Shown piece after piece: positions 1 to 64,000 of a DNA stretch of 64,000 bases. The notes below the pieces were generated by a model, which made no database searches, was not told the DNA's origin, and worked only from the letters and a program-made list of their open reading frames with translations. The stretch comes from Defluviimonas sp. SAOS-178_SWC (lineage in GTDB: Bacteria; Pseudomonadota; Alphaproteobacteria; Rhodobacterales; Rhodobacteraceae): assembly GCF_039830135.1 (NCBI RefSeq), contig NZ_CP156081.1, positions 1,660,001 to 1,724,000 of the forward strand. Reading direction: 5' to 3'. The stretch's first letter is position 1. Each line of letters starts with the position of its first letter. Both the position numbers and the translations under genes were made by a program.

Positions 1-163
1 AAGGGATATGCGCCATCCGGGCCACCCATGCAAATTGTATATTGCTGTGGATGACCGGTGGATAAGCGCGCTGCCGCAAGATGATGGGGTCAGCCCATGC
101 TGTCTGTCAACATCTGCGCCAATTTCGGCTTCGGAACGGCAGGGGCTGGCCGGCGCCCCGCCA

Positions 164-844
164 TCACTCCTTGCGGTTTGCTTCCTGCCAGGCGCGGGGG
201 TTGGTCAGGAAGGTCTCGACCTCGTCGAGGGTGCCGGAATCGAAGGCGCCCGATTCGCGTGCTTCGGCCAGGACGTCCCACCATGTGCAGAGGAAATGGA
301 GCGCCACGCCATGGTCGGCGAGCGTCTTCACCGTCTCGGGGAAGATGCCGTAGTAGAAGATTACCGCGGTGTTCGCGCAGGTAGCCCCGGTCGCGCGGAT
401 CGCGTCGACGAAGGAGAGCTTCGATCCGCCGTCGGTCGTGAGATCCTCGACGAGGAGAACGCGCTGTCCTTCGCTCATCGAGCCCTCGATGCGGGCATTG
501 CGGCCGTAACCCTTGGGCTTCTTGCGCACATAGGTCATCGGCAGCGCCAGCCTCTCGGCCACCATCGCGGCGAACGGGATGCCCGCCGTCTCGCCGCCGG
601 CGATGTTGTCGAAGGCCTCGAACCCCGCCTCGCGCATCACCGTTACCGCCATGAAGTCCATCAGGGTGGAGCGGATGCGCGGGAAGGAGATCAGCTTGCG
701 GCAGTCGATATAGGTTGGCGACGGGAGGCCCGAGGCGAGGATGAAGGGCTCGTCCGCGTTGAAGTGCACGGCCCTGATCTCCAGGAGCATTCGCGCCGTC
801 AGCCGGGCGATTTCCTCTTTCGGCGGGAAGGAACTGGGGATCAT
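164..844 (-). CDS. pyrE: Orotate phosphoribosyltransferase
   Basis: Cytoplasmic enzyme that joins orotate to PRPP to give orotidine 5'-phosphate, the fifth step of UMP synthesis. The 226-residue protein has the type I phosphoribosyltransferase PRPP loop VEDLTTDGG at about residues 132-140 and a basic catalytic loop ([10 protein letters not shown]) at about 105-114. Length fits the family. It lies just downstream of pyrC on the same strand, 104 bp away, so the two may form a pyrimidine operon, although an inverted repeat sits between them. Confidence 0.95.
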
Positions 845-862
845 GTCGCGTCCTTTCGTGCT

Positions 863-945
863 TTCATCTTGCGAAAAATACCTCCCGCGGAGCGTCCGGC
901 GGTGATGTCATGCGCCTCCGGCGGAGGTATTTCGGGCAAGATGAA
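863..945. repeat. Inverted pair of a dispersed intergenic repeat
   Basis: Two copies of a motif close to GGAGGTATTTCSGGCAAGATGAA lie head to head in the pyrC-pyrE gap: 863-890 on the minus strand and 915-945 on the plus strand. Together they can fold into a long imperfect hairpin. Single related copies occur at 21014-21039 and 60701-60726, with a degenerate one near 54008-54037. The role is unknown; a transcription-end or mRNA-stability element is possible. Confidence 0.6.
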
Positions 946-948
946 TGA

Positions 949-1992
949 TCAATCTCTCACATGCCAGCGGACCGGGAAACCGGGATCGAAGACGGTGACC
1001 GGGCCTGCGCCGGTGTCGATCTTCGCGGGCCAGCGCGCGGCCTCGGCGGTCTTCGCCAGCGTAAGGTGGCCCGGATTGGGCTTCAGGCCGTAGAAAGCCG
1101 CGCCGTTCAGCGAGGTGAAGGCTTCGAGCCGGTCGAGCGCGCCGTCCTCCTCGAAGACATGGGCGAGGATCGGCATCGTATTGGTCGCGGTGAAGCAGCC
1201 GGCGCAGCCGCAGGCGTTTTCCTTCAGGGGATCGGCATGCGGGGCCGAGTCGGTTCCGAGAAAGAAGCGCACCTCGCCCGAGGTTGCCGCCTCGCGGAGC
1301 GCCAGCCGGTGGACCTCGCGTTTGGCCACGGGCAGGCAGTAGTAATGCGGCCTGATCCCGCCGACGAGGATGTGGTTGCGGTTGATGATCAGGTGATGCG
1401 TGGTGATCGTCGCGCCAAGATCCGCGCCGCCCGAACGGGCGTAGGCGACGCCCTCTTTCGTGGTGATATGCTCCATCACCACCTTCAGGCCGGGCGTCGC
1501 GCGGCGGATCGGGTCGAGGACGCGGTCGATGAACACCGCCTCGCGATCGAAGATGTCGACGGCCGGATCCGTCACTTCGCCGTGGACGCAAAGCGGCAGG
1601 CCGATCCCGGCCATCGTCTCCAGCACCCCGCGCACCTTGTCGAAATCGCGCACGCCGGATTGCGAATTGGTCGTGGCCCCGGCGGGATAGAGCTTCACCG
1701 CCCGCACGAGGCCGGAGGCCGCCGCCGCGGCGACATCCGACGGGGCGGTCGCCTCGGTCAGGTAGAGCGTCATCAGGGGTTCGAACGTCTGTCCCTCGGG
1801 CAGGGCGGCGAGGATGCGGTCACGGTACGCGGCCGCTTCGGCCGCTGTCACGACCGGCGGCACGAGGTTCGGCATGACGATGGCGCGGGCGAAGTGGCGC
1901 GCGGTTTCCGGCAGCACGCCTTCCAGCATCGCGCCGTCGCGCAGATGAAGGTGCATGTCGTCGGGGCGGCGGAGGGTCAGGGTCTGGCTCAT
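949..1992 (-). CDS. pyrC: Dihydroorotase
   Basis: Zinc amidohydrolase that cyclises carbamoyl-aspartate to dihydroorotate in UMP synthesis. I chose the ATG at 1992 because it starts [19 protein letters not shown], which is the family N-terminus, and gives 347 residues, the usual length for class II (E. coli-type) enzymes. Metal ligands H14 and H16 form the HxH motif. The reading frame stays open upstream but that part is not dihydroorotase-like. pyrE follows on the same strand. Confidence 0.95.
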
Positions 1993-2367
1993 GCCGTTCG
2001 CCCTACACGTTTCGGGCGCGGCTTTCCACGGGTCCGAGGGGGCGGGGCCAAAGAAAATGCGCCGCAACGCTACCGGAAGCTTCGAATGCGGCCAGCTCTG
2101 GCGCGGCGAGCCGAACGTCGCCACGTTCCTCGAATGTCTTGCCACTGTGCTGTGGATACCGGCGATCTCGCTCCGCCGACGCAAGTGCCGGTGGACTTGG
2201 CCTTCGAGGCGGTTGCGGGTGCCTGAGCCGCTCGCCGAAACGTGTGGTCGCCGTGAGGGACCGCCCGTGGTAGACTGAATGCATCGGTGACGTCTGGACC
2301 CCTGACCCCGATCGCATAGGGCCGTCGTCCGGCCGCACCGCCCATGTGGCAGAGCGGGGTAGGAACC
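1993..2367. other. Divergent intergenic region
   Basis: This 375-bp gap separates divergent pyrC and the DUF2189-like gene and must hold both promoters. I see no convincing RNA gene or coding region. Short open frames across it lack family resemblance. Confidence 0.5.
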
Positions 2368-3228
2368 ATGGCCAACACGATCGGAAATCCGCTGTCCTGG
2401 GGGGCCCATGTTCTCGGGCTTGCGGGACACGATATAAGCGCGGTGACGCGCGAACTCGGGGGCGAGGGGTCGGCGCCACCGGCGGTGCGGCGCATCGGTG
2501 TCGCCGACTTGCGGGCGGCGCTCAGGCTCGGCCTCGCCGATTTCTCGGCGCTGCGCTCGGACGTGCTTGTTGCCGGGCTTCTCTACCCGATCATCGGCGC
2601 CTGCCTGATCTGGGCGGCATTCCACCGCAGCCTTCTGCCGCTCGCCTTTCCGCTTCTGTCGGGTTTTGCGCTGGTCGGGCCGGCCGCGGCGGTCGGGCTT
2701 TACGAGATGAGCCGGCGGCGCGAGGCCGGGAAGTCGGCGGGGTGGGCGGACGGATTCGCCGTCCTTTCCTCACCGCGCTTCGGCGCGATCCTCGTGCTGG
2801 CGCTGGCACATCTTGCGGTCTTCTTCGTCTGGATCCTCACTGCCTACGGGATTTTCCTGATGACGATGGGGCCCGAGCTTCCGACCTCGGCCAGTGCCTT
2901 CTTCTCCGAAGCGGTAAGCACGCCGTCAGGCTGGGCGATGATCGCGCTCGGCATTCCCGCGGGCTTCGTCTTCGCGGTTCTGGTACTGGCGACAAGCGTC
3001 GTGTCGTTCCCGTTGCTGATCGACCGGCCGGTCGGGCTGCCGGTCGCGGTCGTGACCTCGTTCCGGGTGGCGCGGGAAAATCCGGTCACGGTCGCGCTCT
3101 GGGGGCTGATCGTGGTGGTGCTGCTGGCGGCGGGATCGGCCGTCCTCCTTCTCGGCCTTGCGGTCACGATGCCGATCCTCGGCCACGCGACCTGGCACCT
3201 CTACCGCCGCGCGGTGGCGCCCGCCTGA
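2368..3228 (+). CDS. DUF2189-like integral membrane protein
   Basis: A 286-residue inner-membrane protein with about six hydrophobic segments. After a cytoplasmic N-terminus there is a first pair at about residues 70-110, then further segments around 140-170, 190-225 and 245-275. The layout and the [19 protein letters not shown] entry sequence resemble the DUF2189 family of unknown function. I used the ATG at 2368 rather than the open frame from 2344. The transported or bound partner is unknown. Confidence 0.7.
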
Positions 3229-3343
3229 GGGGCAATCCGCCGATCCCGGCCCGATCGCAGGGCCGGACTTGCGCGCGCGCGCGCTCCGACGCAGACTTGC
3301 GTCAGGGGCGCGGCACGGCGCCCGCGAGAGGATCGGGCAGAAG

Positions 3344-3649
3344 ATGAACAAGATTGCAGCGAGCATGATCCTGGCCGCCGGCCTTGGCGGTTGCACACAG
3401 GATCCCGGATTCGTCGGCGTGGCCGGTGTGCGCGAGGCGACGGCGGCGGAGGTTGGCGCCTGTGCCTATATCAGCGATATCCGCATGAAGCCGGGCGTCT
3501 ACGGCGCTCTGGCCGATCAGGGTGTGAAATACGCCCGGAACAAGATCATGGCAGACGCCCGCGATGGCGGGGCGAACACGGTCGTTTTCGATCCGGTGAC
3601 GCCGGGCAGCGATATCTACGAGCTTCACGCCGTCGCCTATCGCTGCTGA
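3344..3649 (+). CDS. Small secreted lipoprotein
   Basis: A 101-residue protein with a signal peptide ending in a lipobox-like LGGC, so the mature protein probably begins at Cys17 and is lipid-anchored. The mature part (KIMADARDGGANTVVFDPV, ending in YRC) resembles small outer-membrane-type lipoproteins such as the DUF4156 group. I chose the ATG at 3344, which is followed directly by a typical signal sequence. Function unknown. Confidence 0.7.
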   Translation: MNKIAASMILAAGLGGCTQDPGFVGVAGVREATAAEVGACAYISDIRMKPGVYGALADQGVKYARNKIMADARDGGANTVVFDPVTPGSDIYELHAVAYRC

Positions 3650-3661
3650 TCTTCCGCCGGA

Positions 3662-4621
3662 TCAGCGGCGCCGCGACGGGGGAAGACGTTCGCCCGCCGC
3701 CGAAAGTTCGCTTTCCAGCTGCGCGAGGCGGGTCTTGAACACCGGCGCGTCGAGGCGCGCGGTCACGTTGCGGCAGAGAAGGGCCGCAAGACGCACCCGG
3801 CCATCCTGATCGAGCCGGGCAAGGAGATTGCGCAGGTAGGGGCGGTAATTGCGCCGCGCCCTGTAGAAGATGCGGAAGAGCCGCGTGTCGAAGGCGCCGG
3901 TGGCCGCCGCCGCCAGGATCGACGGCAGGATGCGCATGTGGTCGAGCGTCGTGCCGATGTCGCGGCCGAGGTTGCGGCAGGGCAGGAGCGTGATATGGCT
4001 TCGCGCGAAGAGCGCGGCATGCATCGCGTCGAGGTTCTGCTCGGGGTCGAAGATCACGTAGACCGGCCCCGCGCCTTCGGTCATGTCGGGGGCATAGCCG
4101 TAGCGGTCGGTGAAGGAGGTCCGCCGCATCTCCAGATAGCGCGGGTCCCATCCGGCGACGGACGGGTCGAGCGTCGCCTGCGGCGCGCCCAGGATCACCG
4201 TCGCCCCCGGCGCGGTGACCGAAAAGGCGGCGGCGGCATAGCCGGCCATGCCCGCGCCCCAGAAGACGACCTGGTCGAAATCCTCGAAGAACGCGTCGTC
4301 GACGAGCCGGTCGAAATAGGCGAAGACGGCCTTGTCGCGGTACCAGGTATCGCCGCGGGCGATCAGGCACAGATGCGACCAGCCGCGCCCCTTGGCCACG
4401 TGGTAACCGAGCGGCAGTTGACCCGGCTGGCTTTGCCGGATCGAGGCGACGGTTTCGAACGTGACGATGAGGGTCGGGCTTTCATCGAGGAAGAAGGCGG
4501 CATGCGACGAACCGAGCCGCTGGAAGTAGCCCGCTTCCTCGCCAATCTCCTCGATCCGCGCGAACCAATCCGCATCGGACAGGGACCGAGGGTCCGCTGT
4601 ACTCGCGTCGTCGCTCTGCAT
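3662..4621 (-). CDS. Uncharacterised protein, hydrolase-like fold
   Basis: A 319-residue soluble protein that I cannot assign. Around residues 125-150 it has a strand-turn-helix sequence, VVFWGAGMAGYAAAAF, that looks like the nucleophile elbow of alpha/beta-hydrolases. The catalytic Ser, Cys or Asp is replaced by Gly or Met, so it may be a non-catalytic relative. The C-terminus is basic. An in-frame GTG at 4633 is an alternative start. It sits beside two glycosyltransferase-like genes, which hints at a surface-polysaccharide role. Confidence 0.55.
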   Translation of the reverse strand: MQSDDASTADPRSLSDADWFARIEEIGEEAGYFQRLGSSHAAFFLDESPTLIVTFETVASIRQSQPGQLPLGYHVAKGRGWSHLCLIARGDTWYRDKAVFAYFDRLVDDAFFEDFDQVVFWGAGMAGYAAAAFSVTAPGATVILGAPQATLDPSVAGWDPRYLEMRRTSFTDRYGYAPDMTEGAGPVYVIFDPEQNLDAMHAALFARSHITLLPCRNLGRDIGTTLDHMRILPSILAAAATGAFDTRLFRIFYRARRNYRPYLRNLLARLDQDGRVRLAALLCRNVTARLDAPVFKTRLAQLESELSAAGERLPPSRRR

Positions 4622-4758
4622 ACCCCACCGCACCCAAACACTTCCCGGTGATCAATCTGCGTCCGAGGTGCCGGCGCGCGCAAGCCGCCAGAAACGGCGT
4701 CTTTGATTTCATTGACGATTTTAGGTGAATTTGAGGGGCACTGTTTCCCCGGCCGGCT

Positions 4759-5841
4759 TCAATCGGGATCGCCGCCCGACTCTGTTTCCGACGCGGCGCG
4801 GGCCGCGTAAGTCGCGATGATTCCGTGCTCTTCTCTCGAAAGTGGTCGGCTCGGCGGGGTCATCATCAACCGGCCGAAGAGCCCGCGCCACACCTCCTCG
4901 CGCATAAGGGTCTCGAACCGGGCGCGACGCCAGGCGACGGCGGCCCCGTGCAGGGGGCCGAGCACGGCGTCGGCGCGAAGCGCCTCCCGAATGGGCGCGG
5001 AGTGTGGGGCAAGGGCGAGGATCGTGCGATCCTCCGCGTCGCAGAAGTTGCGCTCCACCCAGTAGGAAAGGTCGAAAGCCGAGGCGTCGCGGTTGGCCCG
5101 CCCGCGATCGCATTTGACGACATAGCTTTCCATCGAGCCGAGGGCGTAATGGTTCAACTGCACCAACCGGTAGTTGTCCTGGCCATAATGCGAAAAGACC
5201 CGGCCGGTATGGAAGGAGGGCGGCAATTTACGCCCCGATCCGTCGAACCAGCGCTGATTGCCCAGCCGGGTCCGGTCGGGCTGGCGCGGCCGGTGGACGC
5301 CGAGCTTGCCGTAGGTTCCGTCGTTGCGGAAAAGCGTCTTGAAAAGGGCCGCTCGCCACGGCCAGCCCATCACCGCCGGTGCCGCGCGTGTAAATGTCTC
5401 CGGCACCGGGCGGTCCTCGTAGGGGCGCAGCCCGCAATTGCCGAAGAGCCGCCAGGTGAGCGGGATCGCCGTCGCACCGGGCAGCGCGTCGAGCAGGGCG
5501 CCGACACTGCGGTCGCCGACATGAATGTTCACGAATTCGTCGATGTCGAGGAAGAGGATCCAGTCTGCCGATGTGGTCACGGGATGTCTGTCGGCAAGCT
5601 TCAGCGCTTCCCATTGCGGGCCCTTCGGGTGCGGGCCCGGATTGCGGATGTGGGTCAACCATCCCATCGCCTGCAGCCGGTCGAGCATTGCGTCGGTGCC
5701 GTCGTCGCAATCGTTCGAGAGGACGAGGAAATCGGTGAAGCCACAGGCGCGGTGATGGGCGAGCCAGTCGATGAGAAAGGCGCTCTCGTTCTTCACGGTC
5801 AGGATCGCGAGGATTTTTCGCGCGGGGCTCGGCATCGCCAT
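4759..5841 (-). CDS. Glycosyltransferase family 2-like protein
   Basis: A 360-residue cytoplasmic GT-A-type transferase. The N-terminus (ILAILTVKNESAFLIDWLAH) and the metal/nucleotide-sugar motif FLDIDEF at about residues 96-102 match the subgroup that includes Glyco_tranf_2_4 and GT92-like enzymes. The acceptor is unknown; such genes usually act in exopolysaccharide or lipopolysaccharide synthesis. It diverges from the second sugar-enzyme gene at 6079, so the two may share the intervening promoter region. Confidence 0.8.
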   Translation of the reverse strand: MAMPSPARKILAILTVKNESAFLIDWLAHHRACGFTDFLVLSNDCDDGTDAMLDRLQAMGWLTHIRNPGPHPKGPQWEALKLADRHPVTTSADWILFLDIDEFVNIHVGDRSVGALLDALPGATAIPLTWRLFGNCGLRPYEDRPVPETFTRAAPAVMGWPWRAALFKTLFRNDGTYGKLGVHRPRQPDRTRLGNQRWFDGSGRKLPPSFHTGRVFSHYGQDNYRLVQLNHYALGSMESYVVKCDRGRANRDASAFDLSYWVERNFCDAEDRTILALAPHSAPIREALRADAVLGPLHGAAVAWRRARFETLMREEVWRGLFGRLMMTPPSRPLSREEHGIIATYAARAASETESGGDPD

Positions 5842-6078
5842 CAGGGTCCGGGGGGAGGCGGGTTTCGGTTGACGGTCAGCGCGGTTGCGGCCCCCTCGGG
5901 CAAGGTGCGTTGCCTGTCTCTATCGGTCATGTTCCGACCGACCGTTAGCATGGGGGGGCGCTCTCGCAAAGGGCGGCAGTCTCCTGAGCGGGGGATCAAG
6001 GGTTTGCAATGCCCGGTTCATCGCTCAGAATGCCGGGAAAACAAGGGCCCCGGTGGCCGAGGAAACCGAAGGCAGGCA

Positions 6079-7416
6079 ATGGCACGCAGGAGGGAAGTCG
6101 CAACGCTCTGGACCGGCGGCCGGCTGAGCTGGTTCGAGCAGCTCTGCCTGAAATCCTTTGTCGACAAGGGCCAGAAGGTCACGCTGTTTTCCTATGCCGA
6201 TGTTCCGAACGTGCCCGAGGGCGTGATCCGCCGCGACGGGCGCGAGATCGTCGAGGCCGATGCGCTGGCGGCAGACGGAACCGTGGTGAACGACGCGCTT
6301 TTCGCGGACTGGTTCCGCATCCGGATGCTCCGCAACTGCTCCGGCACGATCTGGGTCGATCCGGATGTCTATTGCCACCGGCCGATGGGCTATGACGGCG
6401 ATTACGTGCTTGGCTACGAGACGTCGGAGGGCGATCGGGTCGGTGTGTCGGTCCTCGGCCTGCCGGTCCACAGCCCGATCCTCGCCGATCTGGCCGGCTT
6501 CATGTCCGATCCCTTCGCGGTCCCGCCATACCTCAAGAAATCTCTGATCGAGGCGTACGAGGCCGCGAAAATCGCCGGCAACCCGGTCCATGCCAGCCGT
6601 CAGCCGGCCGGTGTCTGGGGCGCGCCGATGATCACCCATTTCGCCGACCGGCACCGGCTGAAGGGCAAGATGCAGCCTGCCGATGCGTTCTATCCGGTCA
6701 ACCTTCCCGAACGCCGGCTCTTTCTCCAAGACCCCGGCAAGGTCGAGGCGATGCTGACCGGGCGGACGACGGCGCTGCCGCTTTGGGCGGCGAACCGGCG
6801 CGAGATCGCGCTGCGGCATGGCGGCCTGCCGCCGAAGGGCTCTTATCTGGAGATGCTGGCGGCACGGCATGGGATCCCGGCCGAGAAGGCAATCATCGAG
6901 GAGAGGGGCGGCACGGCCGAGGATGCGGACCTTCTCGACCTGCTTCCCGAAGGCTCACGGATCGGGACGCTGGCCGATCTCGGCGGCACGGCGCAACCGC
7001 TGGCGCTGGCGGCGCATGCCCGGGATGGCTGCCGGATCGTCCTTGTCGACATCGACGGGCGCGGCGCGTTCGCGAAAACCGAAAGCGCCTGGGTTCCGCG
7101 ATATCTCACGGCGCTTTCGGCGGCGGGCGTCCCGGCGCACCGGGTCAGCGTCGTTCGCGACGCGGCGGAGCTTGTGCCTTTCGATCTCGTCTGCAACCTC
7201 TCGGGCTTCGGCGATATCCACAAGGTCCAGCGGTTGGGGCCGTTCCTCAGCGCCTGTTTCCATCCCGGCAGCCTCATGCTGATGGATATCCGCAAGGGAT
7301 CGGGCAGCTTCCCCTTCCTGAAGCCGTTCGGCACTTGCGAGACGGTATCGTCGCGCGACGACGGGGGCGTGCCGGTCAGCCGGGTTCTCTTCCGTCCGAC
7401 GCCGCCGGATCGGTGA
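6079..7416 (+). CDS. Two-domain glycosyltransferase-like protein with C-terminal Rossmann domain
   Basis: A 445-residue protein. Residues 1 to about 215 look like a DXD sugar-transferase domain (FADWFRIRMLRN followed by IWVDPDVYCHRP). Residues from about 280 onward look like a class I methyltransferase or Rossmann domain (LADLGG, then VLVDIDG, then DLVCNLSGFG). The ATG at 6079 begins the recognisable domain; an open frame runs much further upstream without domain resemblance. Its 3' end overlaps the convergent MFS gene by 41 bp. Probably involved in surface-glycan synthesis; the substrate cannot be read from the sequence. Confidence 0.65.
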   Translation: MARRREVATLWTGGRLSWFEQLCLKSFVDKGQKVTLFSYADVPNVPEGVIRRDGREIVEADALAADGTVVNDALFADWFRIRMLRNCSGTIWVDPDVYCHRPMGYDGDYVLGYETSEGDRVGVSVLGLPVHSPILADLAGFMSDPFAVPPYLKKSLIEAYEAAKIAGNPVHASRQPAGVWGAPMITHFADRHRLKGKMQPADAFYPVNLPERRLFLQDPGKVEAMLTGRTTALPLWAANRREIALRHGGLPPKGSYLEMLAARHGIPAEKAIIEERGGTAEDADLLDLLPEGSRIGTLADLGGTAQPLALAAHARDGCRIVLVDIDGRGAFAKTESAWVPRYLTALSAAGVPAHRVSVVRDAAELVPFDLVCNLSGFGDIHKVQRLGPFLSACFHPGSLMLMDIRKGSGSFPFLKPFGTCETVSSRDDGGVPVSRVLFRPTPPDR

Positions 7417-8632
7417 GGGCGCGCGGCCAGAGCCGCATCGCGCCCAGCGTCGCCAGCGCCGCGAGAAGTCCGAGCAGGACCGCCGCCGTGGTCATCCCCG
7501 CCCAGGCGCCGAGAAGGCCGGCGAGCGGATAGGTGACGAGCCAGCAAAGATGCGATAGCGCGAATTGCGCGGCGAAAAGGGCCGGGCGTTCGCCGGCGTC
7601 GGCGGAGCGCCGCAGGAGCCTGCCGGTCGGGGTCAGAATTGTGGAATAGGCAAGTCCGGTCGCCGCCATCCAGAGAAGATAGGTGGGCCAGAGATCCGCC
7701 GCGAAGGCGGGGGCGAGGGCGAGGATGACGGCCCCGAAGATCAGGCTGACGCTCAACCCGACGGCGCCGGTCAGCATCACGAGCCTGTCGGGCAGGGTGC
7801 CGAGAAGCCGTGGCAGGGCAAGGGCGGCGATCATCGAGCCGACGCCGAACGCCCCGGTGGCGATGGCGACGGAGGCCTTGCTGCCGCCGAAGAGCGTGCC
7901 GACGATCACGGCCGTGTTGACGATGACCATCGCACCGCCGGCCGCCGCCGCGAAGTTCAGCGCGAAAAGCCCCCTGAGGCGGGGTGTCGCGAGAAAGATC
8001 CGCGTCCCGGCCGAGGTCCGCTGCCAGACATTTCCTGCCGGCCGGCTGGCGGCGCGGGGTGGATTGGCCCGCCACACAAGCGCTGCGGAGCCGAGGAACC
8101 CCAGCGCCGTCCCGAAGAAAAGCGCGTTCGCAGGGAGCAGCGTCAGGAGGAGCGCCGCGAGCGCCGGGCTTGCCAGGTTCTCGACGTCGAGCGCGAGGCG
8201 CGAGAGCGAAAGTGCCGAGGTATAGGTTCGCTCGTCCGGCAATATGTCGGGGATCGTCGCCTGAAAGGTCGGGGTGAAGGCGGCCGAGGCGGTCTGGAGC
8301 GCGAAGATCAGGACGTAGATCTGCCAGATCTCGGTCACGAAGGGCAGCATGAGCGCGATTGCGGCGCGAACGATGTCGAGCGCCACGAGAAGCTCGCGCC
8401 TCGGCAGGTGGCCGAGAACCGCGTTCGCAATGGGCGCGATGCCGACATAGGCGACCATTTTCAGCGTCAGGGCGAAGCCGAGGACAAGACCTCCCTGCGC
8501 CCCGGCGATGTCGTAGGCGAGAAGCGCGAGTGCGATCGTCAGCAAGCCCGTCCCGAGAAGTGCCGTCACCTGTGCGCCGAAGAGGCGGGCGAAGGTGCGG
8601 TTCGCAAGGGGGGCGAGAAGGGACACGCTCAC
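7376..8632 (-). CDS. MFS transporter
   Basis: A 418-residue inner-membrane protein with about 12 hydrophobic segments and a major-facilitator arrangement (FARLFGAQVTALLGTGLLTI at the start). The general type is the small-molecule or drug exporter group. It starts with GTG, directly after the stop codon of the upstream lysE-like gene, so translation is probably coupled. The last 41 bp overlap the end of the convergent glycosyltransferase gene. Confidence 0.8.
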   Translation of the reverse strand: MSVSLLAPLANRTFARLFGAQVTALLGTGLLTIALALLAYDIAGAQGGLVLGFALTLKMVAYVGIAPIANAVLGHLPRRELLVALDIVRAAIALMLPFVTEIWQIYVLIFALQTASAAFTPTFQATIPDILPDERTYTSALSLSRLALDVENLASPALAALLLTLLPANALFFGTALGFLGSAALVWRANPPRAASRPAGNVWQRTSAGTRIFLATPRLRGLFALNFAAAAGGAMVIVNTAVIVGTLFGGSKASVAIATGAFGVGSMIAALALPRLLGTLPDRLVMLTGAVGLSVSLIFGAVILALAPAFAADLWPTYLLWMAATGLAYSTILTPTGRLLRRSADAGERPALFAAQFALSHLCWLVTYPLAGLLGAWAGMTTAAVLLGLLAALATLGAMRLWPRALTDPAASDGREPG

Positions 8633-9256
8633 TCAGGCGCGCCTCAGCGTCGCGGTCAGAAGCCCCATGCCGATCAGCGCCCCGCCGCCGACCCGGTTGA
8701 GCCAGAGCCGGGTGGAGGGCCTCCGCATCCTTTCCCGCATTCCCGCGGCGAGGAGCGCATAGGCGAGCGCGTTGAGCGTGGCGAGTGTCACGAAGGTCGC
8801 GATCAGGATCGCGAACTGAGGGGCGAGCGGGGCTTCGGTGTGCAGGAACTGCGGCACGAAGGCGATGAAGAAGGCGATGGATTTCGGGTTGAGCGCGGTG
8901 ACGGCGGCGGCATGGCCGAAGACCCCGTGCGCAGGAAGCGCGGCCGAGGTGTCGACGCCGAGGCTGCTTACGGGACGAGACCTGAGAAGTTTGACCCCGA
9001 GCCACACCAGATAGACGGCACCCACCCATTTCAGCGCGGTGAACAGCGTGGCCGAGGCCAGCACGAGGGCGCCGAGCCCGAGAAGCGACGCGGTCATCGC
9101 GACGAAATCGCCAAGCGCCACGCCGGCGGCAGTGGCCAGCGCCACCTTTCGGCCCTGGCTCAGCGCGTAGCTCAGCACGAGGATGACCGTCGGCCCCGGA
9201 ATCGCCAGGAGAACCGACGAGGCGGCGACGAAGGCAAGCCAAAGCTCAAAGGACAT
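8633..9256 (-). CDS. LysE/RhtB family amino-acid exporter
   Basis: A 207-residue inner-membrane protein with six hydrophobic segments. It carries the family N-terminal signature AIPGPTVILVLSYALSQG and the central NPKSIAFFIAFVPQF motif, both typical of the RhtB/LysE exporters that remove amino acids or analogues. The ATG at 9256 puts the first membrane segment at the usual place. It is the first gene of a coupled pair with the MFS gene. Confidence 0.88.
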   Translation of the reverse strand: MSFELWLAFVAASSVLLAIPGPTVILVLSYALSQGRKVALATAAGVALGDFVAMTASLLGLGALVLASATLFTALKWVGAVYLVWLGVKLLRSRPVSSLGVDTSAALPAHGVFGHAAAVTALNPKSIAFFIAFVPQFLHTEAPLAPQFAILIATFVTLATLNALAYALLAAGMRERMRRPSTRLWLNRVGGGALIGMGLLTATLRRA

Positions 9257-9307
9257 GGGCGACTCCTGAAGGGACCGGCGCGAGCGAGCCACGCGCGGCG
9301 CGCCATG

Positions 9308-10345
9308 TCAACGCCTGCCGCGCCTTCCGCCGGCCCGGCCGACGATCGGCGCGACGAGAATGACGAAGAAGATCCGGGTCAGATGGTGCGCGACGACGAA
9401 GCCGACATCGGCGCCGGCGACGATCGCGATCATCGCCATTTCTGCCTGGCCGCCGGGCAGGAACGACAGGAGGATGTCTACGAACGGCGCGTCGGACACG
9501 AAGGTGACGCCCTCGATGAAAAGGAGCGAGACGAGGGCCAGAAGGGTGGCAAAGGCAAGACCGGCGCCGACATCGACACGCAACTCCTGCGCCGTGATGC
9601 CGGAATATTTCGCGCCGACCGTGAGGCCGATGAAGAACTGCGCGGCCCAAAGCAGCTCCGCCGGAGGCCGGTGGGTGATGAAGCCCGACATGGTGAGGAT
9701 CGCCGTCAGGATCAATGGCCCGAGGATCGAGGCGCCGAACATCCCGGCGCGCTCGGCAAGCTTCCATCCGACCGGACCGGCCACCAGCATCAGCGCCATC
9801 TCGCCGTAGGGCAGATCACGAAAGGAAAGCCCCGGCGACCGCGTCAGGTCGGCGCCGTAGAACGCGGTCATCAGGAACGGGGCGGCGGTGACGATGACGA
9901 GGACGCGGGTGGCGTGGATGAGGCTCATCGCGCGCACGTCGCCGCCGGCCTCTTCGCCGAAGATCAGCATGTCCTGAAGGCCGCCGGGCATGGCGGAGTA
10001 GAAGGCGGTGGCGTGGTCAAAACCCATCACCTTTCGGAAGAACGGATAGCCGAGACCGCCGATGACGACCACGAAGGCCGGCACGAGGGCGAGGGAGGCG
10101 CCATGCGCGGGCAGACCGGCGATCAATGCGGGCGTGACGGTCGAGCCGATGGCGACACCGAGATAGGAGCGCATGAACGTGCCGAATCCGCCCATGTCGC
10201 GCAGGGTCATCCCGAAGAGCGCCGCGACAAGACAACCGAGCATCGGTCCGAGGAGAAGCGGCAGGGGCCAGCCCGCGGCGAGGAAGACCCCCGCACCCAG
10301 GAGCGCGGCGGCGATTGTGCGAAGGCGGGCGGGGGTGAACGGCAT
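9308..10345 (-). CDS. AbrB family membrane protein
   Basis: A 345-residue integral membrane protein built of two similar halves of hydrophobic segments, with the AbrB-type motifs LLLGPMLGCLVA, SAMPGGLQDM and SFLPGGQAEM. These proteins are often labelled 'ammonia monooxygenase', which is misleading; the true function is unknown. The ATG at 10345 gives the normal AbrB N-terminus, although the frame is open further upstream. Confidence 0.82.
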   Translation of the reverse strand: MPFTPARLRTIAAALLGAGVFLAAGWPLPLLLGPMLGCLVAALFGMTLRDMGGFGTFMRSYLGVAIGSTVTPALIAGLPAHGASLALVPAFVVVIGGLGYPFFRKVMGFDHATAFYSAMPGGLQDMLIFGEEAGGDVRAMSLIHATRVLVIVTAAPFLMTAFYGADLTRSPGLSFRDLPYGEMALMLVAGPVGWKLAERAGMFGASILGPLILTAILTMSGFITHRPPAELLWAAQFFIGLTVGAKYSGITAQELRVDVGAGLAFATLLALVSLLFIEGVTFVSDAPFVDILLSFLPGGQAEMAMIAIVAGADVGFVVAHHLTRIFFVILVAPIVGRAGGRRGRR

Positions 10346-10549
10346 CGATCGGGGGTTCTTTCGGCGGCACGCCGGCACCTGCACCTCACAAGACTGACAG
10401 GAGCCTGACGCGCAGATGCCCGTATGGCCGCCTCGCGGGCTCGTGCGCCTGCCGGATTGCGTCGTGCCTTGAGCAATGCGCAAGGACCGGGTGGCGGGGA
10501 ATTGTCACGGCACGTTAGGTCAACCGATCAGATACCGGAGGAGGTTGAT

Positions 10550-11020
10550 ATGAACCTGGTTTTCGAGGCCATGGACAGTGTGGAAGTGGCAGCGCTGCGC
10601 GCCGGCGGTCCCGACGCGAACGGCCTGCCGCCGGAGCGTGGCGCGGTGTCGAGCGGCGACGGCGCGCCCTGCCGCCATTGCCTCGGCCACGTCCCGGCAG
10701 GCGAGGAGTACCTGATCCTCGCGCATCGCCCGTTTCCCGCCTTGCAACCCTATGCGGAATGCGGGCCGATCTTCCTGTGCGCCGGCGACTGCGCCCGCTG
10801 GCCGGGTGAAGGCGTGCCGCCGATCCTGCGGACCAGCCCGGACTACCTCGTGAAAGGCTATACGGCGGATCACCGGATCCTCTACGGCTCCGGGCGTATC
10901 GTGGTGCAGTCCGGGGTCGAGGCCTATGCCGGGGAGCTGCTGGCGGATCCGAACGTTGCCTTCGTCGATGTTAGATCGGCGCGCAACAACTGCTTCCAGC
11001 TCCGCATTCGCCGGAGGTGA
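10550..11020 (+). CDS. DUF1203 family protein
   Basis: A 156-residue soluble protein. It has the CRHCL cysteine pair near residue 42, a central CGPIFLC with a further Cys, and the conserved tail ARNNCFQLRI, as in DUF1203 proteins of unknown function. A strong ribosome site (GGAGGAGG) lies just before the ATG at 10550, and two strong hairpins follow the stop codon, so it appears to be transcribed alone. Confidence 0.8.
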   Translation: MNLVFEAMDSVEVAALRAGGPDANGLPPERGAVSSGDGAPCRHCLGHVPAGEEYLILAHRPFPALQPYAECGPIFLCAGDCARWPGEGVPPILRTSPDYLVKGYTADHRILYGSGRIVVQSGVEAYAGELLADPNVAFVDVRSARNNCFQLRIRRR

Positions 11021-11028
11021 TCCGATTG

Positions 11029-11086
11029 CGGCCCCGTAGCGGGGCCGTTGTTCCTGCCTCGCCGCCCCTTCTTGCGAAGGGGCGGC
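11029..11086 (+). terminator. Tandem terminator-like hairpins after the DUF1203 gene
   Basis: The first hairpin pairs CGGCCCCG with CGGGGCCG (11029-11047) and is followed by TTGTT. The second has a 10-bp stem, GCCGCCCCTT with AAGGGGCGGC (11061-11086). The first fits an intrinsic terminator for the gene ending at 11020. Confidence 0.65.
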
Positions 11087-11190
11087 TCAGGTCGCCTCCG
11101 GCGGAGGCATTTCCTTCCAGCGGGATCCGAGGGGCGCTTTGCCTCTGGCGGACGGAGTTGGCCGGCGCCATAGTCGGCTCTGGAGGAGCG

Positions 11191-12168
11191 ATGATGGACA
11201 GGCCGGACCACGACAGGATTCCCGAGATCGCGCTCGACTGGCAACGGGGCGGGGCAGGGGCGGCCCTCGCGACGGTGATCGAGACCTGGGGCTCGGCGCC
11301 GCGGCCGGTGGGCAGCCAGCTTGTGGTCTCGGGCACGGGCGAGATGATGGGCTCGGTGTCCGGCGGCTGCGTCGAGGGCGCGGTTGTCGAGGAGGCGCGG
11401 GCGGCGCTGGCGGACGGCCGGTCGCGGATCCTGGCCTTCGGCGTGAGCGACGAGGAAGCGTTCGCGGTGGGTCTTGCCTGCGGGGGCACGATCCGGGTTC
11501 TGGTCGAGCCGGTGGGCGTCGGATTGTCGGAAGAGATGCTGGCGGAAATCGTCTCGGCGCGCGCGGAGCGACGGCCGGTGGCCTATGGCGTCGACCTCGA
11601 AAGCTGGGCGCGGCGGCTCGTCCCGGCCGGAGAGGGGTTTGCGGAGAGGTTCCGGGCGGACCGATCGGGTGTCGAGGGCACGGAGTTCGTCGCGATCCAC
11701 AACCCGCCCTTGCGGATGGTCATCGTCGGGGCGGTCCATATCGCACAGCCGCTGGTCGCGATGGCGCGGACCTGCGGCTACGATCCCTTGATCGTCGATC
11801 CGCGCGAGGCGTTCGGGTCGGCCATGCGCTTTCCCGGCGAGACGATCAGCCACGACTGGCCGGACGAGGCGCTGGAGGCCGTCGGGCTCGATGCCCGCAC
11901 GGCTGTCGTCACCCTGACCCATGATCCCAAGCTCGACGACCCGGCGATCATCGCGGCGCTGCGGTCGGAGGTCTTCTATCTCGGCTGCCTTGGCTCCACT
12001 CGCACCCATGCCAAGCGGGTGGCGCGTCTGGTCGAGGCGGGATTTTCCGACGCGGAGATCGCGCGGATCCACGCGCCTGTCGGCCATGACATCGGCGCGC
12101 AGTCGCCCGCCGAGATCGCGGTGTCGGTGCTGGCCGAGATCACCCGGGTGCTGAGGCGCGGGGCATGA
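11191..12168 (+). CDS. XdhC/CoxF family molybdoenzyme maturation protein
   Basis: A 325-residue protein of the XdhC family, which delivers or sulfurates molybdenum cofactor for xanthine dehydrogenase or CO-dehydrogenase-type enzymes. The N-terminal domain has SVSGGCVEGAVVEEA and LACGGTIRVLVEPV; the C-terminal Rossmann domain has MVIVGAVHIAQPL and YLGCLGSTRTHAKR. The ATG at 11191 follows TGGAGGAGCG. It overlaps the next gene by four bases (ATGA), so the two are translationally coupled. No molybdoenzyme structural genes lie in the window. Confidence 0.88.
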   Translation: MMDRPDHDRIPEIALDWQRGGAGAALATVIETWGSAPRPVGSQLVVSGTGEMMGSVSGGCVEGAVVEEARAALADGRSRILAFGVSDEEAFAVGLACGGTIRVLVEPVGVGLSEEMLAEIVSARAERRPVAYGVDLESWARRLVPAGEGFAERFRADRSGVEGTEFVAIHNPPLRMVIVGAVHIAQPLVAMARTCGYDPLIVDPREAFGSAMRFPGETISHDWPDEALEAVGLDARTAVVTLTHDPKLDDPAIIAALRSEVFYLGCLGSTRTHAKRVARLVEAGFSDAEIARIHAPVGHDIGAQSPAEIAVSVLAEITRVLRRGA

Positions 12169-13184
12169 GATTCGGGCCTGTGCCGGTCGCGGAGGCCGGG
12201 GGCGCGGTGCTGGCGCATTCGCTGATGGTCGGCGGGCGGAAATTGCCGAAAGGCCGGGTGCTGGCGGCGGAAGATGTCGCGGCGCTGGCGGCGGCGGGCA
12301 TCGCCCTGGTGACCGTCGCGCGGCTCGACCCCGGCGATGTCGGCGAGGATGCGGCCGCCCAGCGGCTTGCCTCGGCTCTGGTCCCCGATCCGGGCCTTGC
12401 CGGGCTAAAGCTGACGGCTCCGCATGCCGGCCGGGTCAACCTGAATGCGACGGTGCCGGGGATCGTCGACATCGACGTCGACCGCATCCATGCGCTGAAC
12501 CGGCTCGATCCGGCGCTGACCTTCGCGACGCTCGCGCCCTATACGCGTGCGACGCCCGGTATGCTCGTCGGGACGGTCAAGGTAATCTCATATGCGGTCG
12601 CGGGGGCGGTGCTGGACGCTGCCTGCGCGGCGGCCGGGGGGGCGGTCCGGGTCCGATCCGTCGCGCGCCGGTCGGCCGGGCTGATCCTGACCGTGGCGGG
12701 CGGTGGCGGGGCCGACGACAAGCTGGCGCGCAAGGGGTGCGAGGCGGTGGCCGGGCGGCTCCGCGCGCTCGGGATGGACCTTGCCGAGGTCGTGACGGTG
12801 CCGCATGAGACCGGCGCGATCGCGGCGGCGCTGAAGGGGCTCCGGGGCGAGATGGCGCTGATCCTGACCGGGGCGGCCACGTCGGACCTGCATGACACGG
12901 CGCCGGAGGCGGTGCGGGCGGCGGGCGGCCATGTCGCGCGGTTCGGGATGCCGGTCGATCCGGGGAATCTGTTGTTCCTCGGATCGTTTGGCGACCGGCC
13001 CCTGATCGGGCTGCCGAGCTGCGCGCGATCCCCGGCGCTCAACGGCGCGGACTGGGCTCTGGAGCGTCTGGCCTGCGGGATCGAGGTGAGCGATCTGGAT
13101 ATCGCCGCGATGGGGGTGGGCGGGCTTTTGAAGGAAATCCCGATTCGACCCGCGCCGCGGGAGGCGCGACCAGCCCGGGGCTAA
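12165..13184 (+). CDS. MoeA-like molybdopterin-binding protein
   Basis: A 339-residue protein with a C-terminal molybdopterin-binding (MogA/MoeA-type) fold: ILTVAGGGGADDKL, then LILTGAATSDLHDTAPEAV. The N-terminus resembles the MoeA-like proteins that accompany XdhC genes. It probably acts on the cofactor destined for the same enzyme as the coupled XdhC protein. The first codon lies within the XdhC stop (ATGA overlap). The specific reaction is not established. Confidence 0.78.
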   Translation: MRFGPVPVAEAGGAVLAHSLMVGGRKLPKGRVLAAEDVAALAAAGIALVTVARLDPGDVGEDAAAQRLASALVPDPGLAGLKLTAPHAGRVNLNATVPGIVDIDVDRIHALNRLDPALTFATLAPYTRATPGMLVGTVKVISYAVAGAVLDAACAAAGGAVRVRSVARRSAGLILTVAGGGGADDKLARKGCEAVAGRLRALGMDLAEVVTVPHETGAIAAALKGLRGEMALILTGAATSDLHDTAPEAVRAAGGHVARFGMPVDPGNLLFLGSFGDRPLIGLPSCARSPALNGADWALERLACGIEVSDLDIAAMGVGGLLKEIPIRPAPREARPARG

Positions 13185-13299
13185 TCAGGGCGGGTGGGGA
13201 GGGGAGCATTTGGCAACGTGCCATCCGGTTCGGACGTCACGCGTCTGGCTTTTCTGGGCGCGGCGGTGTGATGACACGGCCCGGGCGCCATTTACCCAT

Positions 13300-14082
13300 T
13301 CACGAAAGCCCGGAGAAGATCCCGGAAAGCTGGTCGGCCGCCTCAGCAGTGCCGAATGGAGCATTGACGATGAAGAGGCCGCTTCCGGTCATGCCGTGGT
13401 CCTCCTTCGCGGGCGGAAAGCGAACCTCGTGGCGCAGCGCCTTCGGCAGCGCCATGCGATCAAGCTCGGCCAGCATCGGCAGATGCGCGGCGCGGGCGAG
13501 GATCGGATACCAGAGAACGATCACGCCCACGTTCCACTTCGCGTGGATATTGCCGATCAGCGGCGGTAGCGCGGCGTAGTCGGCCTTCACCTCGTAGCTC
13601 GGGTCGATCAGCATGAGCCCCCGGCGCGGGTCAGGCGGGGTGCGGGCGAGGGCGAAGCGCGCTCCGTCCTCCTGCCGGCAATCGGCACCATACGGGCCAA
13701 TAGTGGCTTTGAGGGCAGCGAATTCCTGCGGATGAAGGTCGGCAAGATGCATCCGGTCGCCCGGGCGCAGGGACATGGCCGCGACGAGCGGCGAGCCGGG
13801 ATAGGCCGACGCGCCATAGCGGGCGCGGACGTCGGCCAGAACCCGCAGATAGGGATGATCCGGCGGAAAGAGCGCCTCCGCCCGTCCGATCCCCGCCGCT
13901 GCTTCTCCGGTCTTCAGCGCCTCGGCCGCGTCGAGCGCGTAAAGACCGCGCCCGGCATGGGTTTCGAGGTAGGAGAGCGGTTTGTCCTTCCGGGTGAGAT
14001 ATCCCAGCATTGCGGCAAGAAGCGCGTGCTTGTGCACGTCGGCGAGGTTTCCGGCGTGGTAGATGTGCTGATAGGAAAGCAT
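13300..14082 (-). CDS. rlmJ: 23S rRNA (adenine-N6) methyltransferase RlmJ
   Basis: SAM-dependent enzyme that in E. coli methylates A2030 of 23S rRNA. The 260-residue protein begins MLSYQHIYHAGNLADVHKH, the RlmJ signature. It has the SAM-site sequence ETHAGRG at residues 40-46 and the catalytic DPSYE at 160-164, in place of the NPPY of other N6-adenine methylases. Length is normal. It lies downstream of infC, separated by an intrinsic terminator. Confidence 0.93.
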   Translation of the reverse strand: MLSYQHIYHAGNLADVHKHALLAAMLGYLTRKDKPLSYLETHAGRGLYALDAAEALKTGEAAAGIGRAEALFPPDHPYLRVLADVRARYGASAYPGSPLVAAMSLRPGDRMHLADLHPQEFAALKATIGPYGADCRQEDGARFALARTPPDPRRGLMLIDPSYEVKADYAALPPLIGNIHAKWNVGVIVLWYPILARAAHLPMLAELDRMALPKALRHEVRFPPAKEDHGMTGSGLFIVNAPFGTAEAADQLSGIFSGLS

Positions 14083-14096
14083 CGGGCACCCCGGAA

Positions 14097-14123
14097 TGAA
14101 AAGGCCCTCCCGCCGGGAGGGCC
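14097..14123 (-). terminator. Intrinsic terminator of infC
   Basis: Stem of 9 bp, GGCCCTCCC with GGGAGGGCC, and a three-base loop. On the minus strand it is followed directly by TTTT. It lies 23 bp after the infC stop. Confidence 0.85.
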
Positions 14124-14145
14124 GATATGGTCGGTCGGAACCGGC

Positions 14146-14685
14146 CTATTTCGGGCCGATCATCATCACCATCTGGCGGCCTTCGAGCTTCGGCATGTTC
14201 TCGATCTTGCCGATCTCCTCGACATCGGCCGCGACGCGCTTCAGGAGTTCGAGGCCAAGTTCCTGGTGCGCCATCTCGCGGCCGCGGAAGCGCAGCGTGA
14301 CCTTCACCTTGTCGCCTTCCTCGAGGAACTTCTTCACCGAGCGCATCTTGACGTCGTAGTCATGCGTGTCGGTGCCGGGGCGGAACTTGATTTCCTTGAT
14401 CTCGATGATCTTCTGCTTCTTGCGCGCCTCGGCTTCTTTCTTCTGCTGTTCGTATTTGAACTTGCCGAAATCCATGATCTTGCAGACCGGCGGCACAGCG
14501 TTTGGCGAAATCTCGACGAGGTCGAGACCGACTTCCTCGGCCATCTGCATGGCACGGGCCGGGGTCACGACCCCGACGTTTTCGCCCTCGGCGCCAATCA
14601 GGCGAATCTCGGGGGCGCGGATCCGGTCGTTCACGCGGGGTCCCGTGTCGCGTTGCGGCGGGGCGTTGTGCGGTCTGCGGGCTAT
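14146..14685 (-). CDS. infC: Translation initiation factor IF-3, with AUA start
   Basis: IF-3 binds the 30S subunit and checks start-codon pairing. The clear IF-3 sequence ([11 protein letters not shown] to MVMMIGPK) has no ATG at a sensible N-terminus. Reading upstream of a GTG at 14634 gives the conserved lead [17 protein letters not shown], preceded by ATA at 14685-14683. AGAAGGA (14700-14694) lies eight bases before it. This start gives 179 residues, the family length; starting at the GTG would lose 17 conserved-looking residues. IF-3 genes elsewhere use rare starts such as AUU for autoregulation, so the same control is likely here. Confidence 0.9.
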
Positions 14686-14856
14686 GGTGTCATTCCTTCT
14701 GTCGTGGCCAATTCTGTGGCGCGCAAATTAGTCGCCCCGGATGGCTGATTCAAGCCGGTTTCCTGTTAGGGACGGGCCCTTGCCCTTTTCCAGCGCGGGC
14801 CTTTCTGTCATAGCGACCGCGACACTCTGTCTTCCTGACCATTGAAGGATCGCACC

Positions 14857-15336
14857 ATGAACCGGAATCTTCTGATCGCAGCGCTGATCGTCGTCCTCGC
14901 GGGCGGCGGCTACTGGTATTATTCGTCGGCGCAGAAGGCCGCCGAAGAAGCCGCGATGGCCCAGAAAGCCGCCGAAGACGCGGCCGCGGCCGCCAAGAAG
15001 GCCGAGGAAGAAGCCGCCGCGAAGGCCGCCGAAGAGGCGAAGGCCGCCGAAGAAACGGCCGCTGCCGCCGCGAAGGCCGCGGAAGAAGCCGCCGCGAAGG
15101 CCGCCGAGGAGGCCGCAGCCGCCGTCACCGAAACCGCGACCGGCGCCGCCGAAGCGATGTCCGATATCTTCGACCCCGCGAACTTCGACGCCGACGCGGT
15201 CAACGCGGCCATCGACGGCTCGTCCCTCGACGACGCGACGAAGGCAACGCTGAAATCGGCGGTCGAAACCGCGAAGGACAGCCCCGAGCTTCTGAAAGCC
15301 GCGCTCGACCAGGTCAAGGCCGCGCTCGGCCTCTGA
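14857..15336 (+). CDS. Ala/Glu/Lys-rich membrane-anchored coiled-coil protein
   Basis: A 159-residue protein. Residues 4-24 form one hydrophobic segment; residues 28-95 are an alternating Ala/Glu/Lys helix (repeats of the type KAAEEAAAK) that should form a long charged coiled coil or single helix. The last 55 residues are a mixed small domain. The ATG at 14857 follows AAGGA. Function unknown; a periplasmic spacer or envelope-associated role is possible. Confidence 0.65.
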   Translation: MNRNLLIAALIVVLAGGGYWYYSSAQKAAEEAAMAQKAAEDAAAAAKKAEEEAAAKAAEEAKAAEETAAAAAKAAEEAAAKAAEEAAAAVTETATGAAEAMSDIFDPANFDADAVNAAIDGSSLDDATKATLKSAVETAKDSPELLKAALDQVKAALGL

Positions 15337-15353
15337 TCTCGGCCAAGGAAGGA

Positions 15354-15382
15354 CGGCCGCGCCCGTCGGGCGCGGCCGTTTT
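15354..15382 (+). terminator. Intrinsic terminator after the Ala-rich gene
   Basis: A perfect 11-bp stem (CGGCCGCGCCC with its complement), three-base loop, then TTTT. It lies 18 bp after the stop at 15336. Confidence 0.9.
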
Positions 15383-15456
15383 CGCGTCCGGGTTCCTGTC
15401 GGATGTCCGGCTTGCCGGACCTCGCGCCGGGGCTTCACGCCGATCCGGCGGCCGGA

Positions 15457-16170
15457 TCACCTTCCCGAACTGATGCGGAACGGCACGTCGAGCCTGGCCA
15501 GATGGTCCAGGATCGCATAGGCGAACAGAGCCTGGCCGAACATCTCCAGGCATTCCTCGACGAGGACCTGCAGGTAGTAAAGCCTGCCGAAGCCGACCCT
15601 GGATACCGTGTAGGATTCGATCGCCTCCATCCCAAGCGCGCCGCCGACGAAGATGGCGCCCGACGCAACGAAGAGCAGCGCGGTACGACGAGGCAGCCGG
15701 CGCAGGAAGCCCACGTAAGCGAGCGCGACGATTGTCGTGAAGACCGCCCCCGGCACGATCCACGGGAAGGTCAGCAGACCCTTCGCGTCGAGCAGGCGTG
15801 AAACCGCCACCCCGATCGCCTCGTGGATGACAAGCGATTCGTCGAGCGACAGGAAGGCGAAGATCGCCGACAGGAAAAACCAGTGCAGCCCGGAGCCTCG
15901 CCCAAGCTGGCGGATGGCCGTGCCGCTGAACCACAGCAGCACCATGTTGAGCGCGAGGAGGAAGGCCGCAAACCAGGTCGGTACCGCGCGTTCGGTCTGC
16001 AGCATGACCTTCCGTGCAAGGCGCACGTAGAACCCGTCCGCCGCCTTCATGCCCTCGACATAGACCGGCATCGAGATGAGATGCAGGAAGCCGAAGACCA
16101 GGATGATGACGGTCAGGAGCCTGAGCACATGCGCGGGGTCGAGCATGACCGCGGACGGAGATGTGGACAT
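15457..16170 (-). CDS. Uncharacterised multi-pass membrane protein
   Basis: A protein of about 237 residues with six or so hydrophobic segments (for example VLRLLTVIILVFGFLHL, TWFAAFLLALNMVLLWF, LHWFFLSAIFAFLSL and VFTTIVALAYVGFL). An LDESLVIHEAIG stretch carries acidic and His residues that could bind a metal or substrate. The start is uncertain: I chose the ATG at 16170, but the frame is open to about 16353 and no ribosome site decides the matter. No family recognised. Confidence 0.55.
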   Translation of the reverse strand: MSTSPSAVMLDPAHVLRLLTVIILVFGFLHLISMPVYVEGMKAADGFYVRLARKVMLQTERAVPTWFAAFLLALNMVLLWFSGTAIRQLGRGSGLHWFFLSAIFAFLSLDESLVIHEAIGVAVSRLLDAKGLLTFPWIVPGAVFTTIVALAYVGFLRRLPRRTALLFVASGAIFVGGALGMEAIESYTVSRVGFGRLYYLQVLVEECLEMFGQALFAYAILDHLARLDVPFRISSGR

Positions 16171-16386
16171 GGAGGAAGGCGCGGCTCGGGACGCGACAGA
16201 GAAATTCGCGTCCGCTGTGGAGGTATCGATTGGCAAAATTGCACCTGAAAATACAATGGTCGTGCCGGCAATCAGCACCGGGCAGCACGGGTTGTCAATC
16301 GAACTCTGCCGCGGACCGGTTTGAAGCCTCCAACGGGTGTGCCGTTGGTGCATATCCGTCAACAGTCCGGCCGAAGATGCGGGGGT

Positions 16387-17214
16387 TTAGATCCCGTCGC
16401 CGACAAAGGCCTTTTCGACCACGTATTCCTGCGGTTCGGAATTCGCGCCCTCGCGCAGGCCGAAGCTTTCCAGCACCGCCTTGACGTCGTGGTTGAACGC
16501 AAGCGATCCGCAGACCATGGCGCGGTCAAGTTCCTTGTCCATCGGCGGAATGCCGAGATCGGCGAAGACCTTGCCCGAAGTCAGGTTGTCGGTGATCCGG
16601 CCCATATGGGCGCTCTCTTCCCGCGTGGTCGTCGGGTAGTATTTCAGCTTGTCGCCGACGAATTCGCCGATCAGCGGATCGTCCTTCAGGCTCTCGACCA
16701 GTTGCCGGCCGTATTCCAGCTCCGCCGCCTCTCGGCAGGTGTGCATCATCACGACCTGCTCGTACTTCTCGTATGTTTCCGGGTCGCGCATCAGCGAGGC
16801 GAAGGGCGCGATCCCTGTGCCCGTGGCGAGGAACCAGAGCCGCTTGCCCGGCAGGAGCGCGTCGAGGACCAGCGTGCCCACCGGCTTCGGGCGCAGGATG
16901 ATCTCGTCGCCCGGCTGGATGTGCTGGAGCTTAGAGGTGAGCGGCCCGTCTGGCACCTTGATGGAGTAGAATTCCAGCTCCTCGTCCCAGGAGGGCGAGG
17001 CGATGGAATAGGCCCGGAGCAGGGGTTTGCCGCGCTCGTCCAGAAGCCCGATCATCACGAATTCGCCGGACCGGAACCGCAGCGACTGCGGCCGCGTCAC
17101 GCGGAACGAGAAGAGTCGCTCGGTCCAGTGCCGGACCTCGGTCACGGTCTGGGCATCGGGCAGCGTGCGGACGGGTTTGGCAGAAGCGTCGTTCACGGTT
17201 TTCAGATCGTTCAT
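16387..17214 (-). CDS. fpr: Ferredoxin/flavodoxin-NADP+ reductase
   Basis: FAD enzyme that moves electrons between NADPH and ferredoxin or flavodoxin. The 275-residue protein has the FAD motif RAYSIASP near residue 80, the NADP-site GTGIAPFASL near 130, and a C-terminal extension (EYVVEKAFVGDGI) as in bacterial Fpr. It lies 68 bp after the DUF934 gene on the same strand, at the end of the sulfate-reduction cluster. It may therefore supply reduced ferredoxin to the sulfite reductase. Confidence 0.92.
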   Translation of the reverse strand: MNDLKTVNDASAKPVRTLPDAQTVTEVRHWTERLFSFRVTRPQSLRFRSGEFVMIGLLDERGKPLLRAYSIASPSWDEELEFYSIKVPDGPLTSKLQHIQPGDEIILRPKPVGTLVLDALLPGKRLWFLATGTGIAPFASLMRDPETYEKYEQVVMMHTCREAAELEYGRQLVESLKDDPLIGEFVGDKLKYYPTTTREESAHMGRITDNLTSGKVFADLGIPPMDKELDRAMVCGSLAFNHDVKAVLESFGLREGANSEPQEYVVEKAFVGDGI

Positions 17215-17282
17215 GTTCCACAAGGGCGCGCATTGCCCGCCCATCCTTCTATGCAGGTTTTCGAATTGGGGAAACCCCGGGA

Positions 17283-17657
17283 TCAGGCTTTCAGCCGCGA
17301 CCGATAGTCATGCTCGCGCCAGTCGGCGCGGAAGACCCACTGCGCCTCGGGCTGCCGGGCAGCGAGGTCGTCGGGGATTTCGACCTCGTCGAAGCCCGAG
17401 CGTCGGGCCATCGCGTACTGGTCGGAAATGACCGGCCCCGCCGCGCGAAGCCGCCCCGCATATCCGCGCCAGCGAAGCTGACGGGCGAGGGTGAAGCCGC
17501 GCCCGTCAGAGAAGGCCGGGAAAGCCACCCGGATAAGGTCGATCCCGTCGAAGCTCCGGGGCAGGGCCTCGGGCAGGGTGTCGGCGGCGATGTCGATTGC
17601 CTTGTCGCCCTGGTAGTCCTCGGCGTGAAAGCCGTCGTCGCGCACGATCACGCTCAT
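17283..17657 (-). CDS. DUF934 family protein
   Basis: A 124-residue soluble protein with the family sequence RVAFPAFSDGRGFTLARQLR and the tail FRADWREHDYRSR. DUF934 genes are common partners of sulfite reductase in proteobacteria; a role in sulfite reduction or electron supply is inferred from position only. Its ATG overlaps the cysH stop (ATGA at 17654-17657). Confidence 0.85.
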   Translation of the reverse strand: MSVIVRDDGFHAEDYQGDKAIDIAADTLPEALPRSFDGIDLIRVAFPAFSDGRGFTLARQLRWRGYAGRLRAAGPVISDQYAMARRSGFDEVEIPDDLAARQPEAQWVFRADWREHDYRSRLKA

Positions 17658-18421
17658 GCTGCGGTCTCCTTCGCTTCGTTCTGCGGCAGCGGGCCGCGCA
17701 CGGCCTTTCCATCGATGAAATGGATGCCGCATTCCTGTTTTTGCGTTCCCCGCCAGCGACCTGCGCGCGGATCCTCACCTTCCTTGACCGGACTCGTGCA
17801 GGGCGCGCAGCCGATCGAAGGATAGCCGTTCGCGACCAGGGGATGGCGCGGCAGGCGGTTGTTGACCATGTAGTCCTCAAGGTCTTCGCGGCCCCAATGG
17901 GCGAGCGGGTTGACCTTGAGCCGCTTGTCTTCCTCGTTCTCGAAGAACTCGAGCGCGGCGCGGGTGCCCGACTGGAAGCGCTTGCGACCGGTGATCCAGC
18001 CATCGAAACCCAGAAGCGCGCGTTCGAGCGGCACGACCTTGCGCAGGTTGCAGCAGGCGTCAGTGTTGAACTGGTGAAGCGTGCCGTCCGGATCCTCGAA
18101 ATCGGTATCCCGCCGGTCGGCGCGGATGGTGCGGACATCGGTGAGGTTCAGCTTGTCGGCCAGTTCGCGCTGGTATGCCAGCGTCTCGGGAAAAAGCATC
18201 TGGGTGTCGATGAAGATCACCGGCGTGCCGGGCGCGATGACCGAGACGAGGTGCAAGAGCACGACCGATTCTGCCCCGAACGACGAGACGAGCGCCAGGC
18301 TGCCGACCTCGGGGTCGTTCAACGCGCGTTCGAGCACTGCCGTCGCCGAATGGTGACGGTAGCGGTCGTTCAGCGCCGCGACCCTTTGGTCCAGCGAAGG
18401 GAAAGGCGCCTCAAGCGGCAT
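17654..18421 (-). CDS. cysH: Adenylylsulfate-type reductase CysH
   Basis: Reduces activated sulfate to sulfite. The 255-residue protein has paired cysteines C123-C124 and C205-x-x-C208, the set that binds a [4Fe-4S] cluster in plant/bacterial APS reductases, and the redox Cys in ECGIHF (C231). The cluster ligands favour APS rather than PAPS as substrate. It overlaps cysI by 11 bp upstream and the DUF934 gene by four bases downstream. Confidence 0.92.
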   Translation of the reverse strand: MPLEAPFPSLDQRVAALNDRYRHHSATAVLERALNDPEVGSLALVSSFGAESVVLLHLVSVIAPGTPVIFIDTQMLFPETLAYQRELADKLNLTDVRTIRADRRDTDFEDPDGTLHQFNTDACCNLRKVVPLERALLGFDGWITGRKRFQSGTRAALEFFENEEDKRLKVNPLAHWGREDLEDYMVNNRLPRHPLVANGYPSIGCAPCTSPVKEGEDPRAGRWRGTQKQECGIHFIDGKAVRGPLPQNEAKETAA

Positions 18422-20081
18422 CGCGGGCCGCCTCGGCGGGGTAGAGCGCGGCCTTGAACGGCTCCGCCCCGAGACGGCGATAGGCGTCGAGGAAGGTCTC
18501 GCTCCGGTCGTCGCGGAGCGCGAGGTAGGCCCGCAGCAGCCGTTCGATCGCCGGCACGATCTCGTCATAGGCGAAGCCGGGGCCGGCGCGTTCGCCGATC
18601 ACCATGTTTTCGGTGTGATCGCCGCCGAGCGTGATCTGATAGTTTTCCACCCCGGCGCGGTCGAGCCCGAGAATGCCGATATGGCCGACATGGTGATGGC
18701 CGCAGGCGTTGATGCAGCCCGAGATCTTGATCTTGAGCGCGCCGATTTCCTCCTCCAGCCCGATGGCCTTGAAGTGCGTGGCGATCTGGGTGGCGACCGG
18801 AATCGACCGGGCGGTTGCCAGCGTGCAGTAATCCATGCCGGGGCAGGCGATGATATCCGAGACAAGGCCGATATTGGCGGTGGCAAGCCCATCGGTCTTC
18901 AGCGCCGCGTGCAGCGCCGGCAGGTCGGATTTGTGGACATGCGGCAGAACGACGTTCTGCTCGTGGCTGATGCGCAGCTCTCCGTGGCCGTACCTGTCCG
19001 CCAGATCGGCCAGCAGGCGCATCTGCGCCGAAGTGGCATCGCCCGGCGTGGCGCCATGCGCCTTGAGCGAAACGGTGACGATGGCGTAGCCCGGCGCGCG
19101 GTGCGCCGTCAGGTTGGTATCGCTCCACGAGCGGAAGACCGGATCGGCGCGGCGCGCCTCGTCATAGGCAGCCGTGGGGGCGGCGCGGAAGGCCGGGGCG
19201 GTGAAATGGCCCTCGATCTCGCGCAGCACCTCCTGATCGGCGCCGGAGAACTCGGTACGGGTCTGCTTGAAGCGTTCCTCGACGGCGTCGCGGAACTTTT
19301 CCATACCGTTCTCGAACACGGTGATCTTGACGCGCGCCTTGAACTTGTTGTCGCGCCGGCCCATCACGTTGTAGGTCGAGACGATCGCCTCGAGATAGGG
19401 CAGAAGGTCGGCCTTCTTCAGGAAGGGCCGGATCACCTGCGCCACCATCGGCGTGCGGCCAAGCCCGCCGCCCACCAGCACCTCGTAGCCGGTCTGACCG
19501 GAGCCGCCGCGCACGATGCGCAGGCCAATATCGTGCGACTTGGTCACGACACGGTCGTTGGGTGAGCCGGTGACGCCGATCTTGAACTTGCGCGGCAGGA
19601 ACTGGAATTCGGGATGGTCGGTCGACCACTGGCGAATGAGCTCCGCCGTCGGGCGCGGATCCTCGATCTCGTCGGCGGCGGCGCCGGCGAAATGGTCGGC
19701 GGTGACGTTGCGGATCGTGTTTCCGCTCGTCTGGATCGAATGCATCTGCACGTCGGCCAGAGCTTCGAGGATGTCGGGCACGTCCGACAGTTTCGGCCAG
19801 TTGAACTGGATGTTCGTGCGCGTGGTGAAGTGGCCGTAGCCCTTGTCCCAGCGGTCGGCGATCATCGCGAGCTGGCGCATCTGGTCGGGACTGATCGTGC
19901 CGTAGGGAATGGCGATGCGCAGCATGTAGGCGTGAAGCTGGAGGTAGAGGCCGTTCTTCAGCCGCAGCGGACGGAATTCATCTTCCGTCAGCGAGCCGTC
20001 GATGCGGCGTTCCACCTGGGCACGGAACTGGGCGTTGCGCCGGCGGACGAAGGCTTCGTCGAAGTCGGAATATTCATACAT
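18411..20081 (-). CDS. cysI: Sulfite reductase haemoprotein (nitrite/sulfite reductase family)
   Basis: Six-electron reductase converting sulfite to sulfide with sirohaem and a [4Fe-4S] cluster. The 556-residue protein has two ferredoxin-like halves, the sequence GHFTTRTNIQFNWPKL in the N-terminal half, and the coupled cluster/sirohaem cysteines in CPGMDYCTLATARSI and SGCINACGHHHVGHIG. The position between DUF2849 and cysH argues for sulfite rather than nitrite as substrate. It overlaps both neighbours, so the operon is tightly coupled. Confidence 0.9.
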   Translation of the reverse strand: MYEYSDFDEAFVRRRNAQFRAQVERRIDGSLTEDEFRPLRLKNGLYLQLHAYMLRIAIPYGTISPDQMRQLAMIADRWDKGYGHFTTRTNIQFNWPKLSDVPDILEALADVQMHSIQTSGNTIRNVTADHFAGAAADEIEDPRPTAELIRQWSTDHPEFQFLPRKFKIGVTGSPNDRVVTKSHDIGLRIVRGGSGQTGYEVLVGGGLGRTPMVAQVIRPFLKKADLLPYLEAIVSTYNVMGRRDNKFKARVKITVFENGMEKFRDAVEERFKQTRTEFSGADQEVLREIEGHFTAPAFRAAPTAAYDEARRADPVFRSWSDTNLTAHRAPGYAIVTVSLKAHGATPGDATSAQMRLLADLADRYGHGELRISHEQNVVLPHVHKSDLPALHAALKTDGLATANIGLVSDIIACPGMDYCTLATARSIPVATQIATHFKAIGLEEEIGALKIKISGCINACGHHHVGHIGILGLDRAGVENYQITLGGDHTENMVIGERAGPGFAYDEIVPAIERLLRAYLALRDDRSETFLDAYRRLGAEPFKAALYPAEAARDAA

Positions 20082-20379
20082 GGCCGGCCTCCTGCTTGCC
20101 GTGCGGATAATTCGATGGGCCGCGGGTTCGGAATTCCTCTCGGAAATGCACCGGCTCGGGCCCCTGCGCCCCGCGCTTCGCGTCGGCGAGGTAGGCGCCC
20201 ACGACGAGGTCGCGCTGCCGGTCCGCCTTGAGGAGCCGGATCTGGGCATGGGCCTCGTCCTCGATCAGCTCCGCTTCGGCGTGGTCGCGGGTCCAGCGGT
20301 CGTCGGCGGTGAGGTAGACCACGTCGCCCTCGATCAACGCATTCGCGGTGACGACTTTCGGAGTGAAGGCGCGGCTCAT
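20074..20379 (-). CDS. DUF2849 family protein, first gene of the sulfite-reduction operon
   Basis: A 101-residue protein starting MSRAFTPKVVTANALIEGDVVY, typical of DUF2849, which is usually found before sulfite reductase genes in alphaproteobacteria. Function unknown. Its 3' end overlaps cysI by eight bases. A sirohaem synthase gene (cysG), often found at this end of such clusters, is not present here. Confidence 0.82.
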   Translation of the reverse strand: MSRAFTPKVVTANALIEGDVVYLTADDRWTRDHAEAELIEDEAHAQIRLLKADRQRDLVVGAYLADAKRGAQGPEPVHFREEFRTRGPSNYPHGKQEAGHV

Positions 20380-20420
20380 GGAACGGTCCTTTGTGGCGAG
20401 GCGGCTTTGTTCTCGCCCTA

Positions 20421-20439
20421 TATAGGAAATTTTCCCATA
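20421..20439. promoter_or_regulatory. Palindromic operator between the cys operon and lrp gene
   Basis: TATAGGAAATTTTCCCATA is a 19-bp near-perfect palindrome (one mismatch pair) centred on 20430, in the 149-bp gap between divergent promoters. On the minus strand it overlaps the -10 of a candidate promoter TTGGCA-N17-TATGGG. It is a likely binding site for the adjacent Lrp-family protein. Confidence 0.6.
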
Positions 20440-20528
20440 ATGGCGCCAGATACCCTTGCCAATAAGGATGAATGTTCCGTACATCGGCAATACTTGGACC
20501 CGCATTTCAGATTCGGAGGGAAAAGCGA

Positions 20529-20990
20529 ATGTCTGTCCGGCTCGACGAGGTGGATCGGAAAATTCTTGGCCAGCTGCAGGAGGATGCCGGGCAGTCGCTG
20601 GACGAGATCGCCCGCAAGGTCGGCTCGTCGAAGACGCCGGTCTGGAACCGAATCCGCAAGATGAAGGACGCCGGCGTGATCGGCCGGCAGACGATGCTTC
20701 TGGATCCCGAGTCGCTCGGGCTGGAAGCCTGTTTCTTCGTGCTGATCCGCACGTCGGAGCACGAGGCCGACTGGCAGAACAAGTTCCTTCGGGCACTCAA
20801 GGCCCGGCCCGAAGTGATGGAGGCGCACCGGCTGGCGGGCGACATCGACTATATCCTGAAAGTGCGGGTGAAGAACGCCCGCGCCTATGACACCTTCTAC
20901 CAGGCGCTGATCTCGGAGGTGCGGATCTACAACGTGACGGCGCTTCTGAGCATGGAGGAGATCAAGTCGACGACCTTGCTGCCCCTGTGA
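20529..20990 (+). CDS. Lrp/AsnC family regulator of the sulfur cluster
   Basis: A 153-residue DNA-binding protein. The N-terminal winged helix (LDEVDRKILGQLQEDAGQSL then IARKVGSSKTPVWNRI) is followed by the RAM ligand-binding domain, which ends in the conserved ...MEEIKSTTLLPL. It is divergent from the DUF2849-cysI-cysH operon, so it probably controls sulfate assimilation and itself through the palindrome at 20421-20439. The ligand is unknown. Confidence 0.85.
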   Translation: MSVRLDEVDRKILGQLQEDAGQSLDEIARKVGSSKTPVWNRIRKMKDAGVIGRQTMLLDPESLGLEACFFVLIRTSEHEADWQNKFLRALKARPEVMEAHRLAGDIDYILKVRVKNARAYDTFYQALISEVRIYNVTALLSMEEIKSTTLLPL

Positions 20991-21013
20991 CGCGTCCGAG
21001 GCGCTGCCCCGGA

Positions 21014-21039
21014 CCCCGGGATATTTCCGGCAAGATGAA
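21014..21039 (+). repeat. Copy of the dispersed GGTATTTCCGGCAAGATGAA-type repeat
   Basis: CCCCGGGATATTTCCGGCAA followed by GATGAA lies 24 bp after the lrp-type gene stop, between it and the convergent P450 gene. It matches the copies at 863-945 and 60701-60726. Confidence 0.6.
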
Positions 21040-21133
21040 GGGGCAGGGCGTTTCGGGATCGCGTTGCATCTGAAGTCGAGCCTGTCTTGTTCGCATTCGG
21101 ATCCGTGCCGGTCCGGACAAGACGCGAAACGCC

Positions 21134-22315
21134 TTAGCCTTTGCACATCAGTCTTTCGAGGCCGTGGAAGTGGTAGAGGTTGGCGTAGCGCGGCGGTTCG
21201 GTCACTGAAAGGCCGGGGAGGCGCTCAAAGAGGATCGGGAGCGCGGTCTGAAGTTCGAGCCGTGCCAGGGGCGCGCCGACGCAGAAATGCAGGCCCGCGC
21301 CGAAGCTGAGGTTCGCCTTGACCGGGCGGTCCGGGTTGAAGCGAGCCGGTTTTTCCCAGAGGCCGGGATCCCGGTTGGCGGCGGCAAGCAGGCAGCCGAC
21401 CTCGTCGCCGCGGCGGAAGCGGTGGCCCGCGATCTCGACGTCTTCGTAGGCGTGGCGTGTGAAGAGGTGGAGCGCGGGGTCGTGGCGGAGGATTTCCTCC
21501 ACGGTGCCCTCGACCCGGTCCGGCGCGAGGGTATCGGCGCCATACCCGTTTTCGATCAGTGCTTTCACGCCATTTCCCAGGGTGTGGACCGTCGCTTCGT
21601 GTCCGGCGTTGAGGAGGAGGATGCAGGTGGCGATGAGTTCGTCCGTGGACAGTTTTTCGCCATCGGCCCCGGCGGCGATGAGGTGGGTGAGGAGATCGTC
21701 GGCGGGCGTCGCGCGGCGGTGGTCGATGTGGCGGAGCAGGAAGGCGACGAACGCTTCTGTCGCGGCGACGGCGGCATCCTCGGTCGCGCGGGTGCGGCGG
21801 GCCTGATACATGCCGACCATCGCGTTCGACCAATTTAGGAGGTCGTCCGCCCGGTCTTCCGGCACGCCGAGGAGGCGGGCGATGATGATGACCGGGAGCT
21901 TGCGGGCGAAATGGTCGAGAAGGTCGAACTCGCTCGCGGGAAAGGCGTCGATGAGGTGGTGGGACAGCGCCGCGATCTCGGGCGCGAGGGCGGCGATGCG
22001 GCGCGAGGTGAAGGCCCTGAGGACGAGCGAGCGGAGCCGCGTGTGCCGGGGCGGCTCCAGTTCCAGCATCGAATGCGCCTCGACCGCGTAGAAGGGACGA
22101 AGGTGATCCGGGACCGGGCAGCGCTTTTCCTCGGGCAGTTCGCGGCCGAAGCGGCGGTCGCGCAGGATCGCGCCGACGGCGGTGGCGGAGGTGGCGCAGA
22201 CGAGGCCGTACTCCTCCCAGCGAAAAAGCGGGCCAGCCTTTCGGGCGCGGTCGTAGAACGGGTAGGGGTTCTGGACGAAGGTGTCCGCGGTCGGGGATTG
22301 GCTGAGGGTCTGCAT
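21134..22315 (-). CDS. Cytochrome P450
   Basis: Soluble haem-thiolate monooxygenase of 393 residues, the bacterial class length. It has the I-helix LLNAGHEATVHTL (alcohol/acid pair replaced by E-A-T), the ExxR in EEILR, and the haem loop FGAGLHFCVGAPLARLE with ligand C345. The ATG at 22315 is used; a GTG five codons upstream is possible. No redox-partner gene is adjacent, so it presumably uses a shared ferredoxin system. Substrate unknown. Confidence 0.93.
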   Translation of the reverse strand: MQTLSQSPTADTFVQNPYPFYDRARKAGPLFRWEEYGLVCATSATAVGAILRDRRFGRELPEEKRCPVPDHLRPFYAVEAHSMLELEPPRHTRLRSLVLRAFTSRRIAALAPEIAALSHHLIDAFPASEFDLLDHFARKLPVIIIARLLGVPEDRADDLLNWSNAMVGMYQARRTRATEDAAVAATEAFVAFLLRHIDHRRATPADDLLTHLIAAGADGEKLSTDELIATCILLLNAGHEATVHTLGNGVKALIENGYGADTLAPDRVEGTVEEILRHDPALHLFTRHAYEDVEIAGHRFRRGDEVGCLLAAANRDPGLWEKPARFNPDRPVKANLSFGAGLHFCVGAPLARLELQTALPILFERLPGLSVTEPPRYANLYHFHGLERLMCKG

Positions 22316-22365
22316 CGCGGCTCCGGACACGGTCGGGGCGAGCTAAGCCGAGTGGCGCGCGGGTT

Positions 22366-23283
22366 TCAAGCCATGCGGTCGCGGCCCTGGGCGATGATGA
22401 CGCCAAGCGCGACCACGGCGGCGCCGACGCCTTGCCCCCAGCTCCATCCCGCGCCGAAGGCGAGCGCGAAGAGCATGACGTAGAAGGGGGCGATATTGAT
22501 GTGCATCGAGGCGACGCCGATGCCGAGCCCGGCGACCCCGACGAGGAAAAGCACCTGCGACAGGGCGAGCGATCCGATCGCGTAGACCGCGAGGTAGCTC
22601 CATTCGTGCGGTCCGATCTCGGCCCAGGGAATGCCGTCGCCGCCCAAAGCCGCCCAGCCGAGCTGCACGATGATCAGAGCCACGGCCCCGCCTGTCAGCG
22701 TGACGGCGCTGCGCGCCAGCGCCGAACAGCCCGGCAGGGCCATGACCGACGCGCGCGATCCCCAGCTGAAGACGACGACCGAGGCGAAAGCCGCGAGCGC
22801 GCCGAGCCCCATGTCGAGATGCCCCATCCGCGCGGCATGGGTGGCGACGCCGCCCGCGATGCTGAGGATCAGCCCGGTGACGAGCCGGACGTTCAGCCGC
22901 CGTCCGTCATGGAGGCATTCAAGCGCGATCCCCGTGACCGGCATCGTCGCGGCGATCACCGCGACCGTGATGCCGTCGGTGCGTTGCTGCGCGAAGATGA
23001 GAAGCCACGTGCCGAGCCCGAAGCCGACGGCGCCGACCCGGAGCCCTTTCTGCCAGTCGACGCGGCGCAAGACCTCGCCGCCCTCGACAAGCCCCCAGAC
23101 GGGGACGAGAAAGAGGGCCGCCAGCGCCATGCGCAGAACGGCAACCGTCAGCGGGGGGAGCGTGGCCAGAAGCGCATCGGCGAGCGGAAACCCCACGGCC
23201 CATATCGCCATCGAGGCGATGCAGGCAAGGTTCGCCCAAAGCCTCGGGTTGCGCGGCGCGGGGAATTCGGTGGCTGTCGACAC
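22366..23283 (-). CDS. EamA/DMT family transporter
   Basis: A 305-residue inner-membrane protein with ten hydrophobic segments in two EamA-type repeats (NLACIASMAIWAVGFPLADA begins the first). The family exports metabolites and amino acids; the substrate is unknown. It starts with GTG at 23283. It lies 50 bp upstream of the P450 gene on the same strand and may be co-transcribed. Confidence 0.85.
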   Translation of the reverse strand: MSTATEFPAPRNPRLWANLACIASMAIWAVGFPLADALLATLPPLTVAVLRMALAALFLVPVWGLVEGGEVLRRVDWQKGLRVGAVGFGLGTWLLIFAQQRTDGITVAVIAATMPVTGIALECLHDGRRLNVRLVTGLILSIAGGVATHAARMGHLDMGLGALAAFASVVVFSWGSRASVMALPGCSALARSAVTLTGGAVALIIVQLGWAALGGDGIPWAEIGPHEWSYLAVYAIGSLALSQVLFLVGVAGLGIGVASMHINIAPFYVMLFALAFGAGWSWGQGVGAAVVALGVIIAQGRDRMA

Positions 23284-23378
23284 GTCGGACGTGGCTCCGC
23301 GCAGGGATCGGTCCGGCGGATGCTGTCACGTCCGTTCCCGCGCCCGCACCTCCGGGAGCGACAAAAAGGTCGGGAATG

Positions 23379-24122
23379 TCAGCTGGCGTCGAGCGCCGCG
23401 ACGATCGCGCCGAAATCGGCGGCCTTGAGGCTCGCGCCGCCGACGAGGGCACCGTCGACATTCGAGGTCGCGAAGATCTCGCTTGCGTTCGAGGGCTTGA
23501 CCGAACCGCCGTAGAGGAGGCGCATGTCACCGGCATCGGCGAAGCGCTTGGCGAGTCCGGCGCGCAGGAAGTCGTGCACCTCCGCGATCTGGTCGAGGGT
23601 CGGTGTGCGTCCGGTTCCGATGGCCCAGACCGGCTCGTAGGCGATGACGGTATTGGCGGAGGTCGCGCCGGCCGGGACCGAGCCTTCGAGCTGGGCGCCG
23701 ATGACATCGAGCGTTTCGCCCGCGTCGCGCTGGGTCTCGGTCTCGCCGACGCAGACGATCGCGACGAGGCCGGCGGCATGGGCGGCCTCGGCTTTGGCCC
23801 GGACGAGGGCGTCCGTCTCCCCGTGATCGGCGCGGCGTTCGGAATGGCCGACGATGACGTAACGCGCACCGGCATCTGCGAGCATCGCCGCCGAGACGTC
23901 GCCGGTATGGGCGCCGGAGACCTCGGGGTGGCAATCCTGCCCACCCACCGCGACCGGCCCCTTGCCGGCCTTCCAGGCCATCTGCGCGACCAGCGTCGCC
24001 GGCGGGCAGATCAGGACGTCGCAGCGCGGCGCGGGATGGGCGGCCGCCAACGCCTCGATCTCGGCGAGGTTCGCCGTCGTGCCGTTCATCTTCCAGTTCC
24101 CGGCCGCCAGTTTCCGCCGCAT
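23379..24122 (-). CDS. tpiA: Triosephosphate isomerase
   Basis: Glycolytic enzyme interconverting dihydroxyacetone phosphate and glyceraldehyde 3-phosphate. The 247-residue barrel has the N-terminal GNWKMNG with catalytic K11, the electrophile H93 in IVGHSERR, the catalytic E163 in [11 protein letters not shown], and the phosphate loop LLYGGSVKP. The ATG at 24122 matches the family start; five upstream in-frame codons are unlikely to be translated. Confidence 0.97.
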
Positions 24123-24133
24123 GATCGCCTCCC

Positions 24134-24460
24134 TCACCGCAATTCGTCCAATGCCTGCCCGGCGAGTTTGCAGGCGAGCGCGGGATCGTCAAGCGCGGCA
24201 TGCGGCAGCCGCCAATACGGCATGGCCGTGGTCTTGCCGCCATCGCGGGAATAGGTCCAGCGGTCCCATCCCTCTTCGGTCATCCGTTTCGCGAAAGCGC
24301 CGGCGCCCTTCAGCCAGATAGAGCCGTCGGTATGCAGGATCGAGAAGATCGTGCCGTCGCGGTAGAGGCAAAGCCCGCCCATCATCTTGCGGGTGGAGAG
24401 GGGGCCGAGATCGTCGAAAAGCTCAAGCGCGAAGGCGATATCGGCGTCCGAGACGCTCAT
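24134..24460 (-). CDS. TfoX/Sxy N-terminal domain protein
   Basis: A 108-residue protein with only the TfoX N-terminal domain ([20 protein letters not shown]). In gammaproteobacteria full-length TfoX/Sxy controls competence; single-domain forms like this are widespread and unassigned. Its ATG overlaps the stop of the iscA-like gene by four bases. Confidence 0.82.
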
Positions 24461-24831
24461 CCGCGCGGGGCGCCGGCGTCGGGCATGTCCTTGAACTTGA
24501 TCGACTCGCCGCAGCCGCAGGCCTCGGAGACATTGGGGTTGTTGAACTTGAAGCCGGATTCGAGGAGCGATGTCTCGTAGTCGATCTCGGTGCCGAAGAG
24601 GAACATCTGCGCCATCGGCGCGATCATCACCCGCGCGCCGTCCTGCTCGACGACCTCGTCCATCGGGCCGGGCTCGGCGGCGAATTCCATCGTGTATTCC
24701 ATGCCCGCGCACCCGCCCTTCTTGACGCCGACTTTCAGCCCGTAGGCGCCGTCCTTGGCCATCAGGCGGGTGATCTGCGCCACCGCGCGGGGGGTGATCG
24801 TCACCGGGGATTTGCCGGGAATGCCGAACAT
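24457..24831 (-). CDS. A-type iron-sulfur carrier (IscA/SufA/HesB family)
   Basis: A 124-residue protein with the three conserved cysteines of A-type carriers, C41 in GGCAGMEY and C105/C107 in ACGCGES, which hold a transferable Fe-S cluster or iron. Length is normal for the family. It is co-transcribed with the TfoX-like gene. The sufT gene lies 1.5 kb away on the same strand. Confidence 0.9.
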   Translation of the reverse strand: MFGIPGKSPVTITPRAVAQITRLMAKDGAYGLKVGVKKGGCAGMEYTMEFAAEPGPMDEVVEQDGARVMIAPMAQMFLFGTEIDYETSLLESGFKFNNPNVSEACGCGESIKFKDMPDAGAPRG

Positions 24832-24857
24832 GGATGTCTCCGTTTCCTGCCCCCAAT

Positions 24858-25577
24858 CTAAGGCGCGGGCGCTCCGATCTCAATGGGGGGCAGCGCTGCG
24901 GCGAGCCAGAGCGTCGCATAGGCGGCCGCCAGCGCCCATCCGAAGGAGGCCAGCGTGCCGATGATCACGTATTCGCTGGCATGCTGGTTCTTCGAGGCGG
25001 TATCGAAACGCAGCACCGACTTGGCGGCGATCAGGAAGCCGATGCCTGCGGGTTGTCCGACGAGGACGAACAGGAAGATCAACGCCCGTTCGAGGTTGCC
25101 GATCATGCGGCCGCCGTTCGGCAGCCCTTTCGGCAGGTCGTCGGGCTGATAGTCGAGCATCAGGAACCCGACCGCGAATCCGCCCGCCCGCACGGTCAGG
25201 ATGGCGCCGGCGAGATAGGCCATGAGCGCCGGTGCCGCCGGTACGCCCGCCCAGATGCCGCCGTCCACCAGATCGGGCCGGAACCAGGCGAGGACGGCGA
25301 GGCTGAGAAGATGCGCGCCCTGGTCCGCGAGGAAGGCCGCGAGACTGGGGGCGGCGATGCGGGCCTTCGCCGCGTCGATGGCAATGTGGACGACCGCAAG
25401 CGCCAGGACTTCCCACGAGTCGATCCGGCCGGTCGCGGCCTGCGCCGCTGCCAGCACGATCGCTCCGTGCAGAAGAAGGGCCGGAAACCGCCGCTTGTTC
25501 GCGGCGATCCAGCCGGTCTGGAAGACGAAATCGGCGAGCGCGTGGGCAAGCAGGAGCGCGGCGAAGGTTTCGATCAT
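24858..25577 (-). CDS. DUF3307 integral membrane protein
   Basis: A 239-residue membrane protein with the DUF3307 N-terminus (LLAHALADFVFQTGWIAANK) and about six hydrophobic segments. It overlaps the upstream SatD-like gene by four bases (ATGA), and this pairing of a DNA-binding SatD-like protein with a DUF3307 membrane protein suggests a two-part unit. Function unknown. Confidence 0.8.
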   Translation of the reverse strand: MIETFAALLLAHALADFVFQTGWIAANKRRFPALLLHGAIVLAAAQAATGRIDSWEVLALAVVHIAIDAAKARIAAPSLAAFLADQGAHLLSLAVLAWFRPDLVDGGIWAGVPAAPALMAYLAGAILTVRAGGFAVGFLMLDYQPDDLPKGLPNGGRMIGNLERALIFLFVLVGQPAGIGFLIAAKSVLRFDTASKNQHASEYVIIGTLASFGWALAAAYATLWLAAALPPIEIGAPAP

Positions 25578-26266
25578 GGCGCCGGATCCCACTCGTACTT
25601 CTGCATTGCGTGGATCGCGTTCTCCATCGCCTGAAAGCCGGCACCCGTCAATCGCGCCTGCATCGCTTGGCGCGTGATGCCGAGGCGCTGCGCCAGTTCG
25701 TCCTGCGTCTTCCAGTCGTCCCGAAGCGCCATCGCCATCGCCTCGGCCTGCGGTTGCGTCAGGCGGTTGGCGATCCATTCGGCCATGTCGAAGAAGGCCG
25801 CCTGCCAGTCGCGGTCGGCGACTCCGTGAACGGCCTTGTCACGGCCCCCGGCGATGGCGAGACGCCGGTGCTTCGGCATAGCGTCCAGTTGGCTGCCAGA
25901 GACGAAGAAGGCCGGTCCCGAAGCATCCGACAAGTTGGCCGTTCCGAGGTTGTCCCAGGGGCCGACGCCGACCGAGATGCGGGTTTCGATCTGGTGGTTC
26001 CCGGCTTTGAGGTCGGCGATGATGATCAGTGCGGCGCGCAGGGCCCAACCCGCGCGTCCGAGAACGATCTGCCAGCCGTCGCCACGGAAGCGGGTGAAAC
26101 GGGTCTCGGCATCGATCATGTCGGAGAGCGTGCGCGCCGTTGCCGCTATGCGGCCCATCGCCGCCTCGATCTCGGCCGTGTCATGCTTCTGCGAGGCAAC
26201 GAGATCGCCGGTCAGGACCGCGACCACCTTGTCATATGCCGTCAAGTCATTTGGATTGCTTTCCAT
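25574..26266 (-). CDS. SatD-like protein with C-terminal helix-turn-helix
   Basis: A 230-residue protein. The N-terminal 150 residues resemble SatD (VVAVLTGDLVASQKH; FTRFRGDGWQIVLGRAGWAL). Residues of about 175-205 form a helix-turn-helix (WKTQDELAQRLGITRQAMQA). I chose the ATG at 26266 because a promoter at 26274-26301 would begin transcription almost at that codon; another ATG at 26278 lies inside the -10 region. It is coupled to the DUF3307 gene and probably regulates it. Confidence 0.72.
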   Translation of the reverse strand: MESNPNDLTAYDKVVAVLTGDLVASQKHDTAEIEAAMGRIAATARTLSDMIDAETRFTRFRGDGWQIVLGRAGWALRAALIIIADLKAGNHQIETRISVGVGPWDNLGTANLSDASGPAFFVSGSQLDAMPKHRRLAIAGGRDKAVHGVADRDWQAAFFDMAEWIANRLTQPQAEAMAMALRDDWKTQDELAQRLGITRQAMQARLTGAGFQAMENAIHAMQKYEWDPAP

Positions 26267-26273
26267 GAAGCAA

Positions 26274-26301
26274 ATCATATGACTTTCTATTTAAAAAGCA
26301 A
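26274..26301 (-). promoter_or_regulatory. Promoter of the SatD-like gene, probably leaderless
   Basis: On the minus strand TTGCTT (26301-26296), a 16-bp spacer and TATGAT (26279-26274) form a good sigma-70-type promoter, followed after seven bases by the ATG at 26266. Near-repeats ATATG-G-TTGCTT and ATATG-AT-TTGCTT overlap both promoter elements and could be operators for the encoded HTH protein. Confidence 0.6.
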
Positions 26302-26315
26302 CCATATTGGCTTGC

Positions 26316-26681
26316 CTACATGAAGCCAAGCTCAAGCCGCGCCTCGTCGGACATCATGTCCATGCCCCATTGCGGCTCGAACGTCATCTGGACATCGACC
26401 TGCTTCACGCCGTCCAGCGGTTCCACCGCGTCGGCGACCCAGCCCGGCATCTCGCCCGCGACCGGGCAGCCCGGCGCGGTCAGGGTCATGACGATTCCCA
26501 CCTCGTTCTCGGGCGAGATGTCGATCGTGTAGATCAGGCCGAGGTCAAAGATATTGACCGGAATTTCAGGGTCATAGACCGTACGGCAGGCCTCCACGAT
26601 CCGCTCGTAAAGCGGGTGGTCTGTTGTCGATGGCTTGATCAGCGGCGTGCCCTCGACCGGGGCGGTGGAGTCGGCGGTCAT
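26316..26681 (-). CDS. sufT: SUF-associated Fe-S assembly protein (DUF59/MIP18 family)
   Basis: A 121-residue protein with the DUF59 sequence [18 protein letters not shown], then [18 protein letters not shown] with the conserved cysteine, and the C-terminal [14 protein letters not shown]. SufT-type proteins help mature Fe-S proteins in the cytosol. The ATG at 26681 gives the family length; the upstream frame extension is not DUF59-like. Confidence 0.88.
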
Positions 26682-26861
26682 CTGTGTCTCGCTCAGTTGT
26701 TGAGTGAATATATAGGGAATTGCGCGGGGGGCGTAAAGACTGCCCGCATCCGCCCCCGTTCGCGCCGGGCGCGCAAGAAAAGACTTGCGCCCGCATGTGC
26801 GGGCACTCCGCCGGATCACGGCCCTTCAAAAGCCGTGTGCGACCGGATAAGAGCGGCCCTC

Positions 26862-27992
26862 ATGACCACACGCTTTTCCTTCGACGTCGCCGCAACCGAC
26901 GGCCGCGCCCGGACCGGGACCATCCGCACCCCGCGCGGCGACATCCGCACGCCCGCCTTCATGCCGGTCGGCACGGCAGGCACCGTGAAGGCGATGCTGC
27001 CCGAATCCGTGCGCGCGACCGGCGCCGATATCCTGCTTGGCAACACCTATCACCTGATGCTGCGCCCGACCGCGGAACGGATCGCGCGGCTCGGCGGGCT
27101 GCACCGCTTCATGAACTGGGACCGGCCGATCCTGACCGATTCGGGCGGTTTCCAGGTGATGAGCCTGGCCGCCCTGCGCAAGCTCACTGAAGAGGGCGTG
27201 CGGTTCTCCTCCCATATCGACGGCTCCAAGCACATGCTCAGCCCCGAGCGCTCGATCGAGATCCAGCGCCTTCTCGGCTCCGATATCGTGATGTGTTTCG
27301 ATGAATGCCCGGCCTTGCCCGCGACCGAGGAGGAGGTCGCGACGTCCATGCGGCTGTCGATGCGCTGGGCGCAAAGGTCACGCGACGCCTTCGGCGACCG
27401 GCCGGGATACGCGCTTTTCGGGATCATGCAGGGCGGGGTGACGCGCGCGTTGCGCGAAGAGAGCGCCGAAGCGCTGAAGACCATCGGATTCGACGGCTAT
27501 GCCGTGGGCGGCCTCGCGGTGGGCGAGGGGCAGGAGGCGATGTTCTCGGTCCTCGACTACGCGCCGGGCTTCCTGCCCGAGGACAAGCCCCGCTATCTCA
27601 TGGGGGTCGGCAAGCCCGACGACATCGTCGGCGCGGTGGAACGTGGCATCGACATGATGGACTGCGTGCTGCCGTCGCGCTCGGGCCGCACCGGGCAGGC
27701 CTGGACCCGGGCCGGTCAGGTCAACATCAAGAATGCCCGCCACATGGACGATCCGCGCCCCCTCGACGCGACCTGCACCTGCCCGGCCTGCCGGAAGTAT
27801 AGCCGGGCCTATCTGCATCACGTCTTCCGGTCGGGAGAGATCATCGCGTCGATGCTGCTGACCTGGCACAACCTGCATTACTATCAGGAGCTTATGCAGG
27901 GCCTGCGCGACGCGATCACGGAGGGACGGCTCGCCGCCTTCATCGCCGACTTCCACGCGACCCGCGCGGCGGGCGATATCGAGCCGCTGTAG
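26862..27992 (+). CDS. tgt: Queuine tRNA-ribosyltransferase
   Basis: Exchanges guanine-34 for the queuosine precursor preQ1 in GUN-anticodon tRNAs. The 376-residue barrel has the nucleophile and general-acid motifs ([24 protein letters not shown]), the substrate loop GIMQGGV, and the zinc site [16 protein letters not shown]. Start ATG 26862 matches the family. No other queuosine genes are nearby. Confidence 0.96.
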
Positions 27993-28088
27993 CCGCGCTG
28001 CCGTTCGACCGGAATGGGCGGGCGCCGTTTCGCTTTGCGCGAGACCAAGGTTCTGATATCCCGAAGACCATTGATACGAAGGATATAG

Positions 28089-29147
28089 ATGCTCGCTTCG
28101 ATCCAGTTTCTTCGTTTCGTGGCAGCGCTCATGGTGACGGTTTACCATGCGCAGTCGGCGGCGTCGAAAGTTGGCGGCAGTTTTCCGCAATGGTTTCTGG
28201 ACCTTGCATGGATCGGGGCGGCAGGCGTTCCGGTCTTCTTTGCGATCAGCGGCTTGGTAATGCGCTTCAGCTCGGCACGGGAATTCGGGAATCCCGGCGC
28301 GCCGGCGGCCTTCATCGCGCGAAGGGCCCTGCGCATCTATCCGGTCTACTGGTTCGTTGCCTTGCTTTTCCTGGCGTTCCCACCGCTCTACCTGGTCGGC
28401 TGGCCGGAGGATGCCTTGCGTGTCGCTCCCGCGCTCTTGCTTCTGCCCGGCTATGCGGCCGGCATCATCACGCCCGGATGGACGCTGGCCTATGAGCTCT
28501 ACTTCTACGCGGTGTTCGCGCTTTTGCTGTGGCTGCCTGCCGTCACGGCGGTCGCGGCCCTGACGATCTTCTTCCTCGCGTCCGTGGCGGCAAGCACGGT
28601 TCTGGCCGGCGTGAACCCGTTCCTGGGCCTAGCGACCAATCCCCAACTGCTGATCTTCCTTTCGGGCGTCCTGTTCGCGCACTGGATACTTCGCGATGCC
28701 GGTGCGGCCGGCGGCGCCCTGTCGCGCGCCCTGGCACGCGTGCCCGCCGTCATTCCTTTCGCGATCGCGATACTGGGGTTTGCCGTCGCACCCATCCCGC
28801 ATCATCAGGGCGTCCCGCCGACCCTGACGCTCGGGCTGCCGTCGATCATGCTCGTCGTGGCGGCGGCGCTCGCCGAGGCACAAGGGCGCGTTCCGCGCTT
28901 CGTGAGGACATGGGCATGGCTTGGAGACAGCTCGTACGCGCTTTATCTGGTTCACACGCTGGTCATTTGGCACGCGGCTTCATGGCTCGGCCCGCATGGC
29001 GGCAATTTTCCGGCCGGCGTTTTGCGGGTCGTGGCGCTGGTGATCGTGTCGCTGGCCGCCGGGTTTGCCGTTCACTACGTCTTCGAGCGGCCGCTGATGG
29101 GCTGGCTGCGCCGGCGGAGGCGGTCGCGATCCGTTTCCCGGCAATAG
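28089..29147 (+). CDS. Acyltransferase 3 (OafA/YrhL-type) membrane protein
   Basis: A 352-residue inner-membrane O-acyltransferase with about ten hydrophobic segments. It has the family N-terminal IQFLRFVAALMVTVYH with the conserved catalytic-region His, and RRALRIYPVYW. Such enzymes acetylate or acylate surface sugars or lipids. Its 3' end lies only 44 bp from the convergent LuxR-relative gene. Confidence 0.88.
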   Translation: MLASIQFLRFVAALMVTVYHAQSAASKVGGSFPQWFLDLAWIGAAGVPVFFAISGLVMRFSSAREFGNPGAPAAFIARRALRIYPVYWFVALLFLAFPPLYLVGWPEDALRVAPALLLLPGYAAGIITPGWTLAYELYFYAVFALLLWLPAVTAVAALTIFFLASVAASTVLAGVNPFLGLATNPQLLIFLSGVLFAHWILRDAGAAGGALSRALARVPAVIPFAIAILGFAVAPIPHHQGVPPTLTLGLPSIMLVVAAALAEAQGRVPRFVRTWAWLGDSSYALYLVHTLVIWHAASWLGPHGGNFPAGVLRVVALVIVSLAAGFAVHYVFERPLMGWLRRRRRSRSVSRQ

Positions 29148-29191
29148 GTGCCGCGGAACACCCGGTCGAAGACCCTGCACACAGAAGCGCC

Positions 29192-29671
29192 TTATCCGTG
29201 CGTCAGGTAGATCGACATCTGCTTGAGCGTCATGTGCACCGATGGCGACAGCGCCTCGACGTTTTCGGTGAGATCGTGCAACTCTGTCAGATCCGCCTTC
29301 AGCCTGCCGATCTCCGCATCCGTCGGTTCGCGGTCGGAACGCGAAAAGCCGGCCATGCTGCGCTTCCCGTTGCGCGTCAGTGCGATCACGGCGCCGTATT
29401 TCAGCCCGTACTCCCGCGCGCGCGCCATGACGGCGGCGGGGTCGTCGAGTTCGCTCCAGCGGATCGTTCCCTCGTTCTCAAAGCCCCAGCGCACGACCGG
29501 ATCGTTGAGGACAAGCCCTTCGCGCGAATAGGTATCGAGCCAGTCCTTGGCATAGGACTGGAAGAGGTATTTCGGCGATGTGAAGCGGACATGGAGCGCA
29601 ATCGCGAATCCCGCGGGGCTTGCCTGATGCAGGCGGGCCAGAAGGGCGCTGATCCGATCTTCACTGTCCAT
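29192..29671 (-). CDS. LuxR-family autoinducer-binding domain protein lacking the HTH
   Basis: A 159-residue protein that matches only the acyl-homoserine-lactone-binding domain. The usual ligand-pocket residues are present: W44, Y48, D57, P58 and W72. The C-terminal GerE DNA-binding domain (about 65 residues) is missing, and only 44 bp remain before the next gene. It is divergent from a full LuxR and close to luxI. It may heterodimerise with and inhibit that LuxR, as TrlR does to TraR, or sequester signal. A truncated relic is the alternative. Confidence 0.8.
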   Translation of the reverse strand: MDSEDRISALLARLHQASPAGFAIALHVRFTSPKYLFQSYAKDWLDTYSREGLVLNDPVVRWGFENEGTIRWSELDDPAAVMARAREYGLKYGAVIALTRNGKRSMAGFSRSDREPTDAEIGRLKADLTELHDLTENVEALSPSVHMTLKQMSIYLTHG

Positions 29672-29743
29672 GGCGTTCCTCGCGTCCCATAGTCTTCCTT
29701 CGCCCGGCAATCCGTGGCATATCCTGACAGCCGCCACAACTCT

Positions 29744-29763
29744 GGGTCGTCCGAAATTGACCC
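29744..29763. promoter_or_regulatory. Possible lux-box-like 20-bp imperfect palindrome
   Basis: GGGTCGTCCGAAATTGACCC lies between the divergent luxR-type genes, 28 bp before the LuxR ATG. Its length equals that of lux boxes and its outer five bases are complementary, but the inner part does not match the canonical box. Confidence 0.3.
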
Positions 29764-29791
29764 GCCTGCACGCGAACGGGATGAAGATAGC

Positions 29792-30400
29792 ATGGAACAC
29801 GCCGCGACCGGGCGCGAGTTTTCCTACATTGCACCGGCTGGCTACTATATCGCGCTTCGCGTTGGGTTCGCATTTCCGATCGCCGAGACGAACGCTCTGC
29901 CGGACGCCTGGGTCGAGTATTATACCCAGCGCGGCTATATGCTCCACGATCCGGTCATGCAGTGGCTTTATGCCAATTCCGGCGCGATCCGCTGGAGCGA
30001 CATCGCGCTGCCGGATCCGCGCGGGATCTTCACTGAGGCCGCGTGGCACGGGCTGAAATTCGGTGTCGCGATTTCCTGCGCGTCGACCGGGACGGAAGGC
30101 CAGCGCAGTTTCGGTTCCTTCGCGCGGTCGGACCGGGAATTCACGGATGAGGAGATCGAACTTCTCTCCCATAAGCTGCGGCGCCTGCACGAGGCGACGG
30201 CGCCGCCCACGAACCTGACGGAGGCCGAACTCGAAGCGCTCCGAATGGTGCGTGACGGGCTCTTGCTGAAAGAGATCGCGAGCGACCTCGGCGTGTCGGA
30301 AGGCGCGATCAAGCAGCGCCTGAAGAACGCGAAACTCAAGCTCGCCGCGAAGACGATCAGTCAGGCCGTGTCGATCGCCGTGGGCTACGCGTTGATCTGA
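29792..30400 (+). CDS. LuxR-type quorum-sensing regulator
   Basis: A 202-residue transcription factor. The autoinducer-binding domain has W40, Y44, D53, P54 and W68; the C-terminal GerE helix-turn-helix is LTEAELEALRMVRDGL then EIASDLGVSEGAIKQRL. It lies 146 bp before the luxI-type gene on the same strand and is presumably its cognate receptor. The ATG at 29792 is chosen; a GTG at 29714 is in frame. Confidence 0.9.
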   Translation: MEHAATGREFSYIAPAGYYIALRVGFAFPIAETNALPDAWVEYYTQRGYMLHDPVMQWLYANSGAIRWSDIALPDPRGIFTEAAWHGLKFGVAISCASTGTEGQRSFGSFARSDREFTDEEIELLSHKLRRLHEATAPPTNLTEAELEALRMVRDGLLLKEIASDLGVSEGAIKQRLKNAKLKLAAKTISQAVSIAVGYALI

Positions 30401-30546
30401 GGGTTTCCCCTGGAGGACCGGCGCGCGCGGCGCGGAAGGCGCACCACACACTTATATGGCGAAACTATGGCTTAGACTCGCCGATTAGGATTTTTCCCGT
30501 TTCAGGTTGATGCTCTAATCGCCCTGCCTATCAGGAGGGGCATATC

Positions 30547-31149
30547 ATGGAAAACATCACTTTCGACCTGCTCAACATGCACCAGCACGGCGCGGCCTTC
30601 TACGACTACCTGAGAATGCGCAAGCGCGTCTTCGTCGATGAACTCGGCTGGGAGATCCCGCACAACGATTTCGTCGAGATGGACCAGTACGACAACCCGA
30701 TGACCCATTATTCGCTCGTCGTCCGCGACGGTCGGGTGATCGGCGGCGCCCGCGCTCTGTCGACCGTGGCCGAGTGGAACGGCGCGGGTTGCATGCTGAA
30801 CGACGTGCTGGAGGGCAAGCTGCCGACGATCCCGAAAAGCGTGATCGACGGGCCGATCCGGACACCGCTTGTCTGGGAATGTTCGCGGCTCGTCATGGCC
30901 GAGGACATCGGCGCGGCCGAAGAGCGCGCGGAGTGCCTGTCGCTGATCGTCGACGGTCTGGCGGACATGGCGCGGTCCCAGGGTGCGTCGGAACTGATCT
31001 CGCTCACGCGGCTGCCGCTTCTCAGAGCGCTGCGGCAGCTCGGCTGGGCGTGCGACCGGATCGGCCAGCCCTACACCCAGGACGGACGCAGCTACGCGGT
31101 GCTCAGCATGCCCGCCGACAAGCTGCGTCCCGCCATCGCCGCCGAATGA
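30547..31149 (+). CDS. Acyl-homoserine-lactone synthase (LuxI family)
   Basis: Makes the N-acyl-homoserine-lactone signal from SAM and an acyl donor. The 200-residue protein has the conserved N-terminal basic/aromatic stretch RMRKRVFVDELGWEIP, the acidic site FVEMDQYD, and RALSTVAEWNGAG, followed by WECSRLVM. A strong ribosome site (CAGGAGGGG) precedes the ATG. The inverted repeat CCTG-N5-CAGG at 30523-30535 overlaps that site. Confidence 0.93.
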   Translation: MENITFDLLNMHQHGAAFYDYLRMRKRVFVDELGWEIPHNDFVEMDQYDNPMTHYSLVVRDGRVIGGARALSTVAEWNGAGCMLNDVLEGKLPTIPKSVIDGPIRTPLVWECSRLVMAEDIGAAEERAECLSLIVDGLADMARSQGASELISLTRLPLLRALRQLGWACDRIGQPYTQDGRSYAVLSMPADKLRPAIAAE

Positions 31150-31433
31150 TCCGATGAGCGACGGACCCGCCGCCCGGCGCGGAGGCCGGGCGGCGATGGT
31201 CTGGGCGGTGGATCGGACCTCGTCAGCGGAACGGGCGGAGCGATGCCGTCTGAGCGCAGGTCGAGCGTTTGCATCCTTGCCCTCGCGGCCGCGCAACGGC
31301 ATTGTGTGAGGGCGTGTCCGCCCGACCGGTTGAAGCGGGGGCGTGGCTTGCATAGATAGAGCGCGGAACGGAAAGGGCCGGGTGCCGCCGACGATCGGGG
31401 CCGGTGTCCTTTAGCCGAGAACAGGATACGCGA

Positions 31434-33842
31434 ATGAACGAAAGACTTTCCCCCAGCTTCCCCGTGTTGCCGCTGCGCGACATCGTGGTGTTCCCGCATA
31501 TGATCGTGCCGCTTTTCGTGGGCCGCGAAAGATCGGTCCGGGCGCTGGAAGAGGTGATGCGCGAGGACAAGCAGATCCTTCTGTCGTCGCAGATCGACCC
31601 GACCCAGGACGATCCCTCGACCGACGGGATCTACAAGGCTGGCGTCCTTGCGAATGTGCTTCAGCTTCTGAAACTGCCCGATGGCACCGTGAAAGTGCTT
31701 GTCGAGGGCAAGAGTCGCGTGCGCATCGTCGAGTTCATCGAGAACGACGCCTATTTTGAGGCGGAATGCGAACCGCTGACCGAAATGCCCGGCGATCCGG
31801 CCACGGTCGAGGCGCTATTGCGCTCGGTCGCCGAGGAATTCGAGCGCTATGCCAAGATCAAGAAGAACGTGCCGGAAGAGGCGCTTTCGGCCGTGGCCGA
31901 AAGCCGCGAGCCCGCGAAGCTCGCCGACCTCGTCTCGGGCCATCTCGGGATCGAGGTGAACCAGAAGCAGGAGCTTCTGGAAACGCTCGACGTCGCCGAA
32001 CGGCTCGAGAAGGTCTACGGCCTGATGCAGGGCGAGATGTCGGTCCTTCAGGTCGAGAAGAAGATCAAGTCCCGCGTCAAGACGCAGATGGAGCGCACCC
32101 AGCGCGAATACTATCTGAATGAGCAGATGAAGGCCATTCAGAAGGAGCTGGGCGACGGCGAGGACGGCCAGAACGAGGTCAACGAACTGGCCGAGAAGAT
32201 CGCCAGGACCAGGTTCTCCAAGGAGGCGCGCGACAAGGCCGAGGCGGAGTTGAAAAAGCTCAAGTCGATGTCGCCGATGTCGGCCGAGGCGACGGTGGTG
32301 CGCAATTACCTCGACTGGCTGCTGAGCCTGCCCTGGGGCGTGAAGTCCCGGGTCAAGAAGGATCTGAGGAAAGCCCAGGAAGTCCTTGATAACGATCACT
32401 ATGGTCTGGAAAAAGTCAAGGAGCGGATTGTCGAATATCTGGCCGTGCAGCAGCGCAGCCAGAAGATGAAGGGGCCGATCCTCTGCCTCGTCGGCCCTCC
32501 GGGCGTCGGCAAGACCTCGCTCGGCAAGTCGGTCGCCAGGGCGACGGGACGCGAGTTCATCCGCATCTCGCTCGGCGGCGTTCGGGACGAGTCGGAGATC
32601 CGCGGCCACCGGCGGACCTATATCGGCTCCATGCCCGGCAAGATCATCCAGGCGCTGAAGAAGGCGAAGACGACGAATCCGCTCATCCTGCTCGATGAAA
32701 TCGACAAGATGGGCCAGGATTTCCGCGGCGACCCGGCTTCGGCAATGCTCGAGGTGCTCGATCCCGAACAGAACGCGACCTTCATCGATCACTATCTCGA
32801 GGTCGAATACGACCTCTCGAACGTGATGTTCCTGACCACGGCGAACAGCTACAACATGCCGTCGCCACTTCTGGACCGGATGGAGATCATCCCGCTGGCC
32901 GGCTACACCGAAGACGAGAAGCGCGAGATCGCGAAACAGCATCTCATCCCGAAGCAGGTCAAGAACCACGGGCTGAAGAAGGCCGAGTTCAAGCTGACGG
33001 ATGCGGCGTTGCAGGAGATGATCCGCACCTATACCCGCGAGGCGGGGGTGCGGAACCTCGAACGCGAGATCTCCAAGCTGACGCGCAAGGCGCTGACCAG
33101 GATCGTCCGCAAGGACGTGACCAGCGTCGAGGTGACGCCCGACAATCTCGAGGACTTCCTTGGGGTGAAGCGGTTCCGCTACGGGCTGGCCGAGAAGGAA
33201 GACCAGATCGGCGTCGTCACCGGCCTCGCCTGGACCTCCGTCGGCGGCGACCTTCTGTCGATCGAGGCGCTGAAACTGCCCGGCAAGGGGCGGATGAAGA
33301 CGACCGGCAAGCTCGGCGACGTGATGAAGGAATCGATCGAGGCCGCGTCCTCCTTCGTCCGGGCGATCAGCCCGGAGATCGGGGTGAAGCCCCCGGTCTT
33401 CGAGAAGATCGATATTCACGTTCACGTGCCGGAAGGTGCGACGCCCAAGGACGGGCCGAGCGCAGGCGTGGCGATGGTGACCTCCATCGTCTCGGTCCTG
33501 ACGCAGATCCCGGTCAGGAAGGACATCGCCATGACGGGCGAGGTGACGCTGCGCGGCAACGTGCTGGCCATCGGCGGGTTGAAGGAGAAGCTTCTGGCGG
33601 CGCTCAGGGGCGGCATCAAGACGGTGCTGATCCCCGAGGAGAACGCCAAGGACCTGCCGGAAATCCCGGACAATGTGAAGGCGGGGCTGAAGATCATCCC
33701 GGTCAGCCATGTTCGGGATGTGCTGAAGCTGGCGCTCGTCAAGATGCCGGAGCCGATCCAGTGGGACGCGGAGGCGGAAGAGGCCGCCGCGAAGGCCGCG
33801 CTCGCCGAGAAGGGCGACGGGGCATCGGCGACGGCGCACTGA
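31434..33842 (+). CDS. lon: ATP-dependent protease LonA
   Basis: Hexameric cytoplasmic protease that degrades misfolded and regulatory proteins. The 802-residue protein has the Lon N-terminal substrate domain, an AAA+ module with Walker [10 protein letters not shown] (K360), and the C-terminal Ser-Lys protease with S676 in DGPSAG and K717 in GGLKEK. Length is typical. The ATG at 31434 gives the normal N-terminus. A hairpin follows the stop. Confidence 0.97.
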
Positions 33843-33867
33843 CCGATAGGGCCGTATGACAGGGGCA

Positions 33868-33889
33868 GGGCGCGGCGAATGTCGCGCCC
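33868..33889 (+). terminator. Hairpin after lon
   Basis: GGGCGCG pairs with CGCGCCC around an eight-base loop, 26 bp after the lon stop, followed by the T-containing TCGTTCGTTCG. A probable but weak intrinsic terminator. Confidence 0.5.
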
Positions 33890-34126
33890 TCGTTCGTTCG
33901 GCCCGCTCGAAGGCACCGGACACCGTGAATGCCGCAATTCCCGGCGGGGACAGGCCGGCGCCCGCCCGAAGTCATGTCGGGTTGCAGGCGGTGCCGCGGG
34001 TAATCATGTGCAGGGAAGGGCGGGAGATCACCTTGGGCAAACTGCGCCTCGCCCCCAGCGGACCAGCTGGATTGTCGATGATATATCTGTAGTCTGCGGT
34101 GAACTTCCGGACGGGACGGCTCGGCA

Positions 34127-34537
34127 ATGACGGCGAAGAAGGCCAAGACCGCATCGCGCGCAAAGGCGCCGCGTCGCGCAGCGCAGACGCCGGCGCAGCC
34201 GACGAAGGCAGCACCGCCCGATCCGGTGTCGGCAGACGCCGAGCCAGCGGTGCAGGCGCAGGTTCTGCGGAAGAAAGACCTTTTCAAGCGGGTGGCGGCC
34301 GCCACCGGGGCGAAGGCGGGCGATGTCAGGCTGATCACCGAGGCGGTTCTCGACATCCTCGGCAACGCGCTCTCCGCCGGCGAGGCTCTGGCGCTGCCGC
34401 CCTTCGGAAAGGCCCGGGTCAACCGGCAGAAAGACCTCGCAACGGGCGAAGTGCTCATTGTCCGGCTCCGTCGCGGGGGACAGGGCGGCCAAGCCGCGCA
34501 GGGCGGGAACGAAGCTCTTGAAGAGGCCGGCGAATAG
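34127..34537 (+). CDS. HU-type DNA-binding protein with N-terminal extension
   Basis: A 136-residue protein. Residues 48-120 match the HU/IHF fold (LRKKDLFKRVAAATG; LPPFGKARVNRQKD), shortened in the DNA-binding arms. Residues 1-47 are a disordered Ala/Pro/Lys-rich extension absent from classical HU, and the C-terminus is Gly/Gln-rich. It would bind DNA non-specifically. It ends 19 bp before the tRNA-Val used by the mobile element. Confidence 0.8.
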   Translation: MTAKKAKTASRAKAPRRAAQTPAQPTKAAPPDPVSADAEPAVQAQVLRKKDLFKRVAAATGAKAGDVRLITEAVLDILGNALSAGEALALPPFGKARVNRQKDLATGEVLIVRLRRGGQGGQAAQGGNEALEEAGE

Positions 34538-34556
34538 CGCTAGGTAGCCCGCCGAC

Positions 34557-34631
34557 GGGTGATTAGCTCAGTGGTAGAGCGCTTCGTTCACATCGAAGAT
34601 GTCGGGGGTTCAAATCCCTCATCACCCACCA
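34557..34631 (+). tRNA. tRNA-Val(CAC), intact copy at attL
   Basis: A 75-nt cloverleaf. The acceptor stem is GGGTGAT/ATCACCC, the D-arm is GCTCAGTGGTAGAGC, the anticodon arm CTTCG-TTCACAT-CGAAG has anticodon CAC, the T-arm holds GTTCAAAT, and CCA is encoded. Its last 25 bases are duplicated at 50265-50289, marking it as the integration target of the element. Confidence 0.95.
34607..34631. repeat. attL core
   Basis: A 25-bp sequence starting GGTTCAAATCCC and ending CACCCACCA, inside the intact tRNA-Val. It is identical to attR at 50265-50289; the bases on either side differ. Confidence 0.9.
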
Positions 34632-34945
34632 CGATTTTTCCCTTTAAAATCAAGCACTTACGGGATCGGACGGTCCAGAATGTATGGTAACTACCCCCAA
34701 TAATGTATGGTAACTCGGGGAGGGTAGGGGACTGGATTCGGTATGGGGCGGGTTTTGGGGGTTTGGGTGGGCCGCGTTAGCGGCTGGGCAAAAAGAAGGG
34801 GCGTTCGCGTGAGGTACCACGAACGCCCCAAGTGCGGCGGGCCAGAGTTCCGCCGATTGATACGCGGCCCGGCTAAAGACCCCTCTTTGAAGCCGGACCG
34901 CGCTGGGTGGGGGTGGGCCACTCATCCGCGCCCGCACCCAATTCT
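34632..34945. other. Non-coding left end of the element, with hairpins
   Basis: 314 bp from attL to the tape-measure gene. Besides the arm repeats it holds a GTTA-loop hairpin, GCCGC-GTTA-GCGGC (34771-34784), and a 10-bp stem GGGGCGTTCG/CGAACGCCCC (34798-34829). These could stop minus-strand transcripts from the tape-measure gene. No gene seen. Confidence 0.6.
34682..34715. repeat. Left arm-type repeats of the element
   Basis: Two copies of GTATGGTAACT start at 34682 and 34705, 23 bp apart, with ACCCCC between them. The same spacing and orientation occur at 50165-50198. They are probably integrase or excisionase arm sites. Confidence 0.65.
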
Positions 34946-37537
34946 TTAACCGCGTGGGTTCAGCGTTCCGCCGTACCGGGCAGCATGTGCGATTTGCTCC
35001 TGAACCATCGCCCGCAATTGATCCACCACGGCCTTGGCCACCTGCCCGCCGTGTTTCTGGTCTGCGGCGGGGTCCCCGCTGGAGCCCTCAACCGTGACGT
35101 TCGCTGTAATCGGTCCCATGTTGATGACGGGCGCGGCATTTCCGTTTGCCGCGTCTCCGCCGTTCATTTCAACCGGGACCTTGCGGCCCTTGCTAAGCGG
35201 AATGACCGCTTCATTCGGGTGCAAGATGGAAGGAATGCCGGACGTGTTAGCGGTGCCTTGGGCGAAGTGTGGGGCGTGCGAAAACGCCGCCATAGTTGCG
35301 TGAGCTGACGACATTGCCGGGCGATCACTGAAACCGCCTTCCGAATGGGCCGGGAAGAGGAAATTCAGGATACCACCTCCGACACCAGAACCGGAGCCAT
35401 CAAACCCAAAGAGTTGGAGGAACGCCTTGGTCGTTTGATCGGCTAGGACGGATGCTAGTGCGCTGACCATCGAATCCGCGAACGACTTCGCGCCAAACTC
35501 GCCCGTTTTGAATAGCTCTTCGAAGCTGTTTTTGAGCCCGTCAATCGCCGTGCTTTTGATCGTGTTTGCCGCTTCCTGATACGTGGGCACGGACTCTAGA
35601 AACGCCTTCACAGGATCGTTTGCCGCTGCCGCTTCCCGGTTCGCGCGCGTCTGGGCGTCGATTTGGCGGAGTATCGCCATAGTCGCGGCGTCTACCTGCC
35701 CGCCCATCAGGACCGCCGCTTCGCCGTACAGTTTCGAGGCCTCGGCAGATTGGAACGTTGAGTCCGCGATTGCCTTGTGTGCCAGCTCCTGAGCCCGGAG
35801 ATTCTGCAACGTGTCCTTCAAGGACTCGTTGTATTTTTGGAGGTCAGATTGACGGCCTTTGCCGCCCCCGGATCGGTCCGACTTCATCGAGTCCGAAAGC
35901 TTCTTTTGAAGCGCCGCGCCTTCTTTGGCCAATTCGTTCAACCGGGCGATATCGCCCGCGCGCTTTGCCACCTCGTCAAGGTTGAGGTTGCCCGACTTCG
36001 CCCCGGCTGCGATGAAGTCATCAAGTTGAACCTGACGATCCGCAGCCGCAGCGGCATAGCCCCCGCCGATCTGGAGTCGTAGGGATGCGTTCGCGCGCTC
36101 CATGTCTGAAATCTGTTGCCCGATAGAGCGCTGCAAAGCCCCGAAAGCCGAAGGCATGTTCGCGACCGTGGCCAGCAAGCGCGCGGCTTCATCTGCCCCG
36201 GTCCCGATCTCGATTGCGAGGGCATTTGCCGCCTTGCTTGACCGGTCCGTGGCGGTGGACGTGTCGTCTTGGCTTCGCGCTAGCCGAATGCTCGCGTCTT
36301 CCGCTTCAATGATCTGGGCGAGCATATCCTTGGCGGAGTCGGAGCCATTGTCGAAGCCCCCCGAAACCTCTTCAAAGCGTTGGCGGAGGCGGGTCAAGGC
36401 GGCGCTCTGGTCTTCAAACGTCGTCGCGTTCTTAACCTGAGTCATTAGGTCTTCGATCTGGCGGACGGCGTCGTATGTGCCCCCCGTGATCTCTTTCAGC
36501 CCGTCGCTTGCGGTTGTAAGCCACCCGTCAGGAATCGAGTCCTGTATGCTCTGGACCATGTCCCGGTTTGTGCCCATGGCCCGGAATTTCTCGACCCGCA
36601 CAAGCCGGTCTAGATGCTTATCCAATTCGGCGTTCAACCGCCCGTAACCGTCCACCATGTCACCGATACCATTCCGGGCATTGGTGGAAGCGGAGCGAAG
36701 CGCCGAAATATGGTTGTTCGCATCGCCTAGCGCGTCGGCAAACGATTTGACTTCATCGTCTGCCCCGGTGAGGGCCTGAAACAGGGCCGCGCCAAGGGCG
36801 ATCACGCCAATGGTCACCAGCGAAACTGGATTGATCATGCTCATGAAGCCCGCGCTAAGCGTGCGGAGAATTGCCGCGCGCGTCCCGAGACCGTTGAGCA
36901 TCTGACTGACCTGCGTGCCCTGTTGAAGGGCCAATTGGAGCGGGTTTTGCCCCGCTGCCATCATTACAGCGATATCGTTAAATTGGCTGGCCATGTATGC
37001 CGTTTGAAAGCCGGAAACGCGGGCATTTGCGCCCATGCCCTGCATAGCTTTTCCCGTCGAGACGGCGGCAAGCTGAGTGCGTTTCACCTCGTCTGCAAGG
37101 TCTTTGAAGTCGGCCCGGGCCGAGCGGATGTCGGTCGTGTTCGTGGCGGTTGCCAATCGTCCCTGAAGGCGTGTTAGGGCCCCTTCAAGCTCTGCTAGAC
37201 CGCTATTGTCGCCGATCATGGCCATGGACGCGGACAGGCGCGAAACGTCATTCTGCGACGTCCTGAGGGCCGTTTGAGATGCGATCTGCAAGCGCTTGAA
37301 CATATCCGCCGCGTGTTGCTGCGAACGGGATAGCCCATCGGTGGCGTTGGTGGTCGCCTTAATTCCCGTGAGGTCGGGCTTGGGGGACTTGGACAGGGCG
37401 GTAAATGCACCAGCGGAGTCGCGTTCAAGGTCTTTTACGGCGCGCTTGATCGCGGCAATCGCGGACGTGAATTCTTTCGAGCCCTGCCGCGCGGCAGAGG
37501 CATCGATTTTTAGTCGAATATCGTGAATTTCGGACAT
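34946..37537 (-). CDS. Phage tail tape-measure-like protein
   Basis: An 863-residue protein. After a helical, Ala/Ser/Thr-rich N-terminal third, residues of about 180-262 hold the typical tape-measure segment: FQTAYMASQFNDIAVMMAAG, then a hydrophobic stretch SMINPVSLVTIGVIALGAAL. The C-terminus has the common tail-protein signature HPNEAVIPLSKGRKVPVEM preceded by Gly/Ala/His-rich loops. In phages it sets tail length and can enter the host membrane. I used the ATG at 37537, which begins MSEIHDIRLKIDA. No neighbouring tail, capsid or packaging genes are present, so it is an orphan. Confidence 0.8.
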   Translation of the reverse strand: MSEIHDIRLKIDASAARQGSKEFTSAIAAIKRAVKDLERDSAGAFTALSKSPKPDLTGIKATTNATDGLSRSQQHAADMFKRLQIASQTALRTSQNDVSRLSASMAMIGDNSGLAELEGALTRLQGRLATATNTTDIRSARADFKDLADEVKRTQLAAVSTGKAMQGMGANARVSGFQTAYMASQFNDIAVMMAAGQNPLQLALQQGTQVSQMLNGLGTRAAILRTLSAGFMSMINPVSLVTIGVIALGAALFQALTGADDEVKSFADALGDANNHISALRSASTNARNGIGDMVDGYGRLNAELDKHLDRLVRVEKFRAMGTNRDMVQSIQDSIPDGWLTTASDGLKEITGGTYDAVRQIEDLMTQVKNATTFEDQSAALTRLRQRFEEVSGGFDNGSDSAKDMLAQIIEAEDASIRLARSQDDTSTATDRSSKAANALAIEIGTGADEAARLLATVANMPSAFGALQRSIGQQISDMERANASLRLQIGGGYAAAAADRQVQLDDFIAAGAKSGNLNLDEVAKRAGDIARLNELAKEGAALQKKLSDSMKSDRSGGGKGRQSDLQKYNESLKDTLQNLRAQELAHKAIADSTFQSAEASKLYGEAAVLMGGQVDAATMAILRQIDAQTRANREAAAANDPVKAFLESVPTYQEAANTIKSTAIDGLKNSFEELFKTGEFGAKSFADSMVSALASVLADQTTKAFLQLFGFDGSGSGVGGGILNFLFPAHSEGGFSDRPAMSSAHATMAAFSHAPHFAQGTANTSGIPSILHPNEAVIPLSKGRKVPVEMNGGDAANGNAAPVINMGPITANVTVEGSSGDPAADQKHGGQVAKAVVDQLRAMVQEQIAHAARYGGTLNPRG

Positions 37538-38271
37538 GGTAACAGACGAAGATTGCGCGGTCGGTCGCGCGGAGTGGGTCAAAATGTCGGGTAGGGCCAG
37601 CGGGGGAAAGGCGCGGGCGGTGGGGGAAAAGGGACAAAAACCTCCGCCCGCGCCTATCTTCGGCTGGTAAGCCCACATTACCACGACACGGGCCGGGCGC
37701 AAAATTTCTCCGTCAAAATGGGTCACGTTCGGTGTGTAACTTTTTTTCCAGATTCTGCCGGAAAAATGTGGGCGGATACTGTTGGAATGGGTGGGGGTGG
37801 GTCTGCCCGGGCGGGTCCCCGGGTGCATTTTTTGGCCACTAGAACCGGCGGTTGCTCCGGTATTTCGACGCAGTGACTGAGCGCCTTTCAGGTCCCCGGG
37901 GTATATACCGTCATGGAGCCCCCCGAGGCCCTTTTTACGGCGTCTGAGGCCCCTAACGGGGCACGCCCTACCCATCCGCAACACCCTTTCAGCGCCCATC
38001 TGACGCAGTCTGACGCCACACCAGAAAGACGCTGAATCCGTCCCCGCTACGCGGGCCACCATCACCAATCCACCAACTGAATCCCCGGACCGGCACCACA
38101 CCAAGACGCGCCCCGGGCCCGTCCTGACACAGGAAAAACGATGCGTCAGGCGATGTGGTAAGACGGGCGCAGCGGACAGGCTGAGACGATAAAGGCCGCG
38201 TTAGCGGCGCGGCCCGGGTGGTGGTTTGGTGGATTAGGCTAAGCCGCTGACGCGGCGGCGGGCGCAGCGGC
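37538..38271. other. 734-bp non-coding region of the element
   Basis: I see no convincing gene here. It contains several G/C-rich hairpins: CCCGGG-N6-CCCGGG followed by six T's (37806-37833), GCCCC-TAAC-GGGGC (37949-37962) and GCCGC-GTTA-GCGGC (38195-38208). It lies downstream of the recombinase gene and upstream of the tape-measure gene, so it probably holds a terminator for the former and the promoter of the latter. An open frame runs through part of it but lacks domain resemblance. Confidence 0.55.
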
Positions 38272-38964
38272 CTAGCTGGCCCTGTACACGCCTGCCTTCG
38301 TCAGCATCTGGCGCACGCTGTTGGCGTTGTAGACGGTGCCATTAGACGTGTGGCCAGCCTCTGCCAGCTCTGCCGCGATCTGGCGCAGGCTGCGGCGTGT
38401 GCCGGTCTTCGGGCTCTTCCTGTACAGGCGCTTTGCCAGCTCCACCGCGTCAGCGGGGACAGGCTTACGGCCCTCGACACGGCGGCCCAGCTCGGCACTG
38501 CGGCGGTCCCTAGCCCCTTTGAGCTTGGCCACGGTCTGTTGCCTATCGAAGGCGCTGACGGCCCCTAGGATGGTGCGTACTAGGGTGGTGGTGGGCGTAT
38601 CGTGTAGGAAGTAATCCGGCGCGGTGGTCGGTATCAGATCGACTCCGCGTTCCTTAAGCATGCGGTGGCCCAGCTCTTGCACGATAGCGTCACGCGCGAA
38701 CCGGTCCGGGGATTCAACAAGGATGGTGCGCGTGCCATTTGATAAGACCGCGTCTAGCAGGGCCAGCATGCCCGGGCGGGTGTCGATAGGGTCCGCGCCC
38801 GAAACGGCAGCATCATAAAAGCTTCCGACGATCTCGAATCCGCGCGCCCGGGCGAAGGCTTCGATAGCGCGGAGCTGGCGCTTATCGGAGTCCTTGTCCG
38901 CGCCCACGTTTGTAGCCGATGAGGTCCGCAAATACGCGAAAGCGGGAATCTTCTTAGAGGCCAT
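38272..38964 (-). CDS. Serine recombinase (resolvase/invertase family)
   Basis: A 230-residue site-specific recombinase. The N-terminal catalytic domain has the YLRTS motif with probable nucleophile S15 and the ESPDRFARD Arg motif near residues 84-92, then helix E, and a C-terminal helix-turn-helix (SLRQIAAELAEAGHTSNGTV). It could invert or resolve DNA within the element or act as a plasmid-type resolvase. A strong palindrome lies 35 bp upstream of its start. It is distinct from the element's tyrosine integrase. Confidence 0.88.
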   Translation of the reverse strand: MASKKIPAFAYLRTSSATNVGADKDSDKRQLRAIEAFARARGFEIVGSFYDAAVSGADPIDTRPGMLALLDAVLSNGTRTILVESPDRFARDAIVQELGHRMLKERGVDLIPTTAPDYFLHDTPTTTLVRTILGAVSAFDRQQTVAKLKGARDRRSAELGRRVEGRKPVPADAVELAKRLYRKSPKTGTRRSLRQIAAELAEAGHTSNGTVYNANSVRQMLTKAGVYRAS

Positions 38965-39320
38965 TTCTACACCCTTTCAATTACTTAGTGCCGTCTCACG
39001 TTATCTATCTGAGGGTAGATAACGATTTGTTCAAGGGGGAATCGGTGAAAAAACGAGTCGAATCAGCGATTTGAGTCCGCGTTAGCGGGCTTTTCCGAGT
39101 CTATTTGTGTGATTATTTAGCGTTACAGTGTAACATTTCGTGAGTTGCTTTCCGCTCGGTCGGGGGCCGCCGGATGCATGTTTTCTGCCGTTGCCGCTAT
39201 TATGCCTCACGCGCGCAGTCGTGCAGATACTATCATCCAAGTCCGGAAGAACGTTTGTTGAACAAGCGTCTGGTGACCGGTATAGTTGCTGCAACGATAG
39301 GTTCAGTGAATTCGAGCAGC
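38965..39320. promoter_or_regulatory. Divergent control region with two palindromes
   Basis: Between the recombinase and nuclease-like genes lie CGTTATCTATC-TGAG-GGTAGATAACG (38999-39024, ten of eleven pairs), CCGC-GTTA-GCGG followed by GCTTTT (39077-39094), and GTTACA-G-TGTAAC (39122-39134). The first and third look like repressor operators or a recombinase site; the second is terminator-like. AT content is higher than in the flanks. Confidence 0.6.
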
Positions 39321-40442
39321 ATGACAATCATTACTCCGCAAGTCCTAGAGGATGTTTCATCTTTCAACGAAGCCGAGGTTCGCTTCCATGTGCTCGATCC
39401 ACTACTACGAAAATTGGGCTACCCCGGTGGAGACGATGTTTATCTTAAGCTCGAAGAGAAGCTCGACTATCCGTATTTTTTCATCGGGCACACAAGCAAG
39501 AAGAAGGACCTACCGCTAGGGTTTCCGGATTATCGGGCTGGTCTCAAAGGTAGGCGTGGCAGCTTTGTCGTCGAAGCGAAAGCGGCGACCGTGGGTCTTA
39601 CAGAGAAAGATGTCGAACAAGCGCATTCGTACGCCGCGCACTCTCAGGTAGGGGCAAACTACTTTGTTTTAAGTGACGGGGCACAAGTAGCGGTCTATGA
39701 AACCCTATCAGGAGGTCAGGCAACGCCAATCATCCTTCTTAAAATAGATGAACTGGATGCGAGGTTTCACGAGCTGGAGAACGTCCTTTCGCCTGCCAAC
39801 CTCGAAAAGAACTGCCGGGTGAATTACGACAAGGGTCTAAAACTTTGTGATGGGTTGGGCTCGTCGGTTAAAATTCATTCCGGCGAGTACGCAATGAAGG
39901 ATTGGGCGTTTCGGATACTCATCGACGAAAAGGACTGTACTGAGGCATTGAAAGCATCGGTGCCACAGATCGCCGAAGTGGACGGCCAGCTTGCAATGAT
40001 GCAAAAGGAGTTTCAACTTCGGGTTGGAGAAGGGTTGTCAAAACGCGAGGCTGACGGGAGGATTGTTGCGGAAGTAAGCTTTGTAGGAGTAACAAAAAAT
40101 AATCTCGCCGCAATGAAGTTACTCGGAATTGATCGGATGGCGTTCGCCACAAATACCCAGTTCATTTCAACCTCCCCTGATGATCCTACGATTTTTGAGT
40201 CCACCGCAGACTTCTCATTGGAAAAGGGCACTATGGTTCCCCCACTCTTTGGGGACGCCGTGCCAATGGACACAAACGTCAAGGGCGATATGTTTATCAC
40301 GGCACGGATGCACAAAGATGGCGACGCGATACTCGGGGAATATGCCGCGGTGGCCGATTATTGGCTCGACGTGCCGATGGTTGACAATATGAAGATGGAG
40401 TTAGATTTTATCGGAACCTTCGTGCTTCGTTTGAGTGAATAG
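39321..40442 (+). CDS. PD-(D/E)XK nuclease-like protein (HsdR N-terminal-type)
   Basis: A 373-residue protein of low GC. Residues 16-130 resemble the N-terminal nuclease domain of type I restriction HsdR: EAEVRFHVLDPLLRKLGYPG, then D70 in FPDYRAG, E85-x-K87 in VVEAKA, and a QAHSYAAHSQ motif. The C-terminal half (about 200 residues) is unassigned. There are no HsdM, HsdS or helicase parts. It overlaps the ribosome site of the next gene, so both are translated together. Start is uncertain: no ribosome site precedes the ATG at 39321. Possible anti-phage effector, by inference only. Confidence 0.75.
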   Translation: MTIITPQVLEDVSSFNEAEVRFHVLDPLLRKLGYPGGDDVYLKLEEKLDYPYFFIGHTSKKKDLPLGFPDYRAGLKGRRGSFVVEAKAATVGLTEKDVEQAHSYAAHSQVGANYFVLSDGAQVAVYETLSGGQATPIILLKIDELDARFHELENVLSPANLEKNCRVNYDKGLKLCDGLGSSVKIHSGEYAMKDWAFRILIDEKDCTEALKASVPQIAEVDGQLAMMQKEFQLRVGEGLSKREADGRIVAEVSFVGVTKNNLAAMKLLGIDRMAFATNTQFISTSPDDPTIFESTADFSLEKGTMVPPLFGDAVPMDTNVKGDMFITARMHKDGDAILGEYAAVADYWLDVPMVDNMKMELDFIGTFVLRLSE

Positions 40443-40452
40443 GAGCATTCAG

Positions 40453-41112
40453 ATGGTCCGGGAAATACTTCTCTCGGCAAGCTGTGCTGCACTCCTAGGC
40501 ACCGCAGCCGTCGCTGGGCCTTGCTTTGAAGCTGTCGAAGCTATGAACTTCGCGTTGCAGGGTCTACCTGACGAAGGCGTGACAGCGATTTCACTCAAGG
40601 CGGAAGGGGAAACTCGCTACGTCCTATTTGTTGCCTTTGAAGCGAAGCGAGACGGAGGCCCGAATAATAATACAGCTTCTTGGCGGCTCATCGAACGCCA
40701 GAAAGAGAGCCTGACTTATTGTCTGGCAGGGGCGGGTAGATCATTGGAAGTCCTTGAAAGCCTCCACGCCATACCGGGATTTGATGCGGAATTTGGTCTG
40801 CCGGGTTCGTCCAAACGTCGCTGCAATGACGAGGCAGACGGACCGCTAGGCAGTGTCGCCGTGCGGGCGTGGGCGAACAAGGAACTTGGGCCTAGCATGG
40901 TGCAGGTTTTCGGCGAACCGTTCAGAGGAGATGCTTTCACGGTCCTACTTGCCGAAGAGGGCGTCCAAGGTAGTTATCCTTGGATACTCCTTCAAACCCG
41001 AGAGACACGAAACTGCTATTACGCGCGAGGTGACGATTCTTGGTTCGCTACTAACTTCAAGATGCGGGCGGACTTGAAACAGAACCCGGATACGTTGTCC
41101 CCGTTGGAGTAG
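40453..41112 (+). CDS. Exported protein of unknown function
   Basis: A 219-residue protein with a clear signal peptide (ILLSASCAALLGTAAVAG; cleavage expected near residue 22). The mature part has Cys residues at roughly regular intervals that could form disulphides, and no recognisable domain. AGGAG seven bases before the ATG at 40453 overlaps the end of the nuclease-like gene, so the two form an operon. GC content is low like its partner. Function unknown. Confidence 0.6.
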   Translation: MVREILLSASCAALLGTAAVAGPCFEAVEAMNFALQGLPDEGVTAISLKAEGETRYVLFVAFEAKRDGGPNNNTASWRLIERQKESLTYCLAGAGRSLEVLESLHAIPGFDAEFGLPGSSKRRCNDEADGPLGSVAVRAWANKELGPSMVQVFGEPFRGDAFTVLLAEEGVQGSYPWILLQTRETRNCYYARGDDSWFATNFKMRADLKQNPDTLSPLE

Positions 41113-41206
41113 GTGACGAACTTCGATACACTTGAATGAATTTGGCGAACTGCCGGTTCGTTGGGGCAGTCAAAGGCTTATCTGGGCGTGCGCATGCGCG
41201 AAAACC

Positions 41207-41495
41207 CCTTATTTATAAGGCCGGGCGGACAGGGCGGACGGGCGGATTTCGAAATCCGCCCCAAAAACCCCTTATTTATAAGGCCGGGCGGACAGGGCGG
41301 ACAGGGCGGACTGAAATTATATAGTTCTCCTAAACGAAGGTAACGGCCTCTTCACGCGAGTATCCCCGCGCAAAAAACTATTTGCCTGTTTTCGTGTCCG
41401 CCCTGTCCGCCCTGTCCGCCCGACCCTTATTTATAAGGCTGAAACCGGGCGGATTTCGAAATCCGCCCGTCCGCCCTTGTCCGCCCTGTCCGCCC
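41207..41495. other. Putative replication origin: inverted iteron arrays
   Basis: Two arms in opposite orientation surround an AT-richer core (41313-41394). The left arm has GGGCGGAC-type iterons at 41223, 41232, 41240, 41286, 41295 and 41304. The right arm has the reverse complement at 41395, 41404, 41413, 41469, 41478 and 41487. Each arm has a 22-bp perfect palindrome, GGGCGGATTTC plus its complement (41240-41261; 41447-41468). CCTTATTTATAAGG occurs at 41207, 41270 and 41425. It lies beside the 3' end of the primase/helicase gene. SaPI-type satellites have comparable origins. Confidence 0.65.
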
Positions 41496-41506
41496 GAAAA
41501 GAGGAA

Positions 41507-41526
41507 GGGGGCGCTAACGCGCCCCC
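41507..41526 (-). terminator. Hairpin overlapping the primase/helicase stop codon
   Basis: GGGGGCGC-TAAC-GCGCCCCC, a perfect 8-bp stem whose loop contains part of the stop codon at 41514-41516 (read on the minus strand as GTTA). It probably ends transcription before the origin region. Confidence 0.6.
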
Positions 41527-44500
41527 TTTCCACCCTCCGAATATGCATTCTGCCGTCTGTCCGGGGGCAATCCCAGCTTGTCGCGGTGCAAGCGAATGTT
41601 GCGCACCTCTCCGCCGCCCACCTCGGGCGGCAGCTTGTTGTGCGCATTGTTCTTGCCGCTCTTTTCGAGCGCTCCACAGGTTTCAAGGGCCTTCACTAGC
41701 CCCGCCCGCGTCCCGTTCAGACCCAGCCGCTTCACGTCCGTAATGCTGTGCCAATCAAGGATAAATTGCGTGTCCGTGTACCAGCCGACAACGTCACGGA
41801 AGCGGGGGTCTTCCCGATCTTCGGTGGCGATGACTTCCCGACCGATTGCGCGCATAAGCCAAGACCGGAAGCCTTCCAACAGGCTAGTTTCGCCTTCGGT
41901 CGCCTTGCCTTCGTCAGAGGCCTTGAACGTCTCCCAAGCGGTCACAACTGCGGCTTTGACCTTGGCGCTGTCGGAAAGGATTCCGGCCTCACATGCCAGC
42001 TCGCCCGCGATCTGGACCAAGCCAAACACCTTTGCCGCGCGCGCCTGTGCCGGGTTAACGTCGCCCGCTAACGCGGTCGCTGCCTCATCAATGCGTTTGC
42101 GCAAATCATGCCCCCTGACATGCCAATTTTCCCGGATGAGCCAACGGACGAATTCCGGCCCGGCATGTCCGAAGTTGCTTTTCGCGGATTCCATCCTCTT
42201 GATGACGTCCGCGCTAACGCGCGCCCCCGCCGTAACATCAAGATCAGGAAAGCGGGCACTTATCCCCGTCTTATAGTCTCCGCCCGCGCCCGTGATCAGG
42301 GCTCGCAAGCTCCGCTCATTCGTCATCACGGCAAAACTCTGGAATTCTGCGTCATCGGCAAGGCCAGCCCCGCGCCCCGCCTTCCGGGATTTTCCCGCGC
42401 CCGTGGAAAGGCCGAAGAGGATTGAGGCCAAGTCTTGCGGGCGTTGCATCGCGCCCAGCTCGTCAAGGGCGAGGAAGGATTCTGAGCCTATCGCGGCGAG
42501 GTCTTCCAGAGCGTTTGACGTGGCATTCATGGTGAAGAGTACGCCCTTTTTGTCGCGGGGCGTTGTCCATGCCGTTGTGCCCAAGATCAGTGCCAGGGTC
42601 TTACCCTTGGAGCTTTCGCCCGAGAAATTGAAACCGCACGCGTCCATACCGGCGAGGGACAGAAGCGGGCCGGCGAAGGCGGCGGACAGGCCGACAATCC
42701 AGAAGAAGTTGGGGGCCGCGTCTCCGATAGGGGCAAAGGCCGCGTCAGCGGCAGCCTGCCAACCTGCCAGCGTTCCCATGGGCTGCCGATCCTTGACGGT
42801 TGCGGCAGTGCTAAGCCGATACGGTATGGCCCCGGCAACGGCGATGTATTCGCCGGTAGGGCAGAGATACCCGGCAATGTTACCGCCCCGGTCGCGGACC
42901 CATCCCGGGCGCGGTACGGTCGCAATCTGGCGCTTTGGCGCGATCTGGCGAAAGAGGTTAAGGACCGCGTCCCGGCTCTTCTTACCTCCGACATACAGAC
43001 GCATCCCAGCATCCGCCAAGACTTCAAGCACGCCCCCGCCGCCGTCGCGGATGAGGTCCGCCATGGATAGCGTGATTTCGACGGGGGCTCCGTTCTCATT
43101 TTCGAAATGAATGATCCGCCCCGCGCCTGCGTCCCCGGCGAGATTGGACGCGCGTCCAACCACGTCGAAAGCTTGGCACAACGGCACGTCGCCCTCTTCA
43201 TCGGCTAGATAGATGGTGCCCGCCTTCATCTTGTAAGCGTTCGGCAGCCAATCCGCGACCGGCTCGAAAGGCGCAACTTTCGCGGCTTCGATCTCGGCTA
43301 GTTCTTGGTCACTGAGGGGCACCAAATAGGCATCGTCGCGGATGTCGGATTCATCGAACCATCCCGCCGCCAAGGCCTCGGCCAGCATGTCCAGCCGGTC
43401 CTTTTCGCGGCAAGAGTCGTGCTTACAGGCCCAACTGAATCCTGTGTCGCCGTCCCCGTTCCGGACGTGGCAGGCGGAGTCGTCGGCGTCCCCGGCGTTG
43501 CCGTGGGCGTGATCAAACGGGCATTCGACGACTAGGACGCCCATTCCGCGCCCCCGGTCATATGCGCTGCCTTCTAACAGCGTCTCGATTTCGAAGCGCC
43601 GGGCGTACTCTGTCGCCCACGCCTTCAAGCTCGCGCCTGACGGCGCTTCAACGCGTTTGCCTGCATCGCCCCCGGCGATCTCGAAAGCGTTCTTCCCGGA
43701 TGCCTCCGGCAGTTCTTCGAAGGTCAGGCCACGCCCCCGGATCACGTCCAGCGCCCATTCGGAACCCTTTGGGTGTGAGGGCAGATAGAAGGCCCGCGAT
43801 ACGTCAAAACAGGACTCGTCGGCGCGTACGCCAATGAGCTGGGCAAGCCCCCTCATTCTGCGCTTGAAGACGTCGAGCGCCGCCTTGTGGCGTGGGGCAA
43901 GGGCCGTGATTGTCACAGTCTCTGCCAGCGGGAAGATCAGCCGCCACTTTTCCAAGGGCGCGTGACGCAAGACGATCTTGACTCCGTCTTCGGTATGCTC
44001 CGCCTGCGCCTCGATTTCCACGGTCGCGATATGTTCGGGCGTATATTTCCCGGAAGCGGTCATGAATTCGCGGATTTCCGCGTCGGTCGGGTCCGTGTCG
44101 CGGCCCTTCATAACGGCATCGCGGTCCAGATAAGACCGCTCTGTGCCATTGTTAAAGGACGTGTAACCAATACAGGCGAGTCCCAGCCCCGCCACGCGGC
44201 CCAACGCCTTTCCGTAGCTGTCGCCGCTGTCGATATCGAGCGTCAGGCACTCGACACTTTTCATGGCATTGGCGGCGCGCTTGGTCCCGGCAGAGGCCCC
44301 GAAGACCATCGGGAAGTAACCTTTCCGGGGGCGTTCAACATGCATTGTCAAATCGCCTTTAAGCCAATCCTCGAAACGGGCGGTCGCGTTCTTCCACGTC
44401 TTTTGCTCGGCGTCTTTGTTCCTGTTGACCGGCAATAGGAACGTCATCTGCCGATCTAGAAGGGTACGCCAGTCTGCGGATTCTTCGCCCGTCACGGTGG

Positions 44501-44558
44501 CGTCATTAATTGGCGTCTCGATAAGATCGGCGCTGTTAAACTTTTCAGAAGTATTCAT
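41514..44558 (-). CDS. Primase/zinc-finger/helicase replication protein (DUF927-type)
   Basis: A 1014-residue protein. Residues 1 to about 290 look like a primase-polymerase domain with the acidic pair D108/D110 in LTLDIDSGD. Residues 345-383 hold a zinc-finger-like set (C346, H350/H352, C363, C378, H380, C383). From about 430 there is a DUF927-like AAA helicase with Walker A GESSKGKT (K653) and LALDELGAM as Walker B. It should unwind and prime the element's DNA and may recognise the iterons at 41207-41495. Start ATG 44558. A small gene (44604-44753) precedes it in the same direction. Confidence 0.82.
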   Translation of the reverse strand: MNTSEKFNSADLIETPINDATVTGEESADWRTLLDRQMTFLLPVNRNKDAEQKTWKNATARFEDWLKGDLTMHVERPRKGYFPMVFGASAGTKRAANAMKSVECLTLDIDSGDSYGKALGRVAGLGLACIGYTSFNNGTERSYLDRDAVMKGRDTDPTDAEIREFMTASGKYTPEHIATVEIEAQAEHTEDGVKIVLRHAPLEKWRLIFPLAETVTITALAPRHKAALDVFKRRMRGLAQLIGVRADESCFDVSRAFYLPSHPKGSEWALDVIRGRGLTFEELPEASGKNAFEIAGGDAGKRVEAPSGASLKAWATEYARRFEIETLLEGSAYDRGRGMGVLVVECPFDHAHGNAGDADDSACHVRNGDGDTGFSWACKHDSCREKDRLDMLAEALAAGWFDESDIRDDAYLVPLSDQELAEIEAAKVAPFEPVADWLPNAYKMKAGTIYLADEEGDVPLCQAFDVVGRASNLAGDAGAGRIIHFENENGAPVEITLSMADLIRDGGGGVLEVLADAGMRLYVGGKKSRDAVLNLFRQIAPKRQIATVPRPGWVRDRGGNIAGYLCPTGEYIAVAGAIPYRLSTAATVKDRQPMGTLAGWQAAADAAFAPIGDAAPNFFWIVGLSAAFAGPLLSLAGMDACGFNFSGESSKGKTLALILGTTAWTTPRDKKGVLFTMNATSNALEDLAAIGSESFLALDELGAMQRPQDLASILFGLSTGAGKSRKAGRGAGLADDAEFQSFAVMTNERSLRALITGAGGDYKTGISARFPDLDVTAGARVSADVIKRMESAKSNFGHAGPEFVRWLIRENWHVRGHDLRKRIDEAATALAGDVNPAQARAAKVFGLVQIAGELACEAGILSDSAKVKAAVVTAWETFKASDEGKATEGETSLLEGFRSWLMRAIGREVIATEDREDPRFRDVVGWYTDTQFILDWHSITDVKRLGLNGTRAGLVKALETCGALEKSGKNNAHNKLPPEVGGGEVRNIRLHRDKLGLPPDRRQNAYSEGGKGAR

Positions 44559-44603
44559 CTCGTCCGTTTTTCCATTGTGCGGCGGGCACTTGCCCGCCTT
44601 GCC

Positions 44604-44753
44604 TCAACTCGGCCCCTCACAAATTTGGGCCAACTCTTCAGTTACATCTTTGATCGCTTGCCAAGGGGCCGGGTCCTGTATCGTCAACTCGCCAAGGCGG
44701 GCGTCTTCGGAATCCAGCGCCACAGGCACGGCGGTCATAGCGGTTACGTTCAT
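44604..44753 (-). CDS. Small protein upstream of the replication gene
   Basis: A 49-residue acidic protein (MNVTAMTAVPVALDSEDARL onward). AAGGAG seven bases before the ATG at 44753 supports translation. It ends 45 bp before the primase/helicase start, so it is probably in the same operon. No domain recognised; it could be an anti-repressor or accessory factor. Confidence 0.45.
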   Translation of the reverse strand: MNVTAMTAVPVALDSEDARLGELTIQDPAPWQAIKDVTEELAQICEGPS

Positions 44754-44839
44754 GTCAGACTCCTTCACTTTGATCCTCGCCGGATCATATGAAGCGTAAG
44801 CTTCGGGAGTCAAGTAACTGTTTTCATTACAGAATAGTC

Positions 44840-44904
44840 CGCTTAAAGCGCACTTTCTGGGGTGGGATTTGCTTCAAGCGGAGTTTGTTTTCCGCTTGAA
44901 GCGG
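44840..44904. promoter_or_regulatory. Three palindromic boxes upstream of the replication operon
   Basis: The perfect 13-bp palindrome CCGCTTGAAGCGG (44892-44904) is accompanied by CGCTTAAAGCG (44840-44850) and GCTTCAAGCGG (44871-44881). The last two boxes also form a 12-bp stem with loop GTTTGTTT. A separate GTTAC-N5-GTAAC lies at 44912-44926. This looks like the operator region for a satellite repressor. Confidence 0.55.
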
Positions 44905-44933
44905 TATGCGCGTTACCGGCTGTAACAAAGCCC

Positions 44934-45323
44934 TCAGGCCAGCCGGGTGACGGAGTTAACCCCGCCGCCGTTCGAGTAAATCAGCGGATCGAATTGGAGC
45001 GCCGTTGCGCCCAGAAGCGCCAGCGCATTTGTGGCGTCTTGCATGTCGCCACCCTCGGCCTTCACCAGCTTGGCGGTATCGTGGAGACTGACTGCGAACG
45101 CTTCCATTCGCCCGCCCGCATCAAGGATTTCGGTCAAGATCATGTCCGCGTAACGGACCGCGTCCGCGTACTCTGTGGGCTCCCAGTAGATATAGCCATA
45201 CAAGCTAGATTCAATCATCCGCTCGCGCCAGTCCTTCGGCGCTCCATTAATTCCAAGCGCTTCAAGCGATTTCGAGTAAAGTTTGCCTTTTTCGACGCGG
45301 GAAAGTAGGTCAGCATAAGTCAT
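44934..45323 (-). CDS. Hypothetical element protein
   Basis: A 129-residue soluble protein, mostly helical by composition, with a conserved-looking WREE/WEP region (DWRERMIESSLYGYIYWEP). AGGAC precedes the ATG. It is upstream of the operator boxes and may be an independent unit. Not recognised. Confidence 0.5.
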   Translation of the reverse strand: MTYADLLSRVEKGKLYSKSLEALGINGAPKDWRERMIESSLYGYIYWEPTEYADAVRYADMILTEILDAGGRMEAFAVSLHDTAKLVKAEGGDMQDATNALALLGATALQFDPLIYSNGGGVNSVTRLA

Positions 45324-45453
45324 TGTCGTTAGTCCTGTATATCAATTGGTAAATGTTGGTGAGTGGAGTTAAAAAGATGGGCGGCGGGCCGGAGATTTTC
45401 CCGCCGCCCGGTCGCGCCTCGCCCCCTCCTAGAACGCGGCGCGACTATCTGTT

Positions 45454-45654
45454 TTAGCGCTTGATGAGATCGGGAAACTCTTCGTCGAGCGTCTCGCGAA
45501 TGTAATTTTCCAGTCCGGCGAGATCGTGGAAAGGATCGTAATTCCGCGACCGATGTTTAGCGATGTGCTCGGCCCATAGTTCGGCCCTCCGCATTTGGCG
45601 GGCTTGGATGCGTTCCATACGGGTGGGCTGTGGTGGCGCTTTAGTCTTCGTCAT
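45454..45654 (-). CDS. Small basic hypothetical protein
   Basis: A 66-residue protein rich in Arg and Gln in its first half (RMERIQARQMRRAELWAEH) with an acidic C-terminus. It overlaps the preceding 78-residue gene by 14 bp, so it belongs to the same operon of small genes. No family recognised. Confidence 0.45.
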   Translation of the reverse strand: MTKTKAPPQPTRMERIQARQMRRAELWAEHIAKHRSRNYDPFHDLAGLENYIRETLDEEFPDLIKR

Positions 45655-45877
45655 CTATAATACCTTTCTTTATCTTCATGGCCTCGATCTCTTCGGCGAG
45701 TCGGCGCTTTTCCGCTTCAAATTCGGCGTCTGTCCAGTTATTTCTTATTTCCCACGCCTTTTTCCACTTTTCGGCCTCACCCTTCCGTTTTTGCGAATAA
45801 GGCGGGATTGGCCCGTCCGACAGGTCATAGGCGCCGTGTAGATTTTTCAACGTCGCCAGATTTCCCCCTAAGCTCAT
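45641..45877 (-). CDS. Small helical hypothetical protein
   Basis: A 78-residue protein ending in a charged helix (FEAEKRRLAEEIEAMKIKKG) that could form a coiled coil. It overlaps the genes on both sides, by four bases upstream and 14 downstream. No family recognised. Confidence 0.45.
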   Translation of the reverse strand: MSLGGNLATLKNLHGAYDLSDGPIPPYSQKRKGEAEKWKKAWEIRNNWTDAEFEAEKRRLAEEIEAMKIKKGIIDDED

Positions 45878-46569
45878 GCTGCGTCATCCTGTTGCGATGC
45901 GAGCCAACGCAAATGCGCGGTCTTCTTATCGTCATCGCGCATCGGGTGGGCCTCATATTCTTTACGGAGCTTGCCCCATTTCTGATACGGAATAATCGCA
46001 GTTACATCGCCCGCCCAAGGCCGGAATAGGTAACTGCCGTCAGTCTGTTTTTCAAATAGCTCGGCAAACGTTTTTCTGTTCTTGAATAGCTGAAATTCAA
46101 GCTCATCCTCGATTGTACCGCGCTCTTTCCGCCGTTTCTCGGCACTTTCAAAAAGTGCGACTAGCGAGTCGTATTGCGGGCCGCTGATTATCGTTCCAGT
46201 TGGCGTGTGGACTCGCGTCCCGTCTGCGTTTCTTTTGAAACGCAAGCGCGGGTGCGAAAGTGTATCGGTTGCTTCTGTCGCCAGATCGCCAAAAGCTACG
46301 GCCTTGACCGGCTCGGCCTCGGGCCGATTATTCAGCGCTGATTCAATTGCTGCCAGCGCCTTGGACGAAACGATTACATCGGGCTGCGGCTTGAACGAGA
46401 AATGACCAATTGCGGAGTCCGGAAGTTTGATCGGCGGGCCGTTTGGTGATTCAACCAATAGCGATTTAGCGTCCGGAAGGTGTTTAAAGAGGCCAAGCAC
46501 GTTTCCAGATTTTACAATTTCGGGAAATTCTCGACGCAGAAAATTTGTGATATCTCCAACCGTTCTCAT
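45874..46569 (-). CDS. Hypothetical element protein
   Basis: A 231-residue soluble protein (MRTVGDITNFLRREFPEIVK at the start; tail HLRWLASQQDDAA). It has no recognisable domain. It is the first gene of an overlapping run with the two small ORFs downstream and may be co-transcribed with the HTH gene pair upstream. Confidence 0.5.
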   Translation of the reverse strand: MRTVGDITNFLRREFPEIVKSGNVLGLFKHLPDAKSLLVESPNGPPIKLPDSAIGHFSFKPQPDVIVSSKALAAIESALNNRPEAEPVKAVAFGDLATEATDTLSHPRLRFKRNADGTRVHTPTGTIISGPQYDSLVALFESAEKRRKERGTIEDELEFQLFKNRKTFAELFEKQTDGSYLFRPWAGDVTAIIPYQKWGKLRKEYEAHPMRDDDKKTAHLRWLASQQDDAA

Positions 46570-46611
46570 GGTGAAAAATGTCCTTACGTTTTTATGGGGC
46601 TGGTGGGGGCG

Positions 46612-46634
46612 GCGGAAGCGCGGGGCGCTTCCGC
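46612..46634 (-). terminator. Hairpin between element operons
   Basis: A perfect 9-bp stem, GCGGAAGCG with CGCTTCCGC, and a CGGGG loop. It lies 20 bp after the stop of the 164-residue gene on the minus strand. There is no immediate T-run, so it may attenuate rather than fully terminate. Confidence 0.5.
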
Positions 46635-46653
46635 GTGTGGATTGATATGCCGA

Positions 46654-47148
46654 TCACCGGGCGAGTCCTTCACGTCTCGCCGCTGCGATACGCATAGCGG
46701 GCGTGGGCTGACTGAGCACCCGCGCGAGGGCAGCACCTTCCTCTGAAGGTGTCAGCGGTCGTGACGTCTGCGCCTCGCCCCCGGCCTTCCCGTGGCGGCG
46801 GGCTTCGTTTAGTGCATTGACCGCGCCCATAAAGCCGGGGCGGTCGGTAGGTTCCTGTTCCGCCGCGAGCGCGGCCTCATACGCCGCTGTAACTTCGCGG
46901 TCCCGGAGGGCCTGCGCCACAGGAGCGAGGCCCTGAGCTTCCGTCTTCCACCGGTCGGAAAGAGCATCCTCGGTCAAAACAGCGAGTCTAACGGACGGGA
47001 GCGAAATGAGCTGGTCCCGGTCGGCTACGGTAACCCCGAATTCGGTCTCAATCCTCGCCGACACCTCGGCCACCGTAGCCTCCCAACGGGAGGCTAGTCT
47101 TGGATCGGATGAGACGAGTGCGCGGAATTGATCGTAAGAGTCAGACAT
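46654..47148 (-). CDS. Hypothetical element protein, partner of the HTH gene
   Basis: A 164-residue, Ala/Glu/Arg-rich and largely helical protein (FRALVSSDPRLASRWEATV). The conserved-looking C-terminus, AMRIAAARREGLAR, could be a binding tail. Its start abuts the stop of the HTH-like gene, so translation is coupled. Not recognised; a morphogenesis-interfering or DNA-packaging accessory role is possible but unsupported. Confidence 0.5.
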   Translation of the reverse strand: MSDSYDQFRALVSSDPRLASRWEATVAEVSARIETEFGVTVADRDQLISLPSVRLAVLTEDALSDRWKTEAQGLAPVAQALRDREVTAAYEAALAAEQEPTDRPGFMGAVNALNEARRHGKAGGEAQTSRPLTPSEEGAALARVLSQPTPAMRIAAARREGLAR

Positions 47149-47661
47149 TTATACTACCTCATTGTAAATATGTGTCGCGTTAGCGATTGAAAAAGCGGCG
47201 GCGAAATCTGCCCAATCCTCGGGCATTTCGCGGAAGTCATTGAGAATGGCGGCGCGATAGACGGTCGGATTACAAACGAGCTGCCATTGGAGCGCATCGA
47301 GGAACCCAGAGAACCCACCCGCCGGGAAGGCCCTTCCGAGTCCTTCGCCAAAGCGCGTGCGAATGTCCGCCATACGATCCTTGGCCCTTTCATCCATCCA
47401 CCGATGGAGCGCTTTACCATTCCGGACGGCCTCGGCAGCCGGGCCAACATAATAAGGATCACCGTCATTGGACGCGGTCGCGATCAAATCTGGCACCGCC
47501 CGGCGAAGGCGCGGCGAGGACATGAGGGGCAAGACGAGAACGAGATTAAAGATTTTCTTCGGACCGTCCCGACGACACGGGATTCCGGCCATTTTCTGCG
47601 AAACGGACGGCGGCGTTAAACCTGTCGATTCAATGATATCTCGTGTGGAAACTTCTAACAT
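47149..47661 (-). CDS. Winged-HTH-like element regulator
   Basis: A 170-residue protein. Residues 1-45 look like a DNA-binding helix-turn-helix with a wing: STRDIIESTGLTPPSVSQKM, then PCRRDGPKKIFNLVLVL. This arrangement resembles excisionase or terminase-small-subunit (Nu1-like) domains. The rest is unassigned. I chose the ATG at 47661; the open frame continues into a repeat region. Inverted repeats TTGACTTT/AAAGTCAA at 47680-47724 lie just upstream and could be its control site. Confidence 0.55.
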   Translation of the reverse strand: MLEVSTRDIIESTGLTPPSVSQKMAGIPCRRDGPKKIFNLVLVLPLMSSPRLRRAVPDLIATASNDGDPYYVGPAAEAVRNGKALHRWMDERAKDRMADIRTRFGEGLGRAFPAGGFSGFLDALQWQLVCNPTVYRAAILNDFREMPEDWADFAAAFSIANATHIYNEVV

Positions 47662-48047
47662 ATGGGCCTGTATTTTTGCTTGACTTTCTGAGAATAAGAT
47701 GCACCAAAACGAATCAAAAGTCAACGAATCGCGAAAAACGGTGCACGAATTTAAAGGTATCGGGCGAATGGTTTTATGGAATCCGACCGAAGTTAAAGAA
47801 ACCGCAGCCCGGTAAAGCATTCGCCGGAAAGTCATTCGCCGGAAAGTCATTCGCGCTAACGCGCGCAATCATTCGCCCTAACGCGCGCGATCATTTGCCC
47901 CATAAGCAAAAAGGCCCGCTAACGCGGGCAGTAGCTCAAGGCTGTGACACCCACCCGGCATTCAGGGGCACTGGTCACCAGAGCGCTTGAAAGCTGGTCG
48001 TCATGCGCTACTGTACGATGCGCAACCATCGGCTCACATTGGAAAAC
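47662..48047. other. Regulatory and repeat-rich intergenic region
   Basis: This gap holds the inverted repeat TTGACTTT (47680-47687) and AAAGTCAA (47717-47724). It also holds two 15-bp tandem repeats ATTCGCCGGAAAGTC (47819-47833; 47834-47848), then two 22-bp near-repeats containing CTAACGCGCGC (47849-47870; 47871-47892), and a GCCCGC-TAAC-GCGGGC hairpin (47914-47929). The divergent genes on either side probably have their promoters here. Confidence 0.6.
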
Positions 48048-48596
48048 ATGGAACTTCTCACAAACGTACCGCTAGCCCAGCTTATTGCGTACACATGCCT
48101 AACCCTCACCTCAGTGATCGTTGCCAGCGTTTCGCTGAACTTCTCATATCGGCAAAGCTTCGGGTGGAAGCCAATACTATTGGTATGGACGCACGGTCTC
48201 GCGAGCAGCGCAGTGAAGCGCCCATCTGGTGGTGACAGGGGAGTTGACGCTATTGTGCATTTCGAAGTTTGGAACCGTCACTCATACCCCATTACAATCG
48301 ACGGCGCTGAGGTCAAGTTCAACCAAGTCAAGATAGATGATGCTGTGCATCGAATGGCAGGCACCTCCCGCTGGTCCGTTGATAGAAATGGCAAATGTAG
48401 CTACCACGAACGCATCGCAGTGAAGGGGGGAGACCGCTGCGAATTTGAGCTGCGTGTGTCGATGGCGGAGCAGAGCCTAGACGCAATTGACGACTGGATA
48501 GACGTCAAGATTCGCTACTTCGATCCTCGCCGGGAAAGGCACAAATCCATTGCAACAAAGTATCGCTATCATTTTAGGGTTGGATTGCAGTACTAA
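48048..48596 (+). CDS. Single-pass membrane protein, element cargo
   Basis: A 182-residue protein. Residues of about 8-32 form one hydrophobic segment (LIAYTCLTLTSVIVASVSLN); the remaining 150 residues are a soluble domain with beta-strand-like alternation (VHFEVWNRHSYPITIDGAEV). The ATG at 48048 is used although the frame is open from 48003. It is convergent with the integrase gene, and its GC content is lower than that of its neighbours. No family recognised. Confidence 0.5.
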   Translation: MELLTNVPLAQLIAYTCLTLTSVIVASVSLNFSYRQSFGWKPILLVWTHGLASSAVKRPSGGDRGVDAIVHFEVWNRHSYPITIDGAEVKFNQVKIDDAVHRMAGTSRWSVDRNGKCSYHERIAVKGGDRCEFELRVSMAEQSLDAIDDWIDVKIRYFDPRRERHKSIATKYRYHFRVGLQY

Positions 48597-48610
48597 ACCA
48601 CTTCCATTCA

Positions 48611-50143
48611 CTACCAATACGTAATAGCGTCCAGCGCCTTCCGCATCATTTCCAGCCCGTGCGGAGTATCGCCCAGCCCGGTCTTATAGTGACGCAGTTT
48701 CCCTTGGCCAGACACGTGGCCAATGATGCCCCTAATGATATCGTCCGACATGCCGTCTTGCCGCGTAAGGCGCTCCACCAGCGTATCTTTGGTGCTGTAG
48801 AGCACGTGCCTATCATTGGCGAAGCCCGCCCCCCGTATGAGCTTCGTAAATTGGTCTGACATGGTCGTCGCGATGGAAGCGGGCACGCCTTCGAAGCCCC
48901 CAGCGGCGAGGAAGTCGGGAAGATCGGCGATTGCCCGCGCAAGCGGTATCTTCCGCCCCCGGGTCTTCGTTTCGCGGATGGTAAGAACGCCTTTCTTCAC
49001 GTCACCATCGCGGAGCTTGAAAATTTCGGCGGGGCGCATACCGGAGTACAGGGCCACACGGAACGCCATGATGAAGGCGGCGCGGCGCTCCGGCGTCAGC
49101 CGGGAATTGGAGTCCGGGGCCCATTCGTCGCTGACAAGGCCCCACACTGCCTTTAGTTCGTCATCGTCAAAGGCTTGCCAGCGGCGATCCTCAACCGTTG
49201 TCGAGACGGTCGGCATATTGAGGGCCGGGAAGATGAGACCTTCATACGCTTCCTTTTCCGCCGCCGCCCATCGCCACAACGTCTTGAAAGAGTCGAAGTG
49301 TTTGGCGACGGTTTGCGGGCTGACTCCATCAGTCACCAGCCGGTCGCGGTGGCGCTGTAGAATTGGCTTTGTGTAGTGGGTCAACTGGTGATTGCCCTCC
49401 GCCGCCGTCAGTCGCCGAATGAAGGCCTTGTAACTCCGCTGGGTGTTCGCCCGCTTGCCCTCTGAATAGCTGTCCATAAGCTCCGTGATCCGCAAGGAAG
49501 CGTCCCCCGCCGTCGCGGGGGTGACTTCGCTCAACCGGGCGTCCAGTGCGGTCTTAAACGCATCAAACATAACACCCGCCACCGGGTCCGCCGGGCGCGT
49601 CGGGTGCATGATATCGGCAAGGGCATTACCCACAGGATCGTCAGCGGGCAGGCGGTCCAGATACGACCGATCACCGAACGCAAACGCGGCGAACGTCGCC
49701 AATAGGTCGCGCTCGTCGGACAGGCCCCGGACTCGCTTCATCTTGTCTTCTGTCTGCCGCCACAGGTCGGCGGCAGCGGGTGCTTGGGCAGCGGCAGCTA
49801 GGGCGATGCCCCGGGCTTGTTCCGCGTCTTCAGGGGCCACCACAGCGCCCGGGGGGAGGGTGGCGGCTAGGACGGCGCCAAGCTGGACTCCCTTCGCCGT
49901 CTCTTCCGCCTGACGGCGGCGAGTCCAAGCTTCCTGCGCCTCACCTGTGGCAAGCTGGGCGATCATGTCGTCATGTTCGCGCGTCAAGGACCGGCACTTG
50001 TCCAGAGCCCCGAGATAATCGGACCCAAGCGAGAAATCCCAGACCGCTTTTCCGACGATTTCTTGAAGGGGCCGGGGGACCTTCCGTTGATACTTCCAGC
50101 GCCCGGATTTCGTCTTGTGGAAGTGCGGAATTGCCTTGGTCAT
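48611..50143 (-). CDS. int: Tyrosine integrase of the element
   Basis: A 510-residue recombinase for the tRNA-Val att site. The N-terminus (HFHKTKSGRWKYQRKVPRPL) resembles DUF6538-type integrases; a central SAM-like DNA-binding domain (LMDSYSEGKRANTQRSYKAF) and the catalytic domain follow. The first catalytic Arg is R370 in YSGMRPAEI, then H476 and nucleophile Y486 in HYKTG. The usual H-x-x-R box is replaced by Y449-S-T-K452. I chose the ATG at 50143 (another at 50155 is possible); upstream sequence is att DNA. It lies 121 bp from attR. Confidence 0.88.
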   Translation of the reverse strand: MTKAIPHFHKTKSGRWKYQRKVPRPLQEIVGKAVWDFSLGSDYLGALDKCRSLTREHDDMIAQLATGEAQEAWTRRRQAEETAKGVQLGAVLAATLPPGAVVAPEDAEQARGIALAAAAQAPAAADLWRQTEDKMKRVRGLSDERDLLATFAAFAFGDRSYLDRLPADDPVGNALADIMHPTRPADPVAGVMFDAFKTALDARLSEVTPATAGDASLRITELMDSYSEGKRANTQRSYKAFIRRLTAAEGNHQLTHYTKPILQRHRDRLVTDGVSPQTVAKHFDSFKTLWRWAAAEKEAYEGLIFPALNMPTVSTTVEDRRWQAFDDDELKAVWGLVSDEWAPDSNSRLTPERRAAFIMAFRVALYSGMRPAEIFKLRDGDVKKGVLTIRETKTRGRKIPLARAIADLPDFLAAGGFEGVPASIATTMSDQFTKLIRGAGFANDRHVLYSTKDTLVERLTRQDGMSDDIIRGIIGHVSGQGKLRHYKTGLGDTPHGLEMMRKALDAITYW

Positions 50144-50164
50144 GGTGGGCCTCATCGGGAAAAA

Positions 50165-50198
50165 GTATGGTAACTTACCCCCGAAAAGTATGGTAATT
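50165..50198. repeat. Right arm-type repeats of the element
   Basis: GTATGGTAACT at 50165 and GTATGGTAATT at 50188, 23 bp apart with ACCCCC between, mirror the spacing at the left end. They overlap the integrase promoter region. Confidence 0.65.
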
Positions 50199-50264
50199 TG
50201 GCCCATTTGGAAAGAGGAAAAGTGTAAAACGCCTTGTTTATAAGGGAAAAAGATGAAAATGGAT

Positions 50265-50289
50265 GGTTCAAATCCCTCATCACCCACCA
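50265..50289. repeat. attR core
   Basis: An exact copy of the last 25 bases of tRNA-Val(CAC), without the rest of the tRNA. A CCTTGTTTATAAGG sequence similar to the origin-region motif lies just inside, at 50232-50245. Confidence 0.9.
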
Positions 50290-50400
50290 TCCCCCTAATC
50301 TCATGAATCCGCCCGACGCCGAAAGTGCGTGAGCTTTACGCCGCTTCAACGCCAAGGCGATCAGATAAGGTCTTTCCTTCCGCCCGAAAGGCCGCCCGCC

Positions 50401-50616
50401 GTGAGCATCTTGCGCAAATATCTCAAACCGACATCGCTGACCTGGCTCGCCTCGGCCCTGCCGCTTGCCGCCGGGCTCTTCGTCGCGTTCGAGCCGGTTC
50501 ATCATCTCGTCGAATGGTCGAAGGCCGTCAGCCTGACCTTCGGCGGCACGTCACCGTACATCCTGATCAATGCCGGCCTTGTCGGGATCGGGTTGCGCGG
50601 TGCGGTGCGCCCGTGA
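50401..50616 (+). CDS. Small membrane protein
   Basis: A protein of 71 residues with two hydrophobic segments (LTWLASALPLAAGLFVAF; YILINAGLVGIGL). The GTG at 50401 is the most plausible start; an upstream GTG at 50329 is in frame. No family recognised. Confidence 0.5.
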   Translation: MSILRKYLKPTSLTWLASALPLAAGLFVAFEPVHHLVEWSKAVSLTFGGTSPYILINAGLVGIGLRGAVRP

Positions 50617-50701
50617 TCCCGCGAGTTGTCGTCGGTCGGGGGGCGGTCTACACAGGCGCCGGCAGTGCCGGGGGCGGCACCCTCTGCCTCAAGGGAAAAA
50701 G

Positions 50702-51283
50702 ATGGCGCAGCATCCGGAACTCTACATCCTCCGCCACGGCGAGACCGAATGGAATGCCGAGGGCCGCATCCAGGGCCGGCTTGATTCGCGCCTGACCGCG
50801 CGCGGCCGCGATCAGGCGCGGCGCCAGGGAGAGATCCTTCGCGGGGCCGGAGTTTCGGAGGCGACACACGACTTCTGGGTCAGCCCGCAGGGCAGGGCGC
50901 AGGAAACCGCCGCGATCGCCCTGAGCGGGCTCTCGGCCGCGCCGCTCGTCGATTCGCGGCTGCGCGAGATCAGCCTCGGCCCCTTTGACGGACTGACGCG
51001 GGCCGAGATCGGCGCGCGATATCCCGACGCCTTCGCCGAGACCGATCCGTTCCTCTGGTACGATACCCCGCCAGGCGGGGAGGGGTTCGCCGCGCTCGCG
51101 GCGCGGCTTGGCGCGTTCCTTTCCGAAATCGAACGGCCGGCGGTCATCGTCGCGCACGGGATCGTGTCGCGCTTCCTGCGCGGGGCGGTGCTTGACCTCG
51201 ACCTTGACGGGATCGCGGCCCTGCCGGGCGGGCAGGGCGTCGTTTTCCACCTGAAAGACGGGGTTCAGACCTGTCTCGTCTGA
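50702..51283 (+). CDS. Histidine phosphatase family protein
   Basis: A 193-residue phosphatase with the branch-1 motif LRHGETEWN (phospho-acceptor H12, R11) and the second catalytic His in VAHGIVSR. It resembles small phosphoglycerate-mutase-like phosphatases; the substrate is unknown. ATG at 50702. Confidence 0.88.
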   Translation: MAQHPELYILRHGETEWNAEGRIQGRLDSRLTARGRDQARRQGEILRGAGVSEATHDFWVSPQGRAQETAAIALSGLSAAPLVDSRLREISLGPFDGLTRAEIGARYPDAFAETDPFLWYDTPPGGEGFAALAARLGAFLSEIERPAVIVAHGIVSRFLRGAVLDLDLDGIAALPGGQGVVFHLKDGVQTCLV

Positions 51284-51329
51284 TCGAGGCTTGCCCGAAA
51301 CGCCGGCAGCGGCTAAACGCTCCGCCAGC

Positions 51330-51405
<76 letters not shown>

Positions 51406-51542
51406 TATTCCCATTGGATTTTCCACAGATTTGCGAAGTGTTCCGCAGTTCATTCCCCAGCTGCGACCGGCAATCAAAAACCTTGCGCAAATCGTCCGGC
51501 TGCGCTTGACGGGGGGGGCGGCGATGCCTATTACACGCTCCA

Positions 51543-51673
51543 CGCTCGGGCGGCGATCCGGGCGGGTGGACACGCGGTTGTAGCTCAGTCGGTTAGAGTA
51601 CCGGCCTGTCACGCCGGGGGTCGCGGGTTCGAGCCCCGTCAACCGCGCCACCACCCCCGGATCGCCCGAGCGC
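51543..51673 (+). repeat. Complementary flanks that bracket the first tRNA-Asp
   Basis: CGCTCGGG, CGATCCGGG and GGTGG in the 5' flank pair in order with the 3' flank 51651-51672, leaving two small bulges on the 5' side (about 22 pairs). The tRNA would sit at the end of a long stem, as for processing stems of rRNA and tRNA precursors. Confidence 0.6.
51574..51650 (+). tRNA. tRNA-Asp(GTC), first copy
   Basis: A 77-nt cloverleaf. The anticodon arm CCGGC-CTGTCAC-GCCGG gives anticodon GTC and the 3' end is encoded. It is flanked by complementary sequences (51543-51569 and 51651-51673). Confidence 0.95.
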
Positions 51674-51708
51674 GTCCCGCAAGGGACAGCCACAAAAAGG
51701 CACCATGC

Positions 51709-51785
51709 GCGGTTGTAGCTCAGTCGGTTAGAGTACCGGCCTGTCACGCCGGGGGTCGCGGGTTCGAGCCCCGTCAACCGCGCCA
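51709..51785 (+). tRNA. tRNA-Asp(GTC), second copy
   Basis: 77 nt, identical in sequence to the copy at 51574-51650, with anticodon GTC. Its flanks do not share the long complementary stem seen around the first copy. Confidence 0.95.
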
Positions 51786-52047
51786 CTTTTCCATCTGATC
51801 AGGTTGTTCGTCCCACGCCGCGACTTGCGGGAACCTGACGCGATCCTCAATTTTCTGTATGAATCCTCGCGCCGGAACACGGATCATCACGAACGCCCTA
51901 ACGCCCCTGTGAAAATCCCGCGAGGCGCCTCATCTCTCCGGTCGAGGGCCGAGGCCCGCCGGACGCAGGACGCGCCGACGCGACGGGTTGGGACGGCCCC
52001 GGGAAGTGTCAGGCCGGAAGGTCCCGCCTGAAACGAGGAGTTCCATC

Positions 52048-52710
52048 ATGTTCCGCACATTTCTTTCCGCTTCGGCGGCAGCCCTTCTGCTCTCGACGGC
52101 AGGTATCGCCTTCGCGTCCGACATGGATACGACCGGCACGATCAAGTCGCTCGATGCGGCCGCGCGCCATGTCGCGCTGACCAACGGGATGGAGTTCTCG
52201 GTGCCCGAAACCGTCCATTTCGAAGGGGTGCGCCCGGGCGATGTCGTCGTGATCAACTGGTCGCAGACGGGTCAGAAGCGGCAGGCGCTGTCGATCAGCC
52301 CGGCGGGCGGGATGGCGGCGACGGGCGTGGTCAAGGCCGAGAGCGTCGAAGGCAAGACCCTGACGCTGGAGAACGGCGTGACCTACAGCCTCGCCGATGG
52401 TGTGACGGCTGGCGGATTGAAACCGGGGGACCGCGTCATGGTGACCTGGGACAAGGTCGGGACCACGTTCCAGGCGCTTTCGGTCAGCCCCCTGACCCAT
52501 GAGGACGTGACCGCCGCAGTGAAATCGGTGAGCGTCGAGGGCAAGACGATCACGCTGGCGGACGGCACCAGCTATACGGTGGCCGACGGGGTGCCGCTGG
52601 GCGGATACAAGCCGGGCGACCTTGTGACGGTCATCTGGGACCAGAACGGCGGTGGCGGCCGTCAGGCGCTGGACATCATGCCGACGGACGACATGGGCGG
52701 CAAGGGCTGA
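52048..52710 (+). CDS. Exported protein with three DUF1344-like repeats
   Basis: A 220-residue protein with a signal peptide (FLSASAAALLLSTAGIAFAS) and three tandem repeats of about 60 residues. Each has the pattern of a short strand, LT/ITLxDG, and a PGDxVxVxWDQ-type end, as in DUF1344 beta-rich proteins. Probably periplasmic; function unknown. CGAGGAG precedes the ATG. Confidence 0.72.
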   Translation: MFRTFLSASAAALLLSTAGIAFASDMDTTGTIKSLDAAARHVALTNGMEFSVPETVHFEGVRPGDVVVINWSQTGQKRQALSISPAGGMAATGVVKAESVEGKTLTLENGVTYSLADGVTAGGLKPGDRVMVTWDKVGTTFQALSVSPLTHEDVTAAVKSVSVEGKTITLADGTSYTVADGVPLGGYKPGDLVTVIWDQNGGGGRQALDIMPTDDMGGKG

Positions 52711-52734
52711 TCCCGTCGCCATCTTGCGGGAGAG

Positions 52735-52758
52735 CGGGGGCCTTCGGGCCCCCGTTTT
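52735..52758 (+). terminator. Intrinsic terminator after the DUF1344-like gene
   Basis: CGGGGGCC-TTCG-GGCCCCCG hairpin followed by TTTT. Confidence 0.88.
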
Positions 52759-52837
52759 CGTGCGCCCGCGCGGTTTCGCCTCAGTGCCCCGCCGGTCAGG
52801 CTCGGCTAGTCATCGACGAGAATATGCGGAGCAGCGA

Positions 52838-53059
52838 ATGGACTTTCTCGACAGGATCCCGATGAGCCTTGTGGTGCTGGTGGCCCTGACGCTTGGCCTC
52901 GCGCCGTTCGTTCCTGAACCGCATATCTGGGAGAAACTGAAGATGCTGGCGGCGGGCACGCTGAGCCGGCCGATCGACATCTTCGACCTTCTGCTCCACG
53001 CCGCGCCATGGGCAGTGCTGATCGCGAAGCTGATCCGCATGGCGCTGACACGCGGGTAG
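52838..53059 (+). CDS. Small two-segment membrane protein
   Basis: A 73-residue protein: MDFLDRIPMSLVVLVALTLG begins a first hydrophobic segment, and a second lies near IFDLLLHAAPWAVLIAKLI. The family occurs widely in Rhodobacterales-like genomes as a hypothetical protein. Function unknown. Confidence 0.6.
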   Translation: MDFLDRIPMSLVVLVALTLGLAPFVPEPHIWEKLKMLAAGTLSRPIDIFDLLLHAAPWAVLIAKLIRMALTRG

Positions 53060-53124
53060 GGCGGGCTGTCGCGAGGCAAAGGCCGCGCGCCCGGACATCG
53101 AGCATTGCAAGGGCCGTCGCTCCT

Positions 53125-53871
53125 CTAGCGCAGTGGCACGCCACATATCGCCTCGGCTTTCGGGGCGCAGGGGGCGTTGGGGGACGTGCGCCAGCATTGC
53201 GTTTCGACCTTTTCAGTCCACCATGCGTAGATTGGGCGTGGTGGCCCGTCGGTTGCATCGGATCTGACTGGCAAAGCATCGTATGCCTCGGCCGTGAGAA
53301 GCGCGCGCAGCGATAGCTTTTCGAAACCGACAAAGGTCGGACGGGTGACCTTCCCCTTCGTCGTCCGGGGATCGTTGGTGAGAAAACAACTGAACGAGTG
53401 ATCGTTCGGCACGATGTGCGACCAGTAGTAGTGACTCCCGGTCACATGCGGGAGTTGCCAATGATCGCCTTCACGAAATGCGTCCCTGCATACATCGCGG
53501 AGCGGCGTGCTGTGCATCGCGTCTGGGCCGAAGGGAAGGTCGAGATAGTCGGGGCCGTCGGACTTGACGACAATGGGACTGTACGGGGGGCCTTTCAGAC
53601 CCCCTGGGATGGCGATCCGCTTCTGATAGCAGCCGATCGTCGCGACCGCGGTTTCTCCTCCAGGCGCCTCGTCTGACGAAACCTGCACCGTGACGCGCAG
53701 CGCGGACCCGGTCGCCCAGTTTTCCCGGTTCCAGGCATCGGCTTCCGCCTGCAATCGGGCATACTTCCGAGGGTAGAGAATTTCGGTTTCAAAATAGAAC
53801 CACCCGATCCCGCAAACGAAAAGCGCGACCGGTATTCCGATCAGCAACAAGACTATCTTCAAGACACTCAA
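53125..53871 (-). CDS. Membrane-anchored hypothetical protein
   Basis: A 248-residue protein with one N-terminal hydrophobic segment (KIVLLLIGIPVALFVCGIGW) and an extracytoplasmic-type domain containing several cysteines. No family recognised. Sequence to 54046 beyond its start has no gene I can support. Confidence 0.5.
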   Translation of the reverse strand: MSVLKIVLLLIGIPVALFVCGIGWFYFETEILYPRKYARLQAEADAWNRENWATGSALRVTVQVSSDEAPGGETAVATIGCYQKRIAIPGGLKGPPYSPIVVKSDGPDYLDLPFGPDAMHSTPLRDVCRDAFREGDHWQLPHVTGSHYYWSHIVPNDHSFSCFLTNDPRTTKGKVTRPTFVGFEKLSLRALLTAEAYDALPVRSDATDGPPRPIYAWWTEKVETQCWRTSPNAPCAPKAEAICGVPLR

Positions 53872-54046
53872 AAAGACCTGCTCCAGACATGCCGTACTTT
53901 CTGCAATGTCGAAGGTTAGAATGCGTGGGCCTGAAACTCAACGCTCGATGCCAAGGACGACAACAGGTCCAGCCCGGCGCCCCAATTCACGGCCAGCTTC
54001 AACGCGCTCCGCGCGGGGGTATTTGGGCAACGAAGAAATCCGGGCG

Positions 54047-54493
54047 TCAGAGCGGGATGCGGTAGCGGACGTGGCCGTCGGTTTCGGTATAGCTGTCGTA
54101 GAGCGCGCGGGCGCGGGCGTTGCCGTGGTCGGTGTGCCAGTAGAGGCGGTGCCAGCCCTTTTCGCGGGCCAGCGCGATCAGGTCGTCGATGAGGGCGCGG
54201 CCGGTGCCGTGGCCGCGCGCGGAGGCGTCGACGTAGAGGTCTTCGAGGTAGCAATCGTCGCCCGCGACCCAGCTGGAGGGGTGGTTCTGCTGGATGGCGA
54301 AGCCCGCGAGCCTGTCGCCGTTGAAGGCCAGCCGGGCCTTGAGGGGGGAGGTCGGGTCCATCAGCCGCGCCCAGGTGGCCGCCGTGATCCCGGGCGCGAG
54401 ATCGACTTCGTAGAAATCGAGATAGGCATCCCAGAGGGTCCGCCAGGGCGCCTCGTCAGCGGGCGTCGCGTCGCGGATGGTGAGCTTGCTCAT
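54047..54493 (-). CDS. GNAT family N-acetyltransferase
   Basis: A 148-residue acetyltransferase with the acetyl-CoA motif ARGHGTGRALID and the central LEDLYVDASARG strand. The substrate is unknown. It overlaps the upstream hydrolase gene by four bases (ATGA), so it is the last gene of a coupled three-gene operon. Confidence 0.85.
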   Translation of the reverse strand: MSKLTIRDATPADEAPWRTLWDAYLDFYEVDLAPGITAATWARLMDPTSPLKARLAFNGDRLAGFAIQQNHPSSWVAGDDCYLEDLYVDASARGHGTGRALIDDLIALAREKGWHRLYWHTDHGNARARALYDSYTETDGHVRYRIPL

Positions 54494-55353
54494 GGCAGGA
54501 AGTCCAGAAGCGCCTCGGCTGTGGCCTCGGGCGCGGTGTCGATGAAGAAATGGCCGCCGGGGATGGCCGCCGCGCGCATGTCGGAGAGGCGGTCGGCCCA
54601 TGTCGCGGGCACATCGTAAGCCTTGGCCATCGCGCCGGACGCGCCGTAGAGGACGAGGGCAGGGCAGGCGACGCGCCGGGACAGGTCCGCGTCGTCAAGG
54701 TCGTAGTCGTAGCGGATCGCCGCGCGATAGTCGTCGCACATCGCGCCCGTCGTCGCCGGATCGCGCCAGGCGGCGCGGTAGGCGGCGAGTTGGCCGGGGT
54801 CGAAATCCGCAAGCGTCGCACCGCCCCAGCCGAGAAGGCAGCTTTCGTAGAACCGGTCCGGGTCGGCGAGGATCATCCCTTCGGGAAAGGGCGCGGGCTG
54901 GGCGAGGAAGAACCAGTGGTAGTAGGCGGCGGCGACCTTCCGGTTAAGATGGCTGAGAAGGTAATGCGTTGGCACGATGTCCATCAGCGTGAGGCTGAGA
55001 AGCCGCGCCGCGTCGTCGAGCGCCATGCGGTGCGCGGTGCGTCCGCCCCGGTCGTGGCCGACGAGGTGAAAGCGTTCGTGCCCGAGTGCGGACATGAGCG
55101 CAACCTGATCGGCGCTCATTTCCCGGAACGTGTAATGCTCCGCGCCCTTCGGTTTGGACGATCCGCCATAACCGCGCAGGTCGGCGGCGATCACCGTGAA
55201 CCGCTCGGCGAGACGCGGCGCGACCCTTGCCCAGAGCGCGCGGGTCTGGGGAAAGCCGTGGAGGAGCAGGAGCGCGGGGCCGGAGCCCCCCGCCGAATAG
55301 GCGATCTCCTGCCCGTTGACCGCGGCGCGTCCGTTCTCGAACCCCGCGATCAT
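54490..55353 (-). CDS. Alpha/beta hydrolase resembling haloacetate dehalogenase
   Basis: A 287-residue hydrolase. The nucleophile is Asp, D101 in GHDRGGR, as in dehalogenases and epoxide hydrolases. R102 and R105 match the carboxylate-binding pair of fluoroacetate dehalogenase, H146-W147 matches its halide-site pair in YYHWFFLAQP, and catalytic H268 lies in GGHFF. An acidic residue D125 (LMDIVP) also fits. Family membership is secure, true substrate is not. It overlaps the dipeptidase and GNAT genes by four bases each. Confidence 0.8.
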   Translation of the reverse strand: MIAGFENGRAAVNGQEIAYSAGGSGPALLLLHGFPQTRALWARVAPRLAERFTVIAADLRGYGGSSKPKGAEHYTFREMSADQVALMSALGHERFHLVGHDRGGRTAHRMALDDAARLLSLTLMDIVPTHYLLSHLNRKVAAAYYHWFFLAQPAPFPEGMILADPDRFYESCLLGWGGATLADFDPGQLAAYRAAWRDPATTGAMCDDYRAAIRYDYDLDDADLSRRVACPALVLYGASGAMAKAYDVPATWADRLSDMRAAAIPGGHFFIDTAPEATAEALLDFLP

Positions 55354-56720
55354 GTCAGGGCGGCGAGGATGCGGGCCCAGCTGCGGATGCCCTTGTGGAA
55401 GCTCTCCATGTCGTACTTCTCGTTCGGGCTGTGGATCTGGTCGTCGTCCTTGCCGAAGCCGATCAGCATCGCGTCCATGCCGAGGATCGACTGGAAGAAC
55501 CCCGCGATCGGGATCGAGCCGCCGCACCCGACGTAGGAGGCCGGCCGTCCCCATTCCGCCCCCAGCGCCCCCCGCGCGGCTTCGAAGGCGGGGTCGGAAA
55601 TGTCCATGACGCCGGCCGGGCTTGCGCCGTGATCGTGGAACGCGACTTCGCAGTCGAAGGGCACCATCGTGCGGATATGATTGCGGAACGCATCGCGCAG
55701 GACATGCGGATCCTGCCCGGGCACCAGCCGGAACGAGATCTTCGCGTGAGCCTGCGAAGGCAGGACGGTCTTGAACCCCGCGCCGGTATAACCGCCCCAG
55801 ATGCCGTTGACCTCGCAGGTTGGGCGCGACCAGAGCATCTCGAGCGGTGTCCGGTCGTGTTCGCCGGCCGGCACCGAGAGGCCGACATCGCCGAGGAACT
55901 TCTGGTAGTCGAAGGCGAGCGCCTGCCACTGGGCGCGCACAGCGTCGGGCAATTCCTCGACCCCGTCATAGAAGCCGGGCACGGTGATCCTCCCGTTTTC
56001 GTCATGCAGCGAGGCGATGATCTTCGTCAGCACCCGGACCGGGTTCATCGCCGCCCCGCCATACATGCCCGAATGCAGATCCTTGTCCGGGCCGGTGATG
56101 GTGATCTCCTCGCCGAGAAGGCCGCGCAGCATCGTGGTGATGGCGGGCTGGGTCGATTCGAAGAGCCCGGTATCGCAGATGAGCGCGAGATCGGCTTTCA
56201 GTTCCCCGGCATGTTCCGTCATGAACGGGACGAGCGAGGGCGAGCCCGATTCCTCCTCGCCTTCGAGGAAGATCGTGAGCCGGCCGGGCAGGCTGCCGTG
56301 AACGTGCTTCCAGGCCCGGCACGCCTCGATGAAGGTCATCAGCTGGCCCTTGTCGTCCGAGGCGCCGCGCGCGCGGATCACCTTGCCCTTGGGGGTGTCC
56401 TGGATTTCGGGATCGAACGGGTCGCGGTCCCAGAGGTCGAGCGGGTCGACCGGCTGCACGTCGTAATGGCCGTAGAAGAGAAGGTGCCGGCCCTCGCCGC
56501 CGGACTGGCCGACAACCATCGGATGCCCCGGCGTCGGACGCGCCGCGGCATCGAAGCCGAGGCCGCGAAGGTCGCTGGCCAGCCACTCGGCGGCCGTTGC
56601 GCAATCGGCCTTGTAGGCCGGGTCGGTTGAGATCGACGGAATGCGCAGAAGCTCGAACAGCCGGTCGGTGGCTTCGGGAAGGGTTTCGTCGATCCGGGTG
56701 AGGACGGCGTCGAGGCTCAT
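55350..56720 (-). CDS. M20 family dipeptidase
   Basis: A 456-residue zinc exopeptidase. It has the metal-site motifs YGHYDVQPVDP near residue 80 and EGEEESGSPSL near 155, and a dimerisation insert in the middle, as in M20 dipeptidases. Cytoplasmic; it probably cleaves dipeptides or acylated amino acids. It is the first gene of the operon with the hydrolase and GNAT genes. Confidence 0.88.
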   Translation of the reverse strand: MSLDAVLTRIDETLPEATDRLFELLRIPSISTDPAYKADCATAAEWLASDLRGLGFDAAARPTPGHPMVVGQSGGEGRHLLFYGHYDVQPVDPLDLWDRDPFDPEIQDTPKGKVIRARGASDDKGQLMTFIEACRAWKHVHGSLPGRLTIFLEGEEESGSPSLVPFMTEHAGELKADLALICDTGLFESTQPAITTMLRGLLGEEITITGPDKDLHSGMYGGAAMNPVRVLTKIIASLHDENGRITVPGFYDGVEELPDAVRAQWQALAFDYQKFLGDVGLSVPAGEHDRTPLEMLWSRPTCEVNGIWGGYTGAGFKTVLPSQAHAKISFRLVPGQDPHVLRDAFRNHIRTMVPFDCEVAFHDHGASPAGVMDISDPAFEAARGALGAEWGRPASYVGCGGSIPIAGFFQSILGMDAMLIGFGKDDDQIHSPNEKYDMESFHKGIRSWARILAALT

Positions 56721-56855
56721 GGGGGACTCCTGTCTGGTTCGGTTCGGACCGTATCAGCGGATTCGTCTTTGTCCAGTTGGGCGGGCGGGGACCGTCCGGC
56801 CGAACCCCATGCCCGCGCCCCAGCGCGGCAAATTGTACCCTCGCCTTGCCGGAGT

Positions 56856-56869
56856 TTGACCTTTATCAA
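56856..56869 (+). promoter_or_regulatory. FNR/FnrL-type box upstream of hemA
   Basis: TTGACCTTTATCAA matches TTGAT-N4-ATCAA with one mismatch, 62 bp before the hemA ATG. In Rhodobacter species FnrL controls hemA through such a site. Confidence 0.75.
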
Positions 56870-56931
56870 GGACCGCAGCGGACAGGCCCCCTAGGGCTAT
56901 GACAGGCAGAACATGAGCCGGGGAGATGGAC

Positions 56932-58155
56932 ATGGATTATAACGCAGAGCTCGACCGGGCCATCCAGCGTCTTCACGACGAAGGTCGTTATCGTACATTC
57001 ATCGACATCGAACGCCGCAAGGGCCAGTTCCCGAAAGCGACCTGGACCAAGGCCGACGGGACGGAAAAGGAAATCACCGTCTGGTGCGGCAATGACTATC
57101 TCGGCATGGGCCAGCATCCTTCGGTGCTCTCGGCGATGCACGAGGCGCTGGACGCCACCGGCGCCGGGTCGGGCGGGACGCGCAACATCTCGGGCACGAC
57201 GGTCTATCACAAGCGGCTCGAGGCCGAGCTGGCCGACCTTCACCAGAAAGAAGCGGCGCTGGTCTTCACCTCGGCCTATATCGCCAACGACGCGACGCTC
57301 TCGACCCTGCCGAAGCTCTTTCCGGGGCTGATCATCTATTCCGACAACCTCAACCACGCCTCGATGATCGAAGGCATCCGCCGCAACGGTGGCGCCAAGC
57401 GTATCTTCCGGCACAATGACATCGCCCATCTGCGCGAGATGCTGGAGGCCGACGATCCCGCCGCGCCGAAGCTCATCGCCTTCGAATCGATCTATTCGAT
57501 GGACGGCGATATCAGTCCGATGGAAGCGATCTGCGACATCGCCCAGGAATTCAACGCGCTGACCTATCTCGACGAGGTGCACGCGGTCGGCATGTACGGG
57601 CCGCGCGGGGCCGGAATCGCCGAAAAGCTGGGGCTGATGGGACGCATCGACATCATCAACGCGACGCTCGCCAAGGCCTACGGCGTGATGGGCGGCTATA
57701 TCGCCGCCTCCGCCAAGATGTGCGATGCGATCCGCTCCTACGCGCCGGGCTTCATCTTCACCACCTCGCTGCCGCCGGCGGTCGCGGCGGGGGCGGCGGC
57801 TTCGGTCAAGCACCTCAAGACCGGTCAGGATCTGCGCGACAAGCAGCAGGAGCATGCCCGCGTTCTGAAGGCGCGGCTCAAGGCGCTCGGCCTGCCGATC
57901 ATCGACCACGGCACCCATATCGTGCCGGTCCATGTCGGCGATCCGGTGCATTGCAAGAAAATCTCCGACATGCTCCTCGAGCACTATGGGATTTACGTGC
58001 AGCCGATCAACTTCCCGACCGTCCCGCGCGGGACGGAGCGGCTGCGCTTCACGCCGTCCCCGGTGCATTCGATGGCCGATATCGATCATCTCGTACGCGC
58101 CATGGACAAGCTCTGGGCACATTGCGCGCTGAATCGCGCCGAACTCAGTGCCTGA
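56932..58155 (+). CDS. hemA: 5-Aminolevulinate synthase
   Basis: PLP enzyme condensing glycine and succinyl-CoA to 5-aminolevulinate, the first step of haem and bacteriochlorophyll synthesis by the C4 route. The 407-residue protein has the catalytic lysine K248 in [13 protein letters not shown] and the Rhodobacter-type length. I chose the ATG at 56932, which has GGGGAG at seven bases; one at 56926 is too close to it. An FNR-type box lies upstream. Confidence 0.97.
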
Positions 58156-58265
58156 GGGCTTCGGCGGTCGCAATCTCGCTTGCCCTGTGGTATTAAATCC
58201 TGAATAGGACGGCACTGGCGCGACGAATCGTCGGCGGCTTGGGGATAACGAACGGGGCAGTGGGC

Positions 58266-59489
58266 ATGATCGGGCGGAGGGTTCCTCCTTCGACGCACGA
58301 AGTGGACAAACCCATGGGGTTTGATGACTTCGAATTGCGGCTCGGCGATGTCATGCGCGGCGAACGCGCGACGATGGCCAAATCCCTTCTCGACGTGCAG
58401 CGCGAGCTGAAGATCAAGGCGAGCTACATCGCCGCGATCGAGAATTGCGACGTCTCCGCCTTTGAAACACCCGGCTTCGTCGCAGGCTACGTGCGGTCCT
58501 ATGCGCGCTATCTTGGCATGGATGCCGAATGGGCTTTTCAGCGCTTCTGCAAAGAGGCGAATTTCACCGTCGCCCACGGGATGTCGGCCGCCGCGTCCGG
58601 ACCGAAACCGGGGCGCCGCAAGGTCGAATACAGCGATCCCCTGGCCAACCCGAACGCGAGCTTCGTGCCGCGCGGCGAGGCGTTCTGGTCGGGCGTCCAG
58701 CCCGGTGCCATCGGCTCCATCCTCGTCCTCGCGATGCTGATCGGCGGGATCGGATACGGCGGCTGGTCGGTGCTTCAGGAAGTGCAGAAGGTCCAGCTTG
58801 CCCCCGTCGACCAGGCGCCGGGCGTGGTGGCCGAGCTTGACCCCCTTGCGGGGGCAGGGGCGACGGCGACCGAACAGATGCAGTCCGGAGAGGTCGCGCT
58901 CGCGGCGCTTCCGGGGCAGGACGCCCTTCCTCCGGCACCCGAGGCCTTCGACCGGCTCTACCGTCCCGCCGCGCTCGACGTGCCGGTGCTGGTTGCCCGC
59001 GATGGCCCGATTGCCGCGATCGATCCGCGCACCGTCGGGACGATCGCCGTGGCCGCTACGCCGGAAGACACGGCACCTGTGGCCGAGACACCGGCCCTTG
59101 GCGAAACCCCCGTTCAGGTCGTCGCCGCCGATGCGCCGGAAGTGGAGCTTCTGGCCGTCCGCCCGGCCTGGGTCCGCGTGCAGGCCGCCGATGGCACGAT
59201 CATCTTCGAGAAGATCCTCGACGCCGGCGAACGCTATGCGCTGCCGAAGACCGAGGACGCGCCGGTGCTGCGGGTCGGGGAATCGGGCGCGCTATATTTC
59301 GCGGTGAACGGCGAGACCTACGGGCCCGCGGGCAATCAGGGATCGGTCACGAAGAACCTCGTGCTTTCGCCCGAGGCGCTGACGGCGAAATACGCGCTCG
59401 CCGACATGAGCCGCGATGCCGATCTGGTGCGCTACACGACGACGGTCGCCGATGCCGGCGCGGTCGTGCCGGTCGCGCCCAGCGAATAA
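58266..59489 (+). CDS. RodZ-like cell-shape protein
   Basis: A 407-residue cytoskeleton/membrane linker. It has an N-terminal HTH_25 domain (about residues 25-95), one membrane segment at about 148-168, and a C-terminal DUF4115 periplasmic domain ([20 protein letters not shown] onward). It precedes ispG, the usual alphaproteobacterial order. It would tether MreB filaments. The ATG at 58266 is used; one at 58314 is possible. Confidence 0.85.
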
Positions 59490-59557
59490 CGCCGCACATT
59501 GCCGATCCGTCCGGCTGGGTCTATCTAGGGCCCAACCCCGTGCGAGCCGAGGCTGAC

Positions 59558-60679
59558 ATGACCCACAATCCGATCCGTCCCTGGCGCAATATCGACCGGC
59601 GCAAGTCGCGCCGGATCATGGTCGGCAACGTGCCGGTCGGCGGCGATGCCCCGATCTCCGTCCAGACGATGACGAACACGATCACCTCGGACGTGGCGGC
59701 GACCGTCGCGCAGGTGCAGCGCGCCGCCGATGCCGGCGCCGATATCGTCCGCGTCTCGACGCCAGACGAAGCCTCGACGCGGGCACTGCGCGAGATCGTG
59801 CGCGAAAGCCCGGTGCCGATCGTCGCCGACATCCATTTCCACTACAAGCGCGCCATCGAGGCGGCCGAGGCGGGCGCGGCCTGCCTCAGGATCAACCCCG
59901 GCAATATCGGCGACGCCAAGCGGGTGCGCGAGGTCGTGCAGGCGGCCAAGGATCACGGCTGTTCGATCCGCATCGGCGTGAATGCCGGCAGCCTTGAGAA
60001 GCACCTTCTGGAGAAATACGGAGAGCCCTGTCCCGATGCGATGGTCGAAAGCGGGCTCGATCATATCCGGCTGTTGCAGGACAACGATTTCCACGAGTTC
60101 AAGATCTCGGTGAAGGCCTCCGACGTCTTCCTTGCCGCCGCCGCCTATCAGCAGCTGGCCGACGCGACCGACGCGCCGATCCATCTCGGGATCACCGAGG
60201 CGGGGGGGCTGATGTCCGGCACCGTGAAGTCGGCGATCGGGCTCGGGAACCTCCTCTGGTCCGGGATTGGCGACACGATCCGCGTGTCGCTCTCGGCCGA
60301 TCCGGTCGAGGAGGTGAAGGTCGGGTTCGAGATCCTGAAATCCCTGGGCCTCAGGACAAGGGGGGTGCAAATCATTTCCTGCCCCTCCTGCGCGCGGCAG
60401 GGCTTCGACGTGATCAAGACGGTGGAGCGGCTGGAAAAGCGGCTTGAGCATATCAAGACGCCGATGTCGCTTTCGATCATCGGCTGCGTGGTCAACGGTC
60501 CCGGCGAGGCGCTGATGACCGATATCGGCTTCACCGGTGGCGGGGCCGGGTCGGGTATGGTCTATCTGGCCGGCAAGCAGAGCCACAAGATGTCCAACGA
60601 CCAGATGATCGACCATATCGTCCAACTGGTCGAAGTTCGCGCCGCCGAAATCGAGGCGGCGAAAGCGGCGGCGGAGTAG
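59558..60679 (+). CDS. ispG: (E)-4-Hydroxy-3-methylbut-2-enyl-diphosphate synthase
   Basis: The [4Fe-4S] enzyme of the MEP isoprenoid pathway, converting MEcPP to HMBPP. The 373-residue protein has the N-terminal barrel ([12 protein letters not shown]) and cluster cysteines in CPSCARQG and [10 protein letters not shown] hairpin follows the stop. ATG at 59558. Confidence 0.97.
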
Positions 60680-60726
60680 CGGGGGCGCCGCCCCCGCACC
60701 CCCGAGGTATTTCCGGCAAGATGAAA
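60679..60726 (+). terminator. Terminator hairpin plus dispersed repeat after ispG
   Basis: GCGGGGGC and GCCCCCGC (60679-60697) form an 8-bp stem beginning at the last base of the ispG stop. Directly after comes a copy of the dispersed repeat, CCCGAGGTATTTCCGGCAAG then ATGAA (60701-60726). Confidence 0.65.
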
Positions 60727-60771
60727 TGGGGGGCGTTGACGGCCCGGCGGCGGCGGATTAGCTGATCGGTC

Positions 60772-62586
60772 ATGGCACGCGCACCGCTTCTTCAGCTTTC
60801 CGGCATTTCCCTGACCTTCGGCGGCAATCCCGTCTTTGATGGCCTTGATCTCGTGGTCCAGCCCGGCGATAGGGTGGCGCTTGTCGGGCGCAACGGGTCG
60901 GGCAAGTCGACGCTGATGAAGGTCATGGCGGGCCTCGTGGAGGCTGATCAGGGCGACCGCGTGGTGCCGCCGGGCGTGACGGTCGGTTACATGGAGCAGG
61001 AGCCGGACCTCTCGGCCTTCGCGACGCTCGGCGAGTTCGCCGCGTCGGGCCTGCCGGAGGGCGAGGCCTACAGGGTCGCGGTCGTGGCCGATGGCTTGAA
61101 GTTCGACCCCGGGACGGAGGTATCCGCGGCATCGGGCGGTGAAAGGCGGCGCGCGGCGCTCGCCAAGCTTCTGGCCGAGGCGCCGGAACTCATGCTTCTG
61201 GACGAGCCGACGAACCACCTCGACATTCAGGCGATCCGCTGGCTGGAAGACCAGCTGCGGGAGACCCGCGCGGCCTTTGTCATCATCAGTCACGACCGCG
61301 CCTTCCTGCGCGCGCTCACGTGTGCAACGCTCTGGATCGACCGGGGCGAGGTCCGGCGCAACGAGAAGGGATTCGCGGCGTTCGAGGACTGGCGTGAAAC
61401 CGTCTGGGCCGAGGAAGACCTTGCCCGTCACAAGCTCGACCGCAAGATCAAGGCCGAGGCCCGCTGGGCGGTGGAGGGGATCTCGGCGCGTCGGAAGCGC
61501 AACCAGGGCCGGGTACGGGCGCTTCAGGCGATGCGGGCCGAGCGCGCGGCGCTGATCCGCCGGCAGGGCACGGCGGACATGGCGCTCGATACCGGCCAGA
61601 CCTCGGGCAAGCTCGTCATCGAAGCGAAAGGCATTTCAAAGGCTTTCGGGCCGAAGCTGATCCTGAGGCCGTTCGACCTCAAGATCCTGCGCGGCGACCG
61701 GGTGGCCTTCGTCGGCCCGAACGGCGTCGGCAAGACCACGCTTCTGAAGATGCTGACGGGCGAGGTGGCACCGGATACCGGCGGCGTTCGCCTTGGCACC
61801 AACCTTGAGCTCGCGGTCTTCGATCAGGCCCGCGCCACCCTGGATCTGTCGATGACGCTCTGGGACGGGCTGGTGAACGATCCGGAAATGGCGGTGTCGG
61901 GCCGGTCCGATCAGGTGATGGTGCGCGGCGTGGCGAAGCACGTGGTCGCCTATCTCAAGGATTTCCTCTTTGACGAGGCACAGGCGCGGGCGCCGATCGC
62001 CTCGCTCTCGGGGGGCGAGCGGGCGCGGCTTCTGCTCGCGCGGATCATGGCGAAGCCGTCGAACCTCCTGGTGCTCGACGAGCCGACGAACGACCTCGAT
62101 GTCGAAACGCTGGACCTCTTGCAGGATATCCTGGGCGATTATGACGGGACCGTGCTTCTGGTCAGCCACGACCGCGACTTCATCGACCGGGTGGCGACGA
62201 CGACGATCGCGATGGACGGTGACGGGCGGGCCGTGACCTATGCCGGCGGCTGGAGCGACTATCAGGCCCAGAAGGGCGCCGCCGCGCCGGCCGAAAAGCT
62301 CGCGAAACCCGCGTTGAAGCCTGCCCCGGCGCCGGAGGTGAAGGTGAAGAAGGTCACGCAAGGCCTGACATTCACGGAAAAACACCGGCTGGAGAGCTTG
62401 CCGGGGATCATCGAGAAGCTGGAGGCGGAGATCGGCAAGCTCAGCGACTTCCTGTCCGATCCCGCGCTGTTCCAGACCGCGCCGGACAAGTTCCGCCGAG
62501 CGTCCGAAGGGCTCGCCGAACGGCAGGCGGCGCTGGCTTCCGCAGAGGAGGAATGGCTTGTGCTGGAAGAGAAGTCCGAAGCATGA
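60772..62586 (+). CDS. ABC-F ATPase (Uup-like)
   Basis: A 604-residue cytoplasmic protein with two ABC domains: Walker [10 protein letters not shown] and GPNGVGKTT, signatures [14 protein letters not shown] and [14 protein letters not shown]. The linker and a C-terminal charged coiled coil (LEEKSEA end) are typical of Uup-type ABC-F proteins, which act on ribosomes rather than in transport. Its stop overlaps the next gene's ATG. Confidence 0.88.
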
Positions 62587-63668
62587 GGGGGCCGCTCGAC
62601 GGGCTCCGCATCGTCGAGATCGCCGGTCTTGGCCCGACGCCTTTCGCCGCGATGACGCTTGCCGACATGGGCGCGGAGGTGATCCGCATCGAGCGGCCCG
62701 GCAACCGCCACCTCCTGGGCCTCGGTTACGATATCCTGAACCGGGGGCGCGGATTTGTCGCGCTCGACCTCAAATCCGAGGAGGGGTGCGGGATCGCGCG
62801 GCGGCTGATCCTGCGGGCCGATGGGTTGATCGAGGGGATGCGCCCCGGTGCGATGGAACGGCTCGGGTTGGGTCCGGACGATTTTCAGGAGAATCCGCGG
62901 TTGGTCTACGGGAGGATGACCGGCTGGGGGCAATCGGGCCCTCTGGCGCAGTCGGCGGGGCACGACATCACCTACATCGCGCTTTCCGGCGCGCTTCATG
63001 CGATCGGGCCGGCGGAGCGGCCGGTGCCGCCCTTGAACCTCCTCGGCGATTTCGGCGGCGGGGCGATGTACCTCGCCTTCGGCATGGTCTGCGCCTTCCT
63101 CGAAGCAGCGCGGAGCGGCAAGGGGCAGGTGGTCGACGCAGCGATCAGCGATGGCACGGCGCATCTCATGGCGATGATCCAGGCGATGGCGGCGGGCCGG
63201 CTTTGGCGGGATGCGCGGGAGGCGAACATCCTCGACGGCGCGGCGCCGTTCTACGGAACCTATGCCTGCAAATGCGGCGGTTTCCTCGCCGTGGGGGCCA
63301 TCGAGGCGAAGTTCTGGGTGGAGTTCCTCGTCCGGATCGGGCTTGATGCCGGGGCGTTGCCGGATCAGATGGACCGGTCCCGCTGGCCCGACTTGCGTGT
63401 CGCGGTGGCCGGGCGCATCGCGGAAAAGACGCGGGACGAATGGGCGGCGCTTCTGGAAGGGACGGATGCCTGCGCGGCGCCGGTCCTGACCATCGCTGAA
63501 GCGCCGGACCATGCGCATAACCGGGCGCGGTCAACCTATCTCCGCCACGAAGGCGTGACCCAGCCCGCCCCGGCGCCGAGGCTTGGCCGGACGCCGGGAC
63601 GGATCGCGGACGGGTCGCAGGCGGTTCCTCTCGCCCCCGCAGACGTACTGAAAAATTGGGGCGCCTGA
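62583..63668 (+). CDS. CoA-transferase family III protein
   Basis: A 361-residue enzyme of the CaiB/BaiF family, including alpha-methylacyl-CoA racemases. The N-terminus [20 protein letters not shown] and the catalytic-Asp region [12 protein letters not shown] fit. It transfers or racemises acyl-CoA substrates; which one is unknown. It overlaps the ABC-F gene by four bases. A hairpin spans its stop codon. Confidence 0.85.
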
Positions 63669-63683
63669 CGGAACAGGCGCCCC
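63658..63683 (+). terminator. Hairpin spanning the CoA-transferase stop codon
   Basis: A perfect 10-bp stem, GGGGCGCCTG with CAGGCGCCCC, and loop ACGGAA. The stop TGA lies at its left shoulder. It also faces the convergent fasciclin gene. Confidence 0.6.
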
Positions 63684-63713
63684 CGCACTCTTTACTGGCA
63701 CCGGAGTGGCTCG

Positions 63714-64000
63714 TCACATCGCCGGCAGGAGTACCGCGTCGATCACGTGGATCACGCCGTTCGACTGCTTCACGTCGGCGATGGTGACGGTCGCCGTGCG
63801 GCCGCGCTCGTCCTCGATCTTCACCATCCCGTCCTCGACCATGGCCTTGAGCGTGCAGCCGCCGACGGTCGGGACCGCATGCACGCCGCCATCGTCGGCG
63901 ATCATCTTGACCAGCGCCTCGGACATGACGTCGGCGGCGACGACATGGCAGGTCAGCACCTTGGTCAGCGCCGCCTTGTTTTCAGGCTTCAAGAGGTCTT
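63714..64000 (-). CDS. Fasciclin-domain protein, N-terminus outside the window
   Basis: The C-terminal 95 residues of a fasciclin (FAS1) protein: DLLKPENKAALTKVLTCHVV, then the YxxV-type core and VIHVIDAVLLPAM at the end. These are exported adhesion proteins. The frame continues past the window edge, so the start and signal peptide are not seen. Confidence 0.88.
   Translation of the reverse strand, partial: DLLKPENKAALTKVLTCHVVAADVMSEALVKMIADDGGVHAVPTVGGCTLKAMVEDGMVKIEDERGRTATVTIADVKQSNGVIHVIDAVLLPAM

Follow-up and report, generated by a model that had tools for sequence, protein, structure and literature searches.

A tRNA-integrated element in a Defluviimonas genome with a tape-measure gene and a predicted scaffold mimic: a probable satellite of CbK-like siphophages

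Introduction

The locus described here raises the question of what kind of mobile element carries a single phage tail gene together with integration and replication genes of its own. The window, i.e. the whole stretch of DNA analysed, consists of 64,000 nucleotides of the Defluviimonas sp. SAOS-178_SWC genome. The original prediction, made from the sequence, described a 15.7-kb insert in tRNA-Val(CAC) bounded by exact 25-bp repeats, and proposed a satellite-like element with an orphan tail gene and its own replication module, possibly of a new alphaproteobacterial type. The features of the element are listed in Table 1.

Table 1. Features of the element, with positions in the window
Feature	Position	Strand	Basis
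tRNA-Val(CAC), integration site	34557..34631	+	ARAGORN
attL, last 25 bp of tRNA-Val(CAC)	34607-34631		direct-repeat search
Left copy of TATGGTAACT-type repeat pair, just inside attL	34679..34718		repeat family D8, 78% with right copy
Tape-measure protein (TMP), 863 aa	34946..37537	-	first ~60 aa and C-terminal stretch similar to CbK-like phage TMPs; poor or no match in the middle
Small serine recombinase/resolvase, 230 aa	38272..38964	-	PF00239, 1e-21
Cargo, HsdR_N-like, 373 aa, possible nuclease/defence gene	39321..40442	+	PF13588, 4.6e-7
Cargo protein, signal-peptide-like start (by eye)	40465..41112	+	ORF; no family match
Inverted iterons (GGGCGGACAGGGCGGAC) and CCTTATAAATAAGG dyads around AT-rich core	41201..41497		repeat search
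Primase-helicase, 1014 aa	41514..44558	-	N-domain (17-410) common with CbK-like phages; C-terminal DUF927, helicase-like
Two GCTTSAAGC palindromes in gap upstream of primase	44871..44902		motif search
Four small genes between primase and C1	44934-45323, 45454-45654, 45641-45877, 45874-46569	-	ORFs; no named family
C1, 164 aa, all-helical model	46654..47148	-	C-terminus with helper scaffold motif
C2, 170 aa, HTH-like N-terminus (by eye)	47149..47661	-	family alignment, translation; no PHROG
Cargo gene between C2 and integrase	48003..48596	+	ORF; no named family
Tyrosine integrase, 510 aa	48611..50143	-	PHROG, Pfam matches
Right copy of TATGGTAACT-type repeat pair, just inside attR	50162..50201		repeat family D8
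attR, exact 25-bp copy of tRNA 3′ end	50265..50289	+	direct repeat; empty site in relatives

Results

Insertion site, integrase and cargo

The predicted insert and its boundaries are confirmed. ARAGORN finds the tRNA gene, and the exact 25-bp direct repeats are spaced 15,658 bp apart; by our own arithmetic, chance alone would yield ~1e-7 such 25-mer repeats in 17 kb. The GC content is 0.51-0.63 within the element and mostly 0.63-0.72 in the flanks. An insert-free site is present in relatives: when the two flanks were joined (334 nt) and compared with 21 other genomes of the genus, 7 gave an alignment that runs through the junction, with the best match, at 79%, in G012. In thirteen further genomes the match is to the tRNA or the right flank on its own, and G004 shows no match. 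The TATGGTAACT-type repeat pair likely represents integrase arm sites.

The integrase matches PHROG_1 integrase (4.2e-22) and DUF6538 (4.6e-8), while the Phage_integrase match falls under its cut-off; its start is likely at position 50143, outside the att repeat. The Pfam match of the HsdR_N-like cargo was obtained on a longer reading of the open reading frame, and its PADLOC matches are weak only. C2 is likely a regulator. A small open reading frame of 49-79 aa follows the TMP gene in relatives and is missing or degenerate in the window; the copy in one relative (L068) gave no family, and an XkdX match of a relative's small protein (E-value = 0.03) was rejected as too weak.

Primase-helicase, origin and palindromes

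Integrase and primase/helicase are both present as originally claimed. The primase-helicase shows PF06048 (DUF927) and PHROG primase matches. Its N-domain is 32% identical to CbK-like phage primases, and identities reach 83% in relatives of the element. The window primase matches 66 phage records, of which 38 are from Caulobacter, with MD18, V10, DSS3P8, RcXuper and others in addition. In the primase tree, satellite and phage sequences interleave, and the well-supported branches force at least three changes.

The probable origin of the original prediction corresponds to the inverted iteron array, which has 31-nt arms that are 100% complementary. The region contains 48 repeated 10-mers in 500 bp vs at most 17 in other sampled stretches of the locus. 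The array is likely the replication origin, as predicted from these repeats; among 16 loci, only 9 have an array that stands out from the local background. A search downstream of the RcXuper primase gene found no inverted iteron pair, which means that the satellite origin does not copy any obvious counterpart in the phage.

The GCTTSAAGC palindrome was chosen after being noticed in both a relative and RcXuper. It is found upstream of the primase in the window and eight relatives and is absent there in 7 of 16 elements; the window has a third copy inside a gene (45259-45267). Of the sites in the 16 elements, 28 fall within the 900 bp upstream of the primase gene, vs 22 elsewhere. RcXuper carries 45 sites vs 1.6 expected, 36 of them intergenic by our own gene calls. 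The pair upstream of the primase is likely a regulatory site.

The tape-measure protein

The orphan tail gene encodes a TMP, with a PF06791 match at 1.2e-14 and PHROG matches to six TMP families, none weaker than 1.2e-20. Satellite TMPs are 863-1093 aa long vs 1900 in a CbK-like phage. Both ends are common to CbK-like phages and surround a shorter, poorly matched middle. In 11 of 11 members the N-terminal end shows 54-71% and the C-terminal end 35-71% identity; in the window the first ~60 residues share 61%. The window TMP is distant from RcXuper in the C-terminal stretch (35% over 208 aa, 68% over 60 aa), as the window primase is in its N-domain. The C-terminus of the L081 TMP shares 69.9% with RcXuper over 415 aa, and matches 61 phage records with a genus make-up nearly that of the primase matches. 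The middle is not entirely dissimilar, with a short stretch of it matching weakly in 8 of 11 members.

The TMP dN/dS is 0.10-0.21 in three pairs, with constraint in all thirds of the pairs compared. The gene is thus under purifying selection in the compared relatives and is not debris. The TMP tree is poorly resolved, 2 of 16 inner branches being well supported, and shows no more than a mixed grouping. The TMP is found in a minority of the family and is absent from 12 further loci identified by C1, three of which are cut by contig ends.

C1, a predicted scaffold mimic

The C1 open reading frame was overlooked in the original prediction, a capsid-assembly protein candidate hidden as a short open reading frame without assignment. 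C1 is present in 12 of 15 primase loci and missing in three. A PSSM of 12 C1 C-termini ranked gp47 of RcXuper first of 223 predicted genes (24.0 vs -1.1), and gp47 is a scaffold by PHROG_206 (3.3e-30). When C1 sequences were held out, 12 of 12 scored above the 198 other proteins, although this test is not independent, since the motif columns were part of the profile with which the held-out C1 had been found. The motif is not at the very end in 2 of 14 C1 sequences (L079, L125). A fold search against PDB gave no significant match; the only structural-looking family match is a minor tail family (E-value = 0.059). C1 and C2 of the relative L073 were without match in the phage comparison. Among 5.8 billion proteins only three C1 were found (7996 candidates scored), two named hypothetical and one unnamed. 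From its sequence, C1 is predicted to be an alternative scaffold that carries the C-terminal motif of a phage head-scaffolding protein.

A recurrent family

Related elements recur across Rhodobacteraceae and form a family with the present one, with 15 loci found by primase and 12 further by C1, which supports the original proposal of a satellite-like element with its own replication module and possibly of a new type. The length from att to att is 12.9-16.1 kb in 18 measured elements. A similar gene order, with the TMP near a tRNA gene, recurs across different genera and tRNA genes. Besides the window host, carriers include Sinirhodobacter ferrireducens, Gemmobacter aquatilis and Pseudotabrizicola alkalilacus. 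The window element shares the family features, i.e. C1 with the scaffold C-terminal motif, a phage-related primase, a resolvase and a size of 13-16 kb. Among the relatives, L069 carries a terminase small subunit (TerS), L074 a neck protein and L071 the defence gene DRT2 (6.6e-129). The primase search found no element as a viral contig. The TMP search found two IMG/VR contigs, L081 and L082 (the rest of the L082 contig is unannotated); L081 ends in tRNA-Val and is therefore probably chromosomal.

The claim that capsid, portal and terminase genes are not recognisable holds: no capsid, portal, terminase or lysis family was found at an E-value of 1e-3 or better among the searched window open reading frames, and the only structural-looking match besides the TMP is the weak one of C1. 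The capsid, terminase or lysis genes that, by the original prediction, would have spoken against it thus did not turn up in the window. No packaging signal was identified in the element. The element is integrated, has its own integration and replication module, lacks the full virion gene set and has genes and motifs matched to a specific helper, as is general for satellites. PICIs are marked by AlpA/Stl regulators plus a TerS or Ppi packaging gene; none of these gave a family match in the window, where C2 and the small genes could be diverged forms. Capsid and packaging genes of its own, which would mark a cfPICI, gave no family match in the window, nor did the P4-like markers Psu, Sid, Delta and Ash.

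Candidate helper phages

The likely helper group was not seen in the original prediction. The CbK-like siphophages RcXuper, DSS3P8 and MD18 share parts of three proteins with the family. When 242 element proteins were compared with RcXuper, matches appeared in primase, TMP, TerS, Neck1, the scaffold C-terminus and an integrase of generic type. With three further phages of Rhodobacteraceae (EE36phi1 through its bases 1-50,000), only the TMP matched. The RcXuper scaffold match was not found in the host genome, therefore the helper would come from outside. A resident prophage was rejected as helper on this ground, the only other TMP match in the genome being a decayed fragment. The TMP profile columns 890-956 matched in many genomes with E-values of ~1e-4 to 1e-3, among them many open frames of ~220 aa, most of which we take to be the short GTA tape measure. 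GTA was rejected as helper: we regard this match as a C-terminal motif that is generic to TMPs, and the capacity of GTA heads is only ~4 kb. Isolated candidate helpers with cultured hosts are RcXuper on Rhodobacter capsulatus, MD18 on Phaeobacter inhibens, and DSS3P8 and RpAliso on Ruegeria pomeroyi.

Discussion

The insertion with its empty site, the recurrent family, and the sharing of the primase N-domain, TMP ends, C1 motif and palindrome with CbK-like phages are established at the level of sequence. We consider, with a probability of roughly three in four, that the element is a satellite with CbK-like siphophages as helpers. It would excise, use the predicted origin for replication and be packaged in particles of helper proteins, with the predicted scaffold mimic and a shortened TMP of its own. 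Helper infection, perhaps sensed via the shared palindromes upstream of the primase, would trigger excision by the tyrosine integrase. The primase-helicase would replicate the element at the inverted iterons and the serine recombinase would resolve multimers. C1 would compete with the helper scaffold for coat protein via the shared C-terminal helix and redirect assembly to a small head fitting ~15.5 kb. The helper-matching TMP ends should dock at both tail ends, and since the satellite TMP middle is shorter, we propose that chimeric tails would be shorter, a trait that would be confined to the TMP-bearing branch. The particles would deliver the element to a new cell, with integration there in the tRNA gene.

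A different reading, which we regard as unlikely, is a chromosomal anti-phage island that moves by other means, in which TMP and scaffold-like C1 are dominant-negative decoys poisoning CbK-like phage assembly. Two of the three shared protein parts come from assembly proteins, a relative carries DRT2, and inhibition that targets tails is known in the accounts of Tai (PMC11364771) and Rta (PMC12987554). However, an element with an origin-like array, primase, integrase and resolvase looks equipped to replicate and move between cells, the length range is narrow, the TMP is constrained in all thirds with both ends kept, and a relative has a homologue of the helper TerS.

Less probable still is a satellite of other helpers, i.e. 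temperate siphophages such as Paracoccus phage Pkon1. This is suggested by the TMP middle, which in six members matches the Pkon1 TMP at 37-45% along ~230-250 aa; the value for the window TMP is 39%. The best phage TMP was first ranked by summed pieces without composition correction, which gives the middle long low-identity alignments, and the ranking was then repeated with the correction; the best single alignment of the window TMP is then to Pkon1, in the middle. The summed-piece ranking omitted three IMG/VR hits, L092 and L093 (789-aa TMPs) and L089 (cut by a contig end), as well as L086 (same match as L085). Against such a helper, Pkon1 and RC1 show no primase, scaffold, TerS or neck match, and CbK-like phages are indicated by the TMP ends, the primase and C1 alike. 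A prophage that has decayed until a single tail gene survives would fit the one recognised virion gene, low GC, cargo and decayed TMP fragment elsewhere in the genome, but is rejected as very improbable because of the recurrent gene order and the TMP dN/dS, and no other virion family is found in the window at 1e-3.

Returning to a satellite of CbK-like phages, we lean towards a fuller proposal, by a narrower measure of confidence: the elements may form an undescribed Rhodobacteraceae satellite family on large CbK-like siphophages, in which the C1 mimic turns a large prolate head into a small head of ~15.5 kb. One branch, including the window element, would set a shorter tail by a TMP with helper-copied ends and a cut-down middle. 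The family would listen to the helper via palindromes shared with intergenic regions of the helper. Chimeric-tail satellites would then have evolved independently in a second lineage besides PLE. A literature search at the level of titles and abstract beginnings found no description of a satellite of CbK-like phages. If the proposal is true, the TMP sequence reveals docking parts (ends) and ruler (middle), and the family adds an independent case for which candidate helpers have been isolated on hosts in culture. Three questions become open to direct test: can tail length be set by a satellite, does a C-terminal motif shared with the scaffold suffice to redirect a large prolate head, and which segments of the TMP dock while others measure?

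Comparison with known satellites

P4-like satellites have a tRNA-type att site, a primase-helicase with iteron origin, and a scaffold that sets capsid size. The present element resembles them in all three, the last by prediction, but has no P4-type marker match in the window, and its likely helper is not P2-like. cfPICIs reportedly build capsids of their own and acquire their tails from phages (Alqurainy 2023, cited in PMC10803314). Putative tmp genes are mentioned for some cfPICIs in PMC12987554, a likeness to the present element, in which, however, no capsid gene is recognised.

The PLEs (phage-inducible chromosomal island-like elements) of Vibrio cholerae, with the lytic helper ICP1, offer a precedent: as shown in 2026 in PMC12987554, their own TMP replaces that of the helper and gives shorter chimeric tails. 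The same account describes a tail chaperone, in some PLEs a baseplate hub, and a PLE11 TMP 20% identical to that of ICP1; the PLE scaffold TcaP makes small capsids (PMC12987554; PMC10945586). A satellite-encoded TMP is common to both, as an own scaffold and a lytic helper would be, with tail incorporation predicted from sequence here. TcaP is an external scaffold, whereas C1 would mimic a scaffold through a shared C-terminal motif. The siphophage-type TMP with helper-like ends, the lack of a recognised chaperone, tRNA integration and Rhodobacteraceae hosts also differ. We treat the PLEs as unrelated; the helper relatives here are CbK-like phages and the PLE helper is ICP1.

SaPI1 is ~15 kb in size, and we know of no TMP in it. 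Its CpmB, as described in PMC5644958, is an alternative scaffold that shares a C-terminal motif with the 80alpha scaffold. The likeness to SaPI1 and PICIs lies in islands of ~15 kb, an alternative scaffold (here predicted) with the helper C-terminal motif and, in one relative here, TerS; the differences are the lack of a PICI-type family match in the window and a helper other than 80alpha. PICMIs of Vibrionaceae, in what PMC10803314 says of them, are small marine satellites of virulent phages without capsid-remodelling genes. The present element differs in encoding both a predicted scaffold mimic and a TMP.

Insertion site and gene content

The insert in tRNA-Val(CAC) with an exact 25-bp repeat, claimed in the original prediction, is real, as shown by the tRNA gene, the repeat, the lower GC within the insert and an empty site in relatives. 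The last 25 bp of the tRNA gene are found again, exact, at a spacing of 15,658 bp. Of 21 further genomes from the genus, 7 align to the joined flanks (334 nt) over the junction, with 79% identity in G012 and 72–74% in G002, G016, G001, G006, G017 and G020, the G020 alignment starting only at position 28. Thirteen others match separately in the tRNA portion or in the right flank, which is no test of an empty site, and in G004 the 334-nt query found no match. The imperfect repeats just within the att sites would occupy the usual position of integrase arm sites. Downstream of the insert are tRNA-Val(TAC) and two tRNA-Asp genes (51330–51785); the L079 element, a relative, adjoins the tRNA-Val(TAC) of this same locus.

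Features of the element and its insertion site in the window
Feature	Position	Strand	Remark
tRNA-Val(cac)	34557–34631		integration site
Repeat of tRNA end	50265–50289		exact, 25 bp
Imperfect repeat pair	34679–34718, 50162–50201		just within both att sites
TMP	34946–37537	minus	
Serine recombinase	38272–38964	minus	
Cargo genes (3)	39321–40442, 40465–41112, 48003–48596	plus	
Inverted iteron array	41201–41497		downstream of primase
Primase-helicase	41514–44558	minus	
Four small genes		minus	between C1 and primase-helicase
C1	46654–47148	minus	
C2	47149–47661	minus	regulator-like
Integrase	48611–50143	minus	

The 500 bp after the primase, a putative origin, hold 48 repeated 10-mers in the window versus at most 17 in any other sampled stretch. 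This segment is the richest among sampled stretches of its own locus in 9 of 16 loci, and is not above the others in the remaining 7.

Distribution of the element family

Searching 84,980 species genomes with the primase gave 15 loci, all in Rhodobacteraceae or Rhodobacterales as judged from title or genus. A tape-measure protein (TMP) is found in seven (L068, L070, L073, L074, L075, L078 and, as the C-terminal half, L069) and was not found in five (L066, L071, L072, L077, L079); in L067, L076 and L080 the contig ends near the primase and its presence is not judgeable. TMP searches added a second copy in G066, loci in G016, G477, G323 and two IMG/VR contigs, and a remnant in G370. The small protein C1 is present in 12 of the 15 (not L069, L071 or L072), and its profile matches in 15 of 394 family genomes. 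The 12 further C1 loci examined (L179, L182 and L188 cut by contig ends) show no TMP, and 10 carry a complete or partial primase relative, the exceptions being L179 (cut) and L185, which has its C1 within a longer odd frame and may be a wreck. The TMP is found in part of the family only, and in none of these 12, and is therefore a feature of one branch.

Excluding the G370 remnant and including the window, 12 of 14 TMP loci have a tRNA gene (Val, Phe, Thr, Pro) no more than 2.2 kb away, the exceptions being L069 and L082. Six stretches carrying other TMPs, presumed to be prophages, have no tRNA gene. L073, L074 and L078, at the tRNA-Val(CAC) used in the window, share two neighbouring host genes, HU-like and Lon (named by eye). 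Of 16 tRNA-element pairs, 10 showed direct repeats of 15–50 bp, and five of the other six are at contig ends (not L079); all 8 additional pairs showed direct repeats of 14–45 bp. Eighteen elements span 12.9–16.1 kb, and the eight with a TMP 14.8–16.1 kb; so narrow a span despite differing cargo suggests a head-size limit.

Several members show peculiarities. In L073, a relative assembled from a metagenome, the TMP is broken into two frames (L073:16851–20071), by assembly error or decay. L071 has no TMP; downstream of its resolvase is a defence reverse transcriptase of DRT2 type (9967–11445; PADLOC 6.6e-129). A small ORF that elsewhere follows the TMP is also present in L186 (12332–12553), where 53 aa align to the L068 copy at 64%; as L186 has no TMP, the ORF may have a role apart from it. 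In the same genome as the window, contig C2:2918093–2918317 (L063) holds a C-terminal piece of a TMP with 81% identity to that of the window. Nearby are a large serine recombinase and repeated genes resembling transposases (IS66 by eye); the locus is likely the remains of a second element.

Tape-measure anatomy

TMPs act as tail-length rulers. In all 11 satellite TMPs (for L073, the first part of the broken gene) the first residues (44–62 aligned) match the TMP start of phage RcXuper at 54–71%, and the C-terminal 420 residues match the C-terminal part of the RcXuper TMP from about position 1475 on, at 35–71% over the aligned part. For the window the values are 61% over 62 residues at the N-terminal end, and 35% over 208 and 68% over 60 in the C-terminal part. 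The middle gave no match to RcXuper better than E = 1e-5, and 8 of the 11 have in common a weak stretch of at least 29 aa beginning at RcXuper position 313. Without composition correction the alignments reach further, at 20–39% identity, and we therefore prefer "poorly matched" to "unrelated". The middle of several satellite TMPs, the window's included, matches the Pkon1 phage TMP at 37–45%. Satellite TMPs are 863–1093 aa long, against 1900 in RcXuper, 1825 in DSS3P8 and 1441–2218 in seven IMG/VR relatives; two additional IMG/VR matches are 789-aa TMPs. Three pairs of relatives give dN/dS values of 0.14, 0.10 and 0.21, and 0.08–0.26 by thirds. We infer that the ends serve for docking and that the middle measures tail length.

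Candidate helper phages

The TMP of L081, a relative, matches 61 phage records through its C-terminal 416 aa; 38 of them are Caulobacter phages. The best matches are six RcXuper/DSS3P8-group phages: RcXuper 69.9%, V10 and DSS3P8 63.8%, MAL1 57%, MD18 71.5% over 64%, and RpAliso 43.9%. The literature places MD18 and DSS3P8 among the CbK-like siphophages (PMC7643831 and PMC9127768). The window primase matches 66 phage records of nearly the same genus make-up as the L081 TMP matches.

Among 242 element proteins compared with RcXuper, primases matched from all 16 primase-bearing elements of the first survey, window included, and from L124 and L125; the TMP also matched. An L069 protein matches the terminase small subunit (TerS) gp206 (34% over 175 aa), and the L074 Neck1 protein (PHROG_169) its RcXuper counterpart at 62.6%. 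Integrases of two members match at 27–30%, which is generic. The same proteins matched Pkon1, RC1 and 50 kb of EE36phi1 in the TMP only. The TerS homologue lies at L069:14873–15409 (PHROG_51, 7.4e-11), in an element with only the TMP C-half, and short proteins with a similar N-terminal motif occur in L071, L072, L079, L179 and L180. Neck1, a tail-completion protein, follows the TMP in one member, L074 (18551–19027). The RcXuper annotation (OP186293; L139–L141) lists two tyrosine integrases, an immunity repressor and many tRNA genes. These cover, among others, Val, Phe, Thr, Pro and Leu, amino acids that also account for most satellite att sites.

In the primase-domain tree satellite and phage sequences are interleaved. 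RcXuper groups with L078 (97/94); the grouping of DSS3P8 and L067 (85/85) is not strong. At least three changes are required by the well-supported branches. This fits repeated exchange among elements sharing cells. The window primase shares a long branch with L066 and L068, and the attachment of that branch to CcrPW is not reliable.

The palindrome GCTTSAAGC is the core common to repeats seen in L068 and RcXuper. RcXuper has 45 sites versus 1.6 expected from block shuffles, 36 of them intergenic by our gene calls (intergenic DNA is 15.5% of the genome) and 28 beyond 133 kb. Pkon1 has 2; RC1, the EE36phi1 part and the window flanks have 1 each. Across 16 elements, the 900 bp upstream of the primase account for 28 sites and all other parts for 22; nine have at least one in that upstream stretch, and L067, L069, L071, L072, L076, L077 and L079 have none. 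The window has 4 in 64 kb versus 0.61 expected, two in the gap upstream of the primase (44871–44902). A putative shared control signal is the simplest reading of these counts.

C1 as a predicted scaffold mimic

RcXuper gp47, encoded just ahead of the major capsid gene, matches PHROG_206 (head scaffolding protein) and ends in MTPQQRINYARKHGLV. Close versions of this end are found in MD18, RpAliso and DSS3P8, XM05 is intermediate, and phiCbK, Lacusarx and the Mesorhizobium phage have no close version. The window C1 ends in a similar motif, PTPAMRIAAARREGLAR. The last 17 residues of L070 C1 match the gp47 C-terminus, and L184 C1 matches the same place (52% over 25 aa). With a PSSM from 12 C1 termini, gp47 comes top among the 223 predicted RcXuper genes (score 24.0, runner-up −1.1) and among 1316 six-frame ORFs (runner-up 5.5). 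Twelve held-out C1, found by a profile that contained the scored motif columns, score 6.7–21.1 versus at most 3.3 among 198 other proteins. In L079 and L125 C1 the motif fails at the very end. In L069, L071 and L072, without C1, three short proteins score 12.9–13.8, the best of 293 background proteins. The predicted C1 model is all-helical (pLDDT 85) and found no PDB match in a fold search.

Comparison with known satellites

By the markers tested, the element belongs to neither the cfPICI nor the P4 type. PICI marker families gave no hit in the window, where C2 and the small genes could be diverged members. No satellite of CbK-like phages was found described in a literature search largely outside subscription papers, by titles and abstract openings. 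We call it a separate satellite family, set apart from PLEs by description only, whose window member joins a predicted scaffold mimic and a lone tape measure. For the C1/gp47 motif, a precedent in the literature is the pair of CpmB and the 80alpha scaffold: their common C-terminal helix-and-hook binds coat protein (PMC5644958). According to PMC12987554, the PLE-encoded TMP enters the virion, excludes that of ICP1 and shortens the tail by about 10 nm, and its deletion cuts transduction by 96–99.9%. By analogy the window element's own TMP would work as in PLEs, and the same logic fits.
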